This document shows, piece after piece, positions 1-64,000 of a stretch of DNA of 64,000 nucleotides (position 1 is the stretch's first letter; every line of letters starts with the position of its first letter). The position numbers were made by a program, and so were the translations under genes. Origin of the DNA: Clostridiales bacterium (GTDB taxonomy: Bacteria; Bacillota; Clostridia; Lachnospirales; Lachnospiraceae); contig JAJQAA010000006.1 in NCBI GenBank assembly GCA_021204045.1, forward strand, positions 1 through 64,000, given 5' to 3'. The notes under the pieces were generated by a model that saw only the letters and a list, made by a program, of their open reading frames with translations, ran no database searches and was not told where the DNA came from.

Positions 1-92
1 GTTTGTGATACTTTCTTGTTTTTTTCTATCCGCTACCTCTCAGTTTCAAACTTATTCCTCCCGCTCATTTGCCGTTCGCGGATAACGCGGCA

Positions 93-134
93 GACGGCAG
101 AGACAGTGCCCGCAACAGCGCCGCCTCTGCCGTC
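93..134 (-). terminator. Hairpin after the oppA-like gene
   Basis: A 10-bp inverted repeat (GACGGCAGAG at 93-102 with CTCTGCCGTC at 125-134) lies just past the stop codon of the minus-strand gene ending at 143. It could stabilise or end the transcript, but no clear U-run follows it on the minus strand, so an intrinsic terminator is uncertain. Nothing else is recognised in positions 1-142. Confidence 0.35.
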
Positions 135-142
135 TTTGCCGA

Positions 143-1777
143 TCAGTTGGTTTTCTTGATGTTGTAGTAGGATACGACCGTCGGGTAAGCGGGATTTTCC
201 ATTACTCCGCTGATCCCGTTGTTGATGACATAGGTATGTGAATCGTCAAAAACATTAATCATATATGCCTCGTCGATCAGAATCTTCTGAGCCTCGATGT
301 ACAGCTCCTCCGCCTTTGAGCGGTCGGTAGCGACATTGGCCGTCGCCTCCTCCAGTATCTGATCCAGGTCGGCATTATTTATATAGGCAAGGTTGAAGGT
401 AATGCTCTCTTCGCTGTGAACCAGAGAATCAAACCAGCTGGACGGGGACGCGTAATCCGGCCACCAGCGCATGATCAGGATGTCCTGACGGTCGTTCGGG
501 TCCGTCGCCTGAGATTCCGCCCACTGGGCATCCCACTCCATCGCGCGCAGCTCCAGATCAATCCCCAGCTCACGCAGGTTTGCCTGCCACAGCTGCAGAG
601 AGCTGGAATATTCCGGATACGACGTACTGTAGGTAACGCTCAGCGTCAGACCGTTTGTGTCAACGCCCGATGCCTCCAGATGCGCGCGGGCCTCGTCCAG
701 ATCCGTCGAATACTGGAACAGGCTGTTATCGTGCGCCCACATGCCATTGGGAACCATACCGTAGGACTGCACAGCGTTCCCGGCCAGCACGACGTCGATC
801 GTCTCACGGTACGGAAACGCATACTGCAGCGCCTTGCGGAATTCTGCGTTGTCGCAGGGATATTTCTGAGAATTCAAAAATACGATACAGTTTGTCCAGG
901 TATCCGCCTGATAGGTGTACAGGCCGTCCGCCTTTGACAAGGCCTCCAGATCCATGTTGGAGAACGAATCCGAGAACTGAGCTTCCCCGGTCTCCAGCAT
1001 CTGGCGACGGGCGCTGGACTCCGATACCTCCTTGATCAGCACATTTTTGTACTGGTCATCGCTCCAGCCTCCGTAGTAATCCTCATAGGCCTGAAGTACC
1101 ACGGTATCCTTGGTCGCCTGGGTAATGCAATAGGGGCCTGTGCCGCCGTCGTTTCCGGCGTTAAACCACTCCGCGTCCTGGGCGATCGCCGCGTCGCTCA
1201 TAATATAGCCCGCATACCCGGCCGAGGAAATCAGGTCGATGGGAGCTGCCGCGGAGCAGGTGATCGTAATCTCATAATCCCCGGTAGCCTCGATGCTTTC
1301 CACCGAGTCCCAGTTGTAGGCCGCGCCCTGGCCCAGGCTGATGGTGCGATCCAGCGAAGCCTTGACCTGCGCGCTCGTCATCGGCGTGCCGTCATGGAAG
1401 GTCACATCGTCGCGCAGCTGGAAGGTCCAGACCGTGCCGTCCTCATTGCTGCTCCACTCCGTGGCCAGCATCGGCTCCAGCTCGCTGATCTCGGAATTAT
1501 AATGCGTCAGCGTCTCATATACATTCTGCAGAACCATGATCCCGTTGGAATACTCGATGCTGGGATCCAGCGTCGTGTAGGGAATGGATGAGTAAACATG
1601 GTAAAGCACATCCTCCGCGCTCGCGCCGGCATTTCCGGACGCGGCGGTCTGCGTACCCTGACTCTGAGCAGGCGCGGCAGCCCCGCCCTGCTGCGAGCCG
1701 GAATTGGAAGAACAGGCAGCCAGCAGCAGCGAAGCGCCCGCCAAAACTGCGGTGCAGCATAAAACGAATTTTTTCAT
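143..1777 (-). CDS. Peptide/nickel-type ABC transporter substrate-binding lipoprotein
   Basis: This is a family 5 (OppA/DppA/NikA-like) solute-binding protein that would capture oligopeptides or a similar ligand outside the membrane and hand it to an ABC permease. A signal peptide ends in the lipobox LLAAC with Cys22 as the lipidation site, followed by a Gly/Ser/Gln-rich linker to about residue 55. The rest is a full-length SBP_bac_5 domain; 544 residues is normal for the family. The start at 1777 is preferred over the in-frame ATG at 1783 because AAAGGG sits about 8 nt upstream of it. Permease and ATPase partners are not in the window; if operonic they would lie beyond position 1. The ligand cannot be deduced. 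A promoter lies at 2010-2037, leaving a leader of more than 200 nt. Confidence 0.9.
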   Translation of the reverse strand: MKKFVLCCTAVLAGASLLLAACSSNSGSQQGGAAAPAQSQGTQTAASGNAGASAEDVLYHVYSSIPYTTLDPSIEYSNGIMVLQNVYETLTHYNSEISELEPMLATEWSSNEDGTVWTFQLRDDVTFHDGTPMTSAQVKASLDRTISLGQGAAYNWDSVESIEATGDYEITITCSAAAPIDLISSAGYAGYIMSDAAIAQDAEWFNAGNDGGTGPYCITQATKDTVVLQAYEDYYGGWSDDQYKNVLIKEVSESSARRQMLETGEAQFSDSFSNMDLEALSKADGLYTYQADTWTNCIVFLNSQKYPCDNAEFRKALQYAFPYRETIDVVLAGNAVQSYGMVPNGMWAHDNSLFQYSTDLDEARAHLEASGVDTNGLTLSVTYSTSYPEYSSSLQLWQANLRELGIDLELRAMEWDAQWAESQATDPNDRQDILIMRWWPDYASPSSWFDSLVHSEESITFNLAYINNADLDQILEEATANVATDRSKAEELYIEAQKILIDEAYMINVFDDSHTYVINNGISGVMENPAYPTVVSYYNIKKTN

Positions 1778-2009
1778 AATCATTTCCCTTTCTGTTTTAT
1801 TTGATCATGTTCATCTGTAGAACGCCCATGCGGGCATCCTCATCTCCGGGTTACATACACAGAAAGGGAATCCCTTCGCGCCTCCGTTGGCGGGAAATGG
1901 GTTCCCTTTGCACTTATTTTTCCCTTTTCGCTCCTTTTCCCTTTTATTTCGGAAACCATCATTCCAAAACAGGCATGTCCGTTCCTGGATAAATATTTCC
2001 GCTTTTTTA

Positions 2010-2037
2010 AGTATAACATTTTACGTCGGTTTTTCAA
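2010..2037 (-). promoter_or_regulatory. Sigma-70-type promoter for the substrate-binding protein gene
   Basis: Read on the minus strand, TTGAAA (2032-2037) and TATACT (2010-2015) are separated by 16 nt. The resulting transcript has a leader of about 225 nt before the start at 1777. That leader (1778-2003) contains purine-rich runs and small inverted repeats, but I do not recognise a riboswitch in it. Confidence 0.6.
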
Positions 2038-2045
2038 GACTTTCT

Positions 2046-2138
2046 CAGAAAATACAGTTAATTTCATTGAATAAGACAATTCCGTCAAGGCCAGGAATTC
2101 CCCGGGAATCACAGAAAATACAGCCACAGAAAATACAG
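2046..2138. repeat. Three copies of a 12-mer between divergent promoters
   Basis: CAGAAAATACAG occurs exactly at 2046-2057, 2112-2123 and 2127-2138. The last two are spaced 15 bp start to start. They lie between the minus-strand promoter at 2010-2037 and the plus-strand promoter at 2150-2178, as binding sites of a regulator would. No regulator gene is adjacent. Confidence 0.55.
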
Positions 2139-2149
2139 GCAGCGTTTGA

Positions 2150-2178
2150 TTGAGAAAGCCTCCTGATTGTGGTATCAT
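2150..2178 (+). promoter_or_regulatory. Promoter for the prolyl-tRNA deacylase-like gene
   Basis: TTGAGA (2150-2155), a 17-nt spacer and TATCAT (2173-2178) lie 36 nt ahead of the GTG start at 2214. One copy of the repeated 12-mer (2127-2138) sits just upstream of the -35 box. Confidence 0.6.
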
Positions 2179-2213
2179 AGACAGGAGAATCATGACCGAT
2201 TGGAGGATACGCC

Positions 2214-2768
2214 GTGTTGGAACTGCTCAATGGCCGCCCCGTTTCCGATGAGGGTCGGCTGGATAAAGAAATTCGGGTATATGATCTTCTGGACTCCCTG
2301 CAGATCGAATACCAGAGGATTGACCATGAAGCCGCAATGAACATGGCGGTATGCGCGGAGATTGACCAGACCCTGCAGGCGACCATCTGCAAAAATCTTT
2401 TTCTGTGCAACCGCCAGGAAACCAGCTTCTATCTTCTGATGATGCCGGGAGATAAAAAGTTTATGACGAAAGAATTGTCAAAACAGCTCGGCGTCAGCCG
2501 CCTTTCCTTTGCCTCCGCAGCCTATATGGAAAAATACCTGGACATCACCCCTGGCTCCGTCAGCGTTATGGGGCTGATGAACGACACGGCAAAAAACGTT
2601 CAGCTGGTCATAGATGAGGATATTCTCAAAGGAGAATATATCGGCTGCCACCCCTGCATCAATACCTCCAGTCTGAGGCTGAAAACAGCGGATCTGACCG
2701 GGAAATTTCTGCCGGCAGTCGAGCATGAACCGGTCGTGGTGCATCTGACTGGCGGTGAATGTGAATAG
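2214..2768 (+). CDS. YbaK/PrdX-type aminoacyl-tRNA deacylase-like protein
   Basis: The 184-residue protein matches the free-standing YbaK/EbsC editing domain family (PrdX/ProX type), which hydrolyses mischarged aminoacyl-tRNAs such as Ala-tRNA(Pro) in the cytoplasm. Recognisable features are the N-terminal helix before YQRIDHEAA, the central MMPGDKKFMTKELSKQLG segment holding the conserved lysine region, LDITPGSVSVMGLMND, and GCHPCINTSSL near residue 150. The start is a GTG preceded by TGGAGGA at 2201-2207 with good spacing. It stands alone on the plus strand with its own promoter. The tRNA and amino-acid specificity cannot be read from the sequence. Confidence 0.85.
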   Translation: MLELLNGRPVSDEGRLDKEIRVYDLLDSLQIEYQRIDHEAAMNMAVCAEIDQTLQATICKNLFLCNRQETSFYLLMMPGDKKFMTKELSKQLGVSRLSFASAAYMEKYLDITPGSVSVMGLMNDTAKNVQLVIDEDILKGEYIGCHPCINTSSLRLKTADLTGKFLPAVEHEPVVVHLTGGECE

Positions 2769-2795
2769 GGAAAGATTCTAACAAACTAATAACCA

Positions 2796-4700
2796 TTACT
2801 TCTCCCTCCATTTCAACAGCAATGCTGAATTTATGATCACCAGAACCGATCCGGCGTTATGAACAAGCGCGCCGACAACCGGGTTTAATGTTCCGTTAAT
2901 CGCAAGAACAATCGCGATGAAATTAAGCGTCATGGAGAACGTCATATTCAGATGTATTGTCCTCATCATCCGTCTGGACAGGGCAATCAGATGCGGCAAT
3001 TCCTTTACCTCATCCTCTACCAGGACGATATCCGCTGCGTCCACTGCGATGTCGCTGCCCACGCCGCCCATTGCGATTCCCACATCCGCCTTTTTCAAAG
3101 CCGGTGCGTCGTTTACGCCATCGCCGATCATGCAGACCGATTCGTCTTTCTTCTGATAGAAATCAATCCAGATCAGCTTATCCTCCGGCAGATTATCTGC
3201 ATGTACTTCTTCGATGTGAATCTGACTGGCTATCGCAAAAGCGGCTCTCTCATTGTCGCCGGTCAGAAGGACAGGCCGCACATTCAGACCCTTCAGCGCG
3301 TCAATCATGCCGGTGCTTTCCTCCCGCACCGTGTCCGACAGGACGATATATCCGCCAAACGTTTCGTCAACAGCAAGATAAATCACGGTGCATCCATTTG
3401 CCAGATCGTTATCTGCCTCCGCAAGTGCGCCATCCGGCACGTCAATATTTTTTTCTGCCAGCATTTCCAGATTGCCCGCAAGAATTTCATTTCTTGTTTC
3501 TTTTCCCGCTTTTTTTCCGATTACCTCGGCGCAAACGCCGCGCCCCGGCAGCATCCGGAATTTTTCGCAGGGAAGAAGTTCCGCCTGATTCTCCTGCCTG
3601 TAAGAACGGACGATCGCCTTTCCCAGAGGATGTTCGGAAAACTGCTCCGCCGACGCGCAGAGACGATACATCTCTGCTTCAGAAAATTTACCTGCAACGA
3701 CGGAAACTTTCATGACCTGCGGTGTTCCATACGTCAATGTTCCGGTCTTATCAAACATAATTCCGGAGACTGACGCCAGCCGCTCCAGCGCGTCGCCTTC
3801 CCGCACCAGGAAACCATGTCTTGTGGCGTTTCCGATTGCCGCCATGATCGCCGTAGGCGTTGCAAGCACAAGCGCACATGGGCAAAACACTACCAGTATC
3901 GTCACCGCGCGGATGATCTCACCACTGATGAGCCACGTCAGAGCGGCCGCGGAGAGCGCGACCACGACAATCCAGGTCGCCCAGCGGTCAGCAAGCCCTA
4001 CAATTTTCGCTTTTCCCGCGTCAGCCGACTGCACCAGACGAATCATGCGCTGAATGGAGCTGTCCTCGCCGACCTTTGTCGCACGCATCGTAAAAGCTCC
4101 AAACTGATTAACCGTACCGCTGGATACCTCATCACTCGCGGTTTTGTCCACAGGCAGCGATTCGCCGGTCATAACTGCCTGGTTAATGGAAGTCTGTCCG
4201 GAAACAATCACGCCGTCCACAGGAACCGTCTCCCCCGGAAGGACACGAAGCACGGCATCCACGGGGACTTTCTCTGCCGGAACAATACGTTCTATGTCAT
4301 CCACAATGAGCCGTGCCGTCTGCGGAGTCAGATGAACCAGCTTTTCGATACCGGCTCTTGCCTTCGCGACCGTAAGCTCCTCCAGTAAACCGCCCAGCTG
4401 CATGATAAACGCAACTTCCCCGGCGGCGAAATCCTCGCCAATGCAAACCGAAGCAATCAGGGCGATCGATACCAGAACATCCGCTTTCATGTCAAATGCA
4501 GTGACCAGCCCGATAATCGCTTCCAGAATAATGGGAACACCGCACAGAACGATGGAAATCCAGGCCATGTCGAACGGAAACGGATTCCACCCGGTCAGAC
4601 TGAGCAGCAGTGAAATACCTGAAATAATGAGCAGTGTGATATCCTTTCTGGTGCCGCCCTTTTCTAGAATGGATTCCAGTTTTTGCATCAACGGTTTCAT
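2796..4700 (-). CDS. P1B-type heavy-metal-transporting ATPase
   Basis: This integral membrane pump would use ATP to export a transition metal. Visible P-type motifs are TGES (178-181), CPC in the metal-binding membrane helix (273-275), the phosphorylated DKTGT (317-321), the SEHPLGK nucleotide-domain motif (about 355) and GDGVNDAP. There is no N-terminal HMA or CXXC domain, so at 634 residues it is a short form. The last membrane helices read NMTFSMTLNF and HNAGSVLVIINS; the HN motif differs from the Met/Ser motif usual in Cu(I) pumps, so the metal is uncertain. GGAGGAAG precedes the ATG. It is transcribed from the promoter at 4751-4779, which carries CsoR-type operators, and lies downstream of csoR. 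Confidence 0.9.
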   Translation of the reverse strand: MKPLMQKLESILEKGGTRKDITLLIISGISLLLSLTGWNPFPFDMAWISIVLCGVPIILEAIIGLVTAFDMKADVLVSIALIASVCIGEDFAAGEVAFIMQLGGLLEELTVAKARAGIEKLVHLTPQTARLIVDDIERIVPAEKVPVDAVLRVLPGETVPVDGVIVSGQTSINQAVMTGESLPVDKTASDEVSSGTVNQFGAFTMRATKVGEDSSIQRMIRLVQSADAGKAKIVGLADRWATWIVVVALSAAALTWLISGEIIRAVTILVVFCPCALVLATPTAIMAAIGNATRHGFLVREGDALERLASVSGIMFDKTGTLTYGTPQVMKVSVVAGKFSEAEMYRLCASAEQFSEHPLGKAIVRSYRQENQAELLPCEKFRMLPGRGVCAEVIGKKAGKETRNEILAGNLEMLAEKNIDVPDGALAEADNDLANGCTVIYLAVDETFGGYIVLSDTVREESTGMIDALKGLNVRPVLLTGDNERAAFAIASQIHIEEVHADNLPEDKLIWIDFYQKKDESVCMIGDGVNDAPALKKADVGIAMGGVGSDIAVDAADIVLVEDEVKELPHLIALSRRMMRTIHLNMTFSMTLNFIAIVLAINGTLNPVVGALVHNAGSVLVIINSALLLKWREK

Positions 4701-4723
4701 CTTCTTCCTCCGCTTCCTTCTAT

Positions 4724-4771
4724 ATACCCATAGGGGTATTTGTATATTCCATTATACATATAGGGGTATAG
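4724..4771. promoter_or_regulatory. Two CsoR-type operators at the ATPase promoter
   Basis: The palindrome-like G/C-tract sites ATACCCATAGGGGTAT (4724-4739) and ATATAGGGGTATAG (4758-4771) fit the known CsoR operator pattern of TACCC/GGGTA blocks. The second lies inside the -35/-10 spacer and the first lies just past the -10, positions that would block transcription when CsoR is bound. Confidence 0.75.
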
Positions 4772-4779
4772 GGTGTCAA
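4751..4779 (-). promoter_or_regulatory. Consensus promoter of the metal ATPase
   Basis: On the minus strand TTGACA (4774-4779), a 17-nt spacer and TATAAT (4751-4756) form a perfect consensus promoter. Such a strong promoter overlapped by operators is expected for a tightly repressed efflux gene. It lies about 50 nt upstream of the ATPase start. Confidence 0.8.
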
Positions 4780-4883
4780 GGGCGGGCAAAGAAAAAGAGA
4801 ACCAACTTTGAGAAACCATTGATTCTCCTTATTTCGTATTATGATCTATTCCATATTATGATTTGGGCGAAAAAAGATATGCG

Positions 4884-5159
4884 CTATTTCATATTCGCGA
4901 AACGCTCCACCGCCAATGTAAAATCGGCTATCGTCTTGTCAGCATCACCATGCTGGATGCCGTCCCTCACACAGTGCTGAATATGTCCCTCCAAAACCAC
5001 CTTGCCGCAACCGTGCAACGCTGACTTCGCCGCATTGATCTGCGCCAGAATATCTTCACAGGGAACATCCTCATCTACCATACGGTCAATCGCCTGGACC
5101 TGACCGATTATCTTCTTTAATCTGCGGTGCAGATTGTCCGCGTCCATACATTGTCTCAT
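4884..5159 (-). CDS. csoR: CsoR-family copper-sensing transcriptional repressor
   Basis: This 91-residue all-helical DUF156 repressor binds DNA when metal-free and lets go on binding Cu(I). From the chosen start the ligands are Cys34, His59 and Cys63; the spacings of 25 and 4 residues are the same as in Cu(I)-sensing CsoR proteins. The ATG at 5159 is preferred because GGAGG lies 8 nt upstream; the in-frame TTG at 5174 would place the start within that ribosome binding site. The gene has its own promoter with a GGGGTATA half-site, implying autoregulation, and the downstream ATPase has two operators. Conserved ligands and operator sequences together make the copper assignment stronger than usual. 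Confidence 0.88.
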   Translation of the reverse strand: MRQCMDADNLHRRLKKIIGQVQAIDRMVDEDVPCEDILAQINAAKSALHGCGKVVLEGHIQHCVRDGIQHGDADKTIADFTLAVERFANMK

Positions 5160-5180
5160 TTCGCATTCCTCCAATACGTC

Positions 5181-5224
5181 AAGGGGTATATGTTCAGTAT
5201 AATTGGATTGAATTATTCTGTCAA
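5181..5224 (-). promoter_or_regulatory. Autoregulated csoR promoter
   Basis: On the minus strand TTGACA (5219-5224), a 17-nt spacer and TATACT (5196-5201) form a near-consensus promoter. A CsoR-like half site, AAGGGGTATA on the plus strand (5181-5190), lies just past the -10 box. Nothing else is recognised between csoR and the toxin gene ending at 5342. Confidence 0.7.
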
Positions 5225-5341
5225 GATAAGAAGCCCTTATTGTATTTCAGACAGTGCGGAACCATCCCGGAAAGGTTTTTCCCATTCCGTTCAACAACAC
5301 TATCTCCTCCGATAATTCAGCGGCAGGATCTTTTCGTCTGC

Positions 5342-5824
5342 CTATTTATATTTTTCACAAAGCTCTTCGAGCTTCAGAAAATCATTGCACCTCTTCGTCA
5401 AAGCAGATCGTTCTCCTTTGACTTTCAGACGATACAAATTCAAAGCATTTTTTCTGATCTTTTCCTGTATGGATTTTATGAACCGGTATTCTGCCAGCAG
5501 AAGCGCTTTATACTGTGGATTGCGTTCCTTTGAAATATCCACATATGTATAGCTTCCCGCCGGGATCGGAAACATATTATTAAGATTGATGACTGCATAA
5601 TTCTTGATTTTTACAAAATCCAATCCTTCGGGTATCCGCCGATGCTTCTCCTTAAAGGAGGAGAGCGGAGCAAAATAATCCAGACCATGAATATGCAGCA
5701 CGACTCCTATGTAAGCCCTCTCGTTCTGCTGTCCCTTCTGGCTATTATGATACAAATGCGGTGCATACGGCAGTAAATATTCTATATAAGCAGCCGAAAC
5801 CCGGTACAACTTAATATTGTCCAT
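5342..5824 (-). CDS. toxN: ToxN/AbiQ-family type III toxin (endoribonuclease)
   Basis: The 160-residue protein fits the ToxN/AbiQ family of type III toxin-antitoxin systems, RNases that cut mRNAs and are held inactive by a repeat RNA. Typical features are the N-terminal KLYRVSAAYIEYL, then YIGVVLHIHGLDYFAPLSSF, the FVKIKNYAVINLNNMFPIP strand and a helical C-terminus with Q/K-rich residues. The start at 5824 is chosen over upstream in-frame codons because GAGGGAG lies 8 nt ahead. Immediately upstream on the same strand are a terminator (5931-5965), three RNA repeats (5966-6082) and a promoter, the exact architecture of toxIN loci. No break is visible, so it is probably functional. Family members often protect against phages by abortive infection. 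Confidence 0.88.
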   Translation of the reverse strand: MDNIKLYRVSAAYIEYLLPYAPHLYHNSQKGQQNERAYIGVVLHIHGLDYFAPLSSFKEKHRRIPEGLDFVKIKNYAVINLNNMFPIPAGSYTYVDISKERNPQYKALLLAEYRFIKSIQEKIRKNALNLYRLKVKGERSALTKRCNDFLKLEELCEKYK

Positions 5825-5930
5825 TCTCTTTTCTCCCTCTATCTTTTCTTCCTCCATCGCTTCAGACAACCTGTATCATTTATTTTTTCACAGCATTCAG
5901 TAAATTCCTTATCACAATTTGCGTTAGTAG

Positions 5931-5965
5931 AAAAAATAAGCGGAGACAAACTGCCCTGTCTCCGC
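5931..5965 (-). terminator. Attenuating terminator between toxin gene and antitoxin repeats
   Basis: The inverted repeat GCGGAGACA / TGTCTCCGC (5940-5965 in all) is followed on the minus strand by a U-rich run (5931-5938). In type III systems this terminator sits between the RNA antitoxin and the toxin gene so that antitoxin is made in excess. The first arm continues out of a partial fourth repeat. Confidence 0.85.
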
Positions 5966-6082
5966 TGTTACAATCGCGCTCAGAGTGGCGAAACACTCTC
6001 TCGTAACTTTCTTGCATATGGGTCAAGAGAAACCCTCTTTATAACTTTCTCATTCAGGGCTGAGATACACCCGCTGTTAACT
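5966..6082 (-). ncRNA. ToxI-like repeat antitoxin RNA
   Basis: Read on the minus strand, three repeat units of 36, 38 and 37 nt begin with AGTTA at 6082, 6046 and 6008, and a partial fourth begins near 5971. Each unit can fold a small stem at the same place with different bases: GGG/CCC, GGGT/ACCC and AGAGTG/CACTCT. This looks like structure-preserving change. Repeat length and number match ToxI/AntiQ RNAs, which ToxN cuts into single units that then wrap and inhibit it. Confidence 0.82.
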
Positions 6083-6088
6083 ATGTTT

Positions 6089-6117
6089 ATTATATGCAAT
6101 CAGGCAGGGAAAATCAA
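6089..6117 (-). promoter_or_regulatory. Promoter of the type III toxin-antitoxin locus
   Basis: TTGATT (6112-6117) and a perfect TATAAT (6089-6094) are separated by 17 nt on the minus strand. Transcription would start within a few bases of the first antitoxin repeat at 6082, as in known toxIN loci. Confidence 0.75.
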
Positions 6118-6180
6118 CTGATTTTTAAAGAAGTGTCAAAATCTTTTTTACAGGCATCTTTTTTACTTCCTGTACATTTC

Positions 6181-6209
6181 TTGACACTCTGTATGCCCCG
6201 AATTATAAT
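6181..6209 (+). promoter_or_regulatory. Consensus promoter for the C26 hydrolase gene
   Basis: TTGACA (6181-6186), a 17-nt spacer and TATAAT (6204-6209) form a perfect plus-strand promoter, giving a leader of about 80 nt before the gene at 6294. A ten-base direct repeat (TACAGGCATC) occurs about 60 bp apart on either side of the -35 region; its meaning is unknown. Confidence 0.75.
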
Positions 6210-6293
6210 ACAGGCATCGAAAACGATGCAATAACAACTCTTCCAAAACTGTATAATGATAGACACATTCTGAAAAATATACGGGTGATTGCG

Positions 6294-6998
6294 ATGGCAA
6301 AGAGAATCATAGCGGTTGTCCCCTTATGGGACGATGAAAAGGAAAGTATCTGGATGCTTCCGGGATATCTGGACGGAATAAGGGATTCCGGAGCGATCCC
6401 CATCATCCTGCCTTTATCCGGCAGCGATGAGGATGTACTGGAAGTATTTGAGAAATGCGATGGCTTACTCATGACCGGCGGTCATGATGTCTCCCCATCT
6501 TTGTACCATGAACCGGAAAAAGAGACCTGCGGGATCGTGTGCCGTGACAGGGACCGCATTGAGCGCGCCCTGTATGAAAATGCGCTGGCGCATCATAAGC
6601 CGGTACTGGGCATCTGCCGCGGCATTCAGATGATCAATGTCCTGCAGGGCGGAACGCTTTACCAGGATCTGCCGACAGAACACGCAGGCGGTATCAATCA
6701 TCACATGGAACCGCCCTATACGAATGTGGCTCATTATGTCCATATAAGAAAAACGTCTCCCCTGTACCATTTGCTTGAAACGGAGCGTCTAGGCGTCAAC
6801 AGCTGTCACCATCAGGCAATCAAAAAACTGGGAGACCATCTGGAGATTATGGCGGAATCCGAGGACGGTCTGATCGAAGCAGTGCGACACACAGAGCAGG
6901 ACTTCGTATGGGCCGTCCAGTGGCACCCGGAATTTGACTTCCGGATTAACCCGGCCAGCAGAAAGATATTTGACGCGTTTATTGCTGCCTGCCGCTGA
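6294..6998 (+). CDS. Peptidase C26 / PuuD-like class I glutamine amidotransferase-type hydrolase
   Basis: The 234-residue cytoplasmic protein belongs to the class I amidotransferase fold group that hydrolyses gamma-glutamyl amides, such as gamma-glutamyl-GABA hydrolase PuuD. The nucleophile is Cys108 in GICRGIQ, the oxyanion region is TGGHDVSPSLY, and the His-Glu pair is in QWHPEFD (211-213). The ATG at 6294 is chosen over the GTG at 6285; a weak GGGTGAT precedes it. It is a stand-alone plus-strand gene, so the substrate is not indicated by neighbours. Its stop codon is one base from the stop of the convergent alcohol dehydrogenase gene, with no terminator visible between them. Confidence 0.85.
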   Translation: MAKRIIAVVPLWDDEKESIWMLPGYLDGIRDSGAIPIILPLSGSDEDVLEVFEKCDGLLMTGGHDVSPSLYHEPEKETCGIVCRDRDRIERALYENALAHHKPVLGICRGIQMINVLQGGTLYQDLPTEHAGGINHHMEPPYTNVAHYVHIRKTSPLYHLLETERLGVNSCHHQAIKKLGDHLEIMAESEDGLIEAVRHTEQDFVWAVQWHPEFDFRINPASRKIFDAFIAACR

Positions 6999-6999
6999 T

Positions 7000-8172
7000 T
7001 CATAAACTTTCCCTCAGAATTTTCACAACGTCCTCTTTTGTCAGAACCTTATAGCCGCCCGTAAGAAGGATGGTGCTGTCCGCGATTTCGGTGATCATTT
7101 TCTCAGAAGCACCCAGCTCCGTAATGTTCATCACCAGCCCAAGCTCCTTCATCCACGCTTCCATGCGGGCCAGCCCCTCGGCGGCAATCTGTTCATCTGT
7201 TTTGCCGTCGGCCCGCACATCCCAGACCGTCTTCGCGAAGCGGACGAATTTCGCCAGTCCATAAGGACAGATATAGCGGTAATATGCCATCGATATGGCA
7301 GAGAGCGTCATTCCATGCGTGGCGTCGGTATGCGCTCCCACCGCCTGGCCGATCATGTGAACCATCCAGTCGGTAGATTTTCCCTGGGCCACCAGCGTAT
7401 TCAGCGCCCACGTCGCCGTCCACATCAGATTGCTGCGCGCCTCATAATTACGGGGATTCTGGATGGCTGCGCGGGAGGAATGGATCACGGACCGCATCAG
7501 TCCCTCGCTGATATAATCGCTGGTGCTGTCATCTTCGCCGGAAAAATACTGCTCACAGATGTGATTGAAAATATCATAGATTCCGGCTACCATCTGATAT
7601 TCCGGCAGCGTATAGGTAAACACCGGGTTCAGAATGGCGAATTTCGGAAACACATTGTCCCCAAAAACATGTCCGATTTTCATCTTCTGCGCATGGTTGG
7701 TTATGACGGCGCCGCCATTCATCTCACTGCCGGTTCCCACCATGGTGAGCACACATCCCACCGGTATGATTTTAGTATCCGCATCTACATCCTGAAAATC
7801 CAGATAATACTTCTGCCACGGATCCTCTCCGCACCACGCGGAAATCGATACCGCCTTAGCGTAATCGCAGCACGAGCCGCCTCCCACCGCGAGAATCAGA
7901 TCGACCTTATTCTCTCTCGCGATTTCACAGCCCTCACAGAGCTTTTCCACGGTCGGGTTCGGCATGACGCCGCCATCCTCTACCACCTGCTTCCCGTTCG
8001 CGCGCAAAATCTCCATAACCTGATCATAAATCCCGTTTTTCTTAATGGAACCGCCGCCGTAAACGAGCTGAACCGTCTGCCCGTATTTACGCAATTCCGT
8101 GTTCAGGTTCTCCAGAGAATTTTCTCCGAAATAAAGTCTTGTGGGATTGCAAAAACTGAAGTTTCCAAGCAT
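7000..8172 (-). CDS. Iron-containing alcohol dehydrogenase (BdhA/YqdH type)
   Basis: The 390-residue enzyme belongs to the group III iron-dependent alcohol dehydrogenases, which reduce aldehydes such as butyraldehyde with NAD(P)H or run in reverse. The nucleotide-binding loop is YGGGSIKKNG with the later VGGGSCCDYAKA, and iron ligands are expected in the DIFNHICEQYF and GAHTDATHGM segments, which hold the conserved His residues. The start at 8172 is taken because GAGGAGG lies about 9 nt upstream; the longer in-frame start at 8205 would cover that site. It is the last gene of the co-directional set that begins at 13340 and follows an aldo/keto reductase by about 50 nt, suggesting a shared redox task. 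The actual substrate is unknown. Confidence 0.9.
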   Translation of the reverse strand: MLGNFSFCNPTRLYFGENSLENLNTELRKYGQTVQLVYGGGSIKKNGIYDQVMEILRANGKQVVEDGGVMPNPTVEKLCEGCEIARENKVDLILAVGGGSCCDYAKAVSISAWCGEDPWQKYYLDFQDVDADTKIIPVGCVLTMVGTGSEMNGGAVITNHAQKMKIGHVFGDNVFPKFAILNPVFTYTLPEYQMVAGIYDIFNHICEQYFSGEDDSTSDYISEGLMRSVIHSSRAAIQNPRNYEARSNLMWTATWALNTLVAQGKSTDWMVHMIGQAVGAHTDATHGMTLSAISMAYYRYICPYGLAKFVRFAKTVWDVRADGKTDEQIAAEGLARMEAWMKELGLVMNITELGASEKMITEIADSTILLTGGYKVLTKEDVVKILRESL

Positions 8173-8222
8173 AATGATCTCCTCCTCATCATTTTCCATT
8201 AACACAACAGCAACATTTTTTC

Positions 8223-9317
8223 TTATTTTCCAAATTCCTCCCGGATGATTTTCATCCGCTCACTCTGACGGACATGAAACGGGCACCGGCTGTCACAGTG
8301 GCCGCAGCCAATGCAGTCTCTGGCCGTTTTGTCCAGCGTCCGGTAATGTTCTCTGGCCAGGTTGTCTCCCAGCATCGCGAGGTCGTAATATTTATTGATC
8401 AGCGCGATGTCCAGACCTGCCGGACATGGATGACAGTGCCTGCAGTAAACGCAGACGCCCTCCGATTCCTTCGGCGTATATCCCGCGATCACGGAATAGT
8501 CTTTCTGCTCATCCGAAGCGTGAAAATATCCCAGCACATCCATCAGTTCCGCCTCATTTCCATATCCCGGGACGACAGTGAGCACGCCCGGCTTATCAAG
8601 GGCATACTGAATGCACTGGTATTTCCCGAGCGCCACGCCAAACGCGGATTGCTCCGCATCCAGAAGCTGGCCGCCGCAAAACGGCTTCATGACAACGATT
8701 CCCACGCCTTCTTTCTCGCAGCGGCGGTACAGCTCGTAGCGTTCGCTGCTGCTGCCGATCGCGTACTCTCCCTGTCCATAGTCATACAGCGAATTGATGC
8801 TGAACATAAGCACGTCCAGAATCCCCATATCCAGCACCTTATGCGCGACGGATGGCGTATGGGAAGACATTCCGATGTGATGAACCATTCCCGCCTTTTT
8901 CAATTCCTGGATGTAATCCAGCACACCATTTTGGATGTATGTATCCAGATCATGTTCTTCGTCCAGGCAATGAATAAAACCGAAGTCCATATAATCCGTC
9001 CGCAGCTTCTCCATCTGCCAGCGGATGGATTCTTTTATCTTTTCCAGGCTGGTCGTCCAGCCGTACTCTCCTGATGTGTAGTCCGCGCCGAAATGGACCT
9101 GCAGACAGACCTGATCCCGTTTTCCCTCCAGCGCTTTTCCATAGGCCTCAAAGATCGTCGCATGGCCGCCAGCCATGTCAAAATAGTTGATTCCATTTTC
9201 CATCGCGCGACGGACCGTTGCGATGATTTCTTCTTCCGGGCGCTCTCCGATCACGGAAGATCCCATTCCGATCACACTGATTTTTTCGCCCCCGTGAGGC
9301 AGTACACGATACTCCAT
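8223..9317 (-). CDS. Aldo/keto reductase with C-terminal 4Fe-4S ferredoxin domain
   Basis: Residues 1 to about 270 form an aldo/keto reductase barrel (YFDMAGGH near the catalytic Asp/Tyr region, GMSSHTP, VVPGYGNEAEL near the cofactor site). The C-terminal region has two cysteine clusters, CVYCRHCHPCP and CIGCGHCDSRCPF, as in 4Fe-4S-containing members of the clostridial AKR group. It would carry out NAD(P)H-linked carbonyl reduction with electron input or output through Fe-S clusters; the substrate is unknown. AAGGAG six bases ahead supports the ATG at 9317 over 9332. It lies between a cyclophilin-fold lipoprotein gene and the alcohol dehydrogenase gene, all on the same strand with short gaps. 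Confidence 0.88.
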   Translation of the reverse strand: MEYRVLPHGGEKISVIGMGSSVIGERPEEEIIATVRRAMENGINYFDMAGGHATIFEAYGKALEGKRDQVCLQVHFGADYTSGEYGWTTSLEKIKESIRWQMEKLRTDYMDFGFIHCLDEEHDLDTYIQNGVLDYIQELKKAGMVHHIGMSSHTPSVAHKVLDMGILDVLMFSINSLYDYGQGEYAIGSSSERYELYRRCEKEGVGIVVMKPFCGGQLLDAEQSAFGVALGKYQCIQYALDKPGVLTVVPGYGNEAELMDVLGYFHASDEQKDYSVIAGYTPKESEGVCVYCRHCHPCPAGLDIALINKYYDLAMLGDNLAREHYRTLDKTARDCIGCGHCDSRCPFHVRQSERMKIIREEFGK

Positions 9318-9340
9318 AAGTTTCTCCTTCATTTCCGATA

Positions 9341-9880
9341 TCAGTCAAGGGAAAATGTCACTTCCACATTCCCGCTGCCTAGTGCGGCTTCCCATCCGCT
9401 CAGATCGTCAATCTTTCCCAATCTGGTATAACTCCAGGAGTTGGAGCCATAAAAGATGACGATCTGATTTCCATTATACAACACAATATCGCCTGCCTGC
9501 GTCGTGGTCTGGCTGTTGCTCGTCGGAAGATTTGTTCCCAAAGCCCCCACTTTCTCAAATCCGGAATAATCGCTCATGCTGATCGTGACCGGACCGTTCT
9601 CCATCATTTTTTTAAGCTCGTCTACTGCCTCGTTGCTCTCCAGTGTCGCGGTAAAGGTGCTGCTCCCAACCTGAACATTCATCTTCATGATCGTTTCCTC
9701 CTTTGTCCGGTCATCGGTTTCCTCTGTTCTTTCCGTCTGGAGCGTTTCTCCAGGTCCTGTCACGTTTTCCATTGCTGACGAAGACGCTGCAACGGACGCT
9801 TCCGCTGCCTGTGTACTGTTGCAGGCAACCAGGGTAAACAGTACCGCAATCATTAAAATAACGGATGACATTTTCTTCAT
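9341..9880 (-). CDS. Cyclophilin-like-fold lipoprotein
   Basis: The 179-residue protein has a signal peptide with lipobox TLVAC (Cys20), a Ser/Thr/Glu-rich linker to about residue 65, and a cyclophilin-like domain of the small bacterial type (Cyclophil_like2). Family marks are VQVGSSTFTATLESNEA, VTISMSDYSGFEKVG, AGDIVLYNGNQIVIFYG and YTRLGKIDDLSGW. Members of this group usually lack the residues of true peptidyl-prolyl isomerases and their role is unknown; many sit next to aldo/keto reductase genes, as here. It would be anchored on the outer face of the membrane. A second protein with the same fold is encoded at 12660-13340 in the same gene set. Confidence 0.82.
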   Translation of the reverse strand: MKKMSSVILMIAVLFTLVACNSTQAAEASVAASSSAMENVTGPGETLQTERTEETDDRTKEETIMKMNVQVGSSTFTATLESNEAVDELKKMMENGPVTISMSDYSGFEKVGALGTNLPTSNSQTTTQAGDIVLYNGNQIVIFYGSNSWSYTRLGKIDDLSGWEAALGSGNVEVTFSLD

Positions 9881-9900
9881 TGTCTCTCATTCTCCTTTCA

Positions 9901-10167
9901 TCAATCCGATGAAAAATCGCGATCTTTCCCGCCCTTTTTCATCTGATAACTAAGATAATCCAGGCAGTCAATTTTCCTTTGTTCCTGATGCAGCTGATCC
10001 AGCAGCTCCCGCCGATGGCGGCTCAAAACCATGTCGCAGTTTTTTTGCTTTCCCTGCCGGTATTCTGTAAGAAATTCCCGGATACATGCTTCCCCGCACC
10101 CGGCGTCTTTCATATTCTGAATGATTGCTTTTTCACTGTATCCCATACCCTGTTTCTCCCCGTTCAT
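9901..10167 (-). CDS. Conserved small protein of unknown function
   Basis: This 88-residue, probably helical and strongly charged cytoplasmic protein has two cysteines in DAGCGEACIREFL and the segment QEQRKIDCLDYLSYQMKKGG. Small proteins with this ending are common in Clostridia beside oxidoreductase and transporter genes, but no function is established that I can name. Its ATG overlaps the stop of the upstream substrate-binding protein gene (ATGA), which argues that it is translated by coupling and is a real gene. The gene downstream begins 21 nt later. Confidence 0.65.
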   Translation of the reverse strand: MNGEKQGMGYSEKAIIQNMKDAGCGEACIREFLTEYRQGKQKNCDMVLSRHRRELLDQLHQEQRKIDCLDYLSYQMKKGGKDRDFSSD

Positions 10168-11084
10168 GATTCCTGCGAAATATCCGTGCCAAAATATTTC
10201 TCTGACAGTTCGGAAAGCTGGCCGGACTCGCTTAATTCCGCCAGGGCGTCGTTAATTGTTGCCAGCAAAGACGCGCTATCATCGCCTTTGCGCACCGGAA
10301 TCGCCACCCGCTCCACCTCATCGGAATACGCGGCGATCCGGATCCCCGCCTCCGGATGCGCGTTCACGTAATCAAAGAACGTCACCTCCGCGTTCAGCGT
10401 CGCATCGATACGGCCGCTGAGCAGCAGCTCGATGGTCTGATTCAAGTCGTCCACGCCGCTCACCTCCGCGCCGTAGCGTTCCGCCTGCATCGCGTACGTG
10501 CTGCTGATGGTATTGGCTGTCTTCTTTCCGTTCAGATCCTCCATGGAATTGATTTCATTATAATCGTCACGCACAATCACGGCAGTGCGGTTATAAGCAT
10601 ACGGAGTGGAGAAATCGTATTTTTCCTGTCTCTCCTCCGTGATGCCGACTCCATTTACCATGATATCATAGCGGCTGTCGTCGAGCCCTGCCAGCAATCC
10701 ATCCCATTCCCCCTCAATGAATTTCACTTCCACTCCCAGCTTTTCGGCAATCAGCTGCGCTACTTCCACATCGTAACCAACCAGCTCATCTTTTTCATCG
10801 TGGTACGTCCAGGGAGCCCATGTTCCCTCCATCGCGACCACAATCTCGCCGCTTTCCTGAATCCGTGACAGAAGATCCGCTTCCGTCTCCGAAGCGGTTG
10901 TCCCCGCGCCATTGCCCACCTGAGTGCCATTGCCTGCCTGAGCATCATTGCTTGCTTGGGCGCCATTGCCTGCCTGAGCGCTGCTGCCAGCCGACGCGGA
11001 AGCGGAGGAACAGCCGCTCAGTATAAATGTACAGAACATTGCCAGTGTTATCAAAATAAGTGTCAGATTTTTCTTAGCCTTCAT
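10164..11084 (-). CDS. Amino-acid ABC transporter substrate-binding lipoprotein
   Basis: This is a family 3 periplasmic-type binding protein for polar amino acids. The signal peptide ends at lipobox LSGCS (Cys25), followed by a linker with four six-residue repeats of the AQAGNG type, then the bilobed domain from IVVAMEGTWAPWTYHDEKDELVGYD (written here in parts) to KYFGTD. The Asp of VGYDVEVA and the segments GEWDGLLAGL and DIMVNGVGITEERQ are typical of the family. The ATG at 11084 is favoured by GAGGATTGG upstream; the earlier in-frame start at 11156 lacks a signal-peptide context. It is downstream of its ATPase and of a frameshifted permease, so the transporter may be inactive unless that frameshift is an artefact. 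Confidence 0.9.
   Translation of the reverse strand: MKAKKNLTLILITLAMFCTFILSGCSSASASAGSSAQAGNGAQASNDAQAGNGTQVGNGAGTTASETEADLLSRIQESGEIVVAMEGTWAPWTYHDEKDELVGYDVEVAQLIAEKLGVEVKFIEGEWDGLLAGLDDSRYDIMVNGVGITEERQEKYDFSTPYAYNRTAVIVRDDYNEINSMEDLNGKKTANTISSTYAMQAERYGAEVSGVDDLNQTIELLLSGRIDATLNAEVTFFDYVNAHPEAGIRIAAYSDEVERVAIPVRKGDDSASLLATINDALAELSESGQLSELSEKYFGTDISQES
10908..10979 (-). repeat. 18-bp tandem repeat in the lipoprotein linker
   Basis: Four imperfect 18-bp units encode AQAGNG, AQASND, AQAGNG and TQVGNG between the lipid anchor and the binding domain. Such in-frame repeats can change number by slippage without breaking the gene, altering linker length. Confidence 0.7.
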
Positions 11085-11159
11085 TTCCAATCCTCTTTTC
11101 TGTTTGTTAGCGTTCCACAACAACCACGCATATCGTTTTGCAGCATATACCGGCATTCC

Positions 11160-11912
11160 TCAACCGGCAAGATCAAATGAGCCGCGAAGCGTTTGCAGAA
11201 ACGCTTTCGTGCGGATTTCTCTGGGATGCTCAAAAACATCCCCGGAACTGCCCGCCTCCACAACGGAACCGTTTTCCATAAAAATTACCTTGTTGGATAC
11301 CGTCCTTGCGAAATTCATTTCATGCGTTACCACCAGCATCGTCATCCCATCCCGCGCCAGCTGGCGCATTACCGATAATACTTCCCCGGTCAGCTCCGGA
11401 TCAAGAGCCGACGTCGGCTCATCAAAATAGATAATTTCCGGATCTGTGGCGATTGCCCTTGCGATTGCCACACGCTGCTGCTGGCCTCCCGAAAGCTGCG
11501 CGGGATAGTAATCGTACCGATCAGAAAGCCCTACCTTATCAAGCGCCTGCCGTCCAATCCGGATTGCCTCATTTTTCTGCATTTTTCTCGCGATAATCAA
11601 TCCTTCCGTCACATTCTGCAGCGCGGTCTTATTCTGGAACAGATTATAATTCTGAAAAACAAACGCGGTTTTCCTGCGAATTCTCGCAGCGTCCTTTTTT
11701 GACAGATTTCGCATCGAAAAGCGTTCGCCATCAAATACCATCTCGCCGTCATCCGCCGTTTCCAGATAATTCATGCACCGCAAAAGTGTGGTTTTGCCGG
11801 AACCGCTGGGACCTATGATTGCCACAACATCTCCCTGATCTACCCGGATATCAATGCCGTTCAAGACCGATAACGTCCCGAAATTTTTTCTTACCTGTTT
11901 CACTTCCAGCAT
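11160..11912 (-). CDS. Amino-acid ABC transporter ATP-binding protein (GlnQ/HisP type)
   Basis: The 250-residue cytoplasmic ATPase powers the polar amino-acid importer. It has Walker A GPSGSGKTT near residue 36, the Q-loop FVFQNYNLF, the signature LSGGQQQRVAIARA near 140, Walker B IIYFDEPTSALD and the switch His in VVTHEM. Length and motif order are normal for the family. It lies 3 nt downstream of the frameshifted permease gene and 75 nt upstream of the binding-protein gene, forming the usual three-gene set. Confidence 0.93.
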   Translation of the reverse strand: MLEVKQVRKNFGTLSVLNGIDIRVDQGDVVAIIGPSGSGKTTLLRCMNYLETADDGEMVFDGERFSMRNLSKKDAARIRRKTAFVFQNYNLFQNKTALQNVTEGLIIARKMQKNEAIRIGRQALDKVGLSDRYDYYPAQLSGGQQQRVAIARAIATDPEIIYFDEPTSALDPELTGEVLSVMRQLARDGMTMLVVTHEMNFARTVSNKVIFMENGSVVEAGSSGDVFEHPREIRTKAFLQTLRGSFDLAG

Positions 11913-11915
11913 ATG

Positions 11916-12591
11916 TCACCCTCCGTTATGCCCGATGCTCTGCAGTTTCTTCTCCCCCACGCGCTGCAGCTTCGTCAGAACCGTGGAAAAGATCAGATAA
12001 ATCAGCCCCACTTCCAGATACAAAAGCAGCGGCTCGTAGGTTCTCGCGACGATGCGCTGTGTCACCATAAGCATTTCGGTTACCGTAATATTCGCCGCCA
12101 GCGAAGTATCTTTGACCATGGCGATCAGCGAATTGGACAGGGGCGGGAACGCGGTGCGCAGAGCCTGCGGCAGGATAATGCGCCGGATTGTCTGCAGATA
12201 AGACATTCCCACGCAATACCCGGCTTCCAGCTGACCGGGCGGCACGGATTCCAGCGCCGCCCGGATCGTCTCCGCGCAATAAGCGCCCTCATTGAGCGAA
12301 AACACCAGCACCGCGGCCGGAAACGGCGCAAGCACAAAACCGACCCGGGATAATCCGTAGAAAACCACAAACAGCTGCACCAGAAGCGGCGTTCCACGAA
12401 AAATCCAGATATAAAAACGTGCAAGCTGCTTGAAAAATTTCACATTCGCGAACTGCACCAGAGCCGCAGCCGTCGCTCACCAGCGCCAGGGAAAACGCGA
12501 TCACAGTCAGAGGAATCGTCACAGTCAGGCCCGGAAGAAGTATTTTTCCAAAGGAATCAATAAACAGATTCCACAATCTTGATTCGTCCAT
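11916..12591 (-). pseudogene. Amino-acid ABC transporter permease, broken by a one-base frameshift
   Basis: The first 38 codons from 12591 encode the N-terminus (LLPGLTVTIPLTVIAFSLAL) and the rest, from about 12476 down to 11916, encodes the remainder of a HisM/GlnP-type permease in another frame, including FYIWIFRGTPLLVQL and the EAA loop ALESVPPGQLEAGYCVG. Removing one base, for example the T at 12477 (A on the coding strand), would join them as SLALVATAAALVQFANV, which fits the family. GGAGGAAAAG precedes the start. Because the break is not in a long homopolymer it could be a true mutation, but an assembly error is possible. If real, the importer lacks a working membrane subunit. Confidence 0.85.
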
Positions 12592-12659
12592 CCCTGCTCT
12601 TTTCCTCCACGTTCTGTTGATGACTTGTCATGTGATGATTCGCCGTGTCCGAATATCGG

Positions 12660-13340
12660 TTATTCGTCGGCGCTGATACAGACTATTTTGTTTCCCCAGC
12701 CTGCCAGCACCGGATTTTCCTCTACCGCGGTTACAAATTCTTCCGTGCAGTCAAAATAACCCACCGGCGTATAGTCTCCGGCCACTTCGGCGTCCTGATA
12801 AAACAGGATGATCCGGTTCGGTTCCGAATAGTAAACGGTACCGGCCTGTTCGGAAGTAATACGCTCCGCATTATCCGGTATCTCATAACGCCTGGGGATG
12901 TCATAATACTGCATAACCTCCCAGTTCTCAAAATCATCATAATGATAAATCGGAAGCCTCCACTCCGCCGTCCCCACATGCTTTGCGATCGCGGCCGCGG
13001 TTTCATTGTCATAAAGATGCAGCGCAAAGGTTTCCCCGCTATCACCGAAACGCACGTACAGATCCGCGGTGCCCTGATCTGCGGTCGTCTGAACCGCGGT
13101 TGATGCCGTAATAGTTGCCGCGGTCATCTGAGCTGCAGTCGCCTGAGCTGCGGTCGTTGCCGTAGTAGTTGCCGCGGTCGTCTGAGCCGCCGCGGTTACC
13201 GCGGCGCTTTGAACCAGAGCTGTCTGAGTCGCGGTCGTCTGGGTCGCCTGCGATGTGACGCTTTCACCGCCACAGCTGGCCAGCAAAAAAATTGCGGACA
13301 CCAGAGCGCACGTCGTCAAACATTTTATCTGCTTTTTCAT
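12660..13340 (-). CDS. Lipoprotein with Ala/Thr-rich linker and cyclophilin-like domain
   Basis: The 226-residue protein has a signal peptide with lipobox LLASC (Cys23), then about 65 residues made almost only of Thr, Ala and Gln encoded by imperfect repeats, then a domain that resembles the small cyclophilin-like fold (FGDSGETFALHLYDNETA, AGTVYYSEPNRIILFYQD, YTPVGYFD). It is therefore a relative of the lipoprotein at 9341-9880, although the linker is much more extreme. It is the first gene of the co-directional set running down to 7000 and has its own promoter with a LysR-type box at 13418-13458. The function is unknown; a surface binding or chaperone role is only a guess. Confidence 0.72.
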   Translation of the reverse strand: MKKQIKCLTTCALVSAIFLLASCGGESVTSQATQTTATQTALVQSAAVTAAAQTTAATTTATTAAQATAAQMTAATITASTAVQTTADQGTADLYVRFGDSGETFALHLYDNETAAAIAKHVGTAEWRLPIYHYDDFENWEVMQYYDIPRRYEIPDNAERITSEQAGTVYYSEPNRIILFYQDAEVAGDYTPVGYFDCTEEFVTAVEENPVLAGWGNKIVCISADE

Positions 13341-13417
13341 AGATTGTTACCATACCTTCCTTTTTTTCAGCCGTTTTACGGTCGGTTACTCGAAATGCGT
13401 TGTCTGTTTCTGTTATT

Positions 13418-13458
13418 ATCATATCGTATCGTTTTATATATAGCAAATACTTATATTG
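13418..13458 (-). promoter_or_regulatory. Promoter and LysR-type box for the 13340-7000 operon
   Basis: On the minus strand TTGCTA (13441-13446) and TATGAT (13418-13423) are 17 nt apart. Overlapping the -35 is CAAATACTTATATTG (13444-13458), a CAA-N9-TTG palindrome. The same arrangement, with the shared 12-mer TATAGCAAATAC on the plus strand, occurs at the promoter at 19300-19340. Confidence 0.65.
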
Positions 13459-13501
13459 AATATATTTTTATGCTTATCAGACATATTTAAATTGATTCTC
13501 T

Positions 13502-15829
13502 TTATTCTCCCTTTATTCTCCCCGCGGCCAGATAGGCGAAGAGGAAAAACAGCAGCGTTACAACCATACCCGGCAGCAAAACCGCTCCAAACGATGGCGA
13601 CGACGCAAAATTACTGATCCCCGCCAGTTTCATCACAGACGATACCAGAGGGTCTGTCAGAATTGCCGTCAGAACACTTCCCATCACTGCGCCGAGCCCC
13701 GCCGTAAGGCCAAAGCGCATGGCAAACGACAGGCGCAGCAGCCGGTCCGTGAATCCCAGAGACTTATAAATGCCGATATCCCGCTGCTCAAAAAGCAGCA
13801 GCCTCGTCCCCGTCATAGCCGTTACCGTCAGTATAAAAAATGCAGTGATCCCATACATGAAAACCACGAGAATCCGCATCGCGGCGATAATACCGCCAAG
13901 TCCGGACCATGTGTTTTCATGCACATGGACGTCTCCGCCAAACATACCTGTCAGAGCTTCTGTTACCTCCGCTTTCCGGGACGCGTCCGCCAGAAAATAG
14001 TGATGGCACCACAGCTGCGGGCGGTCTTCCCCGATTTTTAAGTACCCTTCCCGGCTCATCCCGACGTTGTCTCCCATATCGTTCGCGCAGGAATAGATGC
14101 CGGAGACGACATATTCCGCCTGCCCCAATCCGGCAGATACCGTGACCGTATCTCCTATGTCCGCGCCAAGCGAGTCCGCGACAAACTCGGTCAAAACGAT
14201 CTCGTCATCTCCCGTACAGCTCCTGCCCTCTAGAATATGAAAACGCTCCGGATCGGAAATCACATTGGCGGTATAATCGATTCCATTCACCGAAATCCCC
14301 GGCATTGCAAGGAGATAGGTATCCGTAACCTCCGTGTATGAAAGAATCACCGCAAGCGCATCTTCTTCGGTGGATGTTCCGAACATCTGGACGCCGATAT
14401 CATGATCCGCCGGGTTAAAGGCATCCATCATTCCTTTCCCGTCCGGGCCGAGCCAGCTGTCCATGCGCCCGATCAGCGAAACAAAAAAGGTCAGCAGCAG
14501 CGCGACCATACAGGCGCTCACATAATTCTTTTTCCCGGTAAACACCTGCCTGTGCGCAATCGAAAAAGCGAGATATCTGCCGTTTATCGCCGGCAAATTC
14601 CCTCCAGCAATACTGCCATCCGTCTCCGCTTCCCGGATTGCCTCCATGGGAGAAATTCTTCCGATCTGCTTCGTCTTCCTCCAGATAAATGCAGACAGCA
14701 GAACCAGCAAAATGAAAAGAGAAAGGGAACTGAGAACCCATGGCTGTTTCGCCGAAATACGGATACCGGTGGTTGTCAACGTCATCCCGGCAAGAAGCCG
14801 TGCGGCAGGTTCCGTAAGCAGCAATCCCAGAAGAAGCGCCGGAAGGACAGCCGCCCCGTACTGCATCAGCTGTATGCGCCGTAGTGCATGCTCCGTAAAT
14901 CCGATCGACTTCAGGATCCCCATGTTTTTCCGCTCCGTCTCCACGGTGCCACTGACACTATAACCCAGCACAATCAGCACAATGACCAAAAGCACCAGGA
15001 CAAACGCCGCCAGCATAGCGGCAAACGCGTTTTGCAGAACCAGCATAAATCCCGCGATGGTTTCCGCGCTGTGAACAAATTCCGTATAACGGGCGAGCTC
15101 AGTCTGCTCATTCAGAGCGGCATTCAGTTCCGCGGTCGTTGCCGCGCTGCCATCCGCCTGAAAAATATGGATCATGCTCCCGCTTCTGGCAAGTGCGTCG
15201 ATACCGGAACTCCGGACCTGTCCGCTTATGGCCTCGTAATCTTCCGGTGAAATCAGAAATCCTTTCATCCCGATCATGGAACTGCCCATCAAAGGATCTT
15301 CGTAAAAGCCCGCGACCGTCAGCGTCACAGTTCCTCCATTCCGCGCGACCGCAAAGTTCACCGGATCGCCAATCTTCACCCCAAACAGAGAAATCAAGGA
15401 AGGAGAGACATATACGGTTCCCGGCACGATCTGTTCCGGAGCTAGCTGGTAACCGGAAAGGTCATCCGCAAAAAAACGATACCGTTCTTCTTCCCGCTCC
15501 CAGAGAATAAGCTGTCCCTCGCTGTCCGACTCCTGTTCCCCGATTGTATAATTCGAGAAGATGAGCGGCTGCGACGCCGTCCTCCCGACCGCATCCATTT
15601 CCTCCATCTGGCCGGTCAGCGATGAAACGTCTGGAATGCCGGACACCCACGCGGTGATCGTCCCAAAACCGGCGCGGCTGATTTCCTTTCGCACATAGCT
15701 TCCTGAATTACCCCAGACTGTGAGGATCGTGCCGAGACTGAGCGCAACCAGAAAGAGCAGCAGGAAAATTCCCGTAAGGACGCCTTTCTGCTTTTTTATG
15801 CCGGCTTTCGCAAGCATCCGATACTCCAT
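13502..15829 (-). CDS. MacB/FtsX-type ABC transporter permease
   Basis: The 775-residue membrane protein has an N-terminal helix (VLTGIFLLLFLVALSLGTIL), a large extracytoplasmic domain, three helices of a first FtsX domain around residues 285-400, a second extracytoplasmic domain, and a second FtsX domain at the C-terminus. This two-FtsX layout is typical of Firmicute exporters or peptide-resistance transporters that move lipids, peptides or small molecules out of the membrane. The ATG at 15829 has AAGGAGG upstream; the longer in-frame start at 15979 would be a Lys/Arg-rich repeat overlapping the ATPase gene and is rejected. It is the last gene of a four-gene operon starting at 19203. Confidence 0.88.
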   Translation of the reverse strand: MEYRMLAKAGIKKQKGVLTGIFLLLFLVALSLGTILTVWGNSGSYVRKEISRAGFGTITAWVSGIPDVSSLTGQMEEMDAVGRTASQPLIFSNYTIGEQESDSEGQLILWEREEERYRFFADDLSGYQLAPEQIVPGTVYVSPSLISLFGVKIGDPVNFAVARNGGTVTLTVAGFYEDPLMGSSMIGMKGFLISPEDYEAISGQVRSSGIDALARSGSMIHIFQADGSAATTAELNAALNEQTELARYTEFVHSAETIAGFMLVLQNAFAAMLAAFVLVLLVIVLIVLGYSVSGTVETERKNMGILKSIGFTEHALRRIQLMQYGAAVLPALLLGLLLTEPAARLLAGMTLTTTGIRISAKQPWVLSSLSLFILLVLLSAFIWRKTKQIGRISPMEAIREAETDGSIAGGNLPAINGRYLAFSIAHRQVFTGKKNYVSACMVALLLTFFVSLIGRMDSWLGPDGKGMMDAFNPADHDIGVQMFGTSTEEDALAVILSYTEVTDTYLLAMPGISVNGIDYTANVISDPERFHILEGRSCTGDDEIVLTEFVADSLGADIGDTVTVSAGLGQAEYVVSGIYSCANDMGDNVGMSREGYLKIGEDRPQLWCHHYFLADASRKAEVTEALTGMFGGDVHVHENTWSGLGGIIAAMRILVVFMYGITAFFILTVTAMTGTRLLLFEQRDIGIYKSLGFTDRLLRLSFAMRFGLTAGLGAVMGSVLTAILTDPLVSSVMKLAGISNFASSPSFGAVLLPGMVVTLLFFLFAYLAAGRIKGE

Positions 15830-15866
15830 GGCGCCTCCTTCCATTTGATCTTCCACAGCCATCTCC

Positions 15867-16727
15867 TCACCAGCGCAGCGCGGAAAGCCACGCCGTAACT
15901 TTTTCCTCGCGCTCTTTTCTGCTCTCGCGTTCTTTCCTGTCCTCGCGTTCTTTTCTGCTCTCATATTCTTTCCCGCCACCGCATGCGGCAGGAGCTGCCA
16001 GCGTCAGATTCTGTCGATCCTCCCCCGGCTCCCAGGCTCCCAGCGAAATCTCATCCAGAATCTTTCCGTCCTCCAGATATAAGATCCGCGATCCCCGGAT
16101 GGCTGCCCGCACATCGTGGGTTACCATTAAAATCGTCTGCCCCGCGCGGCCAAGTCCCGACAAAAGGTCCAGAACCTCCTCGCTGTTGCTTTTATTGAGC
16201 GCGCCGGTTGGCTCGTCGGCAAAAAGGATCGCCGGTCCGGCAATCATCGCGCGCGCGATGGCAGCTCGCTGCGCCTCCCCGCCGGAAACCTCCGCGGGGA
16301 ACCGGTTCTTTGCTCCGTTCACACCCATCCGGTCCAGCAGTTCCTCCGCTTTCGCGGCAACAGCCTCTGGCTCATCCTTCTTTGCAACGTAACCAGCCAC
16401 TGCTACATTTTCAAACAGCATCAGGTTGCTGACCAGATGAGGCTGCTGAAAAACGAAGCCAAATTCCCTCGCCCGCAGCGTGGCAAGCTCTTTTTCGGAA
16501 CAGGCGCTGATTTCTTTCCCTGCATATGTAACGGACCCTCCCGAGACGCGATCCATACAGCTGAGCGCGTACAGCAGCGTCGATTTCCCGGCTCCCGAGG
16601 CCCCCATGATCACGGTGAACTCTCCCCGAAAAATATCAACCGACACCCCGTCCAGCACCTTTGTTTCCTTATCTCCCCGGCGAAATGTTTTTTCTATTTT
16701 CACGCCGCCCAGTAAACTCTCTTTCAT
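15867..16727 (-). CDS. MacB/LolD-type ABC transporter ATP-binding protein
   Basis: The 286-residue ATPase has Walker A GASGAGKST near residue 42, Q-loop FVFQQPHL, signature VSGGEAQRAAIARAMI near 146, Walker B ILFADEPTGALN and the switch His in MVTHDVR, as in the MacB/LolD class that works with FtsX-type permeases. The C-terminus is unusual: after the normal end it carries a charged tail of RKERED and RKERES repeats (residues about 255-277) encoded by three 18-bp units at about 15900-15965. The start overlaps the stop of the upstream ligase gene by 4 bp, so the genes are translationally coupled. Its permease starts 38 nt downstream. Confidence 0.9.
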   Translation of the reverse strand: MKESLLGGVKIEKTFRRGDKETKVLDGVSVDIFRGEFTVIMGASGAGKSTLLYALSCMDRVSGGSVTYAGKEISACSEKELATLRAREFGFVFQQPHLVSNLMLFENVAVAGYVAKKDEPEAVAAKAEELLDRMGVNGAKNRFPAEVSGGEAQRAAIARAMIAGPAILFADEPTGALNKSNSEEVLDLLSGLGRAGQTILMVTHDVRAAIRGSRILYLEDGKILDEISLGAWEPGEDRQNLTLAAPAACGGGKEYESRKEREDRKERESRKEREEKVTAWLSALRW

Positions 16728-18091
16728 GCGATTTTTCCCTTCTCATTCTCGCTGATGATCAGCCGTTTCTTGCCGGTTTTCGGGTCCGCCCTGATTTCCT
16801 CCACAAAATTTACATAAAACTGCACATAATCAAGCCTCTTCTCGCGCAGGATTCTTTTCATCTGCCGCTGCATTTCTTTCCGGATCGGCTCCTGATATTC
16901 CGGCGCGACGATTTCCGCGTCCATCTCAAAGGCGTCCCGCCCAAGCTGCCGGAACTGGTAATCCTTCAGCCCTTCGATGCAGAACCCTTCGATCGCCAGC
17001 GGATGCAGGAATTCCTCATGGCCGCTGCCGTCATCAAACCACAGAACATCCTCATCCCGGCCTACCAGCCCGGTCGCAATCCGGAAAGGGTATTTCCCGT
17101 GTTCCGGCGCTTCCTCTATCTGCAGATGATCCGTAATCTCATAGCGGATCAGCGGCTGCGCGAAATTATAGAGACTGGTGAGGTACATTTTCCCGTTTTC
17201 CGTTTCGATCACGTTCATATCATCAAACAAAAGCATTCCGCCCGAGATATGGGTTTCCACGCCGAGCGCCAGGGATTCGCTTGCTGCGTAAATGTTGATC
17301 ACATCCGCCTGAAATACTTTCTCAAAATAATTCCGCAGGCAGCCATCCAGCGGCTCCCCGCAGGAAATCACCCGGATGACGTCCAGCTTCACCTGCCCCC
17401 TGGAAAGCAGCTCCCCCAGAATCTTGATCGCGGACGGATAACCGATGATGATATTGGGCGCAAACTCCCGCAGCTTCTTTATCCATTCCTGCAAAGGGGC
17501 GTTAATATCCAGATACAGCTGCCTTGCCCCTACGCCGTCAATCCCGTCGCCCACCGCCATCGCTCCGCCGTAACGCCCGTCGGTCGCCGCGATGTATACG
17601 ATCCGCGGGCGTTTCAGCAGCAGTCTCACAATCTCTCCCATCGACATATCCCACAGAGCCGCGCGGATGATGCCCAGCAGCATGTCGCTCCACGCCGCCT
17701 CGTCATAAACAAAATATCCCGGTTTTCCGGTGCTTCCCGAGGAATGCACCACATGGTATTTTCCAAGATACGGTTTCCGGTTCACCGCCTCCCGTTCATC
17801 AAACGCCCGTATCTCATCCTGCGTCAGACCGGGAACCGTGACCAGCTCATCAAAATGAGCCAAAAGCCGTTCTTTGCTGATGGAAGGGAAGCAGGACAGC
17901 GGCAGCGTTTCCAGATCCGTTTCGTTTATACCGGCCTGTTCAAAGCTCTTTTTGTAATACGCGGAATGATGATAAGCATATCGCAGCATCCGGCGCAGCT
18001 TCTGATTCTGAAGCCTGGCCATTTCGCTTTTGCTTTTCTTTTCATTCTTTTTCAGCTGGTACAGCCGCCACAGAGTTTTTATCACATTCAT
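16724..18091 (-). CDS. PaaK/CapK-like adenylate-forming enzyme
   Basis: The 455-residue protein resembles phenylacetate-CoA ligase and the related CapK group of the ANL superfamily, which activate a carboxylic acid with ATP and may pass it to CoA or another acceptor. Visible marks are the glycine-rich nucleotide loop HSSGSTGKPGYF near residue 115, the IYAASESL segment that corresponds to the adenine-binding motif, and LIRYEITDHLQ with the conserved acidic residue. The start overlaps the stop of the hydrolase gene by 4 bp and its own stop overlaps the next start by 4 bp. Coupling with an amide hydrolase and an exporter suggests synthesis or turnover of an acylated molecule; the substrate is not known. 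Confidence 0.85.
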   Translation of the reverse strand: MNVIKTLWRLYQLKKNEKKSKSEMARLQNQKLRRMLRYAYHHSAYYKKSFEQAGINETDLETLPLSCFPSISKERLLAHFDELVTVPGLTQDEIRAFDEREAVNRKPYLGKYHVVHSSGSTGKPGYFVYDEAAWSDMLLGIIRAALWDMSMGEIVRLLLKRPRIVYIAATDGRYGGAMAVGDGIDGVGARQLYLDINAPLQEWIKKLREFAPNIIIGYPSAIKILGELLSRGQVKLDVIRVISCGEPLDGCLRNYFEKVFQADVINIYAASESLALGVETHISGGMLLFDDMNVIETENGKMYLTSLYNFAQPLIRYEITDHLQIEEAPEHGKYPFRIATGLVGRDEDVLWFDDGSGHEEFLHPLAIEGFCIEGLKDYQFRQLGRDAFEMDAEIVAPEYQEPIRKEMQRQMKRILREKRLDYVQFYVNFVEEIRADPKTGKKRLIISENEKGKIA

Positions 18092-19203
18092 CTGCCGCTC
18101 CCTCCTATCCGAACGGTATAACCTGTTCCATAATTTTCTCTGTGATGGTACCGGGCGATCCCGTCAGTCAGGTCAAACACAACGCTCCACTCCGTGGACT
18201 CAAATTCGTTAAAATTCTTTTTGCTCACGCTGCTCAACGCGTCGCGCATATCCTCCATCGTAAAGCTATCCTGTCCGGACAGCGTCTTCTCCAGAATTTC
18301 GTACCGCGTATGAGACTGGCTGGTTCCGATTCCATATTTCTCACCTTCCGCGAGATAAAAATTCGTGACAATGGGCGTCTCCGTTACAACCATCTCGTTA
18401 TCTACGTATTCCACTGCTACGCTTCTCCCGCCGCGGTCCGCGATCGCGAAATGCACCATCATTCCCATCGAACTGTGCATGTCATACTGCTCAAGAAGCT
18501 CCAGCGCCTCTTTTACATCCGCCGCCTGATTGAGCAAGAGCCGGATGGCCGTCGTTGTGGTAATGTCCGGTTTTTCCGTGTTCTGGTCGATCGTGTCGGA
18601 ATCCTGGATCATATTGACCGATACCGCAAGCCCCGCTTCGTTCATGCCGTCCAACGGCGCGTACAGGGCGATCAGCGCCTGAATCGAATCGGACAGCCGT
18701 TTTACCGGGACGCCCGACTGATCAATAAAATCACGGTTAACCGTGGAGATGGACGCGTAGCCGTCCTCCGGCGTGGACAATACAATCAACGCGTCGCAGG
18801 CGTTCCAGTCAAAATTCCGCCCAAACAGCGCTTCCCCATTTTCACCAGCCGCCGCCAGCGTACTGCAGCCGAACGGATTGTTTCCAAACAGAAGGCCCAG
18901 AACGTCATCCCCCAGGCTGTCCGCCAGAAAACGGATCACATCACGATCGCTCGAAGCGCCTCCCTGCGCCAGAAAACGTGCAAACCCATCGTTTCCCGCA
19001 AACGCCACCACGGACAGCCCGTCCTCAAGTTTTACGATCTGTTCACCCGGTTCCACAACGACTGTGTTTTCGTCCTGATTTTCCGTTTCTATCCCCGCCA
19101 CCTCCTCATCGGAAGAACCGGTATCCGCCGCCCGGCATCCTGCAGGCAGAACTGCCAGCACGCAGATTGCCAGAAGGGCGGACGCCATTTTTCGATGTTT
19201 CAT
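18088..19203 (-). CDS. Ntn-hydrolase lipoprotein (C45 / linear amide C-N hydrolase type)
   Basis: The 371-residue protein belongs to the Ntn-hydrolase group that contains acyl-CoA:6-aminopenicillanate acyltransferase and choloylglycine hydrolases, which make or break amide bonds. The likely nucleophile is Cys113 in NPFGCST, followed by GRNFDWNACDA with the conserved Arg and Asp, and later GLAVSVNM and RLLLNQA. A signal peptide with lipobox LPAGC (Cys23) would tether it outside the cell. GGAAAGGAGC upstream fixes the ATG at 19203. It leads a four-gene operon with a PaaK-like enzyme and an ABC exporter, and is divergent from a LysR gene. The substrate could be an N-acyl amino acid, a bile-salt-like amide or a beta-lactam; none is shown. 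Confidence 0.85.
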   Translation of the reverse strand: MKHRKMASALLAICVLAVLPAGCRAADTGSSDEEVAGIETENQDENTVVVEPGEQIVKLEDGLSVVAFAGNDGFARFLAQGGASSDRDVIRFLADSLGDDVLGLLFGNNPFGCSTLAAAGENGEALFGRNFDWNACDALIVLSTPEDGYASISTVNRDFIDQSGVPVKRLSDSIQALIALYAPLDGMNEAGLAVSVNMIQDSDTIDQNTEKPDITTTTAIRLLLNQAADVKEALELLEQYDMHSSMGMMVHFAIADRGGRSVAVEYVDNEMVVTETPIVTNFYLAEGEKYGIGTSQSHTRYEILEKTLSGQDSFTMEDMRDALSSVSKKNFNEFESTEWSVVFDLTDGIARYHHRENYGTGYTVRIGGSGR

Positions 19204-19299
19204 AAAAGCTGCTCCTTTCCGCAGTCTCAATTTCCATAGTCTTAATTTCCGCAAATCATATATCATTCATGCACACTCCCGTTGTTTCCTGTCGTTTTC

Positions 19300-19340
19300 A
19301 TTATATCCTTTCCCTGTTTTTATAGCAAATACCTGGTTTG
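19300..19340 (-). promoter_or_regulatory. Promoter and LysR-type box of the hydrolase-ligase-exporter operon
   Basis: On the minus strand TTGCTA (19323-19328) and TATAAT (19300-19305) are 17 nt apart. The palindrome CAAATACCTGGTTTG (19326-19340) overlaps the -35. It matches the one at 13444-13458 in position and sequence and lies next to the divergent LysR gene. Confidence 0.68.
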
Positions 19341-19355
19341 AATTGTCAGATATGC

Positions 19356-19384
19356 TTGACAGCTATAGATATATGTTGTACCAT
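19356..19384 (+). promoter_or_regulatory. Probable promoter of the LysR gene
   Basis: TTGACA (19356-19361) with a weaker TACCAT (19379-19384) 17 nt later lies 120 nt ahead of the LysR start. It is only 15 bp from the LysR-type box at 19326-19340, so binding there could also autoregulate the gene. Confidence 0.5.
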
Positions 19385-19505
19385 AATAATGATGACAGGA
19401 TCCCCCAATAGCATCATCGACTTTTTGATCGTCAGGATTCATCCTGCAGAAACACAGCCAATTTAACAGGATACCCGCAGATGAGAACAAAAGGAGAAAT
19501 CAGAA

Positions 19506-20381
19506 ATGGAGCTGAGAGTTTTACAATATTTCCTCGCGGTCACGCGGGAACAGAGCATCCTCGGCGCAGCCGAATCCCTGCACCTTTCCCAGCCGACGCT
19601 CTCCCGGCAGATCAGGGATATGGAAGAGGAACTGGGCAAGCAATTGTTCATCCGCAGCAACAGGAAAATCACGCTGACCGAGGAGGGGATGATCCTTCGC
19701 AAACGGGCGGAAGAAATCATGGAGCTGGTCCGGAAAACAGAAGACGAAATCGCGATGTCCGACCAGACCATCGCCGGGGATATTCACATCGGGGCAGGAG
19801 AAACAGACGGGATCCGTTTCCTCGCAAAGGCGGCTCAGTCTCTGCAGGAAGAGTACCCTCTCGTCCATTTTCACATTGTCAGTGGGGATAGAGTGAGCGT
19901 GACCGAAGATCTGGAACGCGGGCTTCTTGATTTCGGCCTGCTTTTCGGCGAGATCGATTCCTCAAAATATGATTGTCTGGAAGTGCCGTTCACAGACAGC
20001 TTTGGCGTCCTCATGCGCCGGGATGACCCGCTGGCCACAAAAGAACTCATCCGGCCGGAAGATCTGTGGGACAAACCGCTGATTGTCTCGCGCCAGTCCC
20101 TCCACGACAACAACCTGTCGCAGCTTCTGCATTGCAGCCAGGAAAAGATCCATGTCGCGGCAACCTACAACCTGCTGTTCAACGGTTCCATTATGGCAGA
20201 AGAAGGGATGGGCTATGCCATCTGCTTTGATCATATCATCAATGTCTCCGGCGACAGCTGCCTGTGCTACCGCCCACTGGCCGGCTCCTTCGATCTGCAT
20301 ATGCACATCGTCTGGAAAAAATACCAGGTGTTTACCAGGGCGGCGGAAAAATTTCTGCAGGCGATACGCAGGACCATCTGA
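19506..20381 (+). CDS. LysR-family transcriptional regulator
   Basis: The 291-residue protein has the LysR winged helix-turn-helix at residues 1-60 (ESLHLSQPTLSRQIRDMEEE is the recognition part) and a periplasmic-binding-like effector domain from about 90. AAAAGGAG precedes the ATG at 19506. It is divergent from the operon of hydrolase, ligase and ABC exporter, the classic LysR arrangement, and a CAA-N9-TTG palindrome sits in the shared intergenic region. The same palindrome occurs at the next minus-strand operon promoter (13444), so it may control both. The inducer is unknown. Confidence 0.92.
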   Translation: MELRVLQYFLAVTREQSILGAAESLHLSQPTLSRQIRDMEEELGKQLFIRSNRKITLTEEGMILRKRAEEIMELVRKTEDEIAMSDQTIAGDIHIGAGETDGIRFLAKAAQSLQEEYPLVHFHIVSGDRVSVTEDLERGLLDFGLLFGEIDSSKYDCLEVPFTDSFGVLMRRDDPLATKELIRPEDLWDKPLIVSRQSLHDNNLSQLLHCSQEKIHVAATYNLLFNGSIMAEEGMGYAICFDHIINVSGDSCLCYRPLAGSFDLHMHIVWKKYQVFTRAAEKFLQAIRRTI

Positions 20382-20460
20382 ATTCGCTATAAGAATTGGG
20401 TTCTGTTTTTTGTGGTTACAAGATGGGAAAGAGTGCGATATAATAGATAAAAATAAAAGC

Positions 20461-21534
20461 CGAAAAAGCAGCAATACCACATTTGATAGCCTTTCAACAA
20501 AATATAGCTTTAATGGATTTGCCTTCACAAAGCTTAGATCAGTTTATCGCCAAAGGACAAGGAAAGAGCTTGTTGAAACAGATTTTGCTTCTTTTGGTTT
20601 AGTTGACGAGAATGGTATGCTGACAAATGCCGGTGCTTTACTTGCAGATGAATCTCCTATACGGCACTCACGGTTGTTCTGTACTCGCTGGTATGGATTA
20701 GATAAGGCTTCCGACGTTATGGAAGCTTTAGACGATAAGGAGATCAGTGGTAGCCTTATCACACTTTTACAAGCAGGCGAGGAATTTGTCAAAAATAATA
20801 CGAAGAAACGATGGAAAAAGACAGGCACTGGGCGAATTGAAATGCCCGAATATCCCGAGCGGGCGGTATTGGAGTGTATCGTGAACGGTTTAATTCACCG
20901 CGATTATTTAATACTCGGCAGTGAAGTCCATATTGATATTTTCGATGATAGAATAGAAATCACTTCACCCGGTGGTATGCTCGATGGCTCTGCGGTTTAA
21001 AATTTGGACACTGATAATATCATTTCCCAGCGACGCAACCCCGTAATTGCTGATGTTTTCAGCCGTATGAACTACATGGAGCGTCGTGGAAGCGGATTCA
21101 AAAAAATTAAGGATGATTATCACCATGCAATCAATTATCGTTCCGAAGTAGAACCGAAGTTTTATTCGAATGTTTCCACATTCAAGGTCACGCTATATAA
21201 CTTAAATTACAATGTGCCGGTTGAAAATGTGTTAATCAACACGGATAACATGTCAATTGAGGACGAAAAAGTGTTAATCGCCGCCCAAAACCTTTCAATG
21301 CAAATGGCCATTGACAGTTTAAACGCAAATAAAAATACTAAGGCAAATGCGAAAAAGCTATTTGCAAATATGAAATTTGACGGTATATTTGGACGCACAG
21401 ACATAATGGAAATCACAGGTCTTTCCATTACATCTGCCGGGAATCTATTAATCAACCTAAAAAATGCAGATTTGATTGCCCCCGTTAGTGGACACGGAAA
21501 CGGTAAATATATATTCATGGAGCCGAAGGAATAA
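20461..21534 (+). pseudogene. Remnant of a Schlafen AlbA_2 / RecG-like ATP-binding protein
   Basis: Two stretches in the same frame, 20461-20997 and 21001-21534, together match the C-terminal two thirds of the AlbA_2-domain proteins often labelled RecG-like regulators: GRIEMPEYPERAVLECIVNG, the GHKL-like LIHRDYLILGSEVHIDIFDD and YMERRGSGFKKI. An in-frame TAA at 20998-21000 interrupts the conserved GGMLDGSAV / NLDTDNI junction, where a single base change would restore reading. The N-terminal AlbA_2 domain is missing; the homology starts just after the LysR gene without a start codon. It is AT-richer than its neighbours and probably a decayed acquired gene. Confidence 0.82.
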
Positions 21535-21603
21535 ATTTTATACCTCAAAAAATTCTCTCAAAATATAAAGCCCGAACGAAACATCAAAATAAGGATAAAA
21601 ATT

Positions 21604-21882
21604 ATGATATATCCGTTTATGACATTGGATGATGAGACTGAGATTGTTCATTCTGAAGCCTACAATGATAATGGTACCGAAACTGTGAAGGTTTACTTTG
21701 AAAAACCTGTGTATGGCGGTTTCCATTCTGCAGAATGCTACCTTCCTTCTTACGAATGGAAAAATATTGAAGGATTTTCGCCTGAACGAATTCAAGCGCT
21801 TCAGGAATTCCTGGAATCCGTCGCACATATCGTAATCCGGCTGGCCAGAGAAGGAGGATTTGATAATGCCGCAAATTTTTAA
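21604..21882 (+). CDS. Small conserved protein of unknown function
   Basis: The 92-residue acidic protein begins MIYPFMTLDDETEIVHSE and has EAYNDNGTETVKVYFEKPV followed by a helical C-terminus ending GGFDNAANF. Similar short proteins occur near toxin-antitoxin or mobile regions in Clostridia, but I cannot assign a function. A moderate AAGGAT lies 8 nt upstream of the ATG. It sits between a decayed gene and a truncated toxin, within an AT-rich accessory patch. Confidence 0.6.
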   Translation: MIYPFMTLDDETEIVHSEAYNDNGTETVKVYFEKPVYGGFHSAECYLPSYEWKNIEGFSPERIQALQEFLESVAHIVIRLAREGGFDNAANF

Positions 21883-21919
21883 CGCTATATCCATAGCAAA
21901 AAAGGATGTATCAATAAGG

Positions 21920-22003
21920 TCACAGTGACACAAAAAAGTCAGGCCAGTTGCCCAGCAGGTAGTCCTTTTTGAATCTGGTAGTCCAAACAATGTCACGATT
22001 CAT
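21920..22003 (-). pseudogene. Truncated YafQ/RelE-type toxin
   Basis: Only 27 codons remain: the start reads MNRDIVWTTRFKKDYL, which matches the N-terminus of YafQ/RelE-family mRNA interferases, then the frame ends at a TGA. The normal toxin has about 90 residues, so the catalytic C-terminus is lost. The ATG overlaps the stop of the antitoxin gene (ATGA), the usual coupling in dinJ-yafQ loci. The downstream sequence shows no continuation in another frame. Confidence 0.72.
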
Positions 22004-22278
22004 CTTTTCAGCTCCTGGAGGGCTTCTTCTACGTCAGAATAATGCTTCACACTGGGGTCATGTGCGATGCGCTCCGCTTCCAGCATGGCAGCAATCGTCT
22101 CCTTGTTGGGCTGATCATCGAGCCGCACATCGAATGGGAACCCACCGACACGAAGGAACTGGCACAGAAAAACATTGATTGCGGTGGTCAGGTTTACACC
22201 CAACTCTCCATACAAAGCTTCACACTGCTTCTTGATGTCACTATCCATGCGGACACCGAAATTTGTCGAATTAGCCAT
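22000..22278 (-). CDS. RelB/DinJ-family antitoxin
   Basis: The 92-residue protein has the ribbon-helix-helix start of RelB/DinJ antitoxins (NFGVRMDSDIKKQCEALYGE, then LTTAINVFLCQFLRVGGFPF) and an acidic toxin-binding C-terminus. It would bind DNA at its own promoter and neutralise a RelE/YafQ toxin. AAAGGAGC precedes the ATG. The partner toxin gene directly downstream is cut to 27 codons, leaving this as an orphan antitoxin. Confidence 0.85.
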   Translation of the reverse strand: MANSTNFGVRMDSDIKKQCEALYGELGVNLTTAINVFLCQFLRVGGFPFDVRLDDQPNKETIAAMLEAERIAHDPSVKHYSDVEEALQELKR

Positions 22279-22315
22279 CAGAAATCAGCTCCTTTCACAT
22301 TTGAGCGTTGACCTT

Positions 22316-22444
22316 TCACCGCTTCAACGAGGTTTTCTCTTCGTTGCTGTCTTTCAATATCAGGAACGCGCCCGGATCCACTGTCAGCGTAATCCGCACT
22401 CCGTCGATTTCCGTTTTCCACACAAATGGCTCCACTTCCAATAC
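22316..22444 (-). pseudogene. Possible 3' fragment of a lost gene
   Basis: A 42-codon open stretch reading EVEPFVWKTEIDGVRI and VDPGAFLILKDSN has protein-like composition, resembling a beta-rich C-terminal domain, but begins after a stop and has no start codon or ribosome binding site. It may be the tail of a gene removed by rearrangement. The overlapping alternative frame is also open, so this call is weak. Apart from this the stretch 22279-22484 holds nothing recognisable. Confidence 0.28.
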
Positions 22445-22484
22445 CTACCGTAAAATATTCCTGAATTTCTCCGGCGAACTCGCA

Positions 22485-23222
22485 TCAATACCAGCCTTTT
22501 CTGAACTTTGGCTCATAGCCTCCGTCTTCACCTGTTCCATCACAGGAGATCATCTTAAAGCCATGCTTTTCACACCATTCGGATACATAGTAATCGATAT
22601 CAAAATCCTCTACAACCGGTTGATAGTAGTCATCACATGTGCAGTATTCTTCAAATTCACCATCGAGATACTCTCTGAGATCTCTTTCAAAGTATTGATG
22701 GATTGCTTCCCTTGTCATAAATGGATTTTTCTTCAACAGCAGCGACAGATTCCCCTCCGAAATAGCATCCTCACAAGGAGACAGGATAAGTTCTGCCTGA
22801 TAATAGCAGTCCACAGTTCCGTTTCCTTCATCCCAAACTGCTACTCCTTTCCATGTACACACAAACTCTTCCGCGAAGAATTGCGAGAGTCCCTCTAGAT
22901 TTCTTTCCTTCCAGCTGTTCTTATTTTCTTTCGAATACAGGTTTAAAAAGATTGCAGAAAGATAATCCGCTGTTTTCTTGTTCAGGGAGCATTTTCTCTG
23001 TATCAGCTTCGAGAGTGAAATAGTGTCACCGCCCGGTTCGATTTCATTTTGCACATCATTCACAAGCGCATATAGGATCAGACCTGCGGCTTTCCTGTCT
23101 GTTTTCTCACTCTGCAACAGTTCCTGATATACTTTATACGGCTCCTCCGTGAGATAAACCAATCCATTCCGGTCAATGATTTCCTTCAGTTTCGCTGTTA
23201 TTTTCCCTATACTTTCTACCAT
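22485..23222 (-). CDS. Hypothetical protein, acidic with Cys-rich C-terminus
   Basis: The 245-residue soluble protein is not recognised. It is mainly helical in its first 130 residues (KITAKLKEIIDRNG, KVYQELLQSEKTDRKAAG) and becomes very acidic and aromatic near the end (EEYCTCDDYYQPVVEDFDID), with four cysteines in the last 60 residues. GAGAGGAAG lies 7 nt before the ATG at 23222, which fixes this start over the longer in-frame start at 23336. The gene just upstream ends two bases before, so the two may be coupled. It lies in an accessory patch next to toxin-antitoxin remnants, so a role in defence or immunity is possible but unsupported. Confidence 0.6.
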   Translation of the reverse strand: MVESIGKITAKLKEIIDRNGLVYLTEEPYKVYQELLQSEKTDRKAAGLILYALVNDVQNEIEPGGDTISLSKLIQRKCSLNKKTADYLSAIFLNLYSKENKNSWKERNLEGLSQFFAEEFVCTWKGVAVWDEGNGTVDCYYQAELILSPCEDAISEGNLSLLLKKNPFMTREAIHQYFERDLREYLDGEFEEYCTCDDYYQPVVEDFDIDYYVSEWCEKHGFKMISCDGTGEDGGYEPKFRKGWY

Positions 23223-23223
23223 A

Positions 23224-23454
23224 TCAATCTTCCTCTCTCGTAAATGTTCCCACCTTTCCGGAAACATAAGCCTTAACCACATCATAGGCCGAACGTCTGG
23301 CGCCGGTTTTTTCGATAATCCGAACCCGATCCTCAAAATCTGTGTAACAGGCCAGAATCACTTTCAGCATAACTGACGTACTTTCCAAACGCATAACATT
23401 CTGATAAATTTTGTCCCTTTCATCCAGCAAACAATCCTTTCGTCCAAATTCCAC
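23224..23454 (-). CDS. Short hypothetical protein, perhaps a fragment
   Basis: A 76-codon frame starting at a GTG (23454) encodes a helical sequence, DERDKIYQNVMRLESTS and EDRVRIIEKTGARRSAYDVVK, ending two bases before the next start codon. The close junction argues for translation, but no clear ribosome binding site precedes the GTG, so it may be the 3' end of a gene that lost its beginning. Between 23455 and 23633 I see no convincing gene. Confidence 0.4.
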   Translation of the reverse strand: MEFGRKDCLLDERDKIYQNVMRLESTSVMLKVILACYTDFEDRVRIIEKTGARRSAYDVVKAYVSGKVGTFTREED

Positions 23455-23633
23455 CCTGTTTTGGACAAAACAGCAAACAGATGGACGATAATTTTCAAAT
23501 TTGTACGCGAAGCGGGCGAGATTGCGAATGAGGGATAGCGGCTGTAAATGGTAACCTGAACAGGATTATTGGAAACTTCTGCAACCCGGCAATTTTTACC
23601 CCCTTTGTTTCTCCTCTTCCTTTTCTCTCCCAA

Positions 23634-24188
23634 CTAAATCCCCCATTCTTCCCGCTCCGCAAGATCCGCATACGCCCTCATCGCATTTTCATTCCGGCTG
23701 TAAGCATTCCGCTCCCGCTGCTGCCGCCGGTAATCCGCCAGCTTTTCCTCATACCCGGCGCGTTTCTCGCGGTAAAATCCAAACCTTCCCCAGAAACGCA
23801 CCCATCCGCTCAGTTTCGCCGGTTTCGCCTGTGGATGAGGATGAGGATTGGGCGGAATCAGCGGCGTGACCTCCGAGTTTTCTCCCTCGCCGACAAGCAC
23901 CGCCCGGAGCGGATTCTCCGACCGGAAACTGGAACCGATCTCGCCGTAAGCCAGATTATGGATCACATGGCTGACCGTCGCCTCCAGATTGGAAGCGTTG
24001 ACCTCAATTCCGTACCGCTCCCCGTAGGGCTTTCCCTCGACCAGCAGACGCGAGAGGACGCGTTCCACGCCATCCTTTGTAATCCGGTATTCCGGAGTTC
24101 CATCTCCAAAAAGCCGGATAAATTCCTCGCTGATCCGGGTGTAATCTCCCGCTTTGTACTCGCGCAGTACCATTCCCGGCTTTGGCAT
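23634..24188 (-). CDS. Hypothetical protein downstream of the RsbW-like gene
   Basis: The 184-residue protein is not recognised. The N-terminal 100 residues look like a compact domain (RITKDGVERVLSRLLVEGK, NLEATVSHVIHNLAYGEIG), followed by a Pro/His-rich hinge (PPNPHPHPQAKP) and a positively charged helical tail with many Arg, Tyr and Glu residues. GAGGGGAGGG lies upstream of the ATG. It is the last gene of the co-directional signalling block and follows the RsbW-like gene by 66 nt, so it may be part of that pathway. Confidence 0.6.
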   Translation of the reverse strand: MPKPGMVLREYKAGDYTRISEEFIRLFGDGTPEYRITKDGVERVLSRLLVEGKPYGERYGIEVNASNLEATVSHVIHNLAYGEIGSSFRSENPLRAVLVGEGENSEVTPLIPPNPHPHPQAKPAKLSGWVRFWGRFGFYREKRAGYEEKLADYRRQQRERNAYSRNENAMRAYADLAEREEWGI

Positions 24189-24254
24189 ACTGATTTTTCC
24201 CTCCCCTCGTCTCCGTATTCTGCGAAACCCGACGTCGCTAAAACGTCTCGTCTT

Positions 24255-24668
24255 TTACAGGAATTTCGTGATCGTCAGAATATTTTTCCCATTCTCGTAA
24301 GAATACTCGATCCCATCCATGCTTTTCTTCGCCATATAGATTCCCAATCCGCCGATCTCCCGCTCCTTCGCGCTGGCCGTAACGTCCGGATCAGCCCGCA
24401 GGAGCGGATTGTAGGGCCGCCCTTCGTCCAGAAACTGGATCGTCACCCGCAGCGGCTCCTCAAGCACCTCACAGCGGACGACGGCGTCCCCGGTCTTGGG
24501 ATGGTAGGCATAATGAGCGATATTGACGTAAATCTCCTCCACGGCAATCTCAATCTGCATCATCTGCCGCGGCGAACAGCCGCAGTCCTCCAGCTGTTCC
24601 CGCACGAAATTCATCACTTCTTCCAGATTCTCCAGTCTGGCTTCCACCTGCATCTCTTTCATCGTCAT
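24255..24668 (-). CDS. RsbW/SpoIIAB-like anti-sigma factor kinase
   Basis: The 137-residue protein has the GHKL ATPase fold of serine kinase anti-sigma factors. The N box is EIAVEEIYVNIAHYAY (about residues 45-60, with the ATP-Mg Asn), the G1 box is FLDEGRPYNPL and the G2 box is GGLGIYMAKKSMD. Such proteins sequester a sigma factor or other partner and phosphorylate a STAS antagonist. A STAS protein (38966-39265) and a SpoIIE-type phosphatase (27868-29472) are encoded upstream in the same block, giving all three parts of a partner switch; no sigma factor gene is seen. The ATG overlaps the stop of the response regulator gene (ATGA). Confidence 0.88.
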   Translation of the reverse strand: MTMKEMQVEARLENLEEVMNFVREQLEDCGCSPRQMMQIEIAVEEIYVNIAHYAYHPKTGDAVVRCEVLEEPLRVTIQFLDEGRPYNPLLRADPDVTASAKEREIGGLGIYMAKKSMDGIEYSYENGKNILTITKFL

Positions 24669-25444
24669 TCTTCCAGCCTTCCCATCGAATACTCCGCCCA
24701 GCTGTAGCAGATCATATAATCGCGCCGGTAATTATTGATCGCGATCGGATCCCCCGCCAGAAAGCGATAACTGTCGCAGTCAAACGTGTCCGTATTGATC
24801 GCATAGCTGTTGTGGCGTTTGACCAGCATCGTCTCGGCCCCCGCATTCTGGAGCGTGCTGCGCAGCTCGGCGTAGATCGTCTGCATGTATTTTCTCCGGT
24901 TTAAATCATACTGGCCATCCTCAAAGAGGATATTGGCCGCCTCACGCAGCGTCACGCTGCTCCCTCTGCGGTCGATCAGATAAGCCAGAAATTCCTTTGA
25001 TTTCATCCGCCGGAAAGACAACGGTTTCCCGTCCACATAGACGTCGAATCCGCCGAAGGTCTTCACCTGGATCCGCTGGCTTGTTTTCCGCTCCCGGTAG
25101 ATAAATGTCAGTTCCCGGCGGATGTCCTCTCTGGACACCGGCTTTAAAAGATACCCGGTGGCATGGATGGAAAACGCGTCCAGCGCGTACTGCTCATAGC
25201 TGGTCACAAAGATAATGTGAATCTCCGGCCAGAGCGCTTTCAGCTGTTTCGCCATGGTAATGCCGTCCGTCGTCCCCATCTCAATATCGAGAAACGCGAT
25301 CGACGGCTCGGTTTTCTTCGCGAAATCCATGGCCATGGATGGACTGGTAAAACCGCAAAGCTCCGCCTCCGGCGCTTCCGCCCGAAGCGATTCCTCCAGA
25401 TCGCGAAGCGCCGGCGCTTCGTCATCCACCAGCATAAATACCAT
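24665..25444 (-). CDS. Response regulator with REC and SARP-type winged-helix domains
   Basis: Residues 1-120 form a receiver domain: the acidic pair in LVDDEAPALRD, the phosphorylation Asp in IAFLDIEMGT and the Lys in YLLKPVSRED. Residues from about 125 form an OmpR/SARP-like winged helix with KTFGGFDVYVDGKPLSF and SFRRMKSKEFLAYLIDRRG. It would control genes in response to the LytS-like kinase encoded just upstream. GGAGGAAACACG supports the start at 25444 rather than 25477. Its stop overlaps the start of the RsbW-like gene, linking two-component and partner-switch signalling in one transcript. Confidence 0.88.
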   Translation of the reverse strand: MVFMLVDDEAPALRDLEESLRAEAPEAELCGFTSPSMAMDFAKKTEPSIAFLDIEMGTTDGITMAKQLKALWPEIHIIFVTSYEQYALDAFSIHATGYLLKPVSREDIRRELTFIYRERKTSQRIQVKTFGGFDVYVDGKPLSFRRMKSKEFLAYLIDRRGSSVTLREAANILFEDGQYDLNRRKYMQTIYAELRSTLQNAGAETMLVKRHNSYAINTDTFDCDSYRFLAGDPIAINNYRRDYMICYSWAEYSMGRLEE

Positions 25445-25469
25445 CGTGTTTCCTCCGTCGTTTGTAAGT

Positions 25470-26759
25470 CTAGCCATGTTTGGGAAACCACATTGTCACC
25501 ACGGTTCCCTCACTGCTGCTCTTAATCATGATCGAACCGCCGCACCGCGCCTCGATTCTCCGGCGCACGTTGGCGATACCGATATGGTTCGAATCTTCCC
25601 AGAAAGTAGCGGCAATCTCCATCCCCACGCCGTCATCCGAGACGATCACGACATAGCCGTCCCTCCACTCTTCCGTATAAATCTTAACGGTTCCGCCCTC
25701 TTCCTTCCGGCGAATGCCGTGGCGCACCGCGTTCTCCACGATGGGCTGTAAGGTCAGCGTCGGTACCATGAAATCGTGGGCGTTAATATTGTAAATCACA
25801 TGCAGCCTCTCCCCGAACCGTTGCTGCTCCAGATTCAGGTAGCTCCTGGCGTGCTCCAGCTCCTGGTCAAACGAAATCAGCTTGTTCGTCGTCAGAGAAT
25901 TCATATTGGCACGCAAAAAACGGGAAAAATCCAGAATGGATTCTTTGGCCTGTTTGGGATCCGTATCGCAAAGCTGCCGGATGGCGGTCAGCGCATTGTA
26001 CAGAAAATGCGGCTGAATCTGGCTCAGCATGATTTCCACCTGCAGAACCGTCAGCTCCTTCTCCGTCTTCCGGACCATCTGATCCTGCTCGCTCTGAACA
26101 TTGATATTTAACAGAAGCAGCGCGATGGTCGCCATCGCGTTGACGTAAGCGCCCCCGTAAAACAAAACCTGGAGCAGCTGGCCGATGGCCGGAAGCAGGA
26201 TGCAGCTGAACAGGAACAGCATCGAACGCGTCGTCAGTTTTCGCCGCCCGCTCCAGAGCAATATCACGCAGAGCACAAAGAGAATGGCCGGAAGAATCTG
26301 CGCCAGCGGAAAATATGGTCCGCGCACATACACATTATTCTCCATAACCTGATAGTACATCCCGTTCCAGAGCGATAGCACGGAACAGGCTACCTGCAGC
26401 GCCGTCACCGCCGTTGCCAGCCGTTCAATCCGGCGGCTGACCACCGTATCCAGATTGAGCAGGCAAATTAGGTATTTTACCAGATTAAAAATAATAATGC
26501 CCGTGCAGGCAAAAAAACAGCACAGTCCGGCCCGGAACAGGAGCCCTTCCATCTTTCCCGGAACCCCGTTGCAAAACCAGTCCGTCAGGTCTCCCAGCAT
26601 CATGCACACATTGGATACCAGCAACGCGACGAGCCACTGCTTCTGCCGCCGGTACCCGTCCATATGGCACAGATAATACAGGATCAGTATCACGCAGATG
26701 AGAATGCTATATGCTTCCAGCGCGATATTCGCTGAACGAATCGAAAATCCCTGCATCAT
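25470..26759 (-). CDS. LytS-type membrane sensor histidine kinase
   Basis: The 429-residue protein has about six membrane helices in the first 220 residues (for example SILICVILILYYLCHM), then a His_kinase domain with the phosphoacceptor in QIQPHFLYNALTAI, the N box PIVENAVRHGIRR and the G box VSDDGVGME, as in LytS/YehU-class kinases. It would sense a membrane or external signal and phosphorylate the REC protein encoded 25 nt downstream. GGGAGGAACG supports the ATG at 26759. It is also preceded by a lipoprotein gene that could provide the sensing partner. Confidence 0.9.
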   Translation of the reverse strand: MMQGFSIRSANIALEAYSILICVILILYYLCHMDGYRRQKQWLVALLVSNVCMMLGDLTDWFCNGVPGKMEGLLFRAGLCCFFACTGIIIFNLVKYLICLLNLDTVVSRRIERLATAVTALQVACSVLSLWNGMYYQVMENNVYVRGPYFPLAQILPAILFVLCVILLWSGRRKLTTRSMLFLFSCILLPAIGQLLQVLFYGGAYVNAMATIALLLLNINVQSEQDQMVRKTEKELTVLQVEIMLSQIQPHFLYNALTAIRQLCDTDPKQAKESILDFSRFLRANMNSLTTNKLISFDQELEHARSYLNLEQQRFGERLHVIYNINAHDFMVPTLTLQPIVENAVRHGIRRKEEGGTVKIYTEEWRDGYVVIVSDDGVGMEIAATFWEDSNHIGIANVRRRIEARCGGSIMIKSSSEGTVVTMWFPKHG

Positions 26760-26821
26760 CGTTCCTCCCTGTCCTGTTGCGCCCTTCCGCACGATATCGC
26801 GCGCCACTCATTGATGTCTTG

Positions 26822-27874
26822 TCATTGCCTGTCTTTTGTTATGATATAGATCGTCCAGTCCCCGTCTTCGTTTGCGCTGTCGAACTCTTCCGTACAGGCC
26901 CGGTCCGCGTAGCATGCCTTATCTTCGCCCGGCACGCGGATCGAGACTTCATCCCCTATCGGGATCTGTTTTGTATACGTCTTTTCATCATCCGTATCCG
27001 GATCCGCAATCACGGTCACGGTTCTCAGATTATCCTCCGCAAAAACGTGTTCATACAGATTCTGCGCTTTCTCCGGTCTTTCCAGGCCATACTCGACGGT
27101 GTTCGTTCCGAGCAGGCGCTCTGTCCCGTCCGCTTTCACCTCAATTTCCGTGCACGACTGCTGAGCCAGCGTTTCGGCGTCCAGCACATATTCGATGCGC
27201 AGATATTCGCCTTCCGTGTAGGTATAATTCCTTTCCTCCATGGAATCCCTGGTATCTTCCCTGGGCAGCTCTGTCGTAATATACAGGTACCCGTCTTTTT
27301 CCTCGCAGCTTTTTATGATTTCGGAAGTGCTGCTGTCGGAATATAAAATGTTATCCGTGTAGAACAAAATCGGCCCCTCATCCGCGCACAGTTCAGCAAA
27401 GCAGACGTCTCCATTATGCGAATACACCTGTTCCCCATTAATATACAATTCGCCATAATCATCATCCGGCCAATCGCTGTAATAGATTTCCGCATCGGCG
27501 TAATTTGTAAGCGTCCCGGTCTCGTCGACAAGCGTATTCTGAAACGAAGAATAGCGGGACACCAGCGTTTCATTTTTATTTGCGCTGACAATCTCCTCCA
27601 TCGTGATGGTCGCGGCCCTGTCGGCAGCCGTCGTTTCTTCCGCCGCGGCTGTTGTCGCTTCCGTTACGGCAGCCGTCGTGACCGCCTCCGTGATTGTTGC
27701 CGCTTCCGTTGCGGCAGTCGTCGTAACCGCCTCCGTAGTTGTTGCCATTGCGGCAGCCGTCGTAGTTGTTGCCGCCGTCCCGCCGCATCCCGCAAGAGTG
27801 AAGCCCATACATACAGCAAGGCACCCCATGGATAATGCGGAATAAATCGTTCGTTTCATCAAACTGTTTAACAT
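26822..27874 (-). CDS. Lipoprotein with Ala/Thr repeat linker, unknown domain
   Basis: The 350-residue protein has a signal peptide with lipobox TLAGC, then about 60 residues made of Ala, Thr and Glu in short imperfect repeats such as TEAVTTTAATEAAT, then an extracellular domain rich in beta strands with no family I recognise. The domain contains EIYYSDWPDDDYGELYINGEQ and ends with a TIYIITKDRQ strand. GGAGGAAATC precedes the ATG at 27874, which overlaps the stop of the SpoIIE-type phosphatase gene by 7 bp. It lies between the phosphatase and LytS genes, so it may sense or present a signal for them; this is inference. Confidence 0.75.
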   Translation of the reverse strand: MLNSLMKRTIYSALSMGCLAVCMGFTLAGCGGTAATTTTAAAMATTTEAVTTTAATEAATITEAVTTAAVTEATTAAAEETTAADRAATITMEEIVSANKNETLVSRYSSFQNTLVDETGTLTNYADAEIYYSDWPDDDYGELYINGEQVYSHNGDVCFAELCADEGPILFYTDNILYSDSSTSEIIKSCEEKDGYLYITTELPREDTRDSMEERNYTYTEGEYLRIEYVLDAETLAQQSCTEIEVKADGTERLLGTNTVEYGLERPEKAQNLYEHVFAEDNLRTVTVIADPDTDDEKTYTKQIPIGDEVSIRVPGEDKACYADRACTEEFDSANEDGDWTIYIITKDRQ

Positions 27875-29472
27875 GATTTCCTCCTCTGGATCGACAGCAT
27901 CGTGATATCGTCAAACTGAGGCGCGTCGGCCACAAACCGGTCGATATCGTCCTTAACCATATGTAGCAGCTGCTCCGGTTCCGCCTCCGGACAGCGGTTC
28001 ATCGCCTCCAGCATCCGCTCCGTCCCATACAGCGTCAGGCCGGCGTCCGTCGCCTCGGTCACGCCGTCGGTATAGACAAAGAGCGTGTCTCCTGGATCCA
28101 GGGTCAGTTCGTACTCGCGATAACGGAAATTTTTTACCCCCGCAAGCACAAGCCCATGTCTGTCGCGCACCAACTCGAAAGCTCCGCCTTCCCGCCGCAG
28201 AGCGGGCTGCTCGTGCCCCGCGTTGGACGCGATAATCCTGCCGGTGGAAATCTCATAGATTCCCAGCCAGACGGTGACAAACATTCCCTCATCATTATTT
28301 TCACACAGCTGATTGTTGACCGTCTCCAGTATTTCCTTGGGTGACAGTCCCGTCTGCGCGACATTTTTCAGCAGGGTCCTGGCAATGACCATGAACAACG
28401 CCGCGGGAACGCCTTTCCCGGACACGTCCGCGATGACCAGCGCCAGATGGTCGTCATCCACCAGGAAAAAGTCGTAGAAATCGCCGCCCACTTCCTTGGC
28501 AGGCGTCATGCTCGCATAAATGTCAAACTCCGGGCGCTCCGGAAAAGCGGGGAAGATACAGGGCAGCATACTGGCCTGTATATGGGCGGCCACATCCAGC
28601 TCCGCCCCGATCCGTTCCTTTTCCGCGGTGACGCTGGCAAGGTTCTGAATATAGTCCCGCAGCTCCGTCGTCATGTACTGGAACGCCTGCGCCAGCTCCT
28701 GCAGCTCGTCCCCCGTGCCGATGTCCACCCGGAAATCATCCAGATTCTCCAGATTGCTTTGCACCAGCTTGCCGGTGGCCTGATGCAGCGTCCCGAGCGG
28801 GCGGATCAGGATATGACGGATATAAAAATAATACGCCACAATGGAGATTGCCAGTACGCTGCAGACAACCAGCAGGCTGGTCAAAATCAGCTGGCGGATC
28901 TGGTCGTTCACCATATCCATGGAAATATCCACGCTTGCCAGCGCCACGGGCTTCCCCGCGCTGTCCAGAATCGCCACATAGGCCGAGGCCAGATAACCGT
29001 ATTCCTCGTTGTTGGTGATCAGGATCACTCTGTCCGCGTCCGGCGCGAACGCGGCGTGCATCAGCTCATTGCCCCCGCCGTAGTAGGCGTCGGCGTCACC
29101 GAGGTCGCAGACCCCCGCCTCGCCCGGATCTCCCGCGTCCCAGATATAGTACATATCCTCTTTCTGAGGAACCACCACATAGAAATACGTTAGGCCCATT
29201 TCGTGCTTCACGGTCAGCAGATACTGGCGGACCTCCTCGTAATAATCGTCCTTCTCTCCTGTGATGTAATACTTCTCAATGCTGTCTCCATCGATCACAT
29301 TCGACGCGATGGAAGCCTGATCGAAGGCCAGATCCGAATAGAACTCTTCCATATGTCCGCGGTAAATCCGGGATATGATCGGGGTCAGCACCAGCATCAG
29401 CAGGGCTGCCATCGCCACCAGCCCCAGCATCAGCTTGGGCTGCAGGCGCAGGTTCCGTCCGGTTTTCTTCAT
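27868..29472 (-). CDS. Membrane SpoIIE/RsbU-type PP2C phosphatase with HAMP domain
   Basis: The 534-residue protein has a membrane helix near residue 20 (MLGLVAMAALLMLVLTPII), an extracytoplasmic sensor domain to about 230, a second helix (LTSLLVVCSVLAISIVAYYF), a HAMP segment (RPLGTLHQATGKL) and a SpoIIE-type PP2C domain from about 310 with the metal-binding motifs EVGGDFYDFF, IADVSGKGVPAALFM and YTDGVTEA. It would dephosphorylate a STAS antagonist, freeing the partner switch. AAAGGAGG supports the ATG at 29472. The ATG overlaps the stop of the formyltransferase gene by 4 bp and its own stop overlaps the next start by 7 bp. Confidence 0.92.
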   Translation of the reverse strand: MKKTGRNLRLQPKLMLGLVAMAALLMLVLTPIISRIYRGHMEEFYSDLAFDQASIASNVIDGDSIEKYYITGEKDDYYEEVRQYLLTVKHEMGLTYFYVVVPQKEDMYYIWDAGDPGEAGVCDLGDADAYYGGGNELMHAAFAPDADRVILITNNEEYGYLASAYVAILDSAGKPVALASVDISMDMVNDQIRQLILTSLLVVCSVLAISIVAYYFYIRHILIRPLGTLHQATGKLVQSNLENLDDFRVDIGTGDELQELAQAFQYMTTELRDYIQNLASVTAEKERIGAELDVAAHIQASMLPCIFPAFPERPEFDIYASMTPAKEVGGDFYDFFLVDDDHLALVIADVSGKGVPAALFMVIARTLLKNVAQTGLSPKEILETVNNQLCENNDEGMFVTVWLGIYEISTGRIIASNAGHEQPALRREGGAFELVRDRHGLVLAGVKNFRYREYELTLDPGDTLFVYTDGVTEATDAGLTLYGTERMLEAMNRCPEAEPEQLLHMVKDDIDRFVADAPQFDDITMLSIQRRKSC

Positions 29473-30302
29473 AATACAGCCTCCTTTGAGATCGGATGTA
29501 CCGTCAGGCGCAGGTGACCGTCCACGGTCCGGTAAAGCCAGCGGTCTTTTGCAAGCCGGCATTCCGGCGCGGGCAGCGCCGCCGTTCCGGCAAGCAACGC
29601 GGTCACATAATACCAGCTGCCGTCCAGCTTTACCTGAGTCATACTGTTATAGCGGCGGAACATATCCCGAGCCTCGGCCAACGTCAGACGGTATTCCAGC
29701 GTCAGAAGCTCCAAAGCCGGTCGGTTCCAGTAGGGCAGGTGCGCGCGCTGCGGTACGGCTCTCTGCCAGGCCGCGTCCAGATCTTCCATAATGTCCTCCA
29801 GCATCTCGCGGGCGGCCGCCCCGCATTTCAGATAAAGATCGACGTTGTCCGTCTCCGGTTTTATATCGATGGTGCGCTGAGCCAGAATATCGCCGCTGTC
29901 CACATTCGCGGTGAGTTTGTGCAGCGTGACGCCGGTCGAGGGAAGATTTCGCTCCATTGCGCATTCCAGCGGATAATAGCTGCGTCCCTGCGGCAGCAAA
30001 GAACTGTGCACATTGATACCGCGAAAATGCCCCAGCTCGGACGGAATGGAGAGGATATGACTGTATTCCGCGGTAAAGAACAGGGCGCTTATCGGCTCCC
30101 GGGAGAGTTCGGCCATGGTTTCCGGGCTGATAACCTCATAGTGCACCGGAATGCCCAGCTCCCCGGCGCGGCGGACAATCGAATATTCCGTAAAATAGTC
30201 CTCGTCATTATGATAGGTGTAAAGCGCCAGTATGTGATGCCGCTCCAGCAGATACTTAAAGCACGATAAAAACACATCCGTACCGAAATATACTATGTTC
30301 AT
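29469..30302 (-). CDS. Formyltransferase-family protein (Fmt-like)
   Basis: The 277-residue protein has the N-terminal formyltransferase fold that uses 10-formyl-tetrahydrofolate: MNIVYFGTDVFLSCF, the catalytic Asn-His in GINVHSSLLPQGRSYYP (about residue 100), and the catalytic Asp in ANVDSGDILAQ. The C-terminal 70 residues could form the small beta-barrel. Because the gene is not beside peptide deformylase but within a signalling and secretion block, the target is more likely a sugar, amine or other small molecule than Met-tRNA. GAAGGAC precedes the ATG at 30302; the earlier in-frame start at 30395 lacks this. The stop overlaps the next gene by 4 bp. Confidence 0.82.
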   Translation of the reverse strand: MNIVYFGTDVFLSCFKYLLERHHILALYTYHNDEDYFTEYSIVRRAGELGIPVHYEVISPETMAELSREPISALFFTAEYSHILSIPSELGHFRGINVHSSLLPQGRSYYPLECAMERNLPSTGVTLHKLTANVDSGDILAQRTIDIKPETDNVDLYLKCGAAAREMLEDIMEDLDAAWQRAVPQRAHLPYWNRPALELLTLEYRLTLAEARDMFRRYNSMTQVKLDGSWYYVTALLAGTAALPAPECRLAKDRWLYRTVDGHLRLTVHPISKEAVL

Positions 30303-30391
30303 TTGCCGTTGTCCTTCATTATATCGTGTGCACGAATGATACGGGCAGAGACTCGGAAAATCTACGATTTTCCTCTGCCCTTTTACGCACA

Positions 30392-32146
30392 TCATATCTT
30401 AACGCTCAGCGTGTTAAAGCCCTGATAGCGTCGATAGTAAAATGCCCTGGCCCGCTGCCGGATCACCAGGATACCGATGCCGTCCATGTCAAAGCCTTCC
30501 GTACCGGCTCGTTCGGTTTCCAGGCTGAAGGGATCAAAAGTCACCGCGTCATCCCGCAGGTGGAGTTCAAATTCCCCGTTTTCCAGCGCGATGGCCGTGA
30601 TCTGAATATAGCCGTCTTTCCGCCCCGCAAAACCGTGCTGCAGGATCGCAAGTCCCAGCTCCTCCGCCGCCATGGTGACAATATACTGCTGGCGCGGCGC
30701 GGCGTCCCAGTCACGGCAGAACGCGTCCAGCTCCTGGGTCAGAACGCCCAGATCCTCCGCGGTGCCAAGAACCGTGCGCTGAAAGATCCGCTCCGGGGCA
30801 AGATCCTGAAAACGGTAACGCCCGCTTTGCACCAGAATGCCAAAAATCGCCAGCGAGAGAATCTCGGTAGCCGGAAACAGCCACCAGAACCCCGCCAGCC
30901 CAAACCGCGAGCAGAGCAGCGTCAGCGGGAACAACAGAAGCGCTCCCCGCAGCGTCTCCAGCACAAAGGACGCGTTCTCCTGTCCGCGTGCCTGATAGGC
31001 ATTGCACAGCAGAATGCTGATCCCGGCAAAAAACGCTCCCAGGCCGTAGATGCGCAGAGCCTCAAACGCCAGCATCCGCGCGGAAGGCTCATGGACGCCA
31101 AAAAGCAGGCACAGCCCTGCGGGCCAGACCTCCACCAGAATGATCAGAAGGCTTCCCACCGCCACGCCGCTTCCGAAGCCCAGGCGCATCATCTGCTGCA
31201 GTCCGGCACGGTTCTGCTCGCCCTGATAAGTAGAAAGAATGGGCTGCATGGCCCGGGCCGTCCCCTCATACAGATACAGGATCAGATACGAGGCATTCTG
31301 CAGCAGATCAAACACCGCCACTCCGTTTTCCCCGCCCATGCGGATCAGCAGATTGTTGCACAGCAGAAAGAAGATCATCTGGTACAGGTACTGCACCGAG
31401 GTGGCCAATCCGGCCTTGAGGGAGGAAAACGCCGGAGCCAGCCAGCCCTTCCCCGGAAGCGACAGCCGCAGAACATGATCCTTCTGAAAAAATCCCGGCA
31501 GGTAAATGGCGATCGTGATAATCTGCCCCAGAGCCGTGGATAAGGCCGCTCCCCGCGTACCCAGGCCAAGGCCCAACACAAAAATAACATTGAAAGCGAT
31601 ATCGCACAGATTTCCGGTTACGGAACCAACTCCGGCCCGGTGCTCGCCCCCGTCGTTGCGCAGATAGTAATTAAATAAATTGGACAGGTAAAACAATGGT
31701 GTCGCCGCGACCAGGATCCGCAGATAATCCTTTGTCGCAACAAACAGCGCCCCGTCCGACGGCACGGTGCCCAGCAGCCTTAAAAGCGGAGTAATGAGAA
31801 GACTCCCCATGACCGCGGTCAGGCCGCTTAAGATCAGCCCCAGCCAGAGCACCCCGGCAAAGCTTTCTGCTGCCTCATCCGGCTTTCCCTCTCCCAGCAG
31901 ACGGGCGTAGCGCACGGACCCGCCCAGTCCCAGGCCGTGCGCGAGCATACAGTTGATCATGTATACGGGAAGAATCAGCCCGATCGCGGCCAGCCCGACC
32001 GTGCCGAGCTTCTGGCCCACCACCACGGCGTCCGCCATGTCGCTGAAGGCCCAGCCCAGCGAGGAAGCCATCGCCGGGATCCACAGCCGCCGGTACATGG
32101 AACCCGTAAACCGGTCATGCCCGGCTGATGTGAATGATTGCGCCAT
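30392..32146 (-). CDS. MATE-family transporter fused to an RsbW-like ATPase domain
   Basis: Residues 1-455 are a complete twelve-helix MATE transporter (GWAFSDMADAVVVGQKLG at the start), which usually exports drugs or lipids with Na+ or H+. Residues 457-584 are a C-terminal GHKL domain like RsbW: AAEELGLAILQHGF corresponds to the N box, LRDDAVTFDPF to G1 and MDGIGILVIRQRARAF to G2. In the N box the Asn that holds Mg-ATP in the neighbouring RsbW-like protein (EEIYVNIAHYAY) is Ala, so the ATPase may be inactive and serve for binding. GGGAGGAGAC precedes the ATG. It lies 96 nt downstream of the nucleotidase gene and 89 nt before the formyltransferase. Confidence 0.87.
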   Translation of the reverse strand: MAQSFTSAGHDRFTGSMYRRLWIPAMASSLGWAFSDMADAVVVGQKLGTVGLAAIGLILPVYMINCMLAHGLGLGGSVRYARLLGEGKPDEAAESFAGVLWLGLILSGLTAVMGSLLITPLLRLLGTVPSDGALFVATKDYLRILVAATPLFYLSNLFNYYLRNDGGEHRAGVGSVTGNLCDIAFNVIFVLGLGLGTRGAALSTALGQIITIAIYLPGFFQKDHVLRLSLPGKGWLAPAFSSLKAGLATSVQYLYQMIFFLLCNNLLIRMGGENGVAVFDLLQNASYLILYLYEGTARAMQPILSTYQGEQNRAGLQQMMRLGFGSGVAVGSLLIILVEVWPAGLCLLFGVHEPSARMLAFEALRIYGLGAFFAGISILLCNAYQARGQENASFVLETLRGALLLFPLTLLCSRFGLAGFWWLFPATEILSLAIFGILVQSGRYRFQDLAPERIFQRTVLGTAEDLGVLTQELDAFCRDWDAAPRQQYIVTMAAEELGLAILQHGFAGRKDGYIQITAIALENGEFELHLRDDAVTFDPFSLETERAGTEGFDMDGIGILVIRQRARAFYYRRYQGFNTLSVKI

Positions 32147-32242
32147 GGACTGTCTCCTCCCGTCTGATTCTGATTTCCAAGCCCATTTTTTCGGTGCTGA
32201 CTTCCAATCTGTGCTTCCCGCAGCACCGTCAAATCTTTCGTT

Positions 32243-34015
32243 TTATTCGGTGGTGCCGGTCAGCACAATCCGCCCGGAGCCAGCGATGTCCTCATAGTCC
32301 AGCAGATAGCCCGTATAAGCGGCCAGCGGACTGTTTTTCGAGGAAATGTTCGCGTAGCCGTCGCCGTTGGAATCCGCAAACGCCATCGCGTACTCGGCCA
32401 GCGCCATATAATCCTCGCAGAGATAATCTTTCACCAGAACGCTCCCGGAAAACATGTCAAAACCGCCGCCGCAGTTGCGCAGCGTATAGTTGGTTCCCGC
32501 CACGCGATAGGTCTTGCTCAGGTTCAGCGCCTCGTACGCGCCCGTTCCCTTATTGTAAACCCGGACATTGGATACGCGGTACTTCTGCGGCGCTCCGATC
32601 CAGACGCTGTTTTCATCCTCCTGTATCGTGTTCTCCACGGAGGTGTCAATCTCAAAGCTGAGACCCGCCACATGAAGGAACCCACCGGCTTCCCCCACGC
32701 CCACGTAGCGCGCGCCGAATTCCAGCGCGTCCAGAATCGCCTGGCCGTCAACCTCTACCATACAGATCACGTTATTGAACGGATTGATCATTTTACAGGT
32801 AAGGTAACTCCAGGTCCCAACCTCGGCGCCCGAGCGGATCCCGCCGCCGTTCATGATGGCAATATCGCAGTCCAGCCCTTCTTTCCCATTGAGGTACCAG
32901 TAGTAAGCGTCCGCGTTGAAATCGCCGATGTTGGTCTCCTGGCTGCGAACGGCACGCTCGCCGTTGCTGTCATTGACGGTCAGCTCCACATCGCCGTCCG
33001 CGATCCGCACGGCCAGATCCTCTTCAATCTGCGTAATCCACGAGCTCTCGACCGCCTCTACATCCGCGTTTGGAGCGGTATCCTTTAAATCCTCCGCGGT
33101 GAGCAGCGTCGTCGTGATCCCGCCATCCGTATCGATCGTCATCTGCCCCAGCGCGGCCAGATAAGCGCCGGTCTGCGTGAGAATCACGGGGTTGCCATCC
33201 CGGTCCGTGACCGTCTCCATCTCCACCGTGCTGTGGGAATGTCCGTCAATAAACGCATCCAGTCCCGTCGTGTTCGCGATGACTTCCCGCGACGTCCAGG
33301 GCACCGAGCTTGGGTCAATGCCGAGATGCCCCAGCGCGATCACGTAGTCGACCCCCTCGCCCCGCGCGGCGTCAATGGCGGTCTGTACGCTCTCGTAGAG
33401 CGCCCGGCCATCCGTGCCGCCCGCAATGCCGTAAATAAAGTTCCCGTTCGCGTCCTGAAAATATCGCGGCGTCGATTTGCTGAACGATTCCGGCGTGGTA
33501 ATGCCGATCAGGGCGATCCGGACGCCGTCGACATCAAATATTTTGTAGCTGTCCAGCACATTGTCCCCGACCACGCCGTTCTGCTCATGGTAGAAATTGC
33601 AGGAGACGTAAGGGAAGTCCGCCCAGGCAATGGCGTTTAACGCGCCCTCCATGCCGTAATCAAACTCATGGTTGCCCAGGGTAGCCAGATCGTACCCTGC
33701 GGTATTCATGATCTGAATGATGGAATATCCGTTGTCCATGCTGCCGTACGCGGTGCCCTGGATATGGTCACCGGCGTCCACCAGCAGCACATGATCCAGC
33801 CTGTCGCGGTACCCCGCGACCAGGGAATACGTCAGATCCTGGTCGATATACGTATGGATATCGTTGGTATACAGGATGGTTACGGCCGCGTCCTCCGTCG
33901 CCGCCGCTTTCCCGGACGCAAGACCGCCCGCTCCCGCGTACGCGGTAACCGTCAGCGACAGGCTCAGCAGAAGCGCTGAAACTAACGCGTAAATTCGTTT
34001 GATTGGTTTGTTCAT
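32243..34015 (-). CDS. Secreted 5'-nucleotidase / metallophosphoesterase (UshA-like)
   Basis: The 590-residue protein has a signal peptide (ALVSALLLSLSLTVTAYAGA), a calcineurin-like metallophosphoesterase domain with the metal-binding motifs YTNDIHTY, LVDAGDHIQG, LGNHEFDYG and DGHSHS, and a C-terminal 5'-nucleotidase domain from about 340 (MNGGGIRSGAEVG, NTLR-like NYTLRNCGGGFDMFSG). It would dephosphorylate extracellular nucleotides or related compounds at the cell surface; no LPXTG or other anchor is seen. GAGGAGG lies upstream of the ATG. It is 23 nt downstream of the second NHLM ABC gene, within the same co-directional block, which is an unusual place for a scavenging enzyme. Confidence 0.92.
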   Translation of the reverse strand: MNKPIKRIYALVSALLLSLSLTVTAYAGAGGLASGKAAATEDAAVTILYTNDIHTYIDQDLTYSLVAGYRDRLDHVLLVDAGDHIQGTAYGSMDNGYSIIQIMNTAGYDLATLGNHEFDYGMEGALNAIAWADFPYVSCNFYHEQNGVVGDNVLDSYKIFDVDGVRIALIGITTPESFSKSTPRYFQDANGNFIYGIAGGTDGRALYESVQTAIDAARGEGVDYVIALGHLGIDPSSVPWTSREVIANTTGLDAFIDGHSHSTVEMETVTDRDGNPVILTQTGAYLAALGQMTIDTDGGITTTLLTAEDLKDTAPNADVEAVESSWITQIEEDLAVRIADGDVELTVNDSNGERAVRSQETNIGDFNADAYYWYLNGKEGLDCDIAIMNGGGIRSGAEVGTWSYLTCKMINPFNNVICMVEVDGQAILDALEFGARYVGVGEAGGFLHVAGLSFEIDTSVENTIQEDENSVWIGAPQKYRVSNVRVYNKGTGAYEALNLSKTYRVAGTNYTLRNCGGGFDMFSGSVLVKDYLCEDYMALAEYAMAFADSNGDGYANISSKNSPLAAYTGYLLDYEDIAGSGRIVLTGTTE

Positions 34016-34038
34016 TTGATTTTCTCCTCCTCTTTTTC

Positions 34039-36219
34039 TTAACCCACCTGCTGGCGTTCCACCAGGCGGGCAAATTTTCCATTCCTCTCTATCAGCTGGT
34101 CATAGCTTCCTTCCTCGGCAATCTTTCCGTTCTCCAGATAAAGAATCCGATCGCAGCGGCGGATCGTGGAAAGCCGGTGCGCGATGACGATGCGGGTACA
34201 TTTCAGGCCGTCCAGAGCCTCGGAAACATTTTTCTGCGTCAGATTATCCAGCGCGCTGGTCGCCTCGTCCAGCATGAGGATTTTCGGCTTTGCGGCAATC
34301 GCCCGCGCAATCATCAAACGCTGCTTCTGACCGCCGGATATGCCGCCCTGCCCCTCTGAAATCATCGTATTCATCCCCATGGGCATACGCCGGATATCAT
34401 CCGCGATCCCCGCAAGCTCCGCCGCCTCCCAGGCCGCCTCCAGCGTAAGGCCGGGTGCCGAGATCGCGATATTGGAATAAATATCGCCCTGGAACAGCTT
34501 CCCGTTCTGCATCACCACCCCGATTCTTCCCCGCAGGGATTTGGGGTCGATGGACGACAGATCCCTGCCGTCATAATATACGGCACCTTTCTGCGGCTTT
34601 TCCATTCCCAGCAGAATCCGCATCAGCGTCGATTTGCCGCAGCCGGTCGGGCCGACCACGCCCACATATTCCCCCGGCCGGATCTTCAGAGAAAGATTGT
34701 CCAGCACATGGGGCATATCGCTGCCGTACTGAAAGGTGACATTGTTCAGCTCCACACCGCCGGAGAGCCGCGTCACCGGCTGCTGACTGCCGGAAACCTC
34801 CGGAGCCGTGCCGAGGATGGGCGACAAAAGCTCCAGCGCCGGCCGGATATTCGCGCCCGTGAGCGCGGCCGCGGACAGAGCTGTGAACGCTCCGGACAGC
34901 ATGCCGTAAGCGGAACTGAACGCGTAATATTCCGCGACCGATACCCCGCTTGTCAGGGCCAGGCGGTACATGACCACATTCCCGGCAAGCAGAATCGCGG
35001 TCGTAACCGCCGTATTATAACGCACAACGGCAGGAGGACGGTACTGGACCGCCGCCCGTCTCGCATAATGCTCGCTCCAGCGCAGAAACGCCCGCTTCTC
35101 CGCGCCCGCAATCCGCACTTTCTGTATACCTGAAATCAGAGCGTAGCTGATTCCCGATTCTTTCAATTCATACTCCATCTGCTTTTTTGTCACGCGCATC
35201 TGCGCAAATGACGAGATCACCGCAAATCCCGTCATCAGCAGGATAATTAAAATCCCCGGAAACACCAGCGCGGGCGCATAGGCGAAAATCTGCGGAATGT
35301 AGACCAAGGAACAGACCGCGGTCAGTCCCGCGGCAAACAGCACGGAAACCATCATCTCCCCGAGTGTTTCCGTCAACTGCACCATGCCCGCGAGCTCGCC
35401 GGAGCTGTAGCCCCGGAAAAACGCGGCCGGCAGCGACAGGATCCGCATCATCGCGGCGGACTCCACATTCAGTTTTATTTTTGCGCCGATTTTCCTTACC
35501 GCGATGGCCTGCGCCGAGGAGATAAAACGCCCCGATACCATGACGCAGACCATAAAGATCGTCACCGAGAGCAGCGCGGCCGCGTCGCCGCTCTCCGCGA
35601 CGCTCCCGACCAGCATATTGGTAAGCTGCGGCGTCAGAAGACCCAGCAGCGCCGCCGCAAACGCCAATACCGCTGCAAACGCCGCATCCGGCACGGAAAA
35701 CAGCCGGATAATATAAGTATATAGCTCCAAAAAGCTCATGGCTTTCAGCGGAAACGGCTGATACAGAACAATCGCTTCCTTCTCAAAAAGCTCCTCCGTT
35801 TTCCATGTGACCCGCATGCGCTTCCCGCTCTCAGAATCATAATAACGATAGCCCGAGACATTGTCCGGAATCAGCGCGACCGCGGTCTGATCCGCTTTTT
35901 TCACGCCCAGCATCGCGCCGGTTGCGTTGCGGCTCCAGCCCTTTTCCAGGATCACATTGCGGTACATCATCCCGTGCGGGCGCAGCTGGTATTCCAGACG
36001 CTGCTCAAAGCCCTGAATCTCCTCCGGAACCTCGCAGGGCTTCCCATGATAATAGGCAATCAGCTCGTCGACCGCGCTCTGCGTTTTCCGCGAATCGGAC
36101 TGAATGGAAAGCGAAATGCGCAAGCCGGATACCGCGTCCGCGATCCCCGCAACCGCCTGCGCGAACATCTCATCGTCATTTTTTTCCCGTTCCCGGATCT
36201 GTTCATCAAACCAGCCCAT
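34039..36219 (-). CDS. NHLM-type bacteriocin exporter ABC protein without peptidase
   Basis: The 726-residue protein has an N-terminal soluble domain of about 190 residues (starting MGWFDEQIREREKNDDEMF), a six-helix ABC membrane domain and a C-terminal ATPase with Walker A GPTGCGKST, signature ISGGQKQRLMIARA and Walker B ILMLDEATSALD. The long N-terminus and pairing with a C39-peptidase ABC protein are typical of the second ABC subunit of NHLM (nitrile hydratase leader microcin) export systems. It starts 11 nt after the C39-ABC gene with AGGAG upstream. Together they would cleave the leader and export the peptide encoded at 39350-39721. Confidence 0.9.
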   Translation of the reverse strand: MGWFDEQIREREKNDDEMFAQAVAGIADAVSGLRISLSIQSDSRKTQSAVDELIAYYHGKPCEVPEEIQGFEQRLEYQLRPHGMMYRNVILEKGWSRNATGAMLGVKKADQTAVALIPDNVSGYRYYDSESGKRMRVTWKTEELFEKEAIVLYQPFPLKAMSFLELYTYIIRLFSVPDAAFAAVLAFAAALLGLLTPQLTNMLVGSVAESGDAAALLSVTIFMVCVMVSGRFISSAQAIAVRKIGAKIKLNVESAAMMRILSLPAAFFRGYSSGELAGMVQLTETLGEMMVSVLFAAGLTAVCSLVYIPQIFAYAPALVFPGILIILLMTGFAVISSFAQMRVTKKQMEYELKESGISYALISGIQKVRIAGAEKRAFLRWSEHYARRAAVQYRPPAVVRYNTAVTTAILLAGNVVMYRLALTSGVSVAEYYAFSSAYGMLSGAFTALSAAALTGANIRPALELLSPILGTAPEVSGSQQPVTRLSGGVELNNVTFQYGSDMPHVLDNLSLKIRPGEYVGVVGPTGCGKSTLMRILLGMEKPQKGAVYYDGRDLSSIDPKSLRGRIGVVMQNGKLFQGDIYSNIAISAPGLTLEAAWEAAELAGIADDIRRMPMGMNTMISEGQGGISGGQKQRLMIARAIAAKPKILMLDEATSALDNLTQKNVSEALDGLKCTRIVIAHRLSTIRRCDRILYLENGKIAEEGSYDQLIERNGKFARLVERQQVG

Positions 36220-36230
36220 GCGTCTTACTC

Positions 36231-38417
36231 CTATTCCCCGGATACCAGTGCTGTATACACGCCGTTTTTCGCGTAAAGCTCCTCATGGGTCCCGCGCTCC
36301 ACGACCCTGCCGTGCTCCATCACCAGAATCTCGTCGCAGTCCCGTATGGTGGAAAGCCGGTGGGCCACCACGATACAGCTGATTCCCCGGTCGCAGATCG
36401 ACTGCACCACCTCATGCTCTGTTTTCGCATCCAGAGCGCTGGTCGCCTCGTCCAGAATGATTACCGTGGGATCCTGGGCCAGCACGCGCGCAATCTCCAG
36501 CCTCTGCCTCTGGCCGCCGGAAAGATCCTTTCCTCCCTCGGCCAGCCTGTACTGGTAACCGCCCTCCCGCTGCATAATGTCCTCGTGCAGTCTCGCGTCC
36601 CGGGCCGCCAGGATCATCTCAAAATCCGCAATCGAATTGTCCCACATTTTAATGTTATTCGCAATCGTATCTTCGAACAGAATGATATCCTGATCCACCA
36701 CGGCCACCGAACCGGTGAACACGCTCCGGCGAATTTCCCCTATGGGCTTTCCGTCAAACAGAATCTCCCCGCTCCAGGGCTGGTACAGTCCGGAAATCAG
36801 CTTTGCCAGCGTCGATTTCCCGCAGCCGGAACCGCCCACGAAAGCCACGCGCTCTCCCGGTTCCAGCTTCAGGCTGAAGTTCTCAATGAGCGGCGGCTCC
36901 AGGCGCGAATAGCCGAACGTCACATTCTTCAGCTCCACCCGGCCGCTCAGCTTGTCATATTCCTCGTCTTCCTTCAGCTCGTCCTCATCTTCGCAGTTTA
37001 CGTCGACAGGATAGCGCATGACGTCTTCCACCCGCTCCATCTCCGTGCGCATTTCCTGCAGCCCCTGCCCCGCCGATATCAGCGTGGAGGCCGGCCCGGA
37101 AAAGGACGTCAGAAATCCCTGGAACGCCATGACCATACCAAGCGTAAAGTTTCCCCGCATCGTAAGTCCCACGCCGCAGGACAGGACGAGGATCCCGGCG
37201 AGACCGGAGACGATCTCCGGCAGCATTCCCAGATACTGGTCGACCAGCGTGTAGCTCGTCTCCTGATTGTTCACGCTGGCCTGATAACCGGCCCATTTCG
37301 CGAAAAATCCATCTTCAACGCCGCTGGCTTTGATGGTTTCGATCATCTCGATCCCGGACACGGTCGCTCCATCCAGCTTTCCCTGGTCACGCATCTGCAC
37401 CCTGGTAATATTGATCCGCTTGTCTGAGATCAGCTGGGCGATCGCCAGATTCACCGCGACGGAAATCAGGCCGACCGTGCTCAGCGCCACGCTGTAGCGC
37501 AGCATCACCACCAGATAAAAGAACATCATCGCCGCGTCGAAAATCAGAGGCGCGAAGGTATTGACCAGCGTATTCGCAATCTCCGCGTTCGTCGTCTGCC
37601 GCTGCTGAATATCTCCCGCCATGCGCTGGGAGAAAAATTCCATGGGCAGCCGCAGAACCTTCCAGAAATAGGACGCGCTCCCATAGCTGGCCAGCTTTCC
37701 GTTAATCCTCCATCTCGCGCCCTCGGCCAGAAAGAGAGAAACCGCCTGCAGCAGACAGAAGAAAACCAGCAAAATAAAAAAAGGCGACGTCCATTCCGGA
37801 CTTGTCCCCGTCAGCAAACGATCCAGAAAAACTCTGGTGAAGGCCGGCTGGACCATCCCCAGAAGCGAAGACAGCAGCGCGGTCAGGGCAACAAAAAGAA
37901 ACGCGCTCTCCGCTCCCTTCAGGCGCGCTCCCGCAAAGGCCAGCATACTTTTCCGTTTCCCTTCCGGGGCAAAATCCTCCCCCGGCTCAAACAACAGGCA
38001 GATCCCGGTGAACGCCTGGTCAAACTCTTCCATGCTGACCGCTACGCTGCCTCTTGCCGGATCGTTTAAAAAGGCCCGGTTTCCCTTAAATCCGTTTAAA
38101 ACCACAAAATGATTGAAATTCCAGTGAACAATACAGGGGAACTTCCCCTTCTCTCTCAGCTGCTCCGGCTCATAGCGGTAGCCTGCCGCTTTCAGCCCGT
38201 AGCTTCTTGCCGCCTTCAGCAGATTGACCGCCTTCGAACCGTCGCGGGAAACGCCGCAGTCCAGGCGCACCTGCTCCAGGGGAATCCATTTCCCATAATA
38301 GGCCAGAATCATCGTAAGACACGCCGCCCCGCACTCCAGCGCCTCCAACTGCATGACTACGGGAACCTTCGCCGTCCCCTTCTGTACCGGCTGTTTTATC
38401 GCTCTCTCTCTGCTCAT
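36231..38417 (-). CDS. NHLM-type C39 peptidase / ABC exporter
   Basis: The 728-residue protein joins a C39 peptidase domain (residues 1-150; catalytic Cys29 in ALECGAACLTMIL, His in HWNFNHFVVLNG, Asp in LNDPARG), a six-helix membrane domain and an ABC ATPase with Walker A GGSGCGKST, signature LSGGQRQRLEIARV and Walker B VIILDEATSALD. It would cut leader peptides after a double glycine-type site and export the product. The Nif11-type precursor encoded upstream has such a site (GVSGG). It follows the HlyD-like gene by 13 nt and precedes its ABC partner by 11 nt. All catalytic motifs look intact. Confidence 0.93.
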   Translation of the reverse strand: MSRERAIKQPVQKGTAKVPVVMQLEALECGAACLTMILAYYGKWIPLEQVRLDCGVSRDGSKAVNLLKAARSYGLKAAGYRYEPEQLREKGKFPCIVHWNFNHFVVLNGFKGNRAFLNDPARGSVAVSMEEFDQAFTGICLLFEPGEDFAPEGKRKSMLAFAGARLKGAESAFLFVALTALLSSLLGMVQPAFTRVFLDRLLTGTSPEWTSPFFILLVFFCLLQAVSLFLAEGARWRINGKLASYGSASYFWKVLRLPMEFFSQRMAGDIQQRQTTNAEIANTLVNTFAPLIFDAAMMFFYLVVMLRYSVALSTVGLISVAVNLAIAQLISDKRINITRVQMRDQGKLDGATVSGIEMIETIKASGVEDGFFAKWAGYQASVNNQETSYTLVDQYLGMLPEIVSGLAGILVLSCGVGLTMRGNFTLGMVMAFQGFLTSFSGPASTLISAGQGLQEMRTEMERVEDVMRYPVDVNCEDEDELKEDEEYDKLSGRVELKNVTFGYSRLEPPLIENFSLKLEPGERVAFVGGSGCGKSTLAKLISGLYQPWSGEILFDGKPIGEIRRSVFTGSVAVVDQDIILFEDTIANNIKMWDNSIADFEMILAARDARLHEDIMQREGGYQYRLAEGGKDLSGGQRQRLEIARVLAQDPTVIILDEATSALDAKTEHEVVQSICDRGISCIVVAHRLSTIRDCDEILVMEHGRVVERGTHEELYAKNGVYTALVSGE

Positions 38418-38430
38418 TGTCCCACAGCCC

Positions 38431-38937
38431 TCAATTTACAACAAACGATATCGGAGAAACCCGCTCCGTCACGATCTCCGACCGGTATACGCCGTCCGCC
38501 AGGCCTACATCATCCGCGGGGGATGCACCGTCCGGGAGTTTTTTCTCCAGCACCGCCTCGTACACCCATTCGCCCCGCTGAAGATCTCCGACATGAAGGG
38601 CATAATCCGGAAGCTCCCCGGATACCGCCACGGGTTCCGCAGAAACGGAGGAAACGATAAATTCATTTCCGTTTATCCTCACGGTCATCCCCTCACGCAC
38701 GGAGCTATTTTCCTCTTTTATGTAAACGGTGGCCACGCCGTCCTTCGCGACCGCAGCGGCGGAAATCACCGTCTCCAGCCGGCCGAACACGCCCCAGGTG
38801 CAGACGCCGACAAGCAGCAGAATCACCGCGCCAAGCAGCATCCATACGGGAGGATCCGCCACGCGGATGTAATCGTTTAATTGTTCCGGCGAGGAAATCC
38901 GCTCAAGGCTCTTTTTTCTGAAAATATGCTGTGCCAT
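38431..38937 (-). CDS. Short HlyD-like NHLM secretion protein
   Basis: The 168-residue protein starts MAQHIFRKKSLERISSPEQL, a sequence typical of NHLM-system HlyD family proteins, then has one membrane helix (MLLGAVILLLVGVCTWGVFG, about residues 33-52) and a short extracytoplasmic beta-rich domain. It lacks the long coiled coil of full-length membrane fusion proteins, which fits a Gram-positive cell with no outer membrane. GAGGGAGAGG precedes the ATG at 38937; the longer in-frame start at 38991 overlaps the STAS gene and is rejected. It is directly followed by the C39-ABC exporter. Confidence 0.85.
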   Translation of the reverse strand: MAQHIFRKKSLERISSPEQLNDYIRVADPPVWMLLGAVILLLVGVCTWGVFGRLETVISAAAVAKDGVATVYIKEENSSVREGMTVRINGNEFIVSSVSAEPVAVSGELPDYALHVGDLQRGEWVYEAVLEKKLPDGASPADDVGLADGVYRSEIVTERVSPISFVVN

Positions 38938-38965
38938 TCCTCTCCCTCTCGTTCCGGGCGGAGAA

Positions 38966-39265
38966 TCATTCAATGTTGAGGATGTCCACAAACCCGGTCA
39001 GTTCAAAAATATCATTGATACCGTCATTCACGTTCCGCACCGTCATTTTCCCCTGCCGCTCCATCACCTTATGCGCCGCCAGCAGCACACGCAGCCCCGC
39101 GGAGGACACATAATCCAGCTTTTCAAAATCAAATACCAGATCTTCCACCTCGCCAATATCGCGCTTCAATTCCTTCTCCAGCATGGGAGCCGTCGGCGTA
39201 TCCAACCGCCCCTCCAGCTTTATCGTAAGCTTCTTTCCTTCCGCGATCTTATCAATCGTCAGCAT
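38966..39265 (-). CDS. STAS-domain anti-sigma factor antagonist (SpoIIAA/RsbV-like)
   Basis: The 99-residue protein is a single STAS domain: LTIKLEGRLDTPTAPMLE, LVFDFEKLDYVSSAGLRVLL and KMTVRNVNDGINDIFELTGF. The Ser pair in YVSSAGLR (about residues 55-56) is the usual phosphorylation site for an RsbW-type kinase. It would compete for an RsbW-like protein and be reset by a SpoIIE-type phosphatase. AAGGAGGAG precedes the ATG. It lies between the precursor peptide gene and the secretion protein gene, so partner-switch signalling and peptide export share one transcript; the kinase and phosphatase genes follow 10-15 kb downstream. Confidence 0.92.
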   Translation of the reverse strand: MLTIDKIAEGKKLTIKLEGRLDTPTAPMLEKELKRDIGEVEDLVFDFEKLDYVSSAGLRVLLAAHKVMERQGKMTVRNVNDGINDIFELTGFVDILNIE

Positions 39266-39349
39266 TTCTCTCCTCCTTACAGAAAAATCCCCGGCGGCTT
39301 TTCCGGAGCCATATCCGAATCCCCCGCCAGGGCTGTTCTCTCGCTCTCT

Positions 39350-39721
39350 TTAAATATACTGATGCTGCGGCGGCTGATTCGAAGCGGGGACCACTGTCTT
39401 CGGAGCCTGTGTATATTCCAGCGTCTGCGCCTTTGTCGTCCCACCGGAATAGTATCGCTTATATTCGAGCGTATTCACGGTAGGTTTAGTTATGCCCAGA
39501 AAAATCCCGCCGGACACCCCTTCCAGCTCCTCCTCGGACAGCTCGCCGTCGTTCGCCACCACAAAATCTTCCTCGGTCAGCGTGCAGCCATATTCAGCAG
39601 CCAGACTGATTATCTGCTTCACAATATCCTCAGCGCTCTGGTTTTCGATCTCCGCGATCTTCGCTTTCAGCTCCTCATTCGATTCCACTGCTTCCATAAA
39701 TTTTTTCATTTCTTCTTTCAT
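39350..39721 (-). CDS. Nif11-type leader peptide precursor (putative secreted peptide)
   Basis: The 123-residue protein has a Nif11-like leader of about 75 residues (MKEEMKKFMEAVESNEELKA at the start, ending SEEELEGVSGG) and a C-terminal core of about 50 residues. The GVSGG site fits cleavage by the C39 exporter encoded downstream. The core has no Cys, so lanthionine or Cys-heterocycle chemistry is not possible; it contains two TLEY segments, a second GG (YYSGGTTK) and many Thr, Tyr, Gln and Pro residues. No lanthionine, radical SAM, cyclodehydratase or other tailoring gene is seen nearby. AAAGGAG precedes the ATG at 39721. A 12-codon mini-ORF (MNMTDEKNEKHD) overlaps the preceding stop codon and may couple translation. 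Confidence 0.85.
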   Translation of the reverse strand: MKEEMKKFMEAVESNEELKAKIAEIENQSAEDIVKQIISLAAEYGCTLTEEDFVVANDGELSEEELEGVSGGIFLGITKPTVNTLEYKRYYSGGTTKAQTLEYTQAPKTVVPASNQPPQHQYI

Positions 39722-39775
39722 AATGATGCTCCTTTCGTTATTAATCATGCTTTTCGTTCTTCTCATCCGTCATGT

Positions 39776-40540
39776 TCATCCCGCCTCCTGACTGGTTTCC
39801 GTTTCAAACCCATTCAGGCTTCCCGCAAACTGGCTTCTCAGGGTCGTATACAGCCGCGCAAACGTCGCCTCCTTATATGGCTGGATAAAGAGTCCACCGA
39901 TTCCCAGCGTAATGGTGCCAAGAATATCCCAGCCTATGAAAGACAGCCTGAGCACAAAGAGGTTCCATTTGTGCCCCTTCATCATTTCTTTGGAGAGCCT
40001 CAGCGCATCCATCGGCTTCATATCCGGATTCTCCGCCAGGATATAGAATGCCATATAATAGCAGTAGTGCAGGTAAATCCCCGGGATCACCAGGCAGACC
40101 GTACCAATCATGACAAGCACATCACGCAGAAGGAACGTCAGCACCAGATTTATGTAATTGTGCCGGAATCCCCATCCCAGGAGACTCACCGGATTTTCTT
40201 TTCCCGTCTGCTGCCCCTCCAGATAAAACCGGTTTTTTCCAACCGTCAGCGCCGGCCTCAGCAGGGCATTGATCAGTACGCAGACCACGGCGATCACGAG
40301 AACTGTCCCCGCCATCAGCCCCATAATGATAACGCCGTATTGAAGCTCTCCCGCGTCCACCGGAAGAATCTTGCTCGCGATAGCCGGGATATCGGAAATA
40401 TTGTCCGGCATTTCGACGTCCCCGTTCCCGTTAAAAATCCGATTAACCAACGTAACGATCAGACTCACCAGGAACGCTTTCCAGTAATACGCTTTTAAAT
40501 CACTTTTGGCCTTCGTTTTCAGCTCTTTCCTCGTCCACAT
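39776..40540 (-). CDS. DUF975-family membrane protein
   Basis: The 254-residue protein begins MWTRKELKTKAKSDLKAYYW, the hallmark of DUF975, and has about five membrane helices (for example GLMAGTVLVIAVVCVLINALL). DUF975 proteins are common in Firmicutes and often lie near peptide or bacteriocin genes, but their function is not established; roles in immunity or membrane homeostasis have been suggested. The start at 40540 is chosen over 40558 on the basis of the family N-terminus. It is the first gene of the peptide export block, 54 nt upstream of the precursor gene. No clear promoter was found upstream. Confidence 0.85.
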   Translation of the reverse strand: MWTRKELKTKAKSDLKAYYWKAFLVSLIVTLVNRIFNGNGDVEMPDNISDIPAIASKILPVDAGELQYGVIIMGLMAGTVLVIAVVCVLINALLRPALTVGKNRFYLEGQQTGKENPVSLLGWGFRHNYINLVLTFLLRDVLVMIGTVCLVIPGIYLHYCYYMAFYILAENPDMKPMDALRLSKEMMKGHKWNLFVLRLSFIGWDILGTITLGIGGLFIQPYKEATFARLYTTLRSQFAGSLNGFETETSQEAG

Positions 40541-40862
40541 CGTTTCCCCTCTCCCCATAGCAGCAAAAGGTATAACCTTTCGTCCCTTGTATCATCATAT
40601 GCCACAATTGTAACTGTTTTGTGTCCTTGCTGTGAAAATTAAATGTCCAATCAGGTTCACACGGACATCTTTTCCCGCAAAGCCCCAGTTACATCAAATT
40701 ATAGGGAATCAAATACCACAAAAGTACAACATGATTCTGAATCCGGCAGTCGGGTAACCAGTAAAAGAAGAGACCAACTATTCAGTCAGTCTCATTTTAT
40801 CGCAAAAGAAATTACGGTCATTTTTAAAAACTACACTTTTACAAATCCCGAGCATAATTTGT
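40541..40862. other. Intergenic region without recognisable gene
   Basis: About 320 AT-rich bases lie between the DUF975 start and the recombinase stop. A plus-strand frame of 88 codons exists but has no ribosome binding site or protein-like conservation that I recognise. The promoter of the peptide export block should lie here or just inside 40541-40640; a clean -35/-10 pair was not found. Confidence 0.5.
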
Positions 40863-41495
<633 letters not shown>

Positions 41496-41782
41496 TTATT
41501 CCATTATTGTAACTTGTAAAATTATGGTTCGGAATTGTCCATAGAACGAAAAAAGCTCCTCTCACGGCATCATGAATGAATCATCAACCATGCAAAGAGC
41601 ATTTTAATAAAACTGTTGTCATACGCATATAAATGAAATACAACGAACATACGAAAACCATATGCTTTTCCTCACGTAAGGGGAATGCCATTATGTTCGC
41701 AGTGAGAAGCATAAACGTCAGAAATAATTTTAAGAACAGAAGGCCTTTTCGTTACAAAATAGAACATTTCCACAGGGTATCG

Positions 41783-41916
41783 ACTATAGCGTGCAGCCAG
41801 ACTGATCATCTTCTTTACGTTTTCTTCTGCCCCTTGGTTCTCAATCTCCGCAATTTTCGTTTTCAGTTCCTCGTTTGATTCGGTTGCTTCTAGAAATTTT
41901 TCATGTTTTCTTTCAT
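41783..41916 (-). pseudogene. Decayed second copy of the Nif11-type leader
   Basis: Read from the ATG at 41916, MKENMKNF is followed by a stop, but in the next frame the reading continues FLEATESNEELKTKIAEIEN and then GAEENVKKMISLAARYS. This matches the leader encoded at 39721 closely. A lost A in the run after the second Met codon (about 41902) explains the shift. The match ends before the GG site, so no core peptide remains. It shows the locus once had at least two precursors. The rest of 41466-41782 shows no recognisable gene. Confidence 0.8.
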
Positions 41917-41933
41917 AGGCAAAACATCAAAAT

Positions 41934-41964
41934 AGCGGCTTCCGGTTCATTGCCAAAAGCCGCT
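41934..41964 (-). terminator. Terminator after the MqsA-Panacea gene
   Basis: AGCGGCTT (41934-41941) pairs with AAGCCGCT (41957-41964). On the minus strand the hairpin follows the stop of the antitoxin gene at 41978 and is followed by ATTTTG. Confidence 0.6.
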
Positions 41965-41977
41965 GCTTTGATTTGTA

Positions 41978-42983
41978 TCAGTTCAATTCAATGTCCATCG
42001 CATAAGCATATGAAATGATTTCTCCTGTCTTTGTCGCGTTGTATCCTTTTTCGTTATGAGAATAATCGGATATCTCCGCAGAACCGAAATTCTTAAACTT
42101 TTCATATATGCGATTAAGCACATCTATTTCCGCATCGGATAATATGCCTTCAGGAACATCGCATTCTGGTATCACCTGGTGTTTCTCATAAGCTCCATCA
42201 TAAAACACCTCAATATGGACGATATGATCCGCTGTCATTTTATCAAGAATCATGTCAAAATGATCTGGTACGGGTCCATAAGGAAGATGGGCATATTTCA
42301 AACCTGACATAGATATTCCATTTTCTTTATAAAAAATCATATCTGAATAGTTGAGCAGCTTCATCAATTTTGTTTTCAACAACTCCGGGCTTTTTTTTGA
42401 AAAAAACAGAACCATTGCGCAAAGTTTCTCATAATCAAACCCTTTGAAACCATTTTCTTCGCACGGAATCCTTGTAAAAAACAATTCAAACAAACGCTTG
42501 CCAACTCGATATTTTTCCCCCTCGCTCCAACTGTTCAATCGTATCTAACAGTTTTTCCTCCTGTCTTTCATCAAGAACGATCTCATTCTCTGTAAGGTAT
42601 GTCCGCATGTTTTCTGGCTCACGCAGAAATAACATCAAGCTATTGTGAGCCTTATCCTGAATAGAGCCATTCTCATACCGACATATGGTCTTATCTCCCC
42701 AGTTCAAAAGCCTGGCAAAACCTCTCTGACTCAGGCCATACTGCTCTCTTATTTTCTTAATCTCCTCGGGCTGCAGAAGTTTATGCCTTCTGCGATATTC
42801 ATTGTAGGCACAAATCAGCGTGGCGTTATCAAATTCTTCCCAATAGAATTCTTCTCCACACTCAGCACAAACTAATATCTGAGCATCAACCTCGATCGGT
42901 TCACCACAGACATCATAGGTTTCTTTTTTCGTTATTACTTTAGTCTCTACTTCTCTTCCACATTCTTCGCAATACTTTCTCAT
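41978..42983 (-). pseudogene. MqsA-type zinc finger / HTH / Panacea (SocA-like) antitoxin, frameshifted
   Basis: The upstream part (42983 to about 42520) encodes an MqsA-like zinc-binding start with CEECG and CAECG pairs followed by an XRE-type helix-turn-helix (YGLSQRGFARLLNWGDKTI). The downstream part (about 42517 to 41978) encodes a Panacea/DUF4065 domain (GFDYEKLCAMVLFFSKKSPE, YGPVPDHFDMIL). Fusions of about 330 residues with this order occur as antitoxins. The parts are in different frames; one extra G in the GGGGG run at 42517-42521 explains it, since removing it gives QLERGEKYRVGKRLFEL. A homopolymer error in sequencing is possible. GGAG precedes the ATG at 42983. Confidence 0.8.
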
Positions 42984-43000
42984 CGACACTTTCTCCTTTT

Positions 43001-43186
43001 CTAAGCAAAATCATCCTCATGGAATCCAATGCATTTCAAAATATCTTCTCCATTTTCCCGAACAATTTTGACTTTTACATAAAATTGTGTGCCATCAATA
43101 TTCTTTTTAAATTCCCATATGTCTCCCGGACAATTCGAATCAAAATCCTGCTTAGGGTCTTTATAATAATCTCCATATACTTTATA
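43001..43186 (-). pseudogene. 5'-truncated toxin partner of the MqsA-type antitoxin
   Basis: A 61-codon open stretch directly upstream of the antitoxin gene has no start codon but reads like the C-terminal half of a small toxin: GDYYKDPKQDFDSNCPGDIW, then FKKNIDGTQFYVKVKI and KCIGFHEDDFA. The layout of a basic beta-strand domain ending just before an MqsA-type antitoxin resembles toxins of the MqsR/DUF4258-like type. Its stop is 15 nt before the antitoxin start. The family assignment is moderate; the truncation is clear from the upstream stop codon. Confidence 0.5.
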
Positions 43187-43217
43187 TTATACTTAGACAT
43201 CTTAAAAAGCCAAGATG

Positions 43218-43245
43218 AATGCGGTTATATGACCGCATTTTATTT
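43218..43245 (+). terminator. Hairpin with T-run of unknown origin
   Basis: AATGCGGT (43218-43225) pairs with ACCGCATT (43232-43239), followed by TTTATTTCTTTT on the plus strand. It has the form of an intrinsic terminator but there is no plus-strand gene ahead of it, so it may be left from a lost gene. Confidence 0.5.
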
Positions 43246-43363
43246 CTTTTCCTTTTATTTCGGTGCCTGAAATTTTAAAAATTAGCGCATACAACAGGAA
43301 TGCAGGACTGTTGCTTGCTATTTCTCAAGTTCTTTGCCAATTATCCTATAAATAATTTTCAAA

Positions 43364-43390
43364 AAAGGAAGGCAGGTTTCCCCGCCCTTC
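43364..43390 (-). terminator. Terminator-like hairpin after a gene fragment
   Basis: On the minus strand the GC-rich stem around AAGGGCGGG and CCTGCCTT with a GAAA loop is followed by CCTTTTTT. It lies about 25 nt past the stop codon of the fragment ending at 43417. Confidence 0.5.
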
Positions 43391-43416
43391 TTCATATCTC
43401 TGCTATGGGGCATGCA

Positions 43417-43587
43417 TCAGAAAATATCCATATCCGGCAGCCACGGATCGTCATCATTTTCATCTGCATCGGACAGCGTGGCATCGGATACCGTCGCCGT
43501 ATCATCCTTTTCCCAGATGGCATACAATGGCATATCCGTAATCTCGACCTTTAAAATTTCTCCGAAAGGCTTGATTTTTCTCAGCAT
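43417..43587 (-). pseudogene. 3' fragment of an unknown gene with acidic tail
   Basis: The last 56 codons before the stop at 43417 read KIKPFGEILKVEITDMPLYA and end in a very acidic DADENDDDPWLPDMDIF. A terminator-like hairpin follows. The frame can be extended upstream but only through the antisense of the type III antitoxin RNA, so the true 5' part is probably lost. I do not recognise a family. Confidence 0.35.
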
Positions 43588-43639
43588 TTTACATATACTG
43601 ATAGTGGATAGAGATATCCGCCGGTCATTATGGCTAGAA

Positions 43640-43645
43640 TATAAT
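43640..43645 (+). promoter_or_regulatory. -10 box of the second type III locus
   Basis: A perfect TATAAT lies about 10 nt ahead of the first repeat-like segment of the putative antitoxin RNA. No good -35 match is seen 16-18 nt upstream. Confidence 0.45.
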
Positions 43646-43649
43646 GAAC

Positions 43650-43745
43650 GTGTATGTTTAACCTCCGCAAGCGACGGGGTGCCTGGCGGCGTAGAATATC
43701 GCTTACATGTAAACAGAGCCTTCCGCAAGGTGGGCTCTGTTTTTG
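43650..43745 (+). ncRNA. CptI-like antitoxin RNA remnant with terminator
   Basis: A segment with ATGTTTAACCTCCGCAAG (from 43654) is followed about 53 nt later by the related ATGTAAACAGAGCCTTCCGC (from 43707), suggesting one full repeat and a partial one. The latter runs into a hairpin, ACAGAGCC (43713-43720) with GGCTCTGT (43733-43740), then TTTTT. This repeat-terminator-toxin order is that of type III toxin-antitoxin loci. Confidence 0.55.
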
Positions 43746-43763
43746 CAAAATGAGGAAATTATT

Positions 43764-44055
43764 ATGAGGCTCGTCACAATAGACAAATCATTGCTGGAAA
43801 AATACAGAGAAGACCCACAGATGCTGTATAAGGATAAACGCCCATATGTGCTTGTAATTCGACTTCAATACCGTGGGCAAAAACAGGATTTCGCTGTCCC
43901 AATTCGTTCCAACATACCGGCAGCGGCTCCAAAGAACCAATATTTCGCCTTACCTCCACGCCCTGCAACCAAACCCAGGAACAGGCACGGCATCCATTAC
44001 ATAAAAATGTTCCACAGATATAGACTTGCTCCTTAAAATACTGGATATGGAATAA
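43764..44055 (+). pseudogene. CptN-like type III toxin with internal deletion
   Basis: The ATG at 43764 (TGAGGAAA upstream) opens a frame reading MRLVTIDKSLLEKYREDPQM, then RPYVLVIRLQYRGQKQDFAV and PIRSNIPAAAPKNQYFALPP, up to GIHYIKMF, which I recognise as the N-terminal two thirds of CptIN-family type III toxins. After KMF the frame runs to a stop at 44036, but in the +1 frame the segment TDIDLLLKILDME follows to 44055, matching the expected end of the family. The middle-to-late part is thus deleted with a frame change. The toxin is very likely dead. A terminator and repeat-like RNA lie upstream. Confidence 0.65.
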
Positions 44056-44166
44056 TTTTACCATTTATAACCTGATTATTTATTCGTGCAAATATCATTA
44101 CGAAGAATAAACTCCACATTTATTGTAAAAAACGCAGCAGTCCCGAGTTTGCCACTTAGAGAGATG

Positions 44167-44196
44167 GAAAGAGGAGCCATAAACGACTCCTCTTTC
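44167..44196. terminator. Ten-base-pair hairpin terminator between the CptN remnant and rnfB
   Basis: GAAAGAGGAG (44167-44176) pairs with CTCCTCTTTC (44187-44196), with TTGTAAAT after it on the plus strand. It may end plus-strand transcription of the toxin remnant and slow minus-strand transcription from the rnf operon. Otherwise 44056-44287 has no recognisable gene. Confidence 0.6.
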
Positions 44197-44287
44197 TTGT
44201 AAATATACAGCTTTAATTATTATAACAATAAACGTCTGCAGAGAAACTTAGGCGTTCTGACACCAGAAGAAAAAAAGGAACAAACCC

Positions 44288-45079
44288 TTAAATGATTACC
44301 TTCACCGGGCACTTCTCCGCGCACTTGCCGCAGTTGGTGCACTTCTCGTAGTCGATCACGGCCACGTTGTTGTCCATGTGGATCGCGTCAAACTCGCACT
44401 GCTTGGTGCACAGCGTACAGCCGATACAGCCCGCGCTGCACTTCGCCTTGACGTCTTTGCCCTTGTCATGCGACGAGCACTGTACCAGATGCTTGGCCGG
44501 ATACGGTACAAGCGTGATCAGGTTCTTCGGGCAGGTCGCCACGCACTTGCCGCAGGCCACGCACTTTTCCTTGTCGACAACGGCTACACCGTTGACCACA
44601 TGGATCGCGTCAAAGTCACAGACCTTCACGCAGAAGCCGTAGCCCAGGCAACCGTAATCGCAGGCTTTCTCGCCGCCGCCCGGAACCGCCAGCGCCTTGC
44701 CGCAGTCCTGGATGCCGTCGTATTTGTAAAGGGTCTTGACCTTGTCGCAGTCGCCCTTACATTTTACAAACGCTACCTTCTTGACGCCGGCCTCCGCCGT
44801 CACGCCCATGATCGCCGCGATCTTGTCGCCAACCGGCGCGCCGCCGACCGGGCAGGCGTTGACCGGAGCCTGGCCCGCCGCAATCGCGGCCGCCAGACCA
44901 TCACAGCCGGGGAAGCCGCAGCCGCCGCAGTTGTTGCCCGGCAGCTCCGCGCGGACCGCGAGGACCTTCTCATCTACCTCTACTTTAAACTTCTCGCCAA
45001 ACAGACCCAGACCGATACCAACCACGATACCGGCCAGCGCAACCACGGCCGCGGCGATAATAATTGCCGTCATGTTCAT
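44288..45079 (-). CDS. rnfB: Rnf complex subunit RnfB (polyferredoxin)
   Basis: The 263-residue subunit has one N-terminal membrane helix, the four-Fe-S domain with CGGCGFPGCDGLA, and ferredoxin-type motifs CACGKCVATCP, CIGCTLCTKQC and CTNCGKCAEKCP. It accepts electrons from reduced ferredoxin and passes them through the Rnf complex, which reduces NAD+ while moving Na+ or H+ across the membrane. It is the last gene of the operon in the order C-D-G-E-A-B. GGAGGAGGAG precedes the ATG. Confidence 0.95.
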   Translation of the reverse strand: MNMTAIIIAAAVVALAGIVVGIGLGLFGEKFKVEVDEKVLAVRAELPGNNCGGCGFPGCDGLAAAIAAGQAPVNACPVGGAPVGDKIAAIMGVTAEAGVKKVAFVKCKGDCDKVKTLYKYDGIQDCGKALAVPGGGEKACDYGCLGYGFCVKVCDFDAIHVVNGVAVVDKEKCVACGKCVATCPKNLITLVPYPAKHLVQCSSHDKGKDVKAKCSAGCIGCTLCTKQCEFDAIHMDNNVAVIDYEKCTNCGKCAEKCPVKVII

Positions 45080-45094
45080 TCTCGTCTCCTCCTC

Positions 45095-45691
45095 CTACAG
45101 TAATCCGGAAAATCCGAAAAATGCAATCGCCATCAGTCCCGTGGTTACCAGCACGATCGGGGAACCCTGGAAGCTGTAAGGAATATCGTTGCCCTCGATG
45201 CGCTCGCGGATACCGGCCAGCAGCACGATCGCGATCGTGTAGCCGATCGCCGTACCGATACCGTTTACCACGCTCTCAACAAAACCGAACACGCCCGTAT
45301 AGCCGTTGGTCACGTTGGTGATCGCCACACCGAGAACGGCGCAGTTGGTTGTGATCAGCGGAAGGAAAACGCCCAGCGCGTTGTACAGGGAAACCATGCA
45401 CTTATGCAGGAACATCTCAACGATCTGCACCAGAGCCGCGATAACCAGGATAAATACGATCGTGCGCAGATAATCCAGATTCAGCGGATAAAGAATCAGC
45501 TGGTAAATCAGGTTCGCGACAACGCAGGCGATCGTGATAACGAAGATAACCGCGCCGCCCATACCGGCCGCCGTCTCCACCTTCTTGGATACGCCGACGA
45601 AGGAGCAGATACCGAGGAACTGGCTCAATACTACGTTGCTCACCAGTGCCGAGCTGATGGCAATAATCAATAACTGAGTGATGCCTGACAT
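45095..45691 (-). CDS. rnfA: Rnf complex subunit RnfA
   Basis: The 198-residue hydrophobic protein has six membrane helices and the family marks NVVLSQFLGICSFVGVSKK and TNCAVLGVAITN. RnfA and RnfE form a pseudo-symmetric pair holding an Fe-S cluster in the membrane. The gene starts one base after the preceding stop, with GGAGGGG upstream, and lies in the usual place between rnfE and rnfB. Confidence 0.95.
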   Translation of the reverse strand: MSGITQLLIIAISSALVSNVVLSQFLGICSFVGVSKKVETAAGMGGAVIFVITIACVVANLIYQLILYPLNLDYLRTIVFILVIAALVQIVEMFLHKCMVSLYNALGVFLPLITTNCAVLGVAITNVTNGYTGVFGFVESVVNGIGTAIGYTIAIVLLAGIRERIEGNDIPYSFQGSPIVLVTTGLMAIAFFGFSGLL

Positions 45692-46387
45692 TTATTTCCC
45701 CTCCTTCTCTGCCATGACCTTGTCGTGTCCGGCGCAGCTTGCGCAGTCACCGGCGCAGCCCACGCGCTCCTCTTCCGGCACGGAACCGTTTGTCGCGCAC
45801 GGCATCTTCAGACGGTTCTGCAGAGCCGTCAGCATCGCCAGCACGAAGAACGCGCCCGGAGCGAGGATAAAGAGTGACATCGGCGTATAGAAAGACGGGG
45901 TAACCGTAATATCAAAGATTGTGCCGGCGCCGAGAAGTTCACGGAAAGAACCGATCAGCACCAGAGCGACCGTAAAGCCAAGTCCCATGCCGATGCCGTC
46001 GCAGGCCGACAGAAGGACGCTGTTCTTCATCGCATACGCCTCGGCACGGCCGAGGATAATGCAGTTTACAACGATCAGCGGGATGTAAAGGCCCAGCGAG
46101 CTGTACAGCGCCGGAGTAAAGCCTTCCATCAGCATGTCAACCACCGTGACCAGAGAAGCCACGACGACGATCTCCGCCGGAAGACGCACGCCGTCCGGAA
46201 TAACATGGCGCAGCGCCGAAATCACAATGTTCGCGCCGATCAGCACGGCCGTGGAGGAAAGACCCATACCGAGACCGTTGATCGCAGAGGTCGTAACCGC
46301 CAGCGTCGGGCACAGTCCGAGCATCTGGACGAAAATCGGATTCTCCTTCCAGAGGCCGTTATAAATACGTTCCAAATATTTGTTCAT
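45692..46387 (-). CDS. rnfE: Rnf complex subunit RnfE
   Basis: The 231-residue membrane protein has six helices with ENPIFVQMLGLCPTLAVTTS and VNCIILGRAEAYA, the RnfE counterparts of the Cys-bearing loops in RnfA. A C-terminal cytoplasmic tail carries an extra cysteine group, CAGDCASCAGHDKVM, seen in some clostridial RnfE proteins and possibly metal-binding. GGAGGCGG precedes the ATG. Confidence 0.95.
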   Translation of the reverse strand: MNKYLERIYNGLWKENPIFVQMLGLCPTLAVTTSAINGLGMGLSSTAVLIGANIVISALRHVIPDGVRLPAEIVVVASLVTVVDMLMEGFTPALYSSLGLYIPLIVVNCIILGRAEAYAMKNSVLLSACDGIGMGLGFTVALVLIGSFRELLGAGTIFDITVTPSFYTPMSLFILAPGAFFVLAMLTALQNRLKMPCATNGSVPEEERVGCAGDCASCAGHDKVMAEKEGK

Positions 46388-46398
46388 CGTTCCGCCTC

Positions 46399-47010
46399 CT
46401 ACTCTGCCAGGCAGTTGTTATAGAAATAAACTGCCGCGTTGACTGCGTTGGTTGTTGCATTGGACGTGTAAGAAGCGCCGCTGATCGCCTGGATCTGGTT
46501 GTCAGCCGTCGGCGTGACCTTTACCACTGACATGGTGTCTGCCGGCTTGCCATTGAACTGATCCTTAAACGCCGGCTCTTTCGCTTTCATACCAAGGCCG
46601 GGTGTCTCACCGATACTCAGGAAACCGATGCCGGTCAGCGTACCCTCATTTGTAATACCGACCGATACCTGGACCAGACCGTTGTAACCGTCGTTGGAAG
46701 AAGCGGAAATCAGATAACCCAGCACGTTGCCGCCCGCGTCCAGAGCTTCCTGGATATCGTCCACGGTCACATTGCCGTAGCCCTGCGCGGAAATCTCCTC
46801 CGCCGCCGCGGCCACCTTCGCCTCAAGCTCTTCCGTGGTCGTAAAGCTCGCCGCTTCCGGATATACCTCCTGATAGGTCGCTGTCGCCGAGGCCAGCTGC
46901 GCGGCCGCGATCGGCTCCAGCGTGACTTCATGGACAAGTCCCAGGCAGAAGCCCGCGATCAGGGTAATCACAAACAGAATTATCGCGTTTTTGATTGCCT
47001 TCGGTGTCAT
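46399..47010 (-). CDS. rnfG: Rnf complex subunit RnfG (flavoprotein)
   Basis: The 203-residue subunit has one N-terminal membrane helix (ILFVITLIAGFCLGLVHEVT) and an extracytoplasmic FMN-binding domain. The flavin attachment motif, usually SGAT, reads AISGASYTSNATTN here, so Ser may replace the Thr that carries the phosphoester-linked FMN. The context and length leave little doubt about its identity. GGAGGGGAAA precedes the ATG. Confidence 0.93.
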   Translation of the reverse strand: MTPKAIKNAIILFVITLIAGFCLGLVHEVTLEPIAAAQLASATATYQEVYPEAASFTTTEELEAKVAAAAEEISAQGYGNVTVDDIQEALDAGGNVLGYLISASSNDGYNGLVQVSVGITNEGTLTGIGFLSIGETPGLGMKAKEPAFKDQFNGKPADTMSVVKVTPTADNQIQAISGASYTSNATTNAVNAAVYFYNNCLAE

Positions 47011-47012
47011 GA

Positions 47013-47948
47013 CTATTTCCCCTCCCTTCCAAATGCTTTGGGAAGCGTCACACGCTCAATCATCGGCACCAGCAGGTTGCTCAGGATGATCGCATAGGAT
47101 ACGCCCTCCGGGGACGCGCCCCACATACGGAAAACGCCGGTAAACAGACCAAGCACGACGCCGAATACCGTCTGACCCAGCGGAGTAATCGGGCTGGTCA
47201 CATAGTCTGTCGCCATAAAGAACGCGCCGAATACAAGGCCGCCGGCACAGATCTCGCACAGCGTATAGTAAATATCAAAACCGCCGAAAACAAAGGTGAA
47301 TACCGCGACCGTGCCGATATAAATCAGCGGGATCTTCGGGCTGATCACCTTGCGGACGATCAGATAAATGCCGCCGATCAGCAGAGCGATCACGGAGACC
47401 TCACCGATCGTACCGGGAATCTGGCCGATCAGCAGACTGCCCAGATCAACGGTCCCGCCGTTTCTCATAACAGCCAGCGGGGTCGCTCCCGAAATGCTGT
47501 CAAAACCGATCGCCGGCGCCGTGAAATCGTTCATATAGCTGGCAAAGGAGAGCAGCAGAAAGCACCGCGCCGCCAGAGCCGGGTTCATGAAGTTCTGGCC
47601 AAGGCCGCCGTAGAGCTGCTTCACGATAATGATCGCGAAAATGCCGCCCAGGAACGGAATCCACACCGGGATTTCCGGGGGCATATTCAGCGCCAGGATC
47701 ATACCTGTCACCAGGGCGCTGCCGTCGCTGATCGTGATCGGCTTATGCATCGCCTTCTCATATATGTATTCGCTCAGAATACAGGAAACGCAGGTCGCGA
47801 TGATCACGAGCAGCGCGTTGACTCCAAAATGGAAAACGCCGAATGCCGCAGCCGGCAGCATCGCAATCACCACATCCAGCATGATTCCCCGGGTAGTGTC
47901 ATGGCTTCTGACGTGCGGGGATGATGATACATTTAATAATTTATCCAT
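47013..47948 (-). CDS. rnfD: Rnf complex subunit RnfD
   Basis: The 311-residue membrane protein has about nine helices and the FMN attachment motif SGAT in DSISGATPLAVMRNG. It forms part of the ion pathway of the Rnf complex. GGAGGGGAG precedes the ATG and the next gene, rnfG, starts 2 nt after its stop, so they are coupled. Confidence 0.95.
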   Translation of the reverse strand: MDKLLNVSSSPHVRSHDTTRGIMLDVVIAMLPAAAFGVFHFGVNALLVIIATCVSCILSEYIYEKAMHKPITISDGSALVTGMILALNMPPEIPVWIPFLGGIFAIIIVKQLYGGLGQNFMNPALAARCFLLLSFASYMNDFTAPAIGFDSISGATPLAVMRNGGTVDLGSLLIGQIPGTIGEVSVIALLIGGIYLIVRKVISPKIPLIYIGTVAVFTFVFGGFDIYYTLCEICAGGLVFGAFFMATDYVTSPITPLGQTVFGVVLGLFTGVFRMWGASPEGVSYAIILSNLLVPMIERVTLPKAFGREGK

Positions 47949-47962
47949 GGTTTTCTCCCCTC

Positions 47963-49288
47963 CTACCCTTTCTTCCTGCGGTTCGCAGCAACCGTCTTGC
48001 GCATTTCCTTAAAGGCCTGGGTCAGCGGGCGCTTGGCCGGGCAAGTAAATGTGCAGCTGCCGCACTCCATGCACTCCATACCATTCAGCTTTTCAAACCG
48101 CTCGCAGTCATTTTTCAGAGCCGCGTCCATCATCAGCACCGGCACGATATGGCTCGGGCAGACGCTGACGCACTTGCCGCAGCGAATACACGGGGTCTCG
48201 GCGTTGGCCGCTACCTCGTCCTTCGTCAGACAGAGGACAGAACCATTGGTCTTGATGATCGGAACATCCAGATCAAACATCGCAAATCCCATCATCGGGC
48301 CTCCGGAGATTACCTTCTCCGGCTCGTTCTTGAAGCCGCCCGCGGCCTCAATCAGCTCCTGGGTGTTGGTTCCGATTTTGACACGGAAGTTTCTCGGATC
48401 CGCGATCGCGTCGCCGGTCACGGTGAATACGCGCTCAATCAGCGGCGTCGTCTTGCAGACCGCGTCGTAGATCGCGATAACCGTGGCGATATTATCCACG
48501 ATGCAGCCGGCGTCCGCCGGGAGCATGGAGGAATTGACCTTTCTGCCGGTAACCGCATAGATCAGAGAACGCTCACCGCCCTGCGGGTACTTCGTGAGCA
48601 GCTCGCATACCTCGATCCGAGGCTCATCCTTTACCAGATCCTTGAGAATCTTAATTGCCTCAGGTTTGTTGTTTTCCACGCCGATGACGCCCTTGGCCTT
48701 GTCAAACAGCTGCAGGATCACCTTCAGGCCGCCGACGACCTTCTCCGGCATCTCCACCATGCAGCGATAATCGGAGGTCAGATATGGCTCGCACTCCGCG
48801 CCATTGATCAATATGTACTCAATGGCATTTTCATCCTTCGGGCTGAGCTTCACGTTTGTCGGGAAACCGGCGCCGCCCATACCGACGATACCCGCTTCCT
48901 TGACGATGTCCCGGATCTCCTGCTTGGAAAGTGTGGACGGATCGCGATCCGTTCCCAGGCCTTCGATCGTCTCATAAGCCCCATCATTCTCCACCACGAT
49001 GGAGTTTACCATGCCACCGCTGGCTACCCGTCTCGGCTCAATCGCCTTGACCGTACCGGACACGGAGCAGATCGCATTCGCAGAAATGAATCCGCCCGCC
49101 TCGCCGATCTTCTGTCCGGCCAGGACTCTGTCGCCCTTCTTTACCAGCGGGTTTGCCGGCGCGCCGATTCCCTGAGACATCGGGAATACCAGGTCGCCCT
49201 TCGGCATCAGGCTCTGTACCGGCTTGCTTTCGGACAGTTCTTTCCCCTCATAGGGATGAACGCCGCCTATAAATGTAGCCAATCCCAT
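47963..49288 (-). CDS. rnfC: Rnf complex subunit RnfC (NADH-side subunit)
   Basis: The 441-residue peripheral subunit has the Rossmann-like NADH/FMN domain (GMGGAGFPTNVKLSP near residue 140), a SLBB-type region and two ferredoxin motifs, CIRCGKCVSVCPSHIVP and CMECGSCTFTCPAKRP. It transfers electrons to NAD+ at the cytoplasmic end of Rnf. It is the first gene of the operon; GAGGGTAAAGG precedes the ATG and a promoter lies at 49356-49384. Confidence 0.95.
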   Translation of the reverse strand: MGLATFIGGVHPYEGKELSESKPVQSLMPKGDLVFPMSQGIGAPANPLVKKGDRVLAGQKIGEAGGFISANAICSVSGTVKAIEPRRVASGGMVNSIVVENDGAYETIEGLGTDRDPSTLSKQEIRDIVKEAGIVGMGGAGFPTNVKLSPKDENAIEYILINGAECEPYLTSDYRCMVEMPEKVVGGLKVILQLFDKAKGVIGVENNKPEAIKILKDLVKDEPRIEVCELLTKYPQGGERSLIYAVTGRKVNSSMLPADAGCIVDNIATVIAIYDAVCKTTPLIERVFTVTGDAIADPRNFRVKIGTNTQELIEAAGGFKNEPEKVISGGPMMGFAMFDLDVPIIKTNGSVLCLTKDEVAANAETPCIRCGKCVSVCPSHIVPVLMMDAALKNDCERFEKLNGMECMECGSCTFTCPAKRPLTQAFKEMRKTVAANRRKKG

Positions 49289-49355
49289 CTACCTTTACCC
49301 TCTTTCTATACATTTTTCTCTTCCTGACAAAATATTTCATTTTGCCGTCCTTCCC

Positions 49356-49384
49356 AGTATAACACACTTTGAAAATGGTTACAA
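49356..49384 (-). promoter_or_regulatory. Promoter of the rnf operon
   Basis: On the minus strand TTGTAA (49379-49384), a 17-nt spacer and TATACT (49356-49361) form a good promoter about 65 nt ahead of rnfC. Confidence 0.65.
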
Positions 49385-49690
49385 TTGAAATTTTGGCCTT
49401 GTATACAGTATTTTCAAAAATTCGAGTCTTTCTATTCATCATTTATACTTATAAATACATATAAGTATATTGAAATTAATTTTTTTGTCGTTTTGCAATA
49501 AAATAGAGTTGTCTCGCATTAACCAATTGAACGGATGAGATGAAAAGAGTTTCGCCGAGCAGGGGAACCGGACAAACCAAAAACAAAAACAAATCGAAAT
49601 TCCAGATATGCATTACACTCTGTCACAACCGTCTGGTTTTCCAACGCGAAGTGAGACCATTTTCAAAAAACCTTTTTAGGTTGCAACCCA

Positions 49691-49730
49691 AAAGAGCCAC
49701 CATGTGGATGCAAACGCATGGTGGCTCTTT
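49691..49730. terminator. Strong bidirectional terminator
   Basis: A 14-bp perfect stem (AAAGAGCCACCATG at 49691-49704 with CATGGTGGCTCTTT at 49717-49730) has T-rich sequence on both strands. It would end the heat-shock operon transcript (minus), which runs on through the structured region 49735-49926. The stretch 49443-49690 holds no gene I recognise. Confidence 0.8.
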
Positions 49731-49734
49731 TTAT

Positions 49735-49926
49735 ACTGTGAAAGTCCCGGACGGCGACGGTATGGACTGCGTGCTGGCACGCAAGGACATACCGGCATCG
49801 GACGGGCTAGGGAATATGAGCAAGCAGCACGATAGTGCGGATTGCGAATACTCCCGGCGATTGCGGGAGCGCGTAAGCGCGGAGCAATCGACTTTCATAT
49901 GCGGTGGAACACCGCAGTCCTGAGCA
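49735..49926 (-). other. Structured non-coding region downstream of dnaJ
   Basis: Several nested or adjacent hairpins occur: CGGTATG (49758-49764) with CATACCG (49888... read 49788-49794) enclosing GCGTGC/GCACGC, CGATTGC with GCAATCG around a GC-rich inner stem (about 49858-49892), and TGCGGTG/CACCGCA (about 49901-49917). The region is more GC-rich than its left flank and has no convincing protein frame. It could be a 3' untranslated structure, a small RNA or an interspersed repeat. Confidence 0.4.
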
Positions 49927-51078
49927 TCACTTAAATAACCCTTTCTTCTTCGGCTTCTCCGCTTCAACCGTCTCTCCGCGCATCGCGGCGTCGAAATTGC
50001 GCAGCGCCGTCTTCTGCGCCTCAGTCATGCGCTCCGGCACCTGTACGACCAGCGTCACATAATGATCACCCCGCACGTTGCGGCTGCGCAGCGAGGGCAC
50101 GCCCTTGCCCTTCAGGCGCACACGCGTATCGGTCTGCGTGCCTGGTTTGACCTCGTACTCCACTTCGCCGTCCACGGTGCGGATGCGGATCGGGCCGCCC
50201 AGCGCCGCCGTGGCGAAGGAGATCGGCACCGTTGAGAAGATACTCATCTCCTGCCGTTTGAATACCGGATGCTGGGAAACGACCGCCTCGACCAGCAGGT
50301 CGCCCCGCTCGCCGCCGTTCACACCGGGCTCGCCGCCGCCCGCGCAGCGCACGCTCTGGCCGTTGTCGATGCCCGCCGGGATCGTAACCTTGAATTTCTT
50401 CTTGCGCGCGATGTAACCGGTACCGTAGCAGTCCGGACATTTCTCACGGATCACCTTTCCGCTGCCGCCGCAATCCGGACAGGTCTGTACATTCTGTACC
50501 TGGCCGAAGAACGACTGCTGTGTGTAGACGATCTTTCCCTTGCCGTGACATTTTGAACAGGTCTCCGGGGACGTGCCCGCCTTCGCGCCGGTCCCGTGGC
50601 ACCTGGCGCACGCTTCTTTATAATTGATCTCAATTTCCTTTTCACAGCCAAAAACCGCCTCCTCAAAGGTAATACGGATAGCGGTGCGCACATTCGCCCC
50701 GCGCGCGGGGCCGTTATATTGGCTGCTGCGGCTTCTTGTCGAGCCGCCCCCAAAGAAATCGCCGAATATATCGCCGAATATATCTCCCATGTCCGCGGAG
50801 TTGAAATCAAAACCGCCGAAGCCCCCGGCTCCGCCTCCCGCGCCGCCCTCGAACGCGGCATGACCAAACTGGTCATACTGTCTGCGTTTCTCGGGATCGC
50901 TCAGGACGCTGTACGCCTCGGAGGCTTCCTTGAACTTCTTCTCCGCTTCCGCATCACCCGGATTGCTGTCCGGGTGATACTTCTTCGCGAGGACACGGTA
51001 TGCTTTTTTGAGGGCAGCGTCGTCGGCGTTTTTCGGAACGCCGAGAACCTCATAATAATCTCTCTTGCTCTCTGCCAT
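49927..51078 (-). CDS. dnaJ: Chaperone DnaJ
   Basis: The 383-residue co-chaperone has the J domain with HPD ([11 protein letters not shown]), a Gly/Phe region, four zinc-finger motifs ([40 protein letters not shown]) and the C-terminal substrate-binding domains. It delivers unfolded proteins to DnaK and stimulates its ATPase. AGAAGGAC precedes the ATG. It is the last gene of the hrcA-grpE-dnaK-dnaJ operon, 47 nt after dnaK. Confidence 0.97.
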
Positions 51079-51125
51079 AATTCAATTCCAGTCCTTCTAT
51101 GCGTATTTGCGGTTTACGGCCCTTA

Positions 51126-53126
<2,001 letters not shown>

Positions 53127-53132
53127 TCACAG

Positions 53133-53834
53133 TCAATTTGCTACCTGCACCATGCTGTGGCGTACGACGGTGCCGCGGTATTTGTAGCCCTTCTGGAGCT
53201 CCTGGGAGATCTCATTTTCCCCGTAAGCTTCATCGTCGATGTGCATCACCGCGTTGTGCAGGTTCGGGTCGAACTTCTGCCCCTTTGTCTCGATCGTCTC
53301 GACGCCCATATCCTCCAGCGTCTTGACGAACTGCTTATATATCATCGTCATACCTTCGGTGAAGGAGCTTTCCTTCTCATCCTCCGGTATGGCGGCAAGG
53401 CCGCGCTCAAAGTTGTCAAGCACCGGGAGAATCTTTTCGATAATGTCCCGCGCGCCGATCTCATACATGGCGGATTTTTCTTTTTCCGTGCGTTTGCGGA
53501 AATTGTCAAACTCAGCCATCTGCCGTCGCAGGCGATCCTGGAGCTCCTCGATCTTGGTATCACGCGGATCCTTCTTTCCGGATGACCCGGCTCCGGCAGA
53601 TTCGGTCTTTGCATCTGATTTTCCGCTGTCATCCGAACCGCTTTTTTCGGAAGAACGGTCGTCCGCACCGGCCTTCTTCTCCGCACCGGCTGACTCTTTG
53701 TCCGCTGATTCTCCATTCACCGGTGCCCCGGTTTCGCATGCGTCCGGATCCGTTTTTTCAGGCGCATCGCCGTTCCCGGCTCTGGCTTCTTCCTCCATTG
53801 CCTCGATATCGTTATCTTTCATTTCCTCACTCAT
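53133..53834 (-). CDS. grpE: Nucleotide exchange factor GrpE
   Basis: The 233-residue protein has a long acidic, Ser/Asp/Lys-rich low-complexity N-terminus to about residue 95, then the coiled coil (LQDRLRRQMAEFDNFRKRTE) and the C-terminal beta domain with MVQVAN at the end, as in GrpE. It releases ADP from DnaK. The extended N-terminus is longer than average. It starts 7 nt after hrcA. The gap to dnaK (53016-53132) holds only small inverted repeats. Confidence 0.95.
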   Translation of the reverse strand: MSEEMKDNDIEAMEEEARAGNGDAPEKTDPDACETGAPVNGESADKESAGAEKKAGADDRSSEKSGSDDSGKSDAKTESAGAGSSGKKDPRDTKIEELQDRLRRQMAEFDNFRKRTEKEKSAMYEIGARDIIEKILPVLDNFERGLAAIPEDEKESSFTEGMTMIYKQFVKTLEDMGVETIETKGQKFDPNLHNAVMHIDDEAYGENEISQELQKGYKYRGTVVRHSMVQVAN

Positions 53835-53841
53835 AGCTTAT

Positions 53842-54879
53842 CTACCCTTCTTCATTTTTAAATGTCATATCCAGCTGGCGCATCAGATGGCGCAGGGTGC
53901 TCAGCACTTTTTCATAGTCCATGCGTTTCGGCCCGATAATGCCGATCGTGCCGCGGATCCCTTCTCCCATCTCGTAATTGGCCGTGACCACACTGCAATC
54001 CTTCATCGTCTGCAGCGGCGTCTCATCGCCGATATAGACCTGAATACCGGTATCATCGCCGTCCTTACTGCTATCCGGGAGCAGCTCCTGCAGCAGTTCC
54101 TTGTGTTCCAACGTGCGGATCAGCTCACTTGCCTTCTCGCCGTCGCTCAGCTCCGGATACTTGAAAATGTTGGTCGCACCGCTCGTATAAATCTGTAAGT
54201 CGTCCTCATCCGCCCGGATCGCCTCGGCCACTTCATTCAGCACCAGATCAATCACCCGGCTGTGGTTCCCGGCTTTTTCTTTGAGCTGGCTGATCACGCC
54301 GAGATTGATCTCCTCGATCGTCAGGCCGTTTAAGCTGCTGTTCAGCATAATGTTGAGATTGAGCAGCTCCTCCTGGCTGATATCGTCCTCGATCGTGATC
54401 ATCTTGTTTTTGATCAGGTTGCCCTCCACGACAGTGACAATCAGCAGCTTATGGACGTCGACCTCAGACAGCTGGATGAATTTCAGCTTGTTGCGGTGAT
54501 ACTGCGGACCGCTGATCATAGCCGCGTAATTGGTATTGCTCGCCAGCATCTGCGCCAGCTTGCGGAGCACCAGCTCAATACGGTCGACACGCTGAATCAT
54601 CAGCGCCTTGACTTCCGTGACCTCCTGCTCCTTCTCCTGCATGATCTGATCCACATAGAAACGGTAGCCCTTGTCAGAAGGAATCCGTCCGGCTGAGGTG
54701 TGCGGCTGGATAATATAGCCCATCTCTTCCAGGTCGGACATCTCATTGCGGATGGTCGCGGAGCTCAGCTTCAGATCCGTGTACTTGGAAATCGTCCGGG
54801 AACCAACCGGCTCCCCCGTCTCCAGGTAGGTCTTAATGATAGCTTTTAAAATGGTGACTTTTCGATCATCCAGCTCCAT
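53842..54879 (-). CDS. hrcA: Heat-shock repressor HrcA
   Basis: The 345-residue repressor has an N-terminal winged helix (SSATIRNEMSDLEEMGYI) and the HrcA GAF-like domain with GIIGPKRMDYEKVLSTL at the end. It binds the CIRCE element upstream of its own gene and represses the chaperone operon, with activity tuned by GroEL. GGAGGGCGC precedes the ATG. It is first in the operon. Confidence 0.96.
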   Translation of the reverse strand: MELDDRKVTILKAIIKTYLETGEPVGSRTISKYTDLKLSSATIRNEMSDLEEMGYIIQPHTSAGRIPSDKGYRFYVDQIMQEKEQEVTEVKALMIQRVDRIELVLRKLAQMLASNTNYAAMISGPQYHRNKLKFIQLSEVDVHKLLIVTVVEGNLIKNKMITIEDDISQEELLNLNIMLNSSLNGLTIEEINLGVISQLKEKAGNHSRVIDLVLNEVAEAIRADEDDLQIYTSGATNIFKYPELSDGEKASELIRTLEHKELLQELLPDSSKDGDDTGIQVYIGDETPLQTMKDCSVVTANYEMGEGIRGTIGIIGPKRMDYEKVLSTLRHLMRQLDMTFKNEEG

Positions 54880-54906
54880 AAAGCGCCCTCCGTTTCTTTT
54901 TCTCTG

Positions 54907-54933
54907 TTAGCACTCGTTGTCGAGGAGTGCTAA
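54907..54933. promoter_or_regulatory. CIRCE operator (HrcA binding site)
   Basis: A perfect TTAGCACTC-N9-GAGTGCTAA lies between the promoter and hrcA. This is the consensus HrcA operator, showing heat-shock autoregulation of the hrcA-grpE-dnaK-dnaJ operon. Confidence 0.97.
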
Positions 54934-54944
54934 CATCTGCTATT

Positions 54945-54973
54945 AATATACTTTACCCGTCTGGATTTGTCAA
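54945..54973 (-). promoter_or_regulatory. Promoter of the heat-shock operon
   Basis: On the minus strand TTGACA (54968-54973), a 17-nt spacer and TATATT (54945-54950) precede CIRCE by about a dozen bases, the normal layout. Confidence 0.85.
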
Positions 54974-54999
54974 GAGGTTTTGAGGGAAATTTAGAAAAC

Positions 55000-55027
55000 T
55001 TGACATTTAACAGTTTTGTAATATAAT
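55000..55027 (+). promoter_or_regulatory. Promoter of the 3D-domain protein gene
   Basis: TTGACA (55000-55005), a 16-nt spacer and TATAAT (55022-55027) lie about 90 nt ahead of the ATG at 55115. It is divergent from the heat-shock promoter. Confidence 0.75.
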
Positions 55028-55114
55028 GATAGCATATTTCATGGGCATCATGTATCAAATGTTGTGCCCAATTTGTAATGATTGTAACATTTTCTTTTTA
55101 TCTGAGGTGTTTTT

Positions 55115-55615
55115 ATGCGAACGAAAACCTTTTTACGGCCGGTTTTACTCCTGACAGCGATAGTGCTCTTCTGTCTGTTCTCGGCCATGGTTTCCCTGGC
55201 GGCGGACGACAGCGCGGAAGTTTTCTCTTCCCCTGTCATTACAGTGGGTTCCGGTCAGGAAGCTGCAGGAAACGTCTCCCTGGAAGCACCGGGCGAATCC
55301 GATGCGGACGAGGAAGCACAGCCACAGCAGGGCGAATCTCTCGGCATGTTTATTACCACCGGCTACGACACGGAATCCGCCGGCGGCCGAGGCCTGACTT
55401 ACTCCGGTACGGTTCCCCAGGCGCAGCACACCATCTCCGCCGACCTTGACCGCTTTCCGCTCGGCACACAGCTGATGATCGACGGCATCGTCTACACGGT
55501 GGAGGACAAGGGCAATCACATCCAGGGCAACTGGCTTGACATCTATTATGCCAGCCACGCGGAAGCCCTTGCGCACGGGCGCAAAACCCAGGAAGTCTTT
55601 GCTGTCGTCGAATAA
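55115..55615 (+). CDS. Secreted 3D-domain protein (MltA/RpfB-like beta-barrel)
   Basis: The 166-residue protein has a signal peptide (VLLLTAIVLFCLFSAMVSLA), a short acidic linker and a C-terminal 3D domain, named for three conserved Asp residues seen here in SADLDRFPLGTQL, YTVEDKGNHI and NWLDIYYASH. The domain is a double-psi beta-barrel found in cell-wall lytic enzymes and spore or resuscitation factors. It may bind or cut peptidoglycan, but the catalytic activity of stand-alone forms is not certain. TGAGGTG precedes the ATG. The gene is monocistronic and ends at a bidirectional terminator. Confidence 0.88.
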   Translation: MRTKTFLRPVLLLTAIVLFCLFSAMVSLAADDSAEVFSSPVITVGSGQEAAGNVSLEAPGESDADEEAQPQQGESLGMFITTGYDTESAGGRGLTYSGTVPQAQHTISADLDRFPLGTQLMIDGIVYTVEDKGNHIQGNWLDIYYASHAEALAHGRKTQEVFAVVE

Positions 55616-55647
55616 TCAAAGAAATTATGAGAGAAATCAAAAAAAAT

Positions 55648-55685
55648 AAGCCGCCACGTTGTCAATTCAGCACAGTGACGGCTTG
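55648..55685. terminator. Bidirectional terminator between the 3D gene and argH
   Basis: AAGCCG-CCAC (55648-55657) pairs with GTGA-CGGCTT (55675-55684), flanked by T-rich sequence on the plus strand (GTATTTTA) and an A-run that gives U-rich RNA on the minus strand. It serves both convergent genes. Confidence 0.75.
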
Positions 55686-55747
55686 TATTTTACACTTTAA
55701 AACCAGGATATTCCGTATACGACATCTTTCCGGAGCCGCTGCATGAT

Positions 55748-57124
55748 TTATTCCTTCTCCAGCTGCTCCCGGTAAATCGCGATCACGCGCCGCATTGCCT
55801 CCTGCCCCGGAGCACCATCCGTGACGCGCTTCTCCACGCAGGTTTTCAGGCTGATCGCCTCGTAAACATCCGCCTCAAAGGCCGGGCTGACTTCCCGGAA
55901 TTCCTCCAGCGTCAGCTCATCCAGGGAGACGCCGCGTTCGATGCAGCGAAGCACAAGCTGGCCGACCATGCCGTGCGCATCGCGAAACGGTACGCCCCGG
56001 CTGACCAGATAATCCGCAGCGTCCGTGGCGTTCGTGAAACCCCGCTTCGCGCTGGCTTCCATCGCCGCCTTGTTGAAGGTAGTCGTCGCCAGCATGCCGG
56101 TAAACAGCTTCAGGCACCCCTTCACCGTGTCAATCGCGTCAAAGGAAAGCTCCTTATCTTCCTGCATATCCTTATCGTAGGCCAGCGGCAGACCTTTCAT
56201 CACCGTCAGCAGCGAGATAAGCGCCCCGTAGACGCGACCAGTCTTACCACGCACCAGCTCGGCGATGTCCGGGTTTTTCTTTTGCGGCATAATGCTGCTG
56301 CCGGTGCTGTAGGCGTCGTCCAGCTCCACAAAGCGATATTCGTTGGTATTCCAGATAATAAATTCCTCCGAGAAACGGCTCAGATGCATGGCGATCGTCG
56401 CCAGCGCCGCAAGCAGCTCGATCAGGTAATCGCGATCCGAAACGGAATCCATGCTGTTGAGCGTCGGACCGTCAAATTCCAGCAAAGACGCCGTGTAAGC
56501 CCGGTCGAGCGGGTAGGTCGTACCGGCCAGCGCGCCGGAGCCCAGCGGGCAACGGTTTAAGCGTGCGCGGATATCATGCAGACGGCCGCGGTCGCGGGAA
56601 AACATCTCAAAATAAGCGCCAAGATGATGCGCCAGCGTCACCGGCTGTGCCTTCTGCAGATGCGTAAAGCCAGGCATATAAGTATCAATATGTTTCTCCA
56701 TCTGGCAAAGCAGCTCACGAAGCAGGTCTTTCACCAGCGCGTCGATCTCACCGATCTCGTCGCGACAGTAGAGCTTCATATCCAGAGCGACTTGGTCGTT
56801 GCGGCTGCGCCCGGTATGCAGGCGCTTTCCGGCTTCGCCGACACGTTCGATCAGATTGGCCTCAACGAAGGAATGGATGTCCTCATGCTCCCTGGTAAAC
56901 TCCAGTTTCCCGGCGTCCAGATCGGCAAGAATTCCTTTTAAGCCGTCGATAATCACGCGGCCATCCTCTTCCGTGACAATCCCCTGCTTCGCCAACATCG
57001 TCACATGCGCGATGCTTCCTCGGATATCCTGATGATAAAGTCTCTGATCGAAGGACAGCGACTCATTAAAATTATGCACCAGCTGGTTTTCTTCCTTTGT
57101 GAAGCGGCCGCCCCATAATTTCAT
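55748..57124 (-). CDS. argH: Argininosuccinate lyase
   Basis: The 458-residue enzyme splits argininosuccinate into arginine and fumarate, the last step of arginine synthesis. It starts MKLWGGRFTKEENQLVHNFN and has HTGRSRNDQVALD and the family signature GSSIMPQKKNPD (about residue 275) with the catalytic Ser. GAGGAGGAA fixes the start at 57124 over the longer frame to 57235. It follows the YfhO-like gene by 19 nt; argG is not in the window. Confidence 0.97.
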   Translation of the reverse strand: MKLWGGRFTKEENQLVHNFNESLSFDQRLYHQDIRGSIAHVTMLAKQGIVTEEDGRVIIDGLKGILADLDAGKLEFTREHEDIHSFVEANLIERVGEAGKRLHTGRSRNDQVALDMKLYCRDEIGEIDALVKDLLRELLCQMEKHIDTYMPGFTHLQKAQPVTLAHHLGAYFEMFSRDRGRLHDIRARLNRCPLGSGALAGTTYPLDRAYTASLLEFDGPTLNSMDSVSDRDYLIELLAALATIAMHLSRFSEEFIIWNTNEYRFVELDDAYSTGSSIMPQKKNPDIAELVRGKTGRVYGALISLLTVMKGLPLAYDKDMQEDKELSFDAIDTVKGCLKLFTGMLATTTFNKAAMEASAKRGFTNATDAADYLVSRGVPFRDAHGMVGQLVLRCIERGVSLDELTLEEFREVSPAFEADVYEAISLKTCVEKRVTDGAPGQEAMRRVIAIYREQLEKE

Positions 57125-57143
57125 ATCACATTTCCTCCTCATA

Positions 57144-60125
57144 TTACAAATTCGTATAAAATTTTCCGGTTTCGGCGTTCTCCTTCTGCTCCGCCAGGAA
57201 CTCTTTTTGCTGCCGCAGGCAGCCGGCCACAACAATCACGGCGAGAATCAGCAGACTGATCCCGCTGATCAGAGCACCCGCTTTCAGTCCCTTTGGACAA
57301 TAATTCATCTCCACGGTGTGGTTCCCCTCTGTCAGTGTGACGCCGACAAAAGCATCCAGCATTTTCACAGCGTCTGTCTCTGCGCCATCCACCGTAATGG
57401 TCCAGCCCTCATCCCAGGGAATCGTCGTCAGCATAAGGCCGTCCTGCACGCAGGCAACCGTACCCGAAAGCGTCGTATCCGTCCAGCTTAAAAGTTTCCA
57501 CGGCTCCGCGGAAAGCTTGTCGTAGACAGAAGCCAGACCCTTCTCCGAAAAACGGTAGATATCTGCCCACATGCTTTCCTTGGTATCCTGTGCGGTCAGC
57601 GTCACCGTCTCTCCGGCCTCACAGTATCCGAGCTCGAGCAGATAACCGCGGTCGACATTATCAAACGTTTTTGCGCCGTTTTCCGTGGAAACGCTCACCT
57701 TTTCGATTTCCTTGTTTTCCACATAAGCGTAATATTCGCCGCTCTCCTCCGGTGTGAACGTCAGCGTCTGCCCGGAAACCTGCGCATCCATAACCAGGCG
57801 CAGCACATGAGCCGCGCCCAGGCAGTCCGTCAGCGAATTCTGCACATCCGCCGGGTTGCTGATATTGATATCCCAGCGTTCCTCAAAGTCGGCAGGCACC
57901 ATAAAACCCAGCGGCAATACGTAGCTGTTCTGATAGAGCAGCGTGTCCCCCTCCTGCGCGAGGAAGCTGCGCAGCCCGTTATTTTCCGGTTCCTCGGAAT
58001 AAATACTATATTTTACCGCGAACAGCATATCGATCAGAGGCGTGCTGCCGTTGATCGAGTAGGCGTTGGTCGAGCTCTCCATGCCCAGCTTCCGGAACAG
58101 CGTTGACAGATCCGCGTTCGCCGTCGAGGAGAATAATGAGACCGACGGAAAATGCATCCAGGCCCCGTCATTTTTCGTCTTGCGCGTCACCTTCTCGACG
58201 CGGAAAAAACTGTCGTTTGGCTGCAAGGTCGAGACCAGCTTTTCCACCGCGGCGTTATCCGCGGTATAGGAAGTACGGCTCGTCGTCGTCACGCTGGTCA
58301 CAGCCATATTGACCGCCGCTTCCAGCGAGACCACCGTAATCGCCAGAATCAGCGCTTTTCGCCGACCACACCTTCCCCGGCGCGAAAGGAAAATCGCTCC
58401 CAGATACAGTGCAAGGAATAAAATTGCCACATAATAAACAATAAAGTGAAAATGCTCCTGCGTCACCAGCTTCTGCGCGAGCAGCACGAAGGCGACCGCT
58501 CCCCAGAACGCGAAAAGCAGCTGTCGCCGCGGCGTCTCATCCAGATATATATAGGCGCGGTAGCACATCAGCAGAAGCAGGAGAATATAAATATAAGCCT
58601 GACGGCAGGGAAGGCTGTTTGGATAATGAAAGCCATGCCAGATAAAATTCAGGATATTCATCGAAAAACTGGCATAAAAGAACAGCATTGCCAGACAGTA
58701 TACCGCTTTTTCCCGCGCGGAAATCTTTTTCTGCGCCAGATACAGCAGCGCGAACATCAGCACGGCCACACCGCAGTAAATGTTGGGCCAGTGATCGAGC
58801 CCGATCTCCGTCTCCACGTTGCCGATATGACGGGCAATCATGTCAAAAATCGGAAAATACTGGGTGAACGTCTTCGGAAAGCTGAAATTGCCTGAAGCCG
58901 TCATCTGCAGCGCCACGACCTCCGGCAGCAGCACCACCGCAGCCAGGCCCCCCGCGAGCAGAGAGCTGAACGCAAACTGGACGCCGCGCACGGCGATATC
59001 CTCCCAGACATGTTTCCGTTCCAGAACCAGCAGGGCAAAAAACCAGATCACCAGAAACACGCAGGTCATGATCGAAATGTAATAATTGGAAAGGATCGAC
59101 AACCCCAATGTCACAATATACAACAGGCATTTCCCATCCCGCATCAACCGCTCCAGCCCCAGCATCACCAGGGGGAAAAGGACAATGCAGTCCAGCCACA
59201 TGATATTCCAGCTGTAAGCCGCCATATAACCGGACAACGCGTAAAAAATGCCAAAAAAAGCCACGCCGAAATCCGCCGTCCCACAATGACGGCGCAGATA
59301 CCATGCCATCGCAAGACCAGCCAGGCCGATTTTGAACACGATCATGTAGGACATGAATTCAATGACCAGACCCGACGGGACAAGCAAAAGAAGCCAGTTG
59401 AGCGGACTCGCCAGATAATAGGCGTAGAGAGCAGAAAAATTGACACCCATACCGACATCCCAGCTGTAAAGCAGGCTCTGTCCATTCTTTAATTTATATT
59501 GAAATTCCGAAAAAAACGGCGCGTACTGGTGGTACATATCCGTGCGCAGGAACGATTCCTCCCCGAACGGGAAAATTCCTCGCTGGATAAAGATGATCAA
59601 CATGATCAGAACCGGCACAGCAAACGCCGCGATCAGCCCCCAGCGGGAGGCGACATGAGAGGACCCGTCAATCAAATCAGAGATCGATGCGCCGTGGAAA
59701 TCGGCATGCACAACCGGACGGCCACGCCGCGGCGTGTGTACGACACGCCCGCTGCCGCTCTCCCCGTCATCTGCGGCATTCTCCACATCGGCGGCTGCCT
59801 CTGCCTGCGGCGATTCACTCACTGCGTCATCCACCATATCTGCCTGCGGCGATTCACTTTCCACAGCCTCAGCCCTATCCATCTGCGACGATTCACTCTC
59901 CGCAACCTCAGTCCTATCCGCCTGCGGCGATTTACTCTCCGCAACCTCAGTCCTATCCGCCTGCGGCGATTCACTCTCCGCAGCTTCAGTCCCATCCGTC
60001 TGTCGTGAAACACTCTCCGCCTCAGCGGCGGCCGTCTCCCGCGCGGCCTTTCCTGTCACTTCGCTGTTTGTCATGAGTAATCCTTCCAGCTCTTCGGTAA
60101 TCCGGCGAATATCCTCGCTTCCCAT
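57144..60125 (-). CDS. YfhO-family multi-pass membrane protein with N-terminal repeats
   Basis: The 993-residue protein has a cytoplasmic N-terminus with five 13-residue repeats of the ESESPQADRTEVA kind, then about 12-13 membrane helices (VFKIGLAGLAMAWYLRRHCG, YMAAYSWNIMWLDCIVLFPL) and a large extracytoplasmic C-terminal domain before a last helix. YfhO proteins are GT-C fold glycosyltransferase relatives that are thought to add sugars to teichoic acids or lipoteichoic acid at the cell surface. The ATG at 60125 has GGTGGGGAG upstream; the GTG at 60152 overlaps the preceding gene. It lies after a GtrA-like flippase gene, in keeping with lipid-linked sugar work. Confidence 0.85.
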   Translation of the reverse strand: MGSEDIRRITEELEGLLMTNSEVTGKAARETAAAEAESVSRQTDGTEAAESESPQADRTEVAESKSPQADRTEVAESESSQMDRAEAVESESPQADMVDDAVSESPQAEAAADVENAADDGESGSGRVVHTPRRGRPVVHADFHGASISDLIDGSSHVASRWGLIAAFAVPVLIMLIIFIQRGIFPFGEESFLRTDMYHQYAPFFSEFQYKLKNGQSLLYSWDVGMGVNFSALYAYYLASPLNWLLLLVPSGLVIEFMSYMIVFKIGLAGLAMAWYLRRHCGTADFGVAFFGIFYALSGYMAAYSWNIMWLDCIVLFPLVMLGLERLMRDGKCLLYIVTLGLSILSNYYISIMTCVFLVIWFFALLVLERKHVWEDIAVRGVQFAFSSLLAGGLAAVVLLPEVVALQMTASGNFSFPKTFTQYFPIFDMIARHIGNVETEIGLDHWPNIYCGVAVLMFALLYLAQKKISAREKAVYCLAMLFFYASFSMNILNFIWHGFHYPNSLPCRQAYIYILLLLLMCYRAYIYLDETPRRQLLFAFWGAVAFVLLAQKLVTQEHFHFIVYYVAILFLALYLGAIFLSRRGRCGRRKALILAITVVSLEAAVNMAVTSVTTTSRTSYTADNAAVEKLVSTLQPNDSFFRVEKVTRKTKNDGAWMHFPSVSLFSSTANADLSTLFRKLGMESSTNAYSINGSTPLIDMLFAVKYSIYSEEPENNGLRSFLAQEGDTLLYQNSYVLPLGFMVPADFEERWDINISNPADVQNSLTDCLGAAHVLRLVMDAQVSGQTLTFTPEESGEYYAYVENKEIEKVSVSTENGAKTFDNVDRGYLLELGYCEAGETVTLTAQDTKESMWADIYRFSEKGLASVYDKLSAEPWKLLSWTDTTLSGTVACVQDGLMLTTIPWDEGWTITVDGAETDAVKMLDAFVGVTLTEGNHTVEMNYCPKGLKAGALISGISLLILAVIVVAGCLRQQKEFLAEQKENAETGKFYTNL
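59796..59990 (-). repeat. 39-bp tandem repeat in the YfhO-like gene
   Basis: Five imperfect in-frame units of 39 bp encode TEAAESESPQADR, TEVAESKSPQADR, TEVAESESSQMDR, AEAVESESPQADM and VDDAVSESPQAEA. The two central units are nearly identical at the DNA level, suggesting recent expansion. Unit number may vary between strains. Confidence 0.8.
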
Positions 60126-60144
60126 ATCCGGTTTCTCCCCACCA

Positions 60145-60570
60145 TTATACACGATCGCTTTTTTTCTTAAAAATGAACAGCTTACTGAACAGATAATTCA
60201 GCACCAGCGAGATAGCGGAGACAACCACCTTACAGATAAAATCCTGTTTGATGCCAAGGCCGTCCACCATCACCATCATCGCGACCAGCGTGAAAACGCC
60301 TGTCGCCAGTCTGCAGGCCACAAAAGCGGTAAATTCTTTCCACAGAAAACCGGGATCCACACGCATACTCCGGAAAACAAAAAACTTGTTAGTCACATAA
60401 GCGAACAGGACCGCAATCGCCCACGAAGCCGCCGTCGCAAAGCGATAATCAACATTGGCATGCCGCAGCAACGCGTAACTCACCCAGTCCACCAGGGTCG
60501 TCATCACTCCGGTGATGAGATAAGCGATCGTCTCGCGGTTCACAAATTTGCTCCATAATTTCCTGAACAT
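60145..60570 (-). CDS. GtrA-family membrane protein
   Basis: The 141-residue protein has four membrane helices with the GtrA marks YLITGVMTTLVDWVSYALLR and NKFFVFRS, and a second FNYxxxKxxxF-like end (LNYLFSKLFIFKKK). GtrA-like proteins are thought to flip lipid-linked sugars across the membrane. It lies 19 nt upstream of the YfhO-like gene, supporting a joint role in surface glycosylation. Confidence 0.88.
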   Translation of the reverse strand: MFRKLWSKFVNRETIAYLITGVMTTLVDWVSYALLRHANVDYRFATAASWAIAVLFAYVTNKFFVFRSMRVDPGFLWKEFTAFVACRLATGVFTLVAMMVMVDGLGIKQDFICKVVVSAISLVLNYLFSKLFIFKKKSDRV

Positions 60571-60653
60571 GGTTTTTTCTTTCCTCTGTACGGATCATTC
60601 CGATTGCCAGAACCGCCCTCGCGGGCATCACTTAATTATTTTTCACAGACAAA

Positions 60654-61970
60654 TCAGCTTTGGACAGACAGCTGCTGTCCCTCCCCGCGGTCCTCCAGGA
60701 TCTTTCGCACGCTGACCAGCTTCACGCAAAGGGAAAACAGCTCCATCGCCAGCTTCAGATCGCTCAGCGGCGGGTAGGACGGCGCGATACGGATATTTGT
60801 ATCACGCGGATCGCGGCCGTAAGGATAGGTCGCTCCGGCTTTCGTCATCACCAGTCCGGCTTTCTTGCACAGTCCCACGATCGCTTTCGCGCAGCCCTCC
60901 ATCGAATCAAAGGAGATAAAATAACCGCCTTTCGGCGAGGTCCAGCTGCCGATCTCCAGTCCGTCCAGCTCCCGCGCAAGGATCTCCTCGACCGCCTCAA
61001 ATTTGGGACGCAGGATATCCGCGTGTTTGCGCATATGCTCAACCATGCCGTGAATATTTCCAAAGAAACGTACGTGGCGCAGCTGATTTACCTTGTCATG
61101 GCCGATCGTCTGGAAGCGCAGCTGTTTCGTGATATCCTCCAGGTTGTTCTGCGAAGCCGCGATCGCCGCGATGCCCGAACCCGGGAAGCTGATCTTGGAA
61201 GTCGACGAAAATTTATAGACCAGGTCCGGATTTCCGGCCCGTTTGCATTCCGCGAGGATCTCGATCAGGTGATCCTGCTCGTCATCATAGAGATGGTGTA
61301 TGCCATAGGCATTGTCCCAGTAAATGCGAAAATCCGGGGCCGCCGGTTTTAAGCGCGCCAGGCGACGGACCGTGGCGTCCGAATAGCTGGTGCCGGTCGG
61401 ATTGGAATATTTCGGGACACACCAGATACCCTTGATGCTCTCGTCCTCAGCGACCAGCTTCTCGACCATATCGATGTCCGGGCCGTCCGCGCCCATCGGC
61501 ACATTGATCATCTCGATACCGAAATACTCCATGATCGCGAAATGGCGGTCATAGCCCGGCACCGGGCAGAGGAATTTGACCTTGTCCAGCTTACACCAGG
61601 GAGTAAAGCCCATAACGCCGTGCGTCATTGACCGCGAGACCGTGTCAAACATCACATTCAGGCTGGAATTGCCGTAAATGATAATGTTATCCGGCGCAAC
61701 TTCCATCATATCGCCGATCAGCTCCTTGGCTTCCCCGATTCCGGTCAGCCCGCCATAGTTGCGGCAGTCCGTACCGTCCTCGCAGGTCAGGTCAGAATCG
61801 CTGCTCAATACGTCCATCATTCCCATCGAGAGGTCCAGCTGATCCACGCTCGGCTTGCCGCGCGACATGTCCAGGCGCAGATCCCTGCCCTGGTACTCCC
61901 GGTACTGGGCGATCAGCTGCTTGCGCAGCGCCTGCAGTTCTTCCGTGCTCATCTCCAAATATGGCTGCAT
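60654..61970 (-). CDS. Aminotransferase class I, MocR-less Asp aminotransferase type (class Ic)
   Basis: The 438-residue PLP enzyme belongs to the large aspartate-type aminotransferase group seen in actinobacteria and Clostridia (PF12897 type). It has the cofactor-contact segments NPTGTSYSD and YWDNAYGIHH and the PLP Lys in KFSSTSKISFPGSG (about residue 250), with the phosphate-site Arg in NIRIAPSYPP. It would move amino groups between aspartate or another amino acid and 2-oxoglutarate; the exact substrate is uncertain. AAGGAGGAG precedes the ATG. It is 83 nt upstream of the GtrA-like gene. Confidence 0.9.
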   Translation of the reverse strand: MQPYLEMSTEELQALRKQLIAQYREYQGRDLRLDMSRGKPSVDQLDLSMGMMDVLSSDSDLTCEDGTDCRNYGGLTGIGEAKELIGDMMEVAPDNIIIYGNSSLNVMFDTVSRSMTHGVMGFTPWCKLDKVKFLCPVPGYDRHFAIMEYFGIEMINVPMGADGPDIDMVEKLVAEDESIKGIWCVPKYSNPTGTSYSDATVRRLARLKPAAPDFRIYWDNAYGIHHLYDDEQDHLIEILAECKRAGNPDLVYKFSSTSKISFPGSGIAAIAASQNNLEDITKQLRFQTIGHDKVNQLRHVRFFGNIHGMVEHMRKHADILRPKFEAVEEILARELDGLEIGSWTSPKGGYFISFDSMEGCAKAIVGLCKKAGLVMTKAGATYPYGRDPRDTNIRIAPSYPPLSDLKLAMELFSLCVKLVSVRKILEDRGEGQQLSVQS

Positions 61971-62113
61971 AGTTTCTCCTCCTTACCAAAACCGGCATGT
62001 CCGCCAAAGCGGACAACTGCGTTTACTATTGTATCCGAAACCAGTAAAGAATGCAATCGACTTTGCTCCCCCGGCACACATTCCCACGGTGCCCGGAAAA
62101 CAAAGACATGAAT

Positions 62114-63550
62114 TTATTTCGACAGCTGCTCCCGCACAAGCTTATTGACCAGCGCCGGATCCGCCTTGCCCTTCATCGCGCGCATCGTCTGGCCGACGAT
62201 GAAGCCCATCGCTTTCTCCTTACCGGCCTTGAAATCCATGGCCGACTGCGGATTCTTCGCGATGATTTCCGCGATCGTCTTTGCCAGCGCGCCCTCATCG
62301 TTAACGACCTTTAAGCCCTTCTCTTCGACGTACTGCTCCGGATCGACCCCGTTCGCGAAGATTTCCTCAAATACCGTGCGCGCCACCGTGCGGTTGATCA
62401 CATTTTTATCGACCATATCGATCAGTTTTGCCAGATTTGACGGGCTGATCGTAAGCTGATCCGCGTCCATGCCGTTTTCCTTTAAAAGGCGCATAGCGTC
62501 GGTCATCAGCCAGTTGGAAACCTCCTTCGGCTTCCCGCAGAGCGCCGTCGTCGCCTCAAAGATATCCGCCAGGCTCTTCGTGCCGGTCAGAATTTCCGCG
62601 TCATATTGCGGCAGGCCGAACTCCGCCTGATAGCGGGCCAGCTTTTCCGTGCGCAGCTCCGGCTGGCGCGCTTTCACCGCGGCGATCCACTCGTCGCTGA
62701 TCACCACCGGGACCAGATCCGGATCCGGGAAATAACGATAATCCTGGGCGTCCTCCTTGGAACGCATCGCGCGCGAGCTTTCTTTATTATCATCCCAGCG
62801 GCGGGTCTCCTGAATGACCTTACGCCCCTCTTCAATCAGCTCGATCTGGCGGGTGCGCTCGCCCTCAATCGCGCGCGCAATCGCCTTAAACGAGTTGAGG
62901 TTTTTCATCTCCGTGCGCGTACCGTATTCCGCGGCGCCGGCCTCGCGCACGGACAGGTTGACGTCCGCCCGCATCGAGCCTTCCTGCAGCTTGCAGTCGG
63001 AAGCGCCCAGATACTGGATAATCAGGCGCAGCTTTTCCAGATAGGCGATCACCTCATCCGCGCTGCGCATATCCGGCTCGGAGACAATTTCGATCAGCGG
63101 CACGCCGCTGCGGTTGAAATCCACCAGCGAGCAGTCTGCCCATTCGTCGTGGATCAGCTTACCGGCGTCCTCCTCCATGTGAATCTCATGGATGCCGATT
63201 TTCTTTGTCCCGGCCGCCGTCTCGATCTCCACCCAGCCGTCGTGGCAGATCGGCAGATAGAGCTGGGAAATCTGGTAATTCTGCGGATTGTCCGGATAGA
63301 AATAATTCTTCCGGTCAAACTTGCAGTACTGATTGATTCCGCAATTCGTCGCCAGGCCGACGGCCAGCGCGTACTCCACTACCTGGCGGTTCAGCACGGG
63401 CAGCGAGCCGGGCATACCGGTACAGACAGGGCAGGTGTGCGTATTCGGCGCGCCGCCAAAGGCGGTCGAACAGCCGCAGAATATCTTGGTTTTCGTGGCC
63501 AGCTCCACATGAACCTCAAGGCCGATCACGGTCTCATACTGCTTGCTCAT
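62114..63550 (-). CDS. gatB: Asp/Glu-tRNA amidotransferase subunit B
   Basis: The 478-residue protein starts [20 protein letters not shown] and carries the GatB kinase-like cradle with [32 protein letters not shown] and the C-terminal YqeY-like tRNA-binding domain. With GatA and GatC it converts Glu-tRNA(Gln) to Gln-tRNA(Gln) in organisms lacking glutaminyl-tRNA synthetase. GGAGGTG precedes the ATG, which overlaps the gatA stop by 4 bp. Confidence 0.97.
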
Positions 63551-64000
63551 CTTGCCACACCTCCTTTATCTTCCATTCCCGGCGCTCCCGCTTTCCCGGC
63601 CAGCTCCGCTCCGGTCCGTTTTGCCAACTCCGGGCCCTCATAAGCGCGGCTCTGCTCAAAAGCGTATCCGGCGCGGATAATCTTGTCCTCCTGGAAACAG
63701 TCGCCGATCAGCTGCATGCCGATGGGCAGGCCGTTTTTGTCTTTCCCGCAGGGCACCGTCATACCGGGCAGACCGGCAAGATTGACTGAGATCGTATAAA
63801 TATCGCCAAGATACATCTGCAGCGGATCACTGAGCGACTCGCCCAGACGCGGCGCAGTCGTCGGCGACGCCGGAGCCAGAATTACGTCAAAAGAAGCAAA
63901 CGCTTTGTCAAACGCCTGCTTGATCAGCGCTTTGGTGCGCAGCGCTTTCAGATAATACGCGTCATAATAACCGCTGCTCAGCACGAAAGAGCCGAGCATG
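63547..64000 (-). CDS. gatA: Asp/Glu-tRNA amidotransferase subunit A (C-terminal part)
   Basis: About 150 codons of the 3' end of gatA are in the window; the gene continues past position 64000. The visible part has [30 protein letters not shown] and [15 protein letters not shown], conserved near the end of the amidase domain. GatA releases ammonia from glutamine and feeds it to GatB. The catalytic Lys-Ser-Ser residues are outside the window. The stop overlaps the gatB start (ATGA). Confidence 0.97.

Follow-up and report, generated by a model that had tools for sequence, protein, structure and literature searches.

In a stretch of 64,000 nucleotides from a bacterium of the Lachnospiraceae, called the window here when its whole length is meant, an operon-like locus combines genes for Nif11 peptide export by an NHLM exporter with those of a recurrent partner-switch transport cassette. 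The explanation we favour, and to which we would give an even chance of being right, is that the two parts are co-expressed and that the STAS protein of the cassette gates a MATE transporter. The component families are already known; what is new, as read from alignments, is that the domain fused to this MATE transporter lacks the N-box Asn that free RsbW proteins keep.

The initial annotation had described fifteen closely packed minus-strand genes of named families, and this is borne out by open reading frame calls, Pfam and TIGRFAM matches and gap lengths, all the families named being present at short spacing in 23634-40558. Its 23634 end stands; the start of the DUF975 gene is at 40558 instead of 40540. 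Gaps between successive called reading frames are -26 to +96 bp, the exception being -94 at the over-extended SpoIIE start, and by eye the probable true starts of the SpoIIE (about 29472), formyltransferase (about 30302) and HlyD-like (about 38937) genes lie inside the longest reading frames. The genes are:

39776..40558, minus: DUF975 membrane protein, first gene of the run (PF06161)
39350..39766, minus: Nif11-type peptide precursor (TIGR03798, 37.5 bits against a cut-off of 32.3; PF07862)
38966..39265, minus: STAS phospho-acceptor protein (TIGR00377, 64.2 bits against 53.45; SSAGL site present)
38431..38937, minus: short HlyD-like export protein, its start placed by eye (TIGR03794, a partial match below the cut-off)
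36231..38417, minus: NHLM C39 peptidase-ABC exporter (TIGR03796, 942.6 bits against 853.3)
34039..36219, minus: NHLM second ABC exporter (TIGR03797)
32243..34015, minus: 5'-nucleotidase, probably secreted, from a signal-like N-terminus seen by eye (PF02872, PF00149)
30392..32146, minus: MATE transporter with fused SpoIIAB/RsbW-like putative pseudokinase domain at 30392-30826 (PF01554, PF13581)
29469..30302, minus: formyltransferase (PF00551, Formyl_trans_N; N-H and D motifs present)
27868..29472, minus: SpoIIE-type phosphatase with membrane/HAMP sensor part (PF07228, PF00672; DVSGKG and FDDIT motifs)
26822..27874, minus: Thr-rich lipoprotein, 350 aa (no match in the Pfam search)
25470..26807, minus: LytS-type sensor histidine kinase (PF06580, His_kinase; PF02518, HATPase)
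24665..25477, minus: response regulator (PF00072, REC; C-terminal DNA-binding part by eye)
24255..24668, minus: free RsbW-like kinase (PF13581, HATPase_c_2; N-box ExxxN intact)
23634..24188, minus: 184-aa reading frame, last of the run, membership doubtful (no match in the Pfam search)

The Nif11-type precursor has a GG site and no Cys beyond it. The C-terminal part of the response regulator gave no Pfam match, and the 184-aa reading frame, for which there was no relative among the loci searched, has codon-position GC similar to that of neighbouring genes. The closest solved relative of the formyltransferase is ArnA, and its N-H and D motifs are presumably the family motif. Upstream of the run there is a promoter-like site (40636-40607), and between the Nif11 and STAS genes a terminator-like hairpin (39308-39289) that could separate expression; as such sites also arise in shuffled sequence, neither shows a single transcript.

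The export part has in common with NHLM/NHLP export of Nif11 precursors, as treated in PMC2887384, a text from which the terms sigma and STAS are absent, the C39-ABC, second ABC and HlyD-like proteins and the Nif11 precursor itself; it differs in its short HlyD-like protein, in having no modifying enzyme seen in the run and in the partner-switch genes inside the run. The second ABC exporter is just below the TIGR03797 cut-off (674.5 bits against 709.4; next-best family 328.6), and the HlyD-like protein aligns to positions 1-49 of 421 in TIGR03794 only (27.6 bits against 156.2), and so is not a full-length member. The idea that the short HlyD marks a pseudo-locus was rejected, as HlyD hits of 74-230 aa are found in 19 of 30 loci (L032-L061), with longer ones in 6 and none in 5. 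Radical SAM or LanM enzymes are present in three of the comparable loci described below (G308, G157 and G899), and their absence from the window run counts against our explanation. From a contig scan with a general ABC motif, 17 of the 80 loci listed were used (L112-L125, L132, L135, L142).

The known targets of partner switches are sigma factors and a small number of enzymes, the partners of SpoIIAB and RsbW being SigB, SigF or SigG. In common with the Rsb and SpoIIA modules (RsbV-RsbW-SigB, SpoIIAA-SpoIIAB-SigF), the run has a STAS antagonist with a Ser site (TIGR00377 and SSAGL, where phosphorylation is predicted), a free GHKL kinase whose N-box is intact in alignments (EEIYVNI) and whose sole solved relative by sequence is RsbW, and a SpoIIE/PP2C-type phosphatase with a sensor part (PF07228, 181.1 bits); the MATE-fused domain too has, by prediction, the SpoIIAB fold. 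Unlike those modules, it has a transporter to which a further kinase-like domain, lacking the N-box Asn, is fused, and no sigma factor gene, as had been observed at the outset. The accompanying suggestion, that the RsbW-like protein may have a non-sigma partner, stands: the single SigB/F/G-type match above the curated cut-off in the same genome is on another contig, adjoining its own STAS and HATPase genes. At E 1e-5 that genome gives two PF01740 matches, the STAS protein of the run and one beside HATPase/SigBFG genes on contig 34, and at E 1e-6 the fused-domain profile also gives two, the MATE fusion and RsbW.

Is the absence of a sigma factor an obstacle to regarding the set as a partner switch? 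As non-sigma targets are known, the working analogy stands. In SiaABCD of Pseudomonas aeruginosa, HsbA/HsbD and BgrV/BgrR, as presented in PMC8457831, a STAS-like protein is switched by a phosphatase and a kinase and acts by binding an enzyme directly, not through a sigma factor. The SiaABCD output is a diguanylate cyclase (PMC8457831), whereas that proposed for the window is a transporter, via the putative pseudokinase domain, and the window SpoIIE protein scores 83.1 bits with the SiaA model, far below the cut-off of 700. BtrU/BtrV/BtrW of Bordetella likewise couples a partner switch to secretion, there of type III, and, unlike the window, shows no transporter-kinase fusion in the passages of PMC8256260 consulted. 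The same passages treat SLC26/SulP transporters, which also have a partner-switch-type domain on a transporter; in those it is the STAS half that is fused, in the window the kinase-like half, with STAS as a separate protein.

The model of the MATE part (PF01554) matches MATE structures with TMt 0.75-0.85 in its best 20 rows, which identifies the fold, though TIGR00797 (138.6 bits) is below its NCBIfam cut-off of 147.4. Its C-terminal domain has the SpoIIAB/RsbW fold by profile (PF13581, 38.6 bits against 27.4) and by PDB matches: the 13 best for the domain model (pLDDT 90.4) are all chains of anti-sigma kinases (SpoIIAB, RsbW, UsfX), and 11 of these chains come from structures in which a STAS protein is bound. 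The N-box Asn, which binds ATP/Mg, is replaced by Ala, and the N-box glutamates are kept. A domain with this fold and these glutamates, without the ATP/Mg Asn, would be expected to bind STAS but leave it unphosphorylated; hence the designation pseudokinase, a prediction from alignments.

How general is the loss? Among the 66 MATE-HATPase fusions read, 26 lack the Asn, whereas 25 of 27 free RsbW proteins keep it; the fusions read are those fetched, from 40 regions that are mostly the best-scoring of more listed MATE-type matches and from regions fetched earlier. STAS, SpoIIE or free RsbW genes lie within 4 kb of all 26 Asn-lacking fusions and of 11 of the 40 that keep it, the latter a point against our explanation; the corresponding counts are 24/26 and 9/40 within 2 kb, 26/26 and 13/40 within 10 kb, and, with nine seed loci removed, 17/17 and 11/40 within 4 kb. 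A further point against it is that no more than 10 of the 26 Asn-lacking loci show the three switch genes together within 10 kb. However, on a tree of 64 MATE fusions, which leaves out two Asn-lacking fragments (L296, at a contig end, and L239, whose MATE gene reads as two reading frames), the loss amounts to just two changes, so that there are two clades, not 26 independent events. With about two independent events behind the neighbour test its p-values are overstated, and the weight given to the link as one independent per genome was lowered.

The cassette of STAS, MATE::SpoIIAB/RsbW-like, formyltransferase, SpoIIE and free RsbW-like kinase genes recurs, whole or in part, across the order and class. 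STAS, formyltransferase and/or LPG_synthase_C, MATE::HATPase, SpoIIE and RsbW are complete in four loci (L299, L300, L298, L310) and partial in five (L296, L301-L304); the ground plan, as in L298, is STAS-MATE-fmt-SpoIIE-RsbW, and the window differs in that its NHLM genes and nucleotidase lie between STAS and MATE. A class-wide formyltransferase search gave mostly weak matches resembling housekeeping Fmt. Cassette and NHLM genes were seen in one locus in five genomes, the window's and G308, G157, G179 and G899; the joined loci fall in three places of the exporter tree and on five branches of the tree of MATE fusions. The initial annotation had joined signalling and NHLM genes in one system, to be abandoned if they kept company in this genome only; these loci lend the joining support, and uniqueness to the source genome was rejected. 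A relative of the Thr-rich lipoprotein adjoins the G899 locus (L351, 12025-13731; 34% identity over 210 columns, E 2e-18). Enrichment near NHLM also favours the joining: by counts made by eye in the 25 NHLM-positive genomes of the family sample, STAS genes within 15 kb number 13 against 1.4 expected, and SpoIIE genes 8 against 1.2. Also by eye, NHLM is present in 6 of 11 family-sample genomes with an Asn-lacking fusion and 18 of 141 others (Fisher 0.002), fusion status being seen in 152 of 200 genomes, 72 in a first profile listing and 80 in a second search, with 48 lacking a status; the first did not cover every genome, G060 and G127 matching in the second only. On the other side, the flanks of 21 of the 26 Asn-lacking loci showed no NHLM exporter, 7 of the 26 having less than 3 kb of flank on one side, and the cassette thus seems able to work without NHLM.

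In the mechanism we propose, the one STAS protein would be dephosphorylated by SpoIIE, as sensor phosphatase, and phosphorylated by the free RsbW-like protein, as active kinase, and in its unphosphorylated form would be divided between RsbW and the MATE C-terminal domain. That domain would bind STAS without phosphorylating it, and the binding would gate the transporter, whose exported substrate may be a small molecule that the formyltransferase makes or completes. Expression of the run, perhaps as a common transcript, would be under the control of the LytS/response-regulator pair, and the NHLM exporter would cleave and export the Nif11 peptide.

An ordinary switch, with the RsbW-like protein holding a sigma factor or other regulator encoded elsewhere and the MATE domain serving as STAS sink or membrane sensor while transport goes unregulated, would fit the canonical STAS, RsbW and SpoIIE parts; sigma genes do adjoin NHLM in other loci, and RsbW in G179, and a MATE fusion could act upstream as a sensor. 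We nevertheless consider it unlikely, given the lack of a sigma gene in the run and the separate STAS and HATPase neighbours of the sole SigBFG match above the cut-off. Further, the one NHLM-adjacent sigma factor examined with Pfam (L033) has just regions 2 and 4, whereas SpoIIAB and RsbW pair with SigB/F/G; fused domain and switch genes keep company in two clades; and an SDF symporter and an ABC ATPase carry kinase-like domains as well.

Alternatively a RiPP exporter and a metabolite-export cassette, otherwise unrelated, may share nothing but their location in an accessory island. The flanks of the run do contain resolvase and toxin-antitoxin-type genes, a genome of the same genus (G172) has neither NHLM nor a fusion match, G012 has both on different contigs, and NRPS-type genes too occur near MATE fusions. 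On the other hand, co-location is spread over three places of the exporter tree and involves two MATE clades, the window NHLM genes sit between STAS and MATE at gaps of -26 to 96 bp, and the STAS/SpoIIE enrichment near NHLM includes loci without a MATE fusion, G058, G079 and G127 among them. Coincidence of this kind is in our judgement as improbable as the elsewhere-encoded regulator.

In the literature searched (few subscription papers and no preprints) no transporter was found as a partner-switch target among the titles and starts of abstracts listed, nor any text joining NHLM with SpoIIE and STAS or Nif11 with SpoIIE, any combining three of MATE, HATPase_c_2, SpoIIE and STAS, or any description of how these clostridial peptide exporters are controlled; it does include a STAS review treating SulP/SLC26 transporters. 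The recurrence of the set in several other genera suggests that partner switches can act on membrane transport as well as on gene expression. Besides the kinase-like domains on transport proteins, STAS domains occur on enzymes (an AMP ligase, an NRPS condensation domain, an APH-like kinase), and a speculative extension, to which we give less credence than to gating in the window itself, is a general docking code in clostridial biosynthesis-export loci. Transporters (MATE, SDF symporter, ABC ATPase) would be marked by pseudokinase or kinase-like domains and enzymes by STAS domains, so that one phosphorylation switch would assemble or gate synthesis and export; the window would be a case in which a small-molecule MATE exporter and a Nif11 peptide exporter jointly obey this code. 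If the gating proposed is real, the kinase-dead acceptor domain on the transporter would make direct phosphorylation-dependent gating of export testable, loss of the N-box Asn would be a sequence marker for finding such transporters, and a group of clostridial peptide exporters would have gained a regulator and a co-exported small molecule.

The run under study comprises 15 minus-strand genes, from 40558 to 23634, and their spacing as called is -26 to 96 bp, the exception being -94 at an over-extended SpoIIE ORF.

Genes of the run, first to last (NHLM, peptide exporter; MATE fusion, gene 8 and its relatives)
1, minus: DUF975 protein
2, minus: Nif11 precursor
3, minus: STAS protein
4, minus: short HlyD-like protein
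5, minus: NHLM C39-ABC protein
6, minus: second ABC protein
7, minus: 5'-nucleotidase
8, minus: MATE transporter with C-terminal HATPase_c_2 domain (SpoIIAB/RsbW-like)
9, minus: formyltransferase
10, minus: SpoIIE phosphatase with HAMP
11, minus: lipoprotein
12, minus: LytS-type kinase
13, minus: response regulator
14, minus: free RsbW-like protein
15, minus: 184-aa ORF

Expected motifs were found in the SpoIIE protein, the formyltransferase and the C39 domain. Among named exporter loci, those that match best carry the labels Lachnospiraceae, Blautia and other Clostridia, which suggests a clostridial source. A terminator-like hairpin (39308-39289, minus strand) lies inside the 84-bp Nif11-STAS gap, and possibly lets the precursor be expressed above the rest of the run. 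Elsewhere in the window is a Clostridiales-1 RNA (Rfam RF01699; 49739-49897, plus strand; 120.6 bits against a gathering score of 48). The HlyD-like protein is also short (74-230 aa) in 19 of 30 NHLM loci (L032-L061), the TIGR03794 form having 421 positions. A 2010 paper described NHLM export with Nif11 precursors (PMC2887384), and a term search of its text found neither 'sigma' nor 'STAS'; in Bordetella a partner switch has been tied to secretion (PMC8256260). As literature searches for NHLM/Nif11 export, or a MATE fusion, combined with a partner switch found nothing, the run appears new in its combination, though its families are already known.

Are the signalling and export genes together only here? 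The initial annotation had tentatively joined them into one system, and their company does extend beyond the window genome. The second ABC protein was searched in 200 same-family genomes at E 1e-80 or better and found in 25, the window's own counted; the flanks of these matches, of MATE fusions in the order and of matches to the fused domain were then inspected. Exporter and MATE fusion are also joined in four further loci.

Gene orders at the four further joined loci, by genome
G308: HlyD, ABC, ABC, short leader-like ORF, Nif11-like peptide (E 5e-4 to a profile made in this analysis; no Pfam match), radical SAM, STAS, formyltransferase, LPG_synthase_C, MATE fusion, SpoIIE fused to HATPase
G157: HlyD, ABC, ABC, Nif11, radical SAM, sigma, SDF symporter (kinase-like N-terminus, by alignment), STAS, MATE fusion, GNAT, SpoIIE, RsbW
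G179: MATE fusion, GNAT, SpoIIE, RsbW, sigma, several Nif11-like peptides, radical SAM, HlyD, ABC, ABC, STAS
G899: STAS, formyltransferase fused to LPG_synthase_C, MATE fusion, SpoIIE, RsbW, 368-aa ORF, HlyD, ABC, ABC, Nif11, LanM-like protein, radical SAM, relative of the window lipoprotein

The ground plan STAS-MATE-formyltransferase-SpoIIE-RsbW is seen at another locus, L298; in the window exporter and nucleotidase stand between STAS and MATE, and lipoprotein and two-component pair between SpoIIE and RsbW.

The fused-domain profile picks up SpoIIAB among solved structures in a sequence search, the best structure matches of the predicted domain (pLDDT 90.4) are SpoIIAB, RsbW and UsfX chains, and the full-length model (pLDDT 88.2) matches MATE transporters. 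The N-box (ExxxN) is kept in 25 of 27 free RsbW-like proteins, the window's included (exceptions: one Ser, one gap). In the window's MATE-fused domain EE is retained and Asn has become Ala; judged by its sequence, this domain is a pseudokinase. Among 66 MATE fusions read, 40 keep the Asn (N-kept) and 26 have lost it (N-lost), with 8 A, 6 L, 4 V, 3 I, 3 S and 2 T in its place. All 26 N-lost fusions, and 11/40 N-kept, have at least one partner-switch gene (STAS, SpoIIE or free RsbW) no further than 4 kb away (24/26 and 9/40 within 2 kb; 26/26 and 13/40 within 10 kb); without the nine loci behind search alignment A2 the 4-kb counts are 17/17 and 11/40. All three genes are within 10 kb in 10/26 N-lost and 1/40 N-kept, the single N-kept locus also carrying an N-lost fusion. 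At that distance formyltransferase (12/26), LPG_synthase_C (9/26), GNAT (4/26) and NHLM (4/26; G179 is a fifth, at about 16 kb) accompany N-lost fusions, and each accompanies 0/40 N-kept.

On a tree of 64 fusions built from the MATE part, N-box state requires two changes, where shuffled labels need at least 14, so that N-loss marks two clades. One (13 members, support 1.0) includes the window, G308 and G899, mostly with formyltransferase or LPG_synthase_C nearby, and at L102 an NRPS and a STAS-condensation fusion. The other (11 members, support 0.86) includes G157 and G179; four of its members have GNAT and five have GH3 (L309 by Pfam; L311, L320, L328 and L332 by eye); L106 and L306 have neither. 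Joined loci fall at three places on the exporter tree: the window, G179, and a G308/G899/G157 group (support 0.92) that also holds G012 and G199, whose fusions sit on other contigs. Since the G157 exporter groups with those of G308 and G899, yet its MATE belongs to the other clade, cassette and exporter parts have been re-paired.

We read the joining of exporter and MATE fusion as a repeated association, though shared accessory islands could also give repeated co-location. The run itself looks accessory, as its flanks carry a serine resolvase, an MqsA-like/Panacea pair and a RelB antitoxin (40863-42989 and 22000-22278) and searches of the same-genus genome G172 gave neither exporter nor MATE-fusion match. 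Across the 25 NHLM-positive genomes, 13 of 86 STAS matches (PF01740 at E 1e-5; 10/25 genomes) and 8 of 66 SpoIIE matches (PF07228 at E 1e-5; 8/25 genomes) have NHLM no more than 15 kb away, against 1.4 and 1.2 expected from uniform placement, a simple null whose expected counts accessory-gene clustering would push up; excluding the window genome leaves 12 against 1.4 and 7 against 1.2. At genome level, NHLM occurs in 6/11 N-lost genomes of the 200-genome sample against 18/141 others with fusion status seen (Fisher 0.002) or 19/189 of all others (Fisher 0.0006), and, with later-found family genomes added, in 10/19 against 19/189 (2.4e-5). An NHLM-type gene was present in 7/20 N-lost-fusion genomes searched afterwards (G464 at 29% identity only).

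Related arrangements were seen at other loci. STAS is fused to an AMP ligase (L052 3745-5652, by eye), an NRPS condensation domain (L102 1654-3273, Pfam) and an APH-like kinase (L111 3770-5290, Pfam; L045 10368-11474 and L118 4144-5310, by eye), and several such fusions adjoin NHLM or MATE fusions. Kinase-like domains occur on SDF symporters and, in terminal position, on an ABC ATPase (L033 3300-4895, placed by alignment only and without match to a Pfam HATPase family; L103 12001-13611; L311 7456-8550). A family of 158-182 aa proteins, labelled sigma by a profile made in this analysis, lies near NHLM in 6/30 loci (L032, L033, L035, L040, L052, L058), the L033 member having Sigma70 regions 2 and 4.

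How might the switch work? Of the two STAS matches in the window genome, one is on contig 34 next to HATPase and SigBFG genes, a set that we read as spoIIAA-spoIIAB-sigF; the window STAS is thus the natural partner of the free RsbW and the MATE domain. SpoIIE and RsbW would set its phosphorylation state, and free STAS would dock on the MATE pseudokinase domain, which would replace a sigma factor as target, by analogy with the docking of SiaC on SiaD (PMC8457831). This docking is an inference, as is the nature of the product. Formyltransferase, LPG_synthase_C, GNAT, GH3 and NRPS proteins attach formyl, acyl or aminoacyl groups and, since such enzymes are the partners across loci, the exported product may be a small N-acylated compound.
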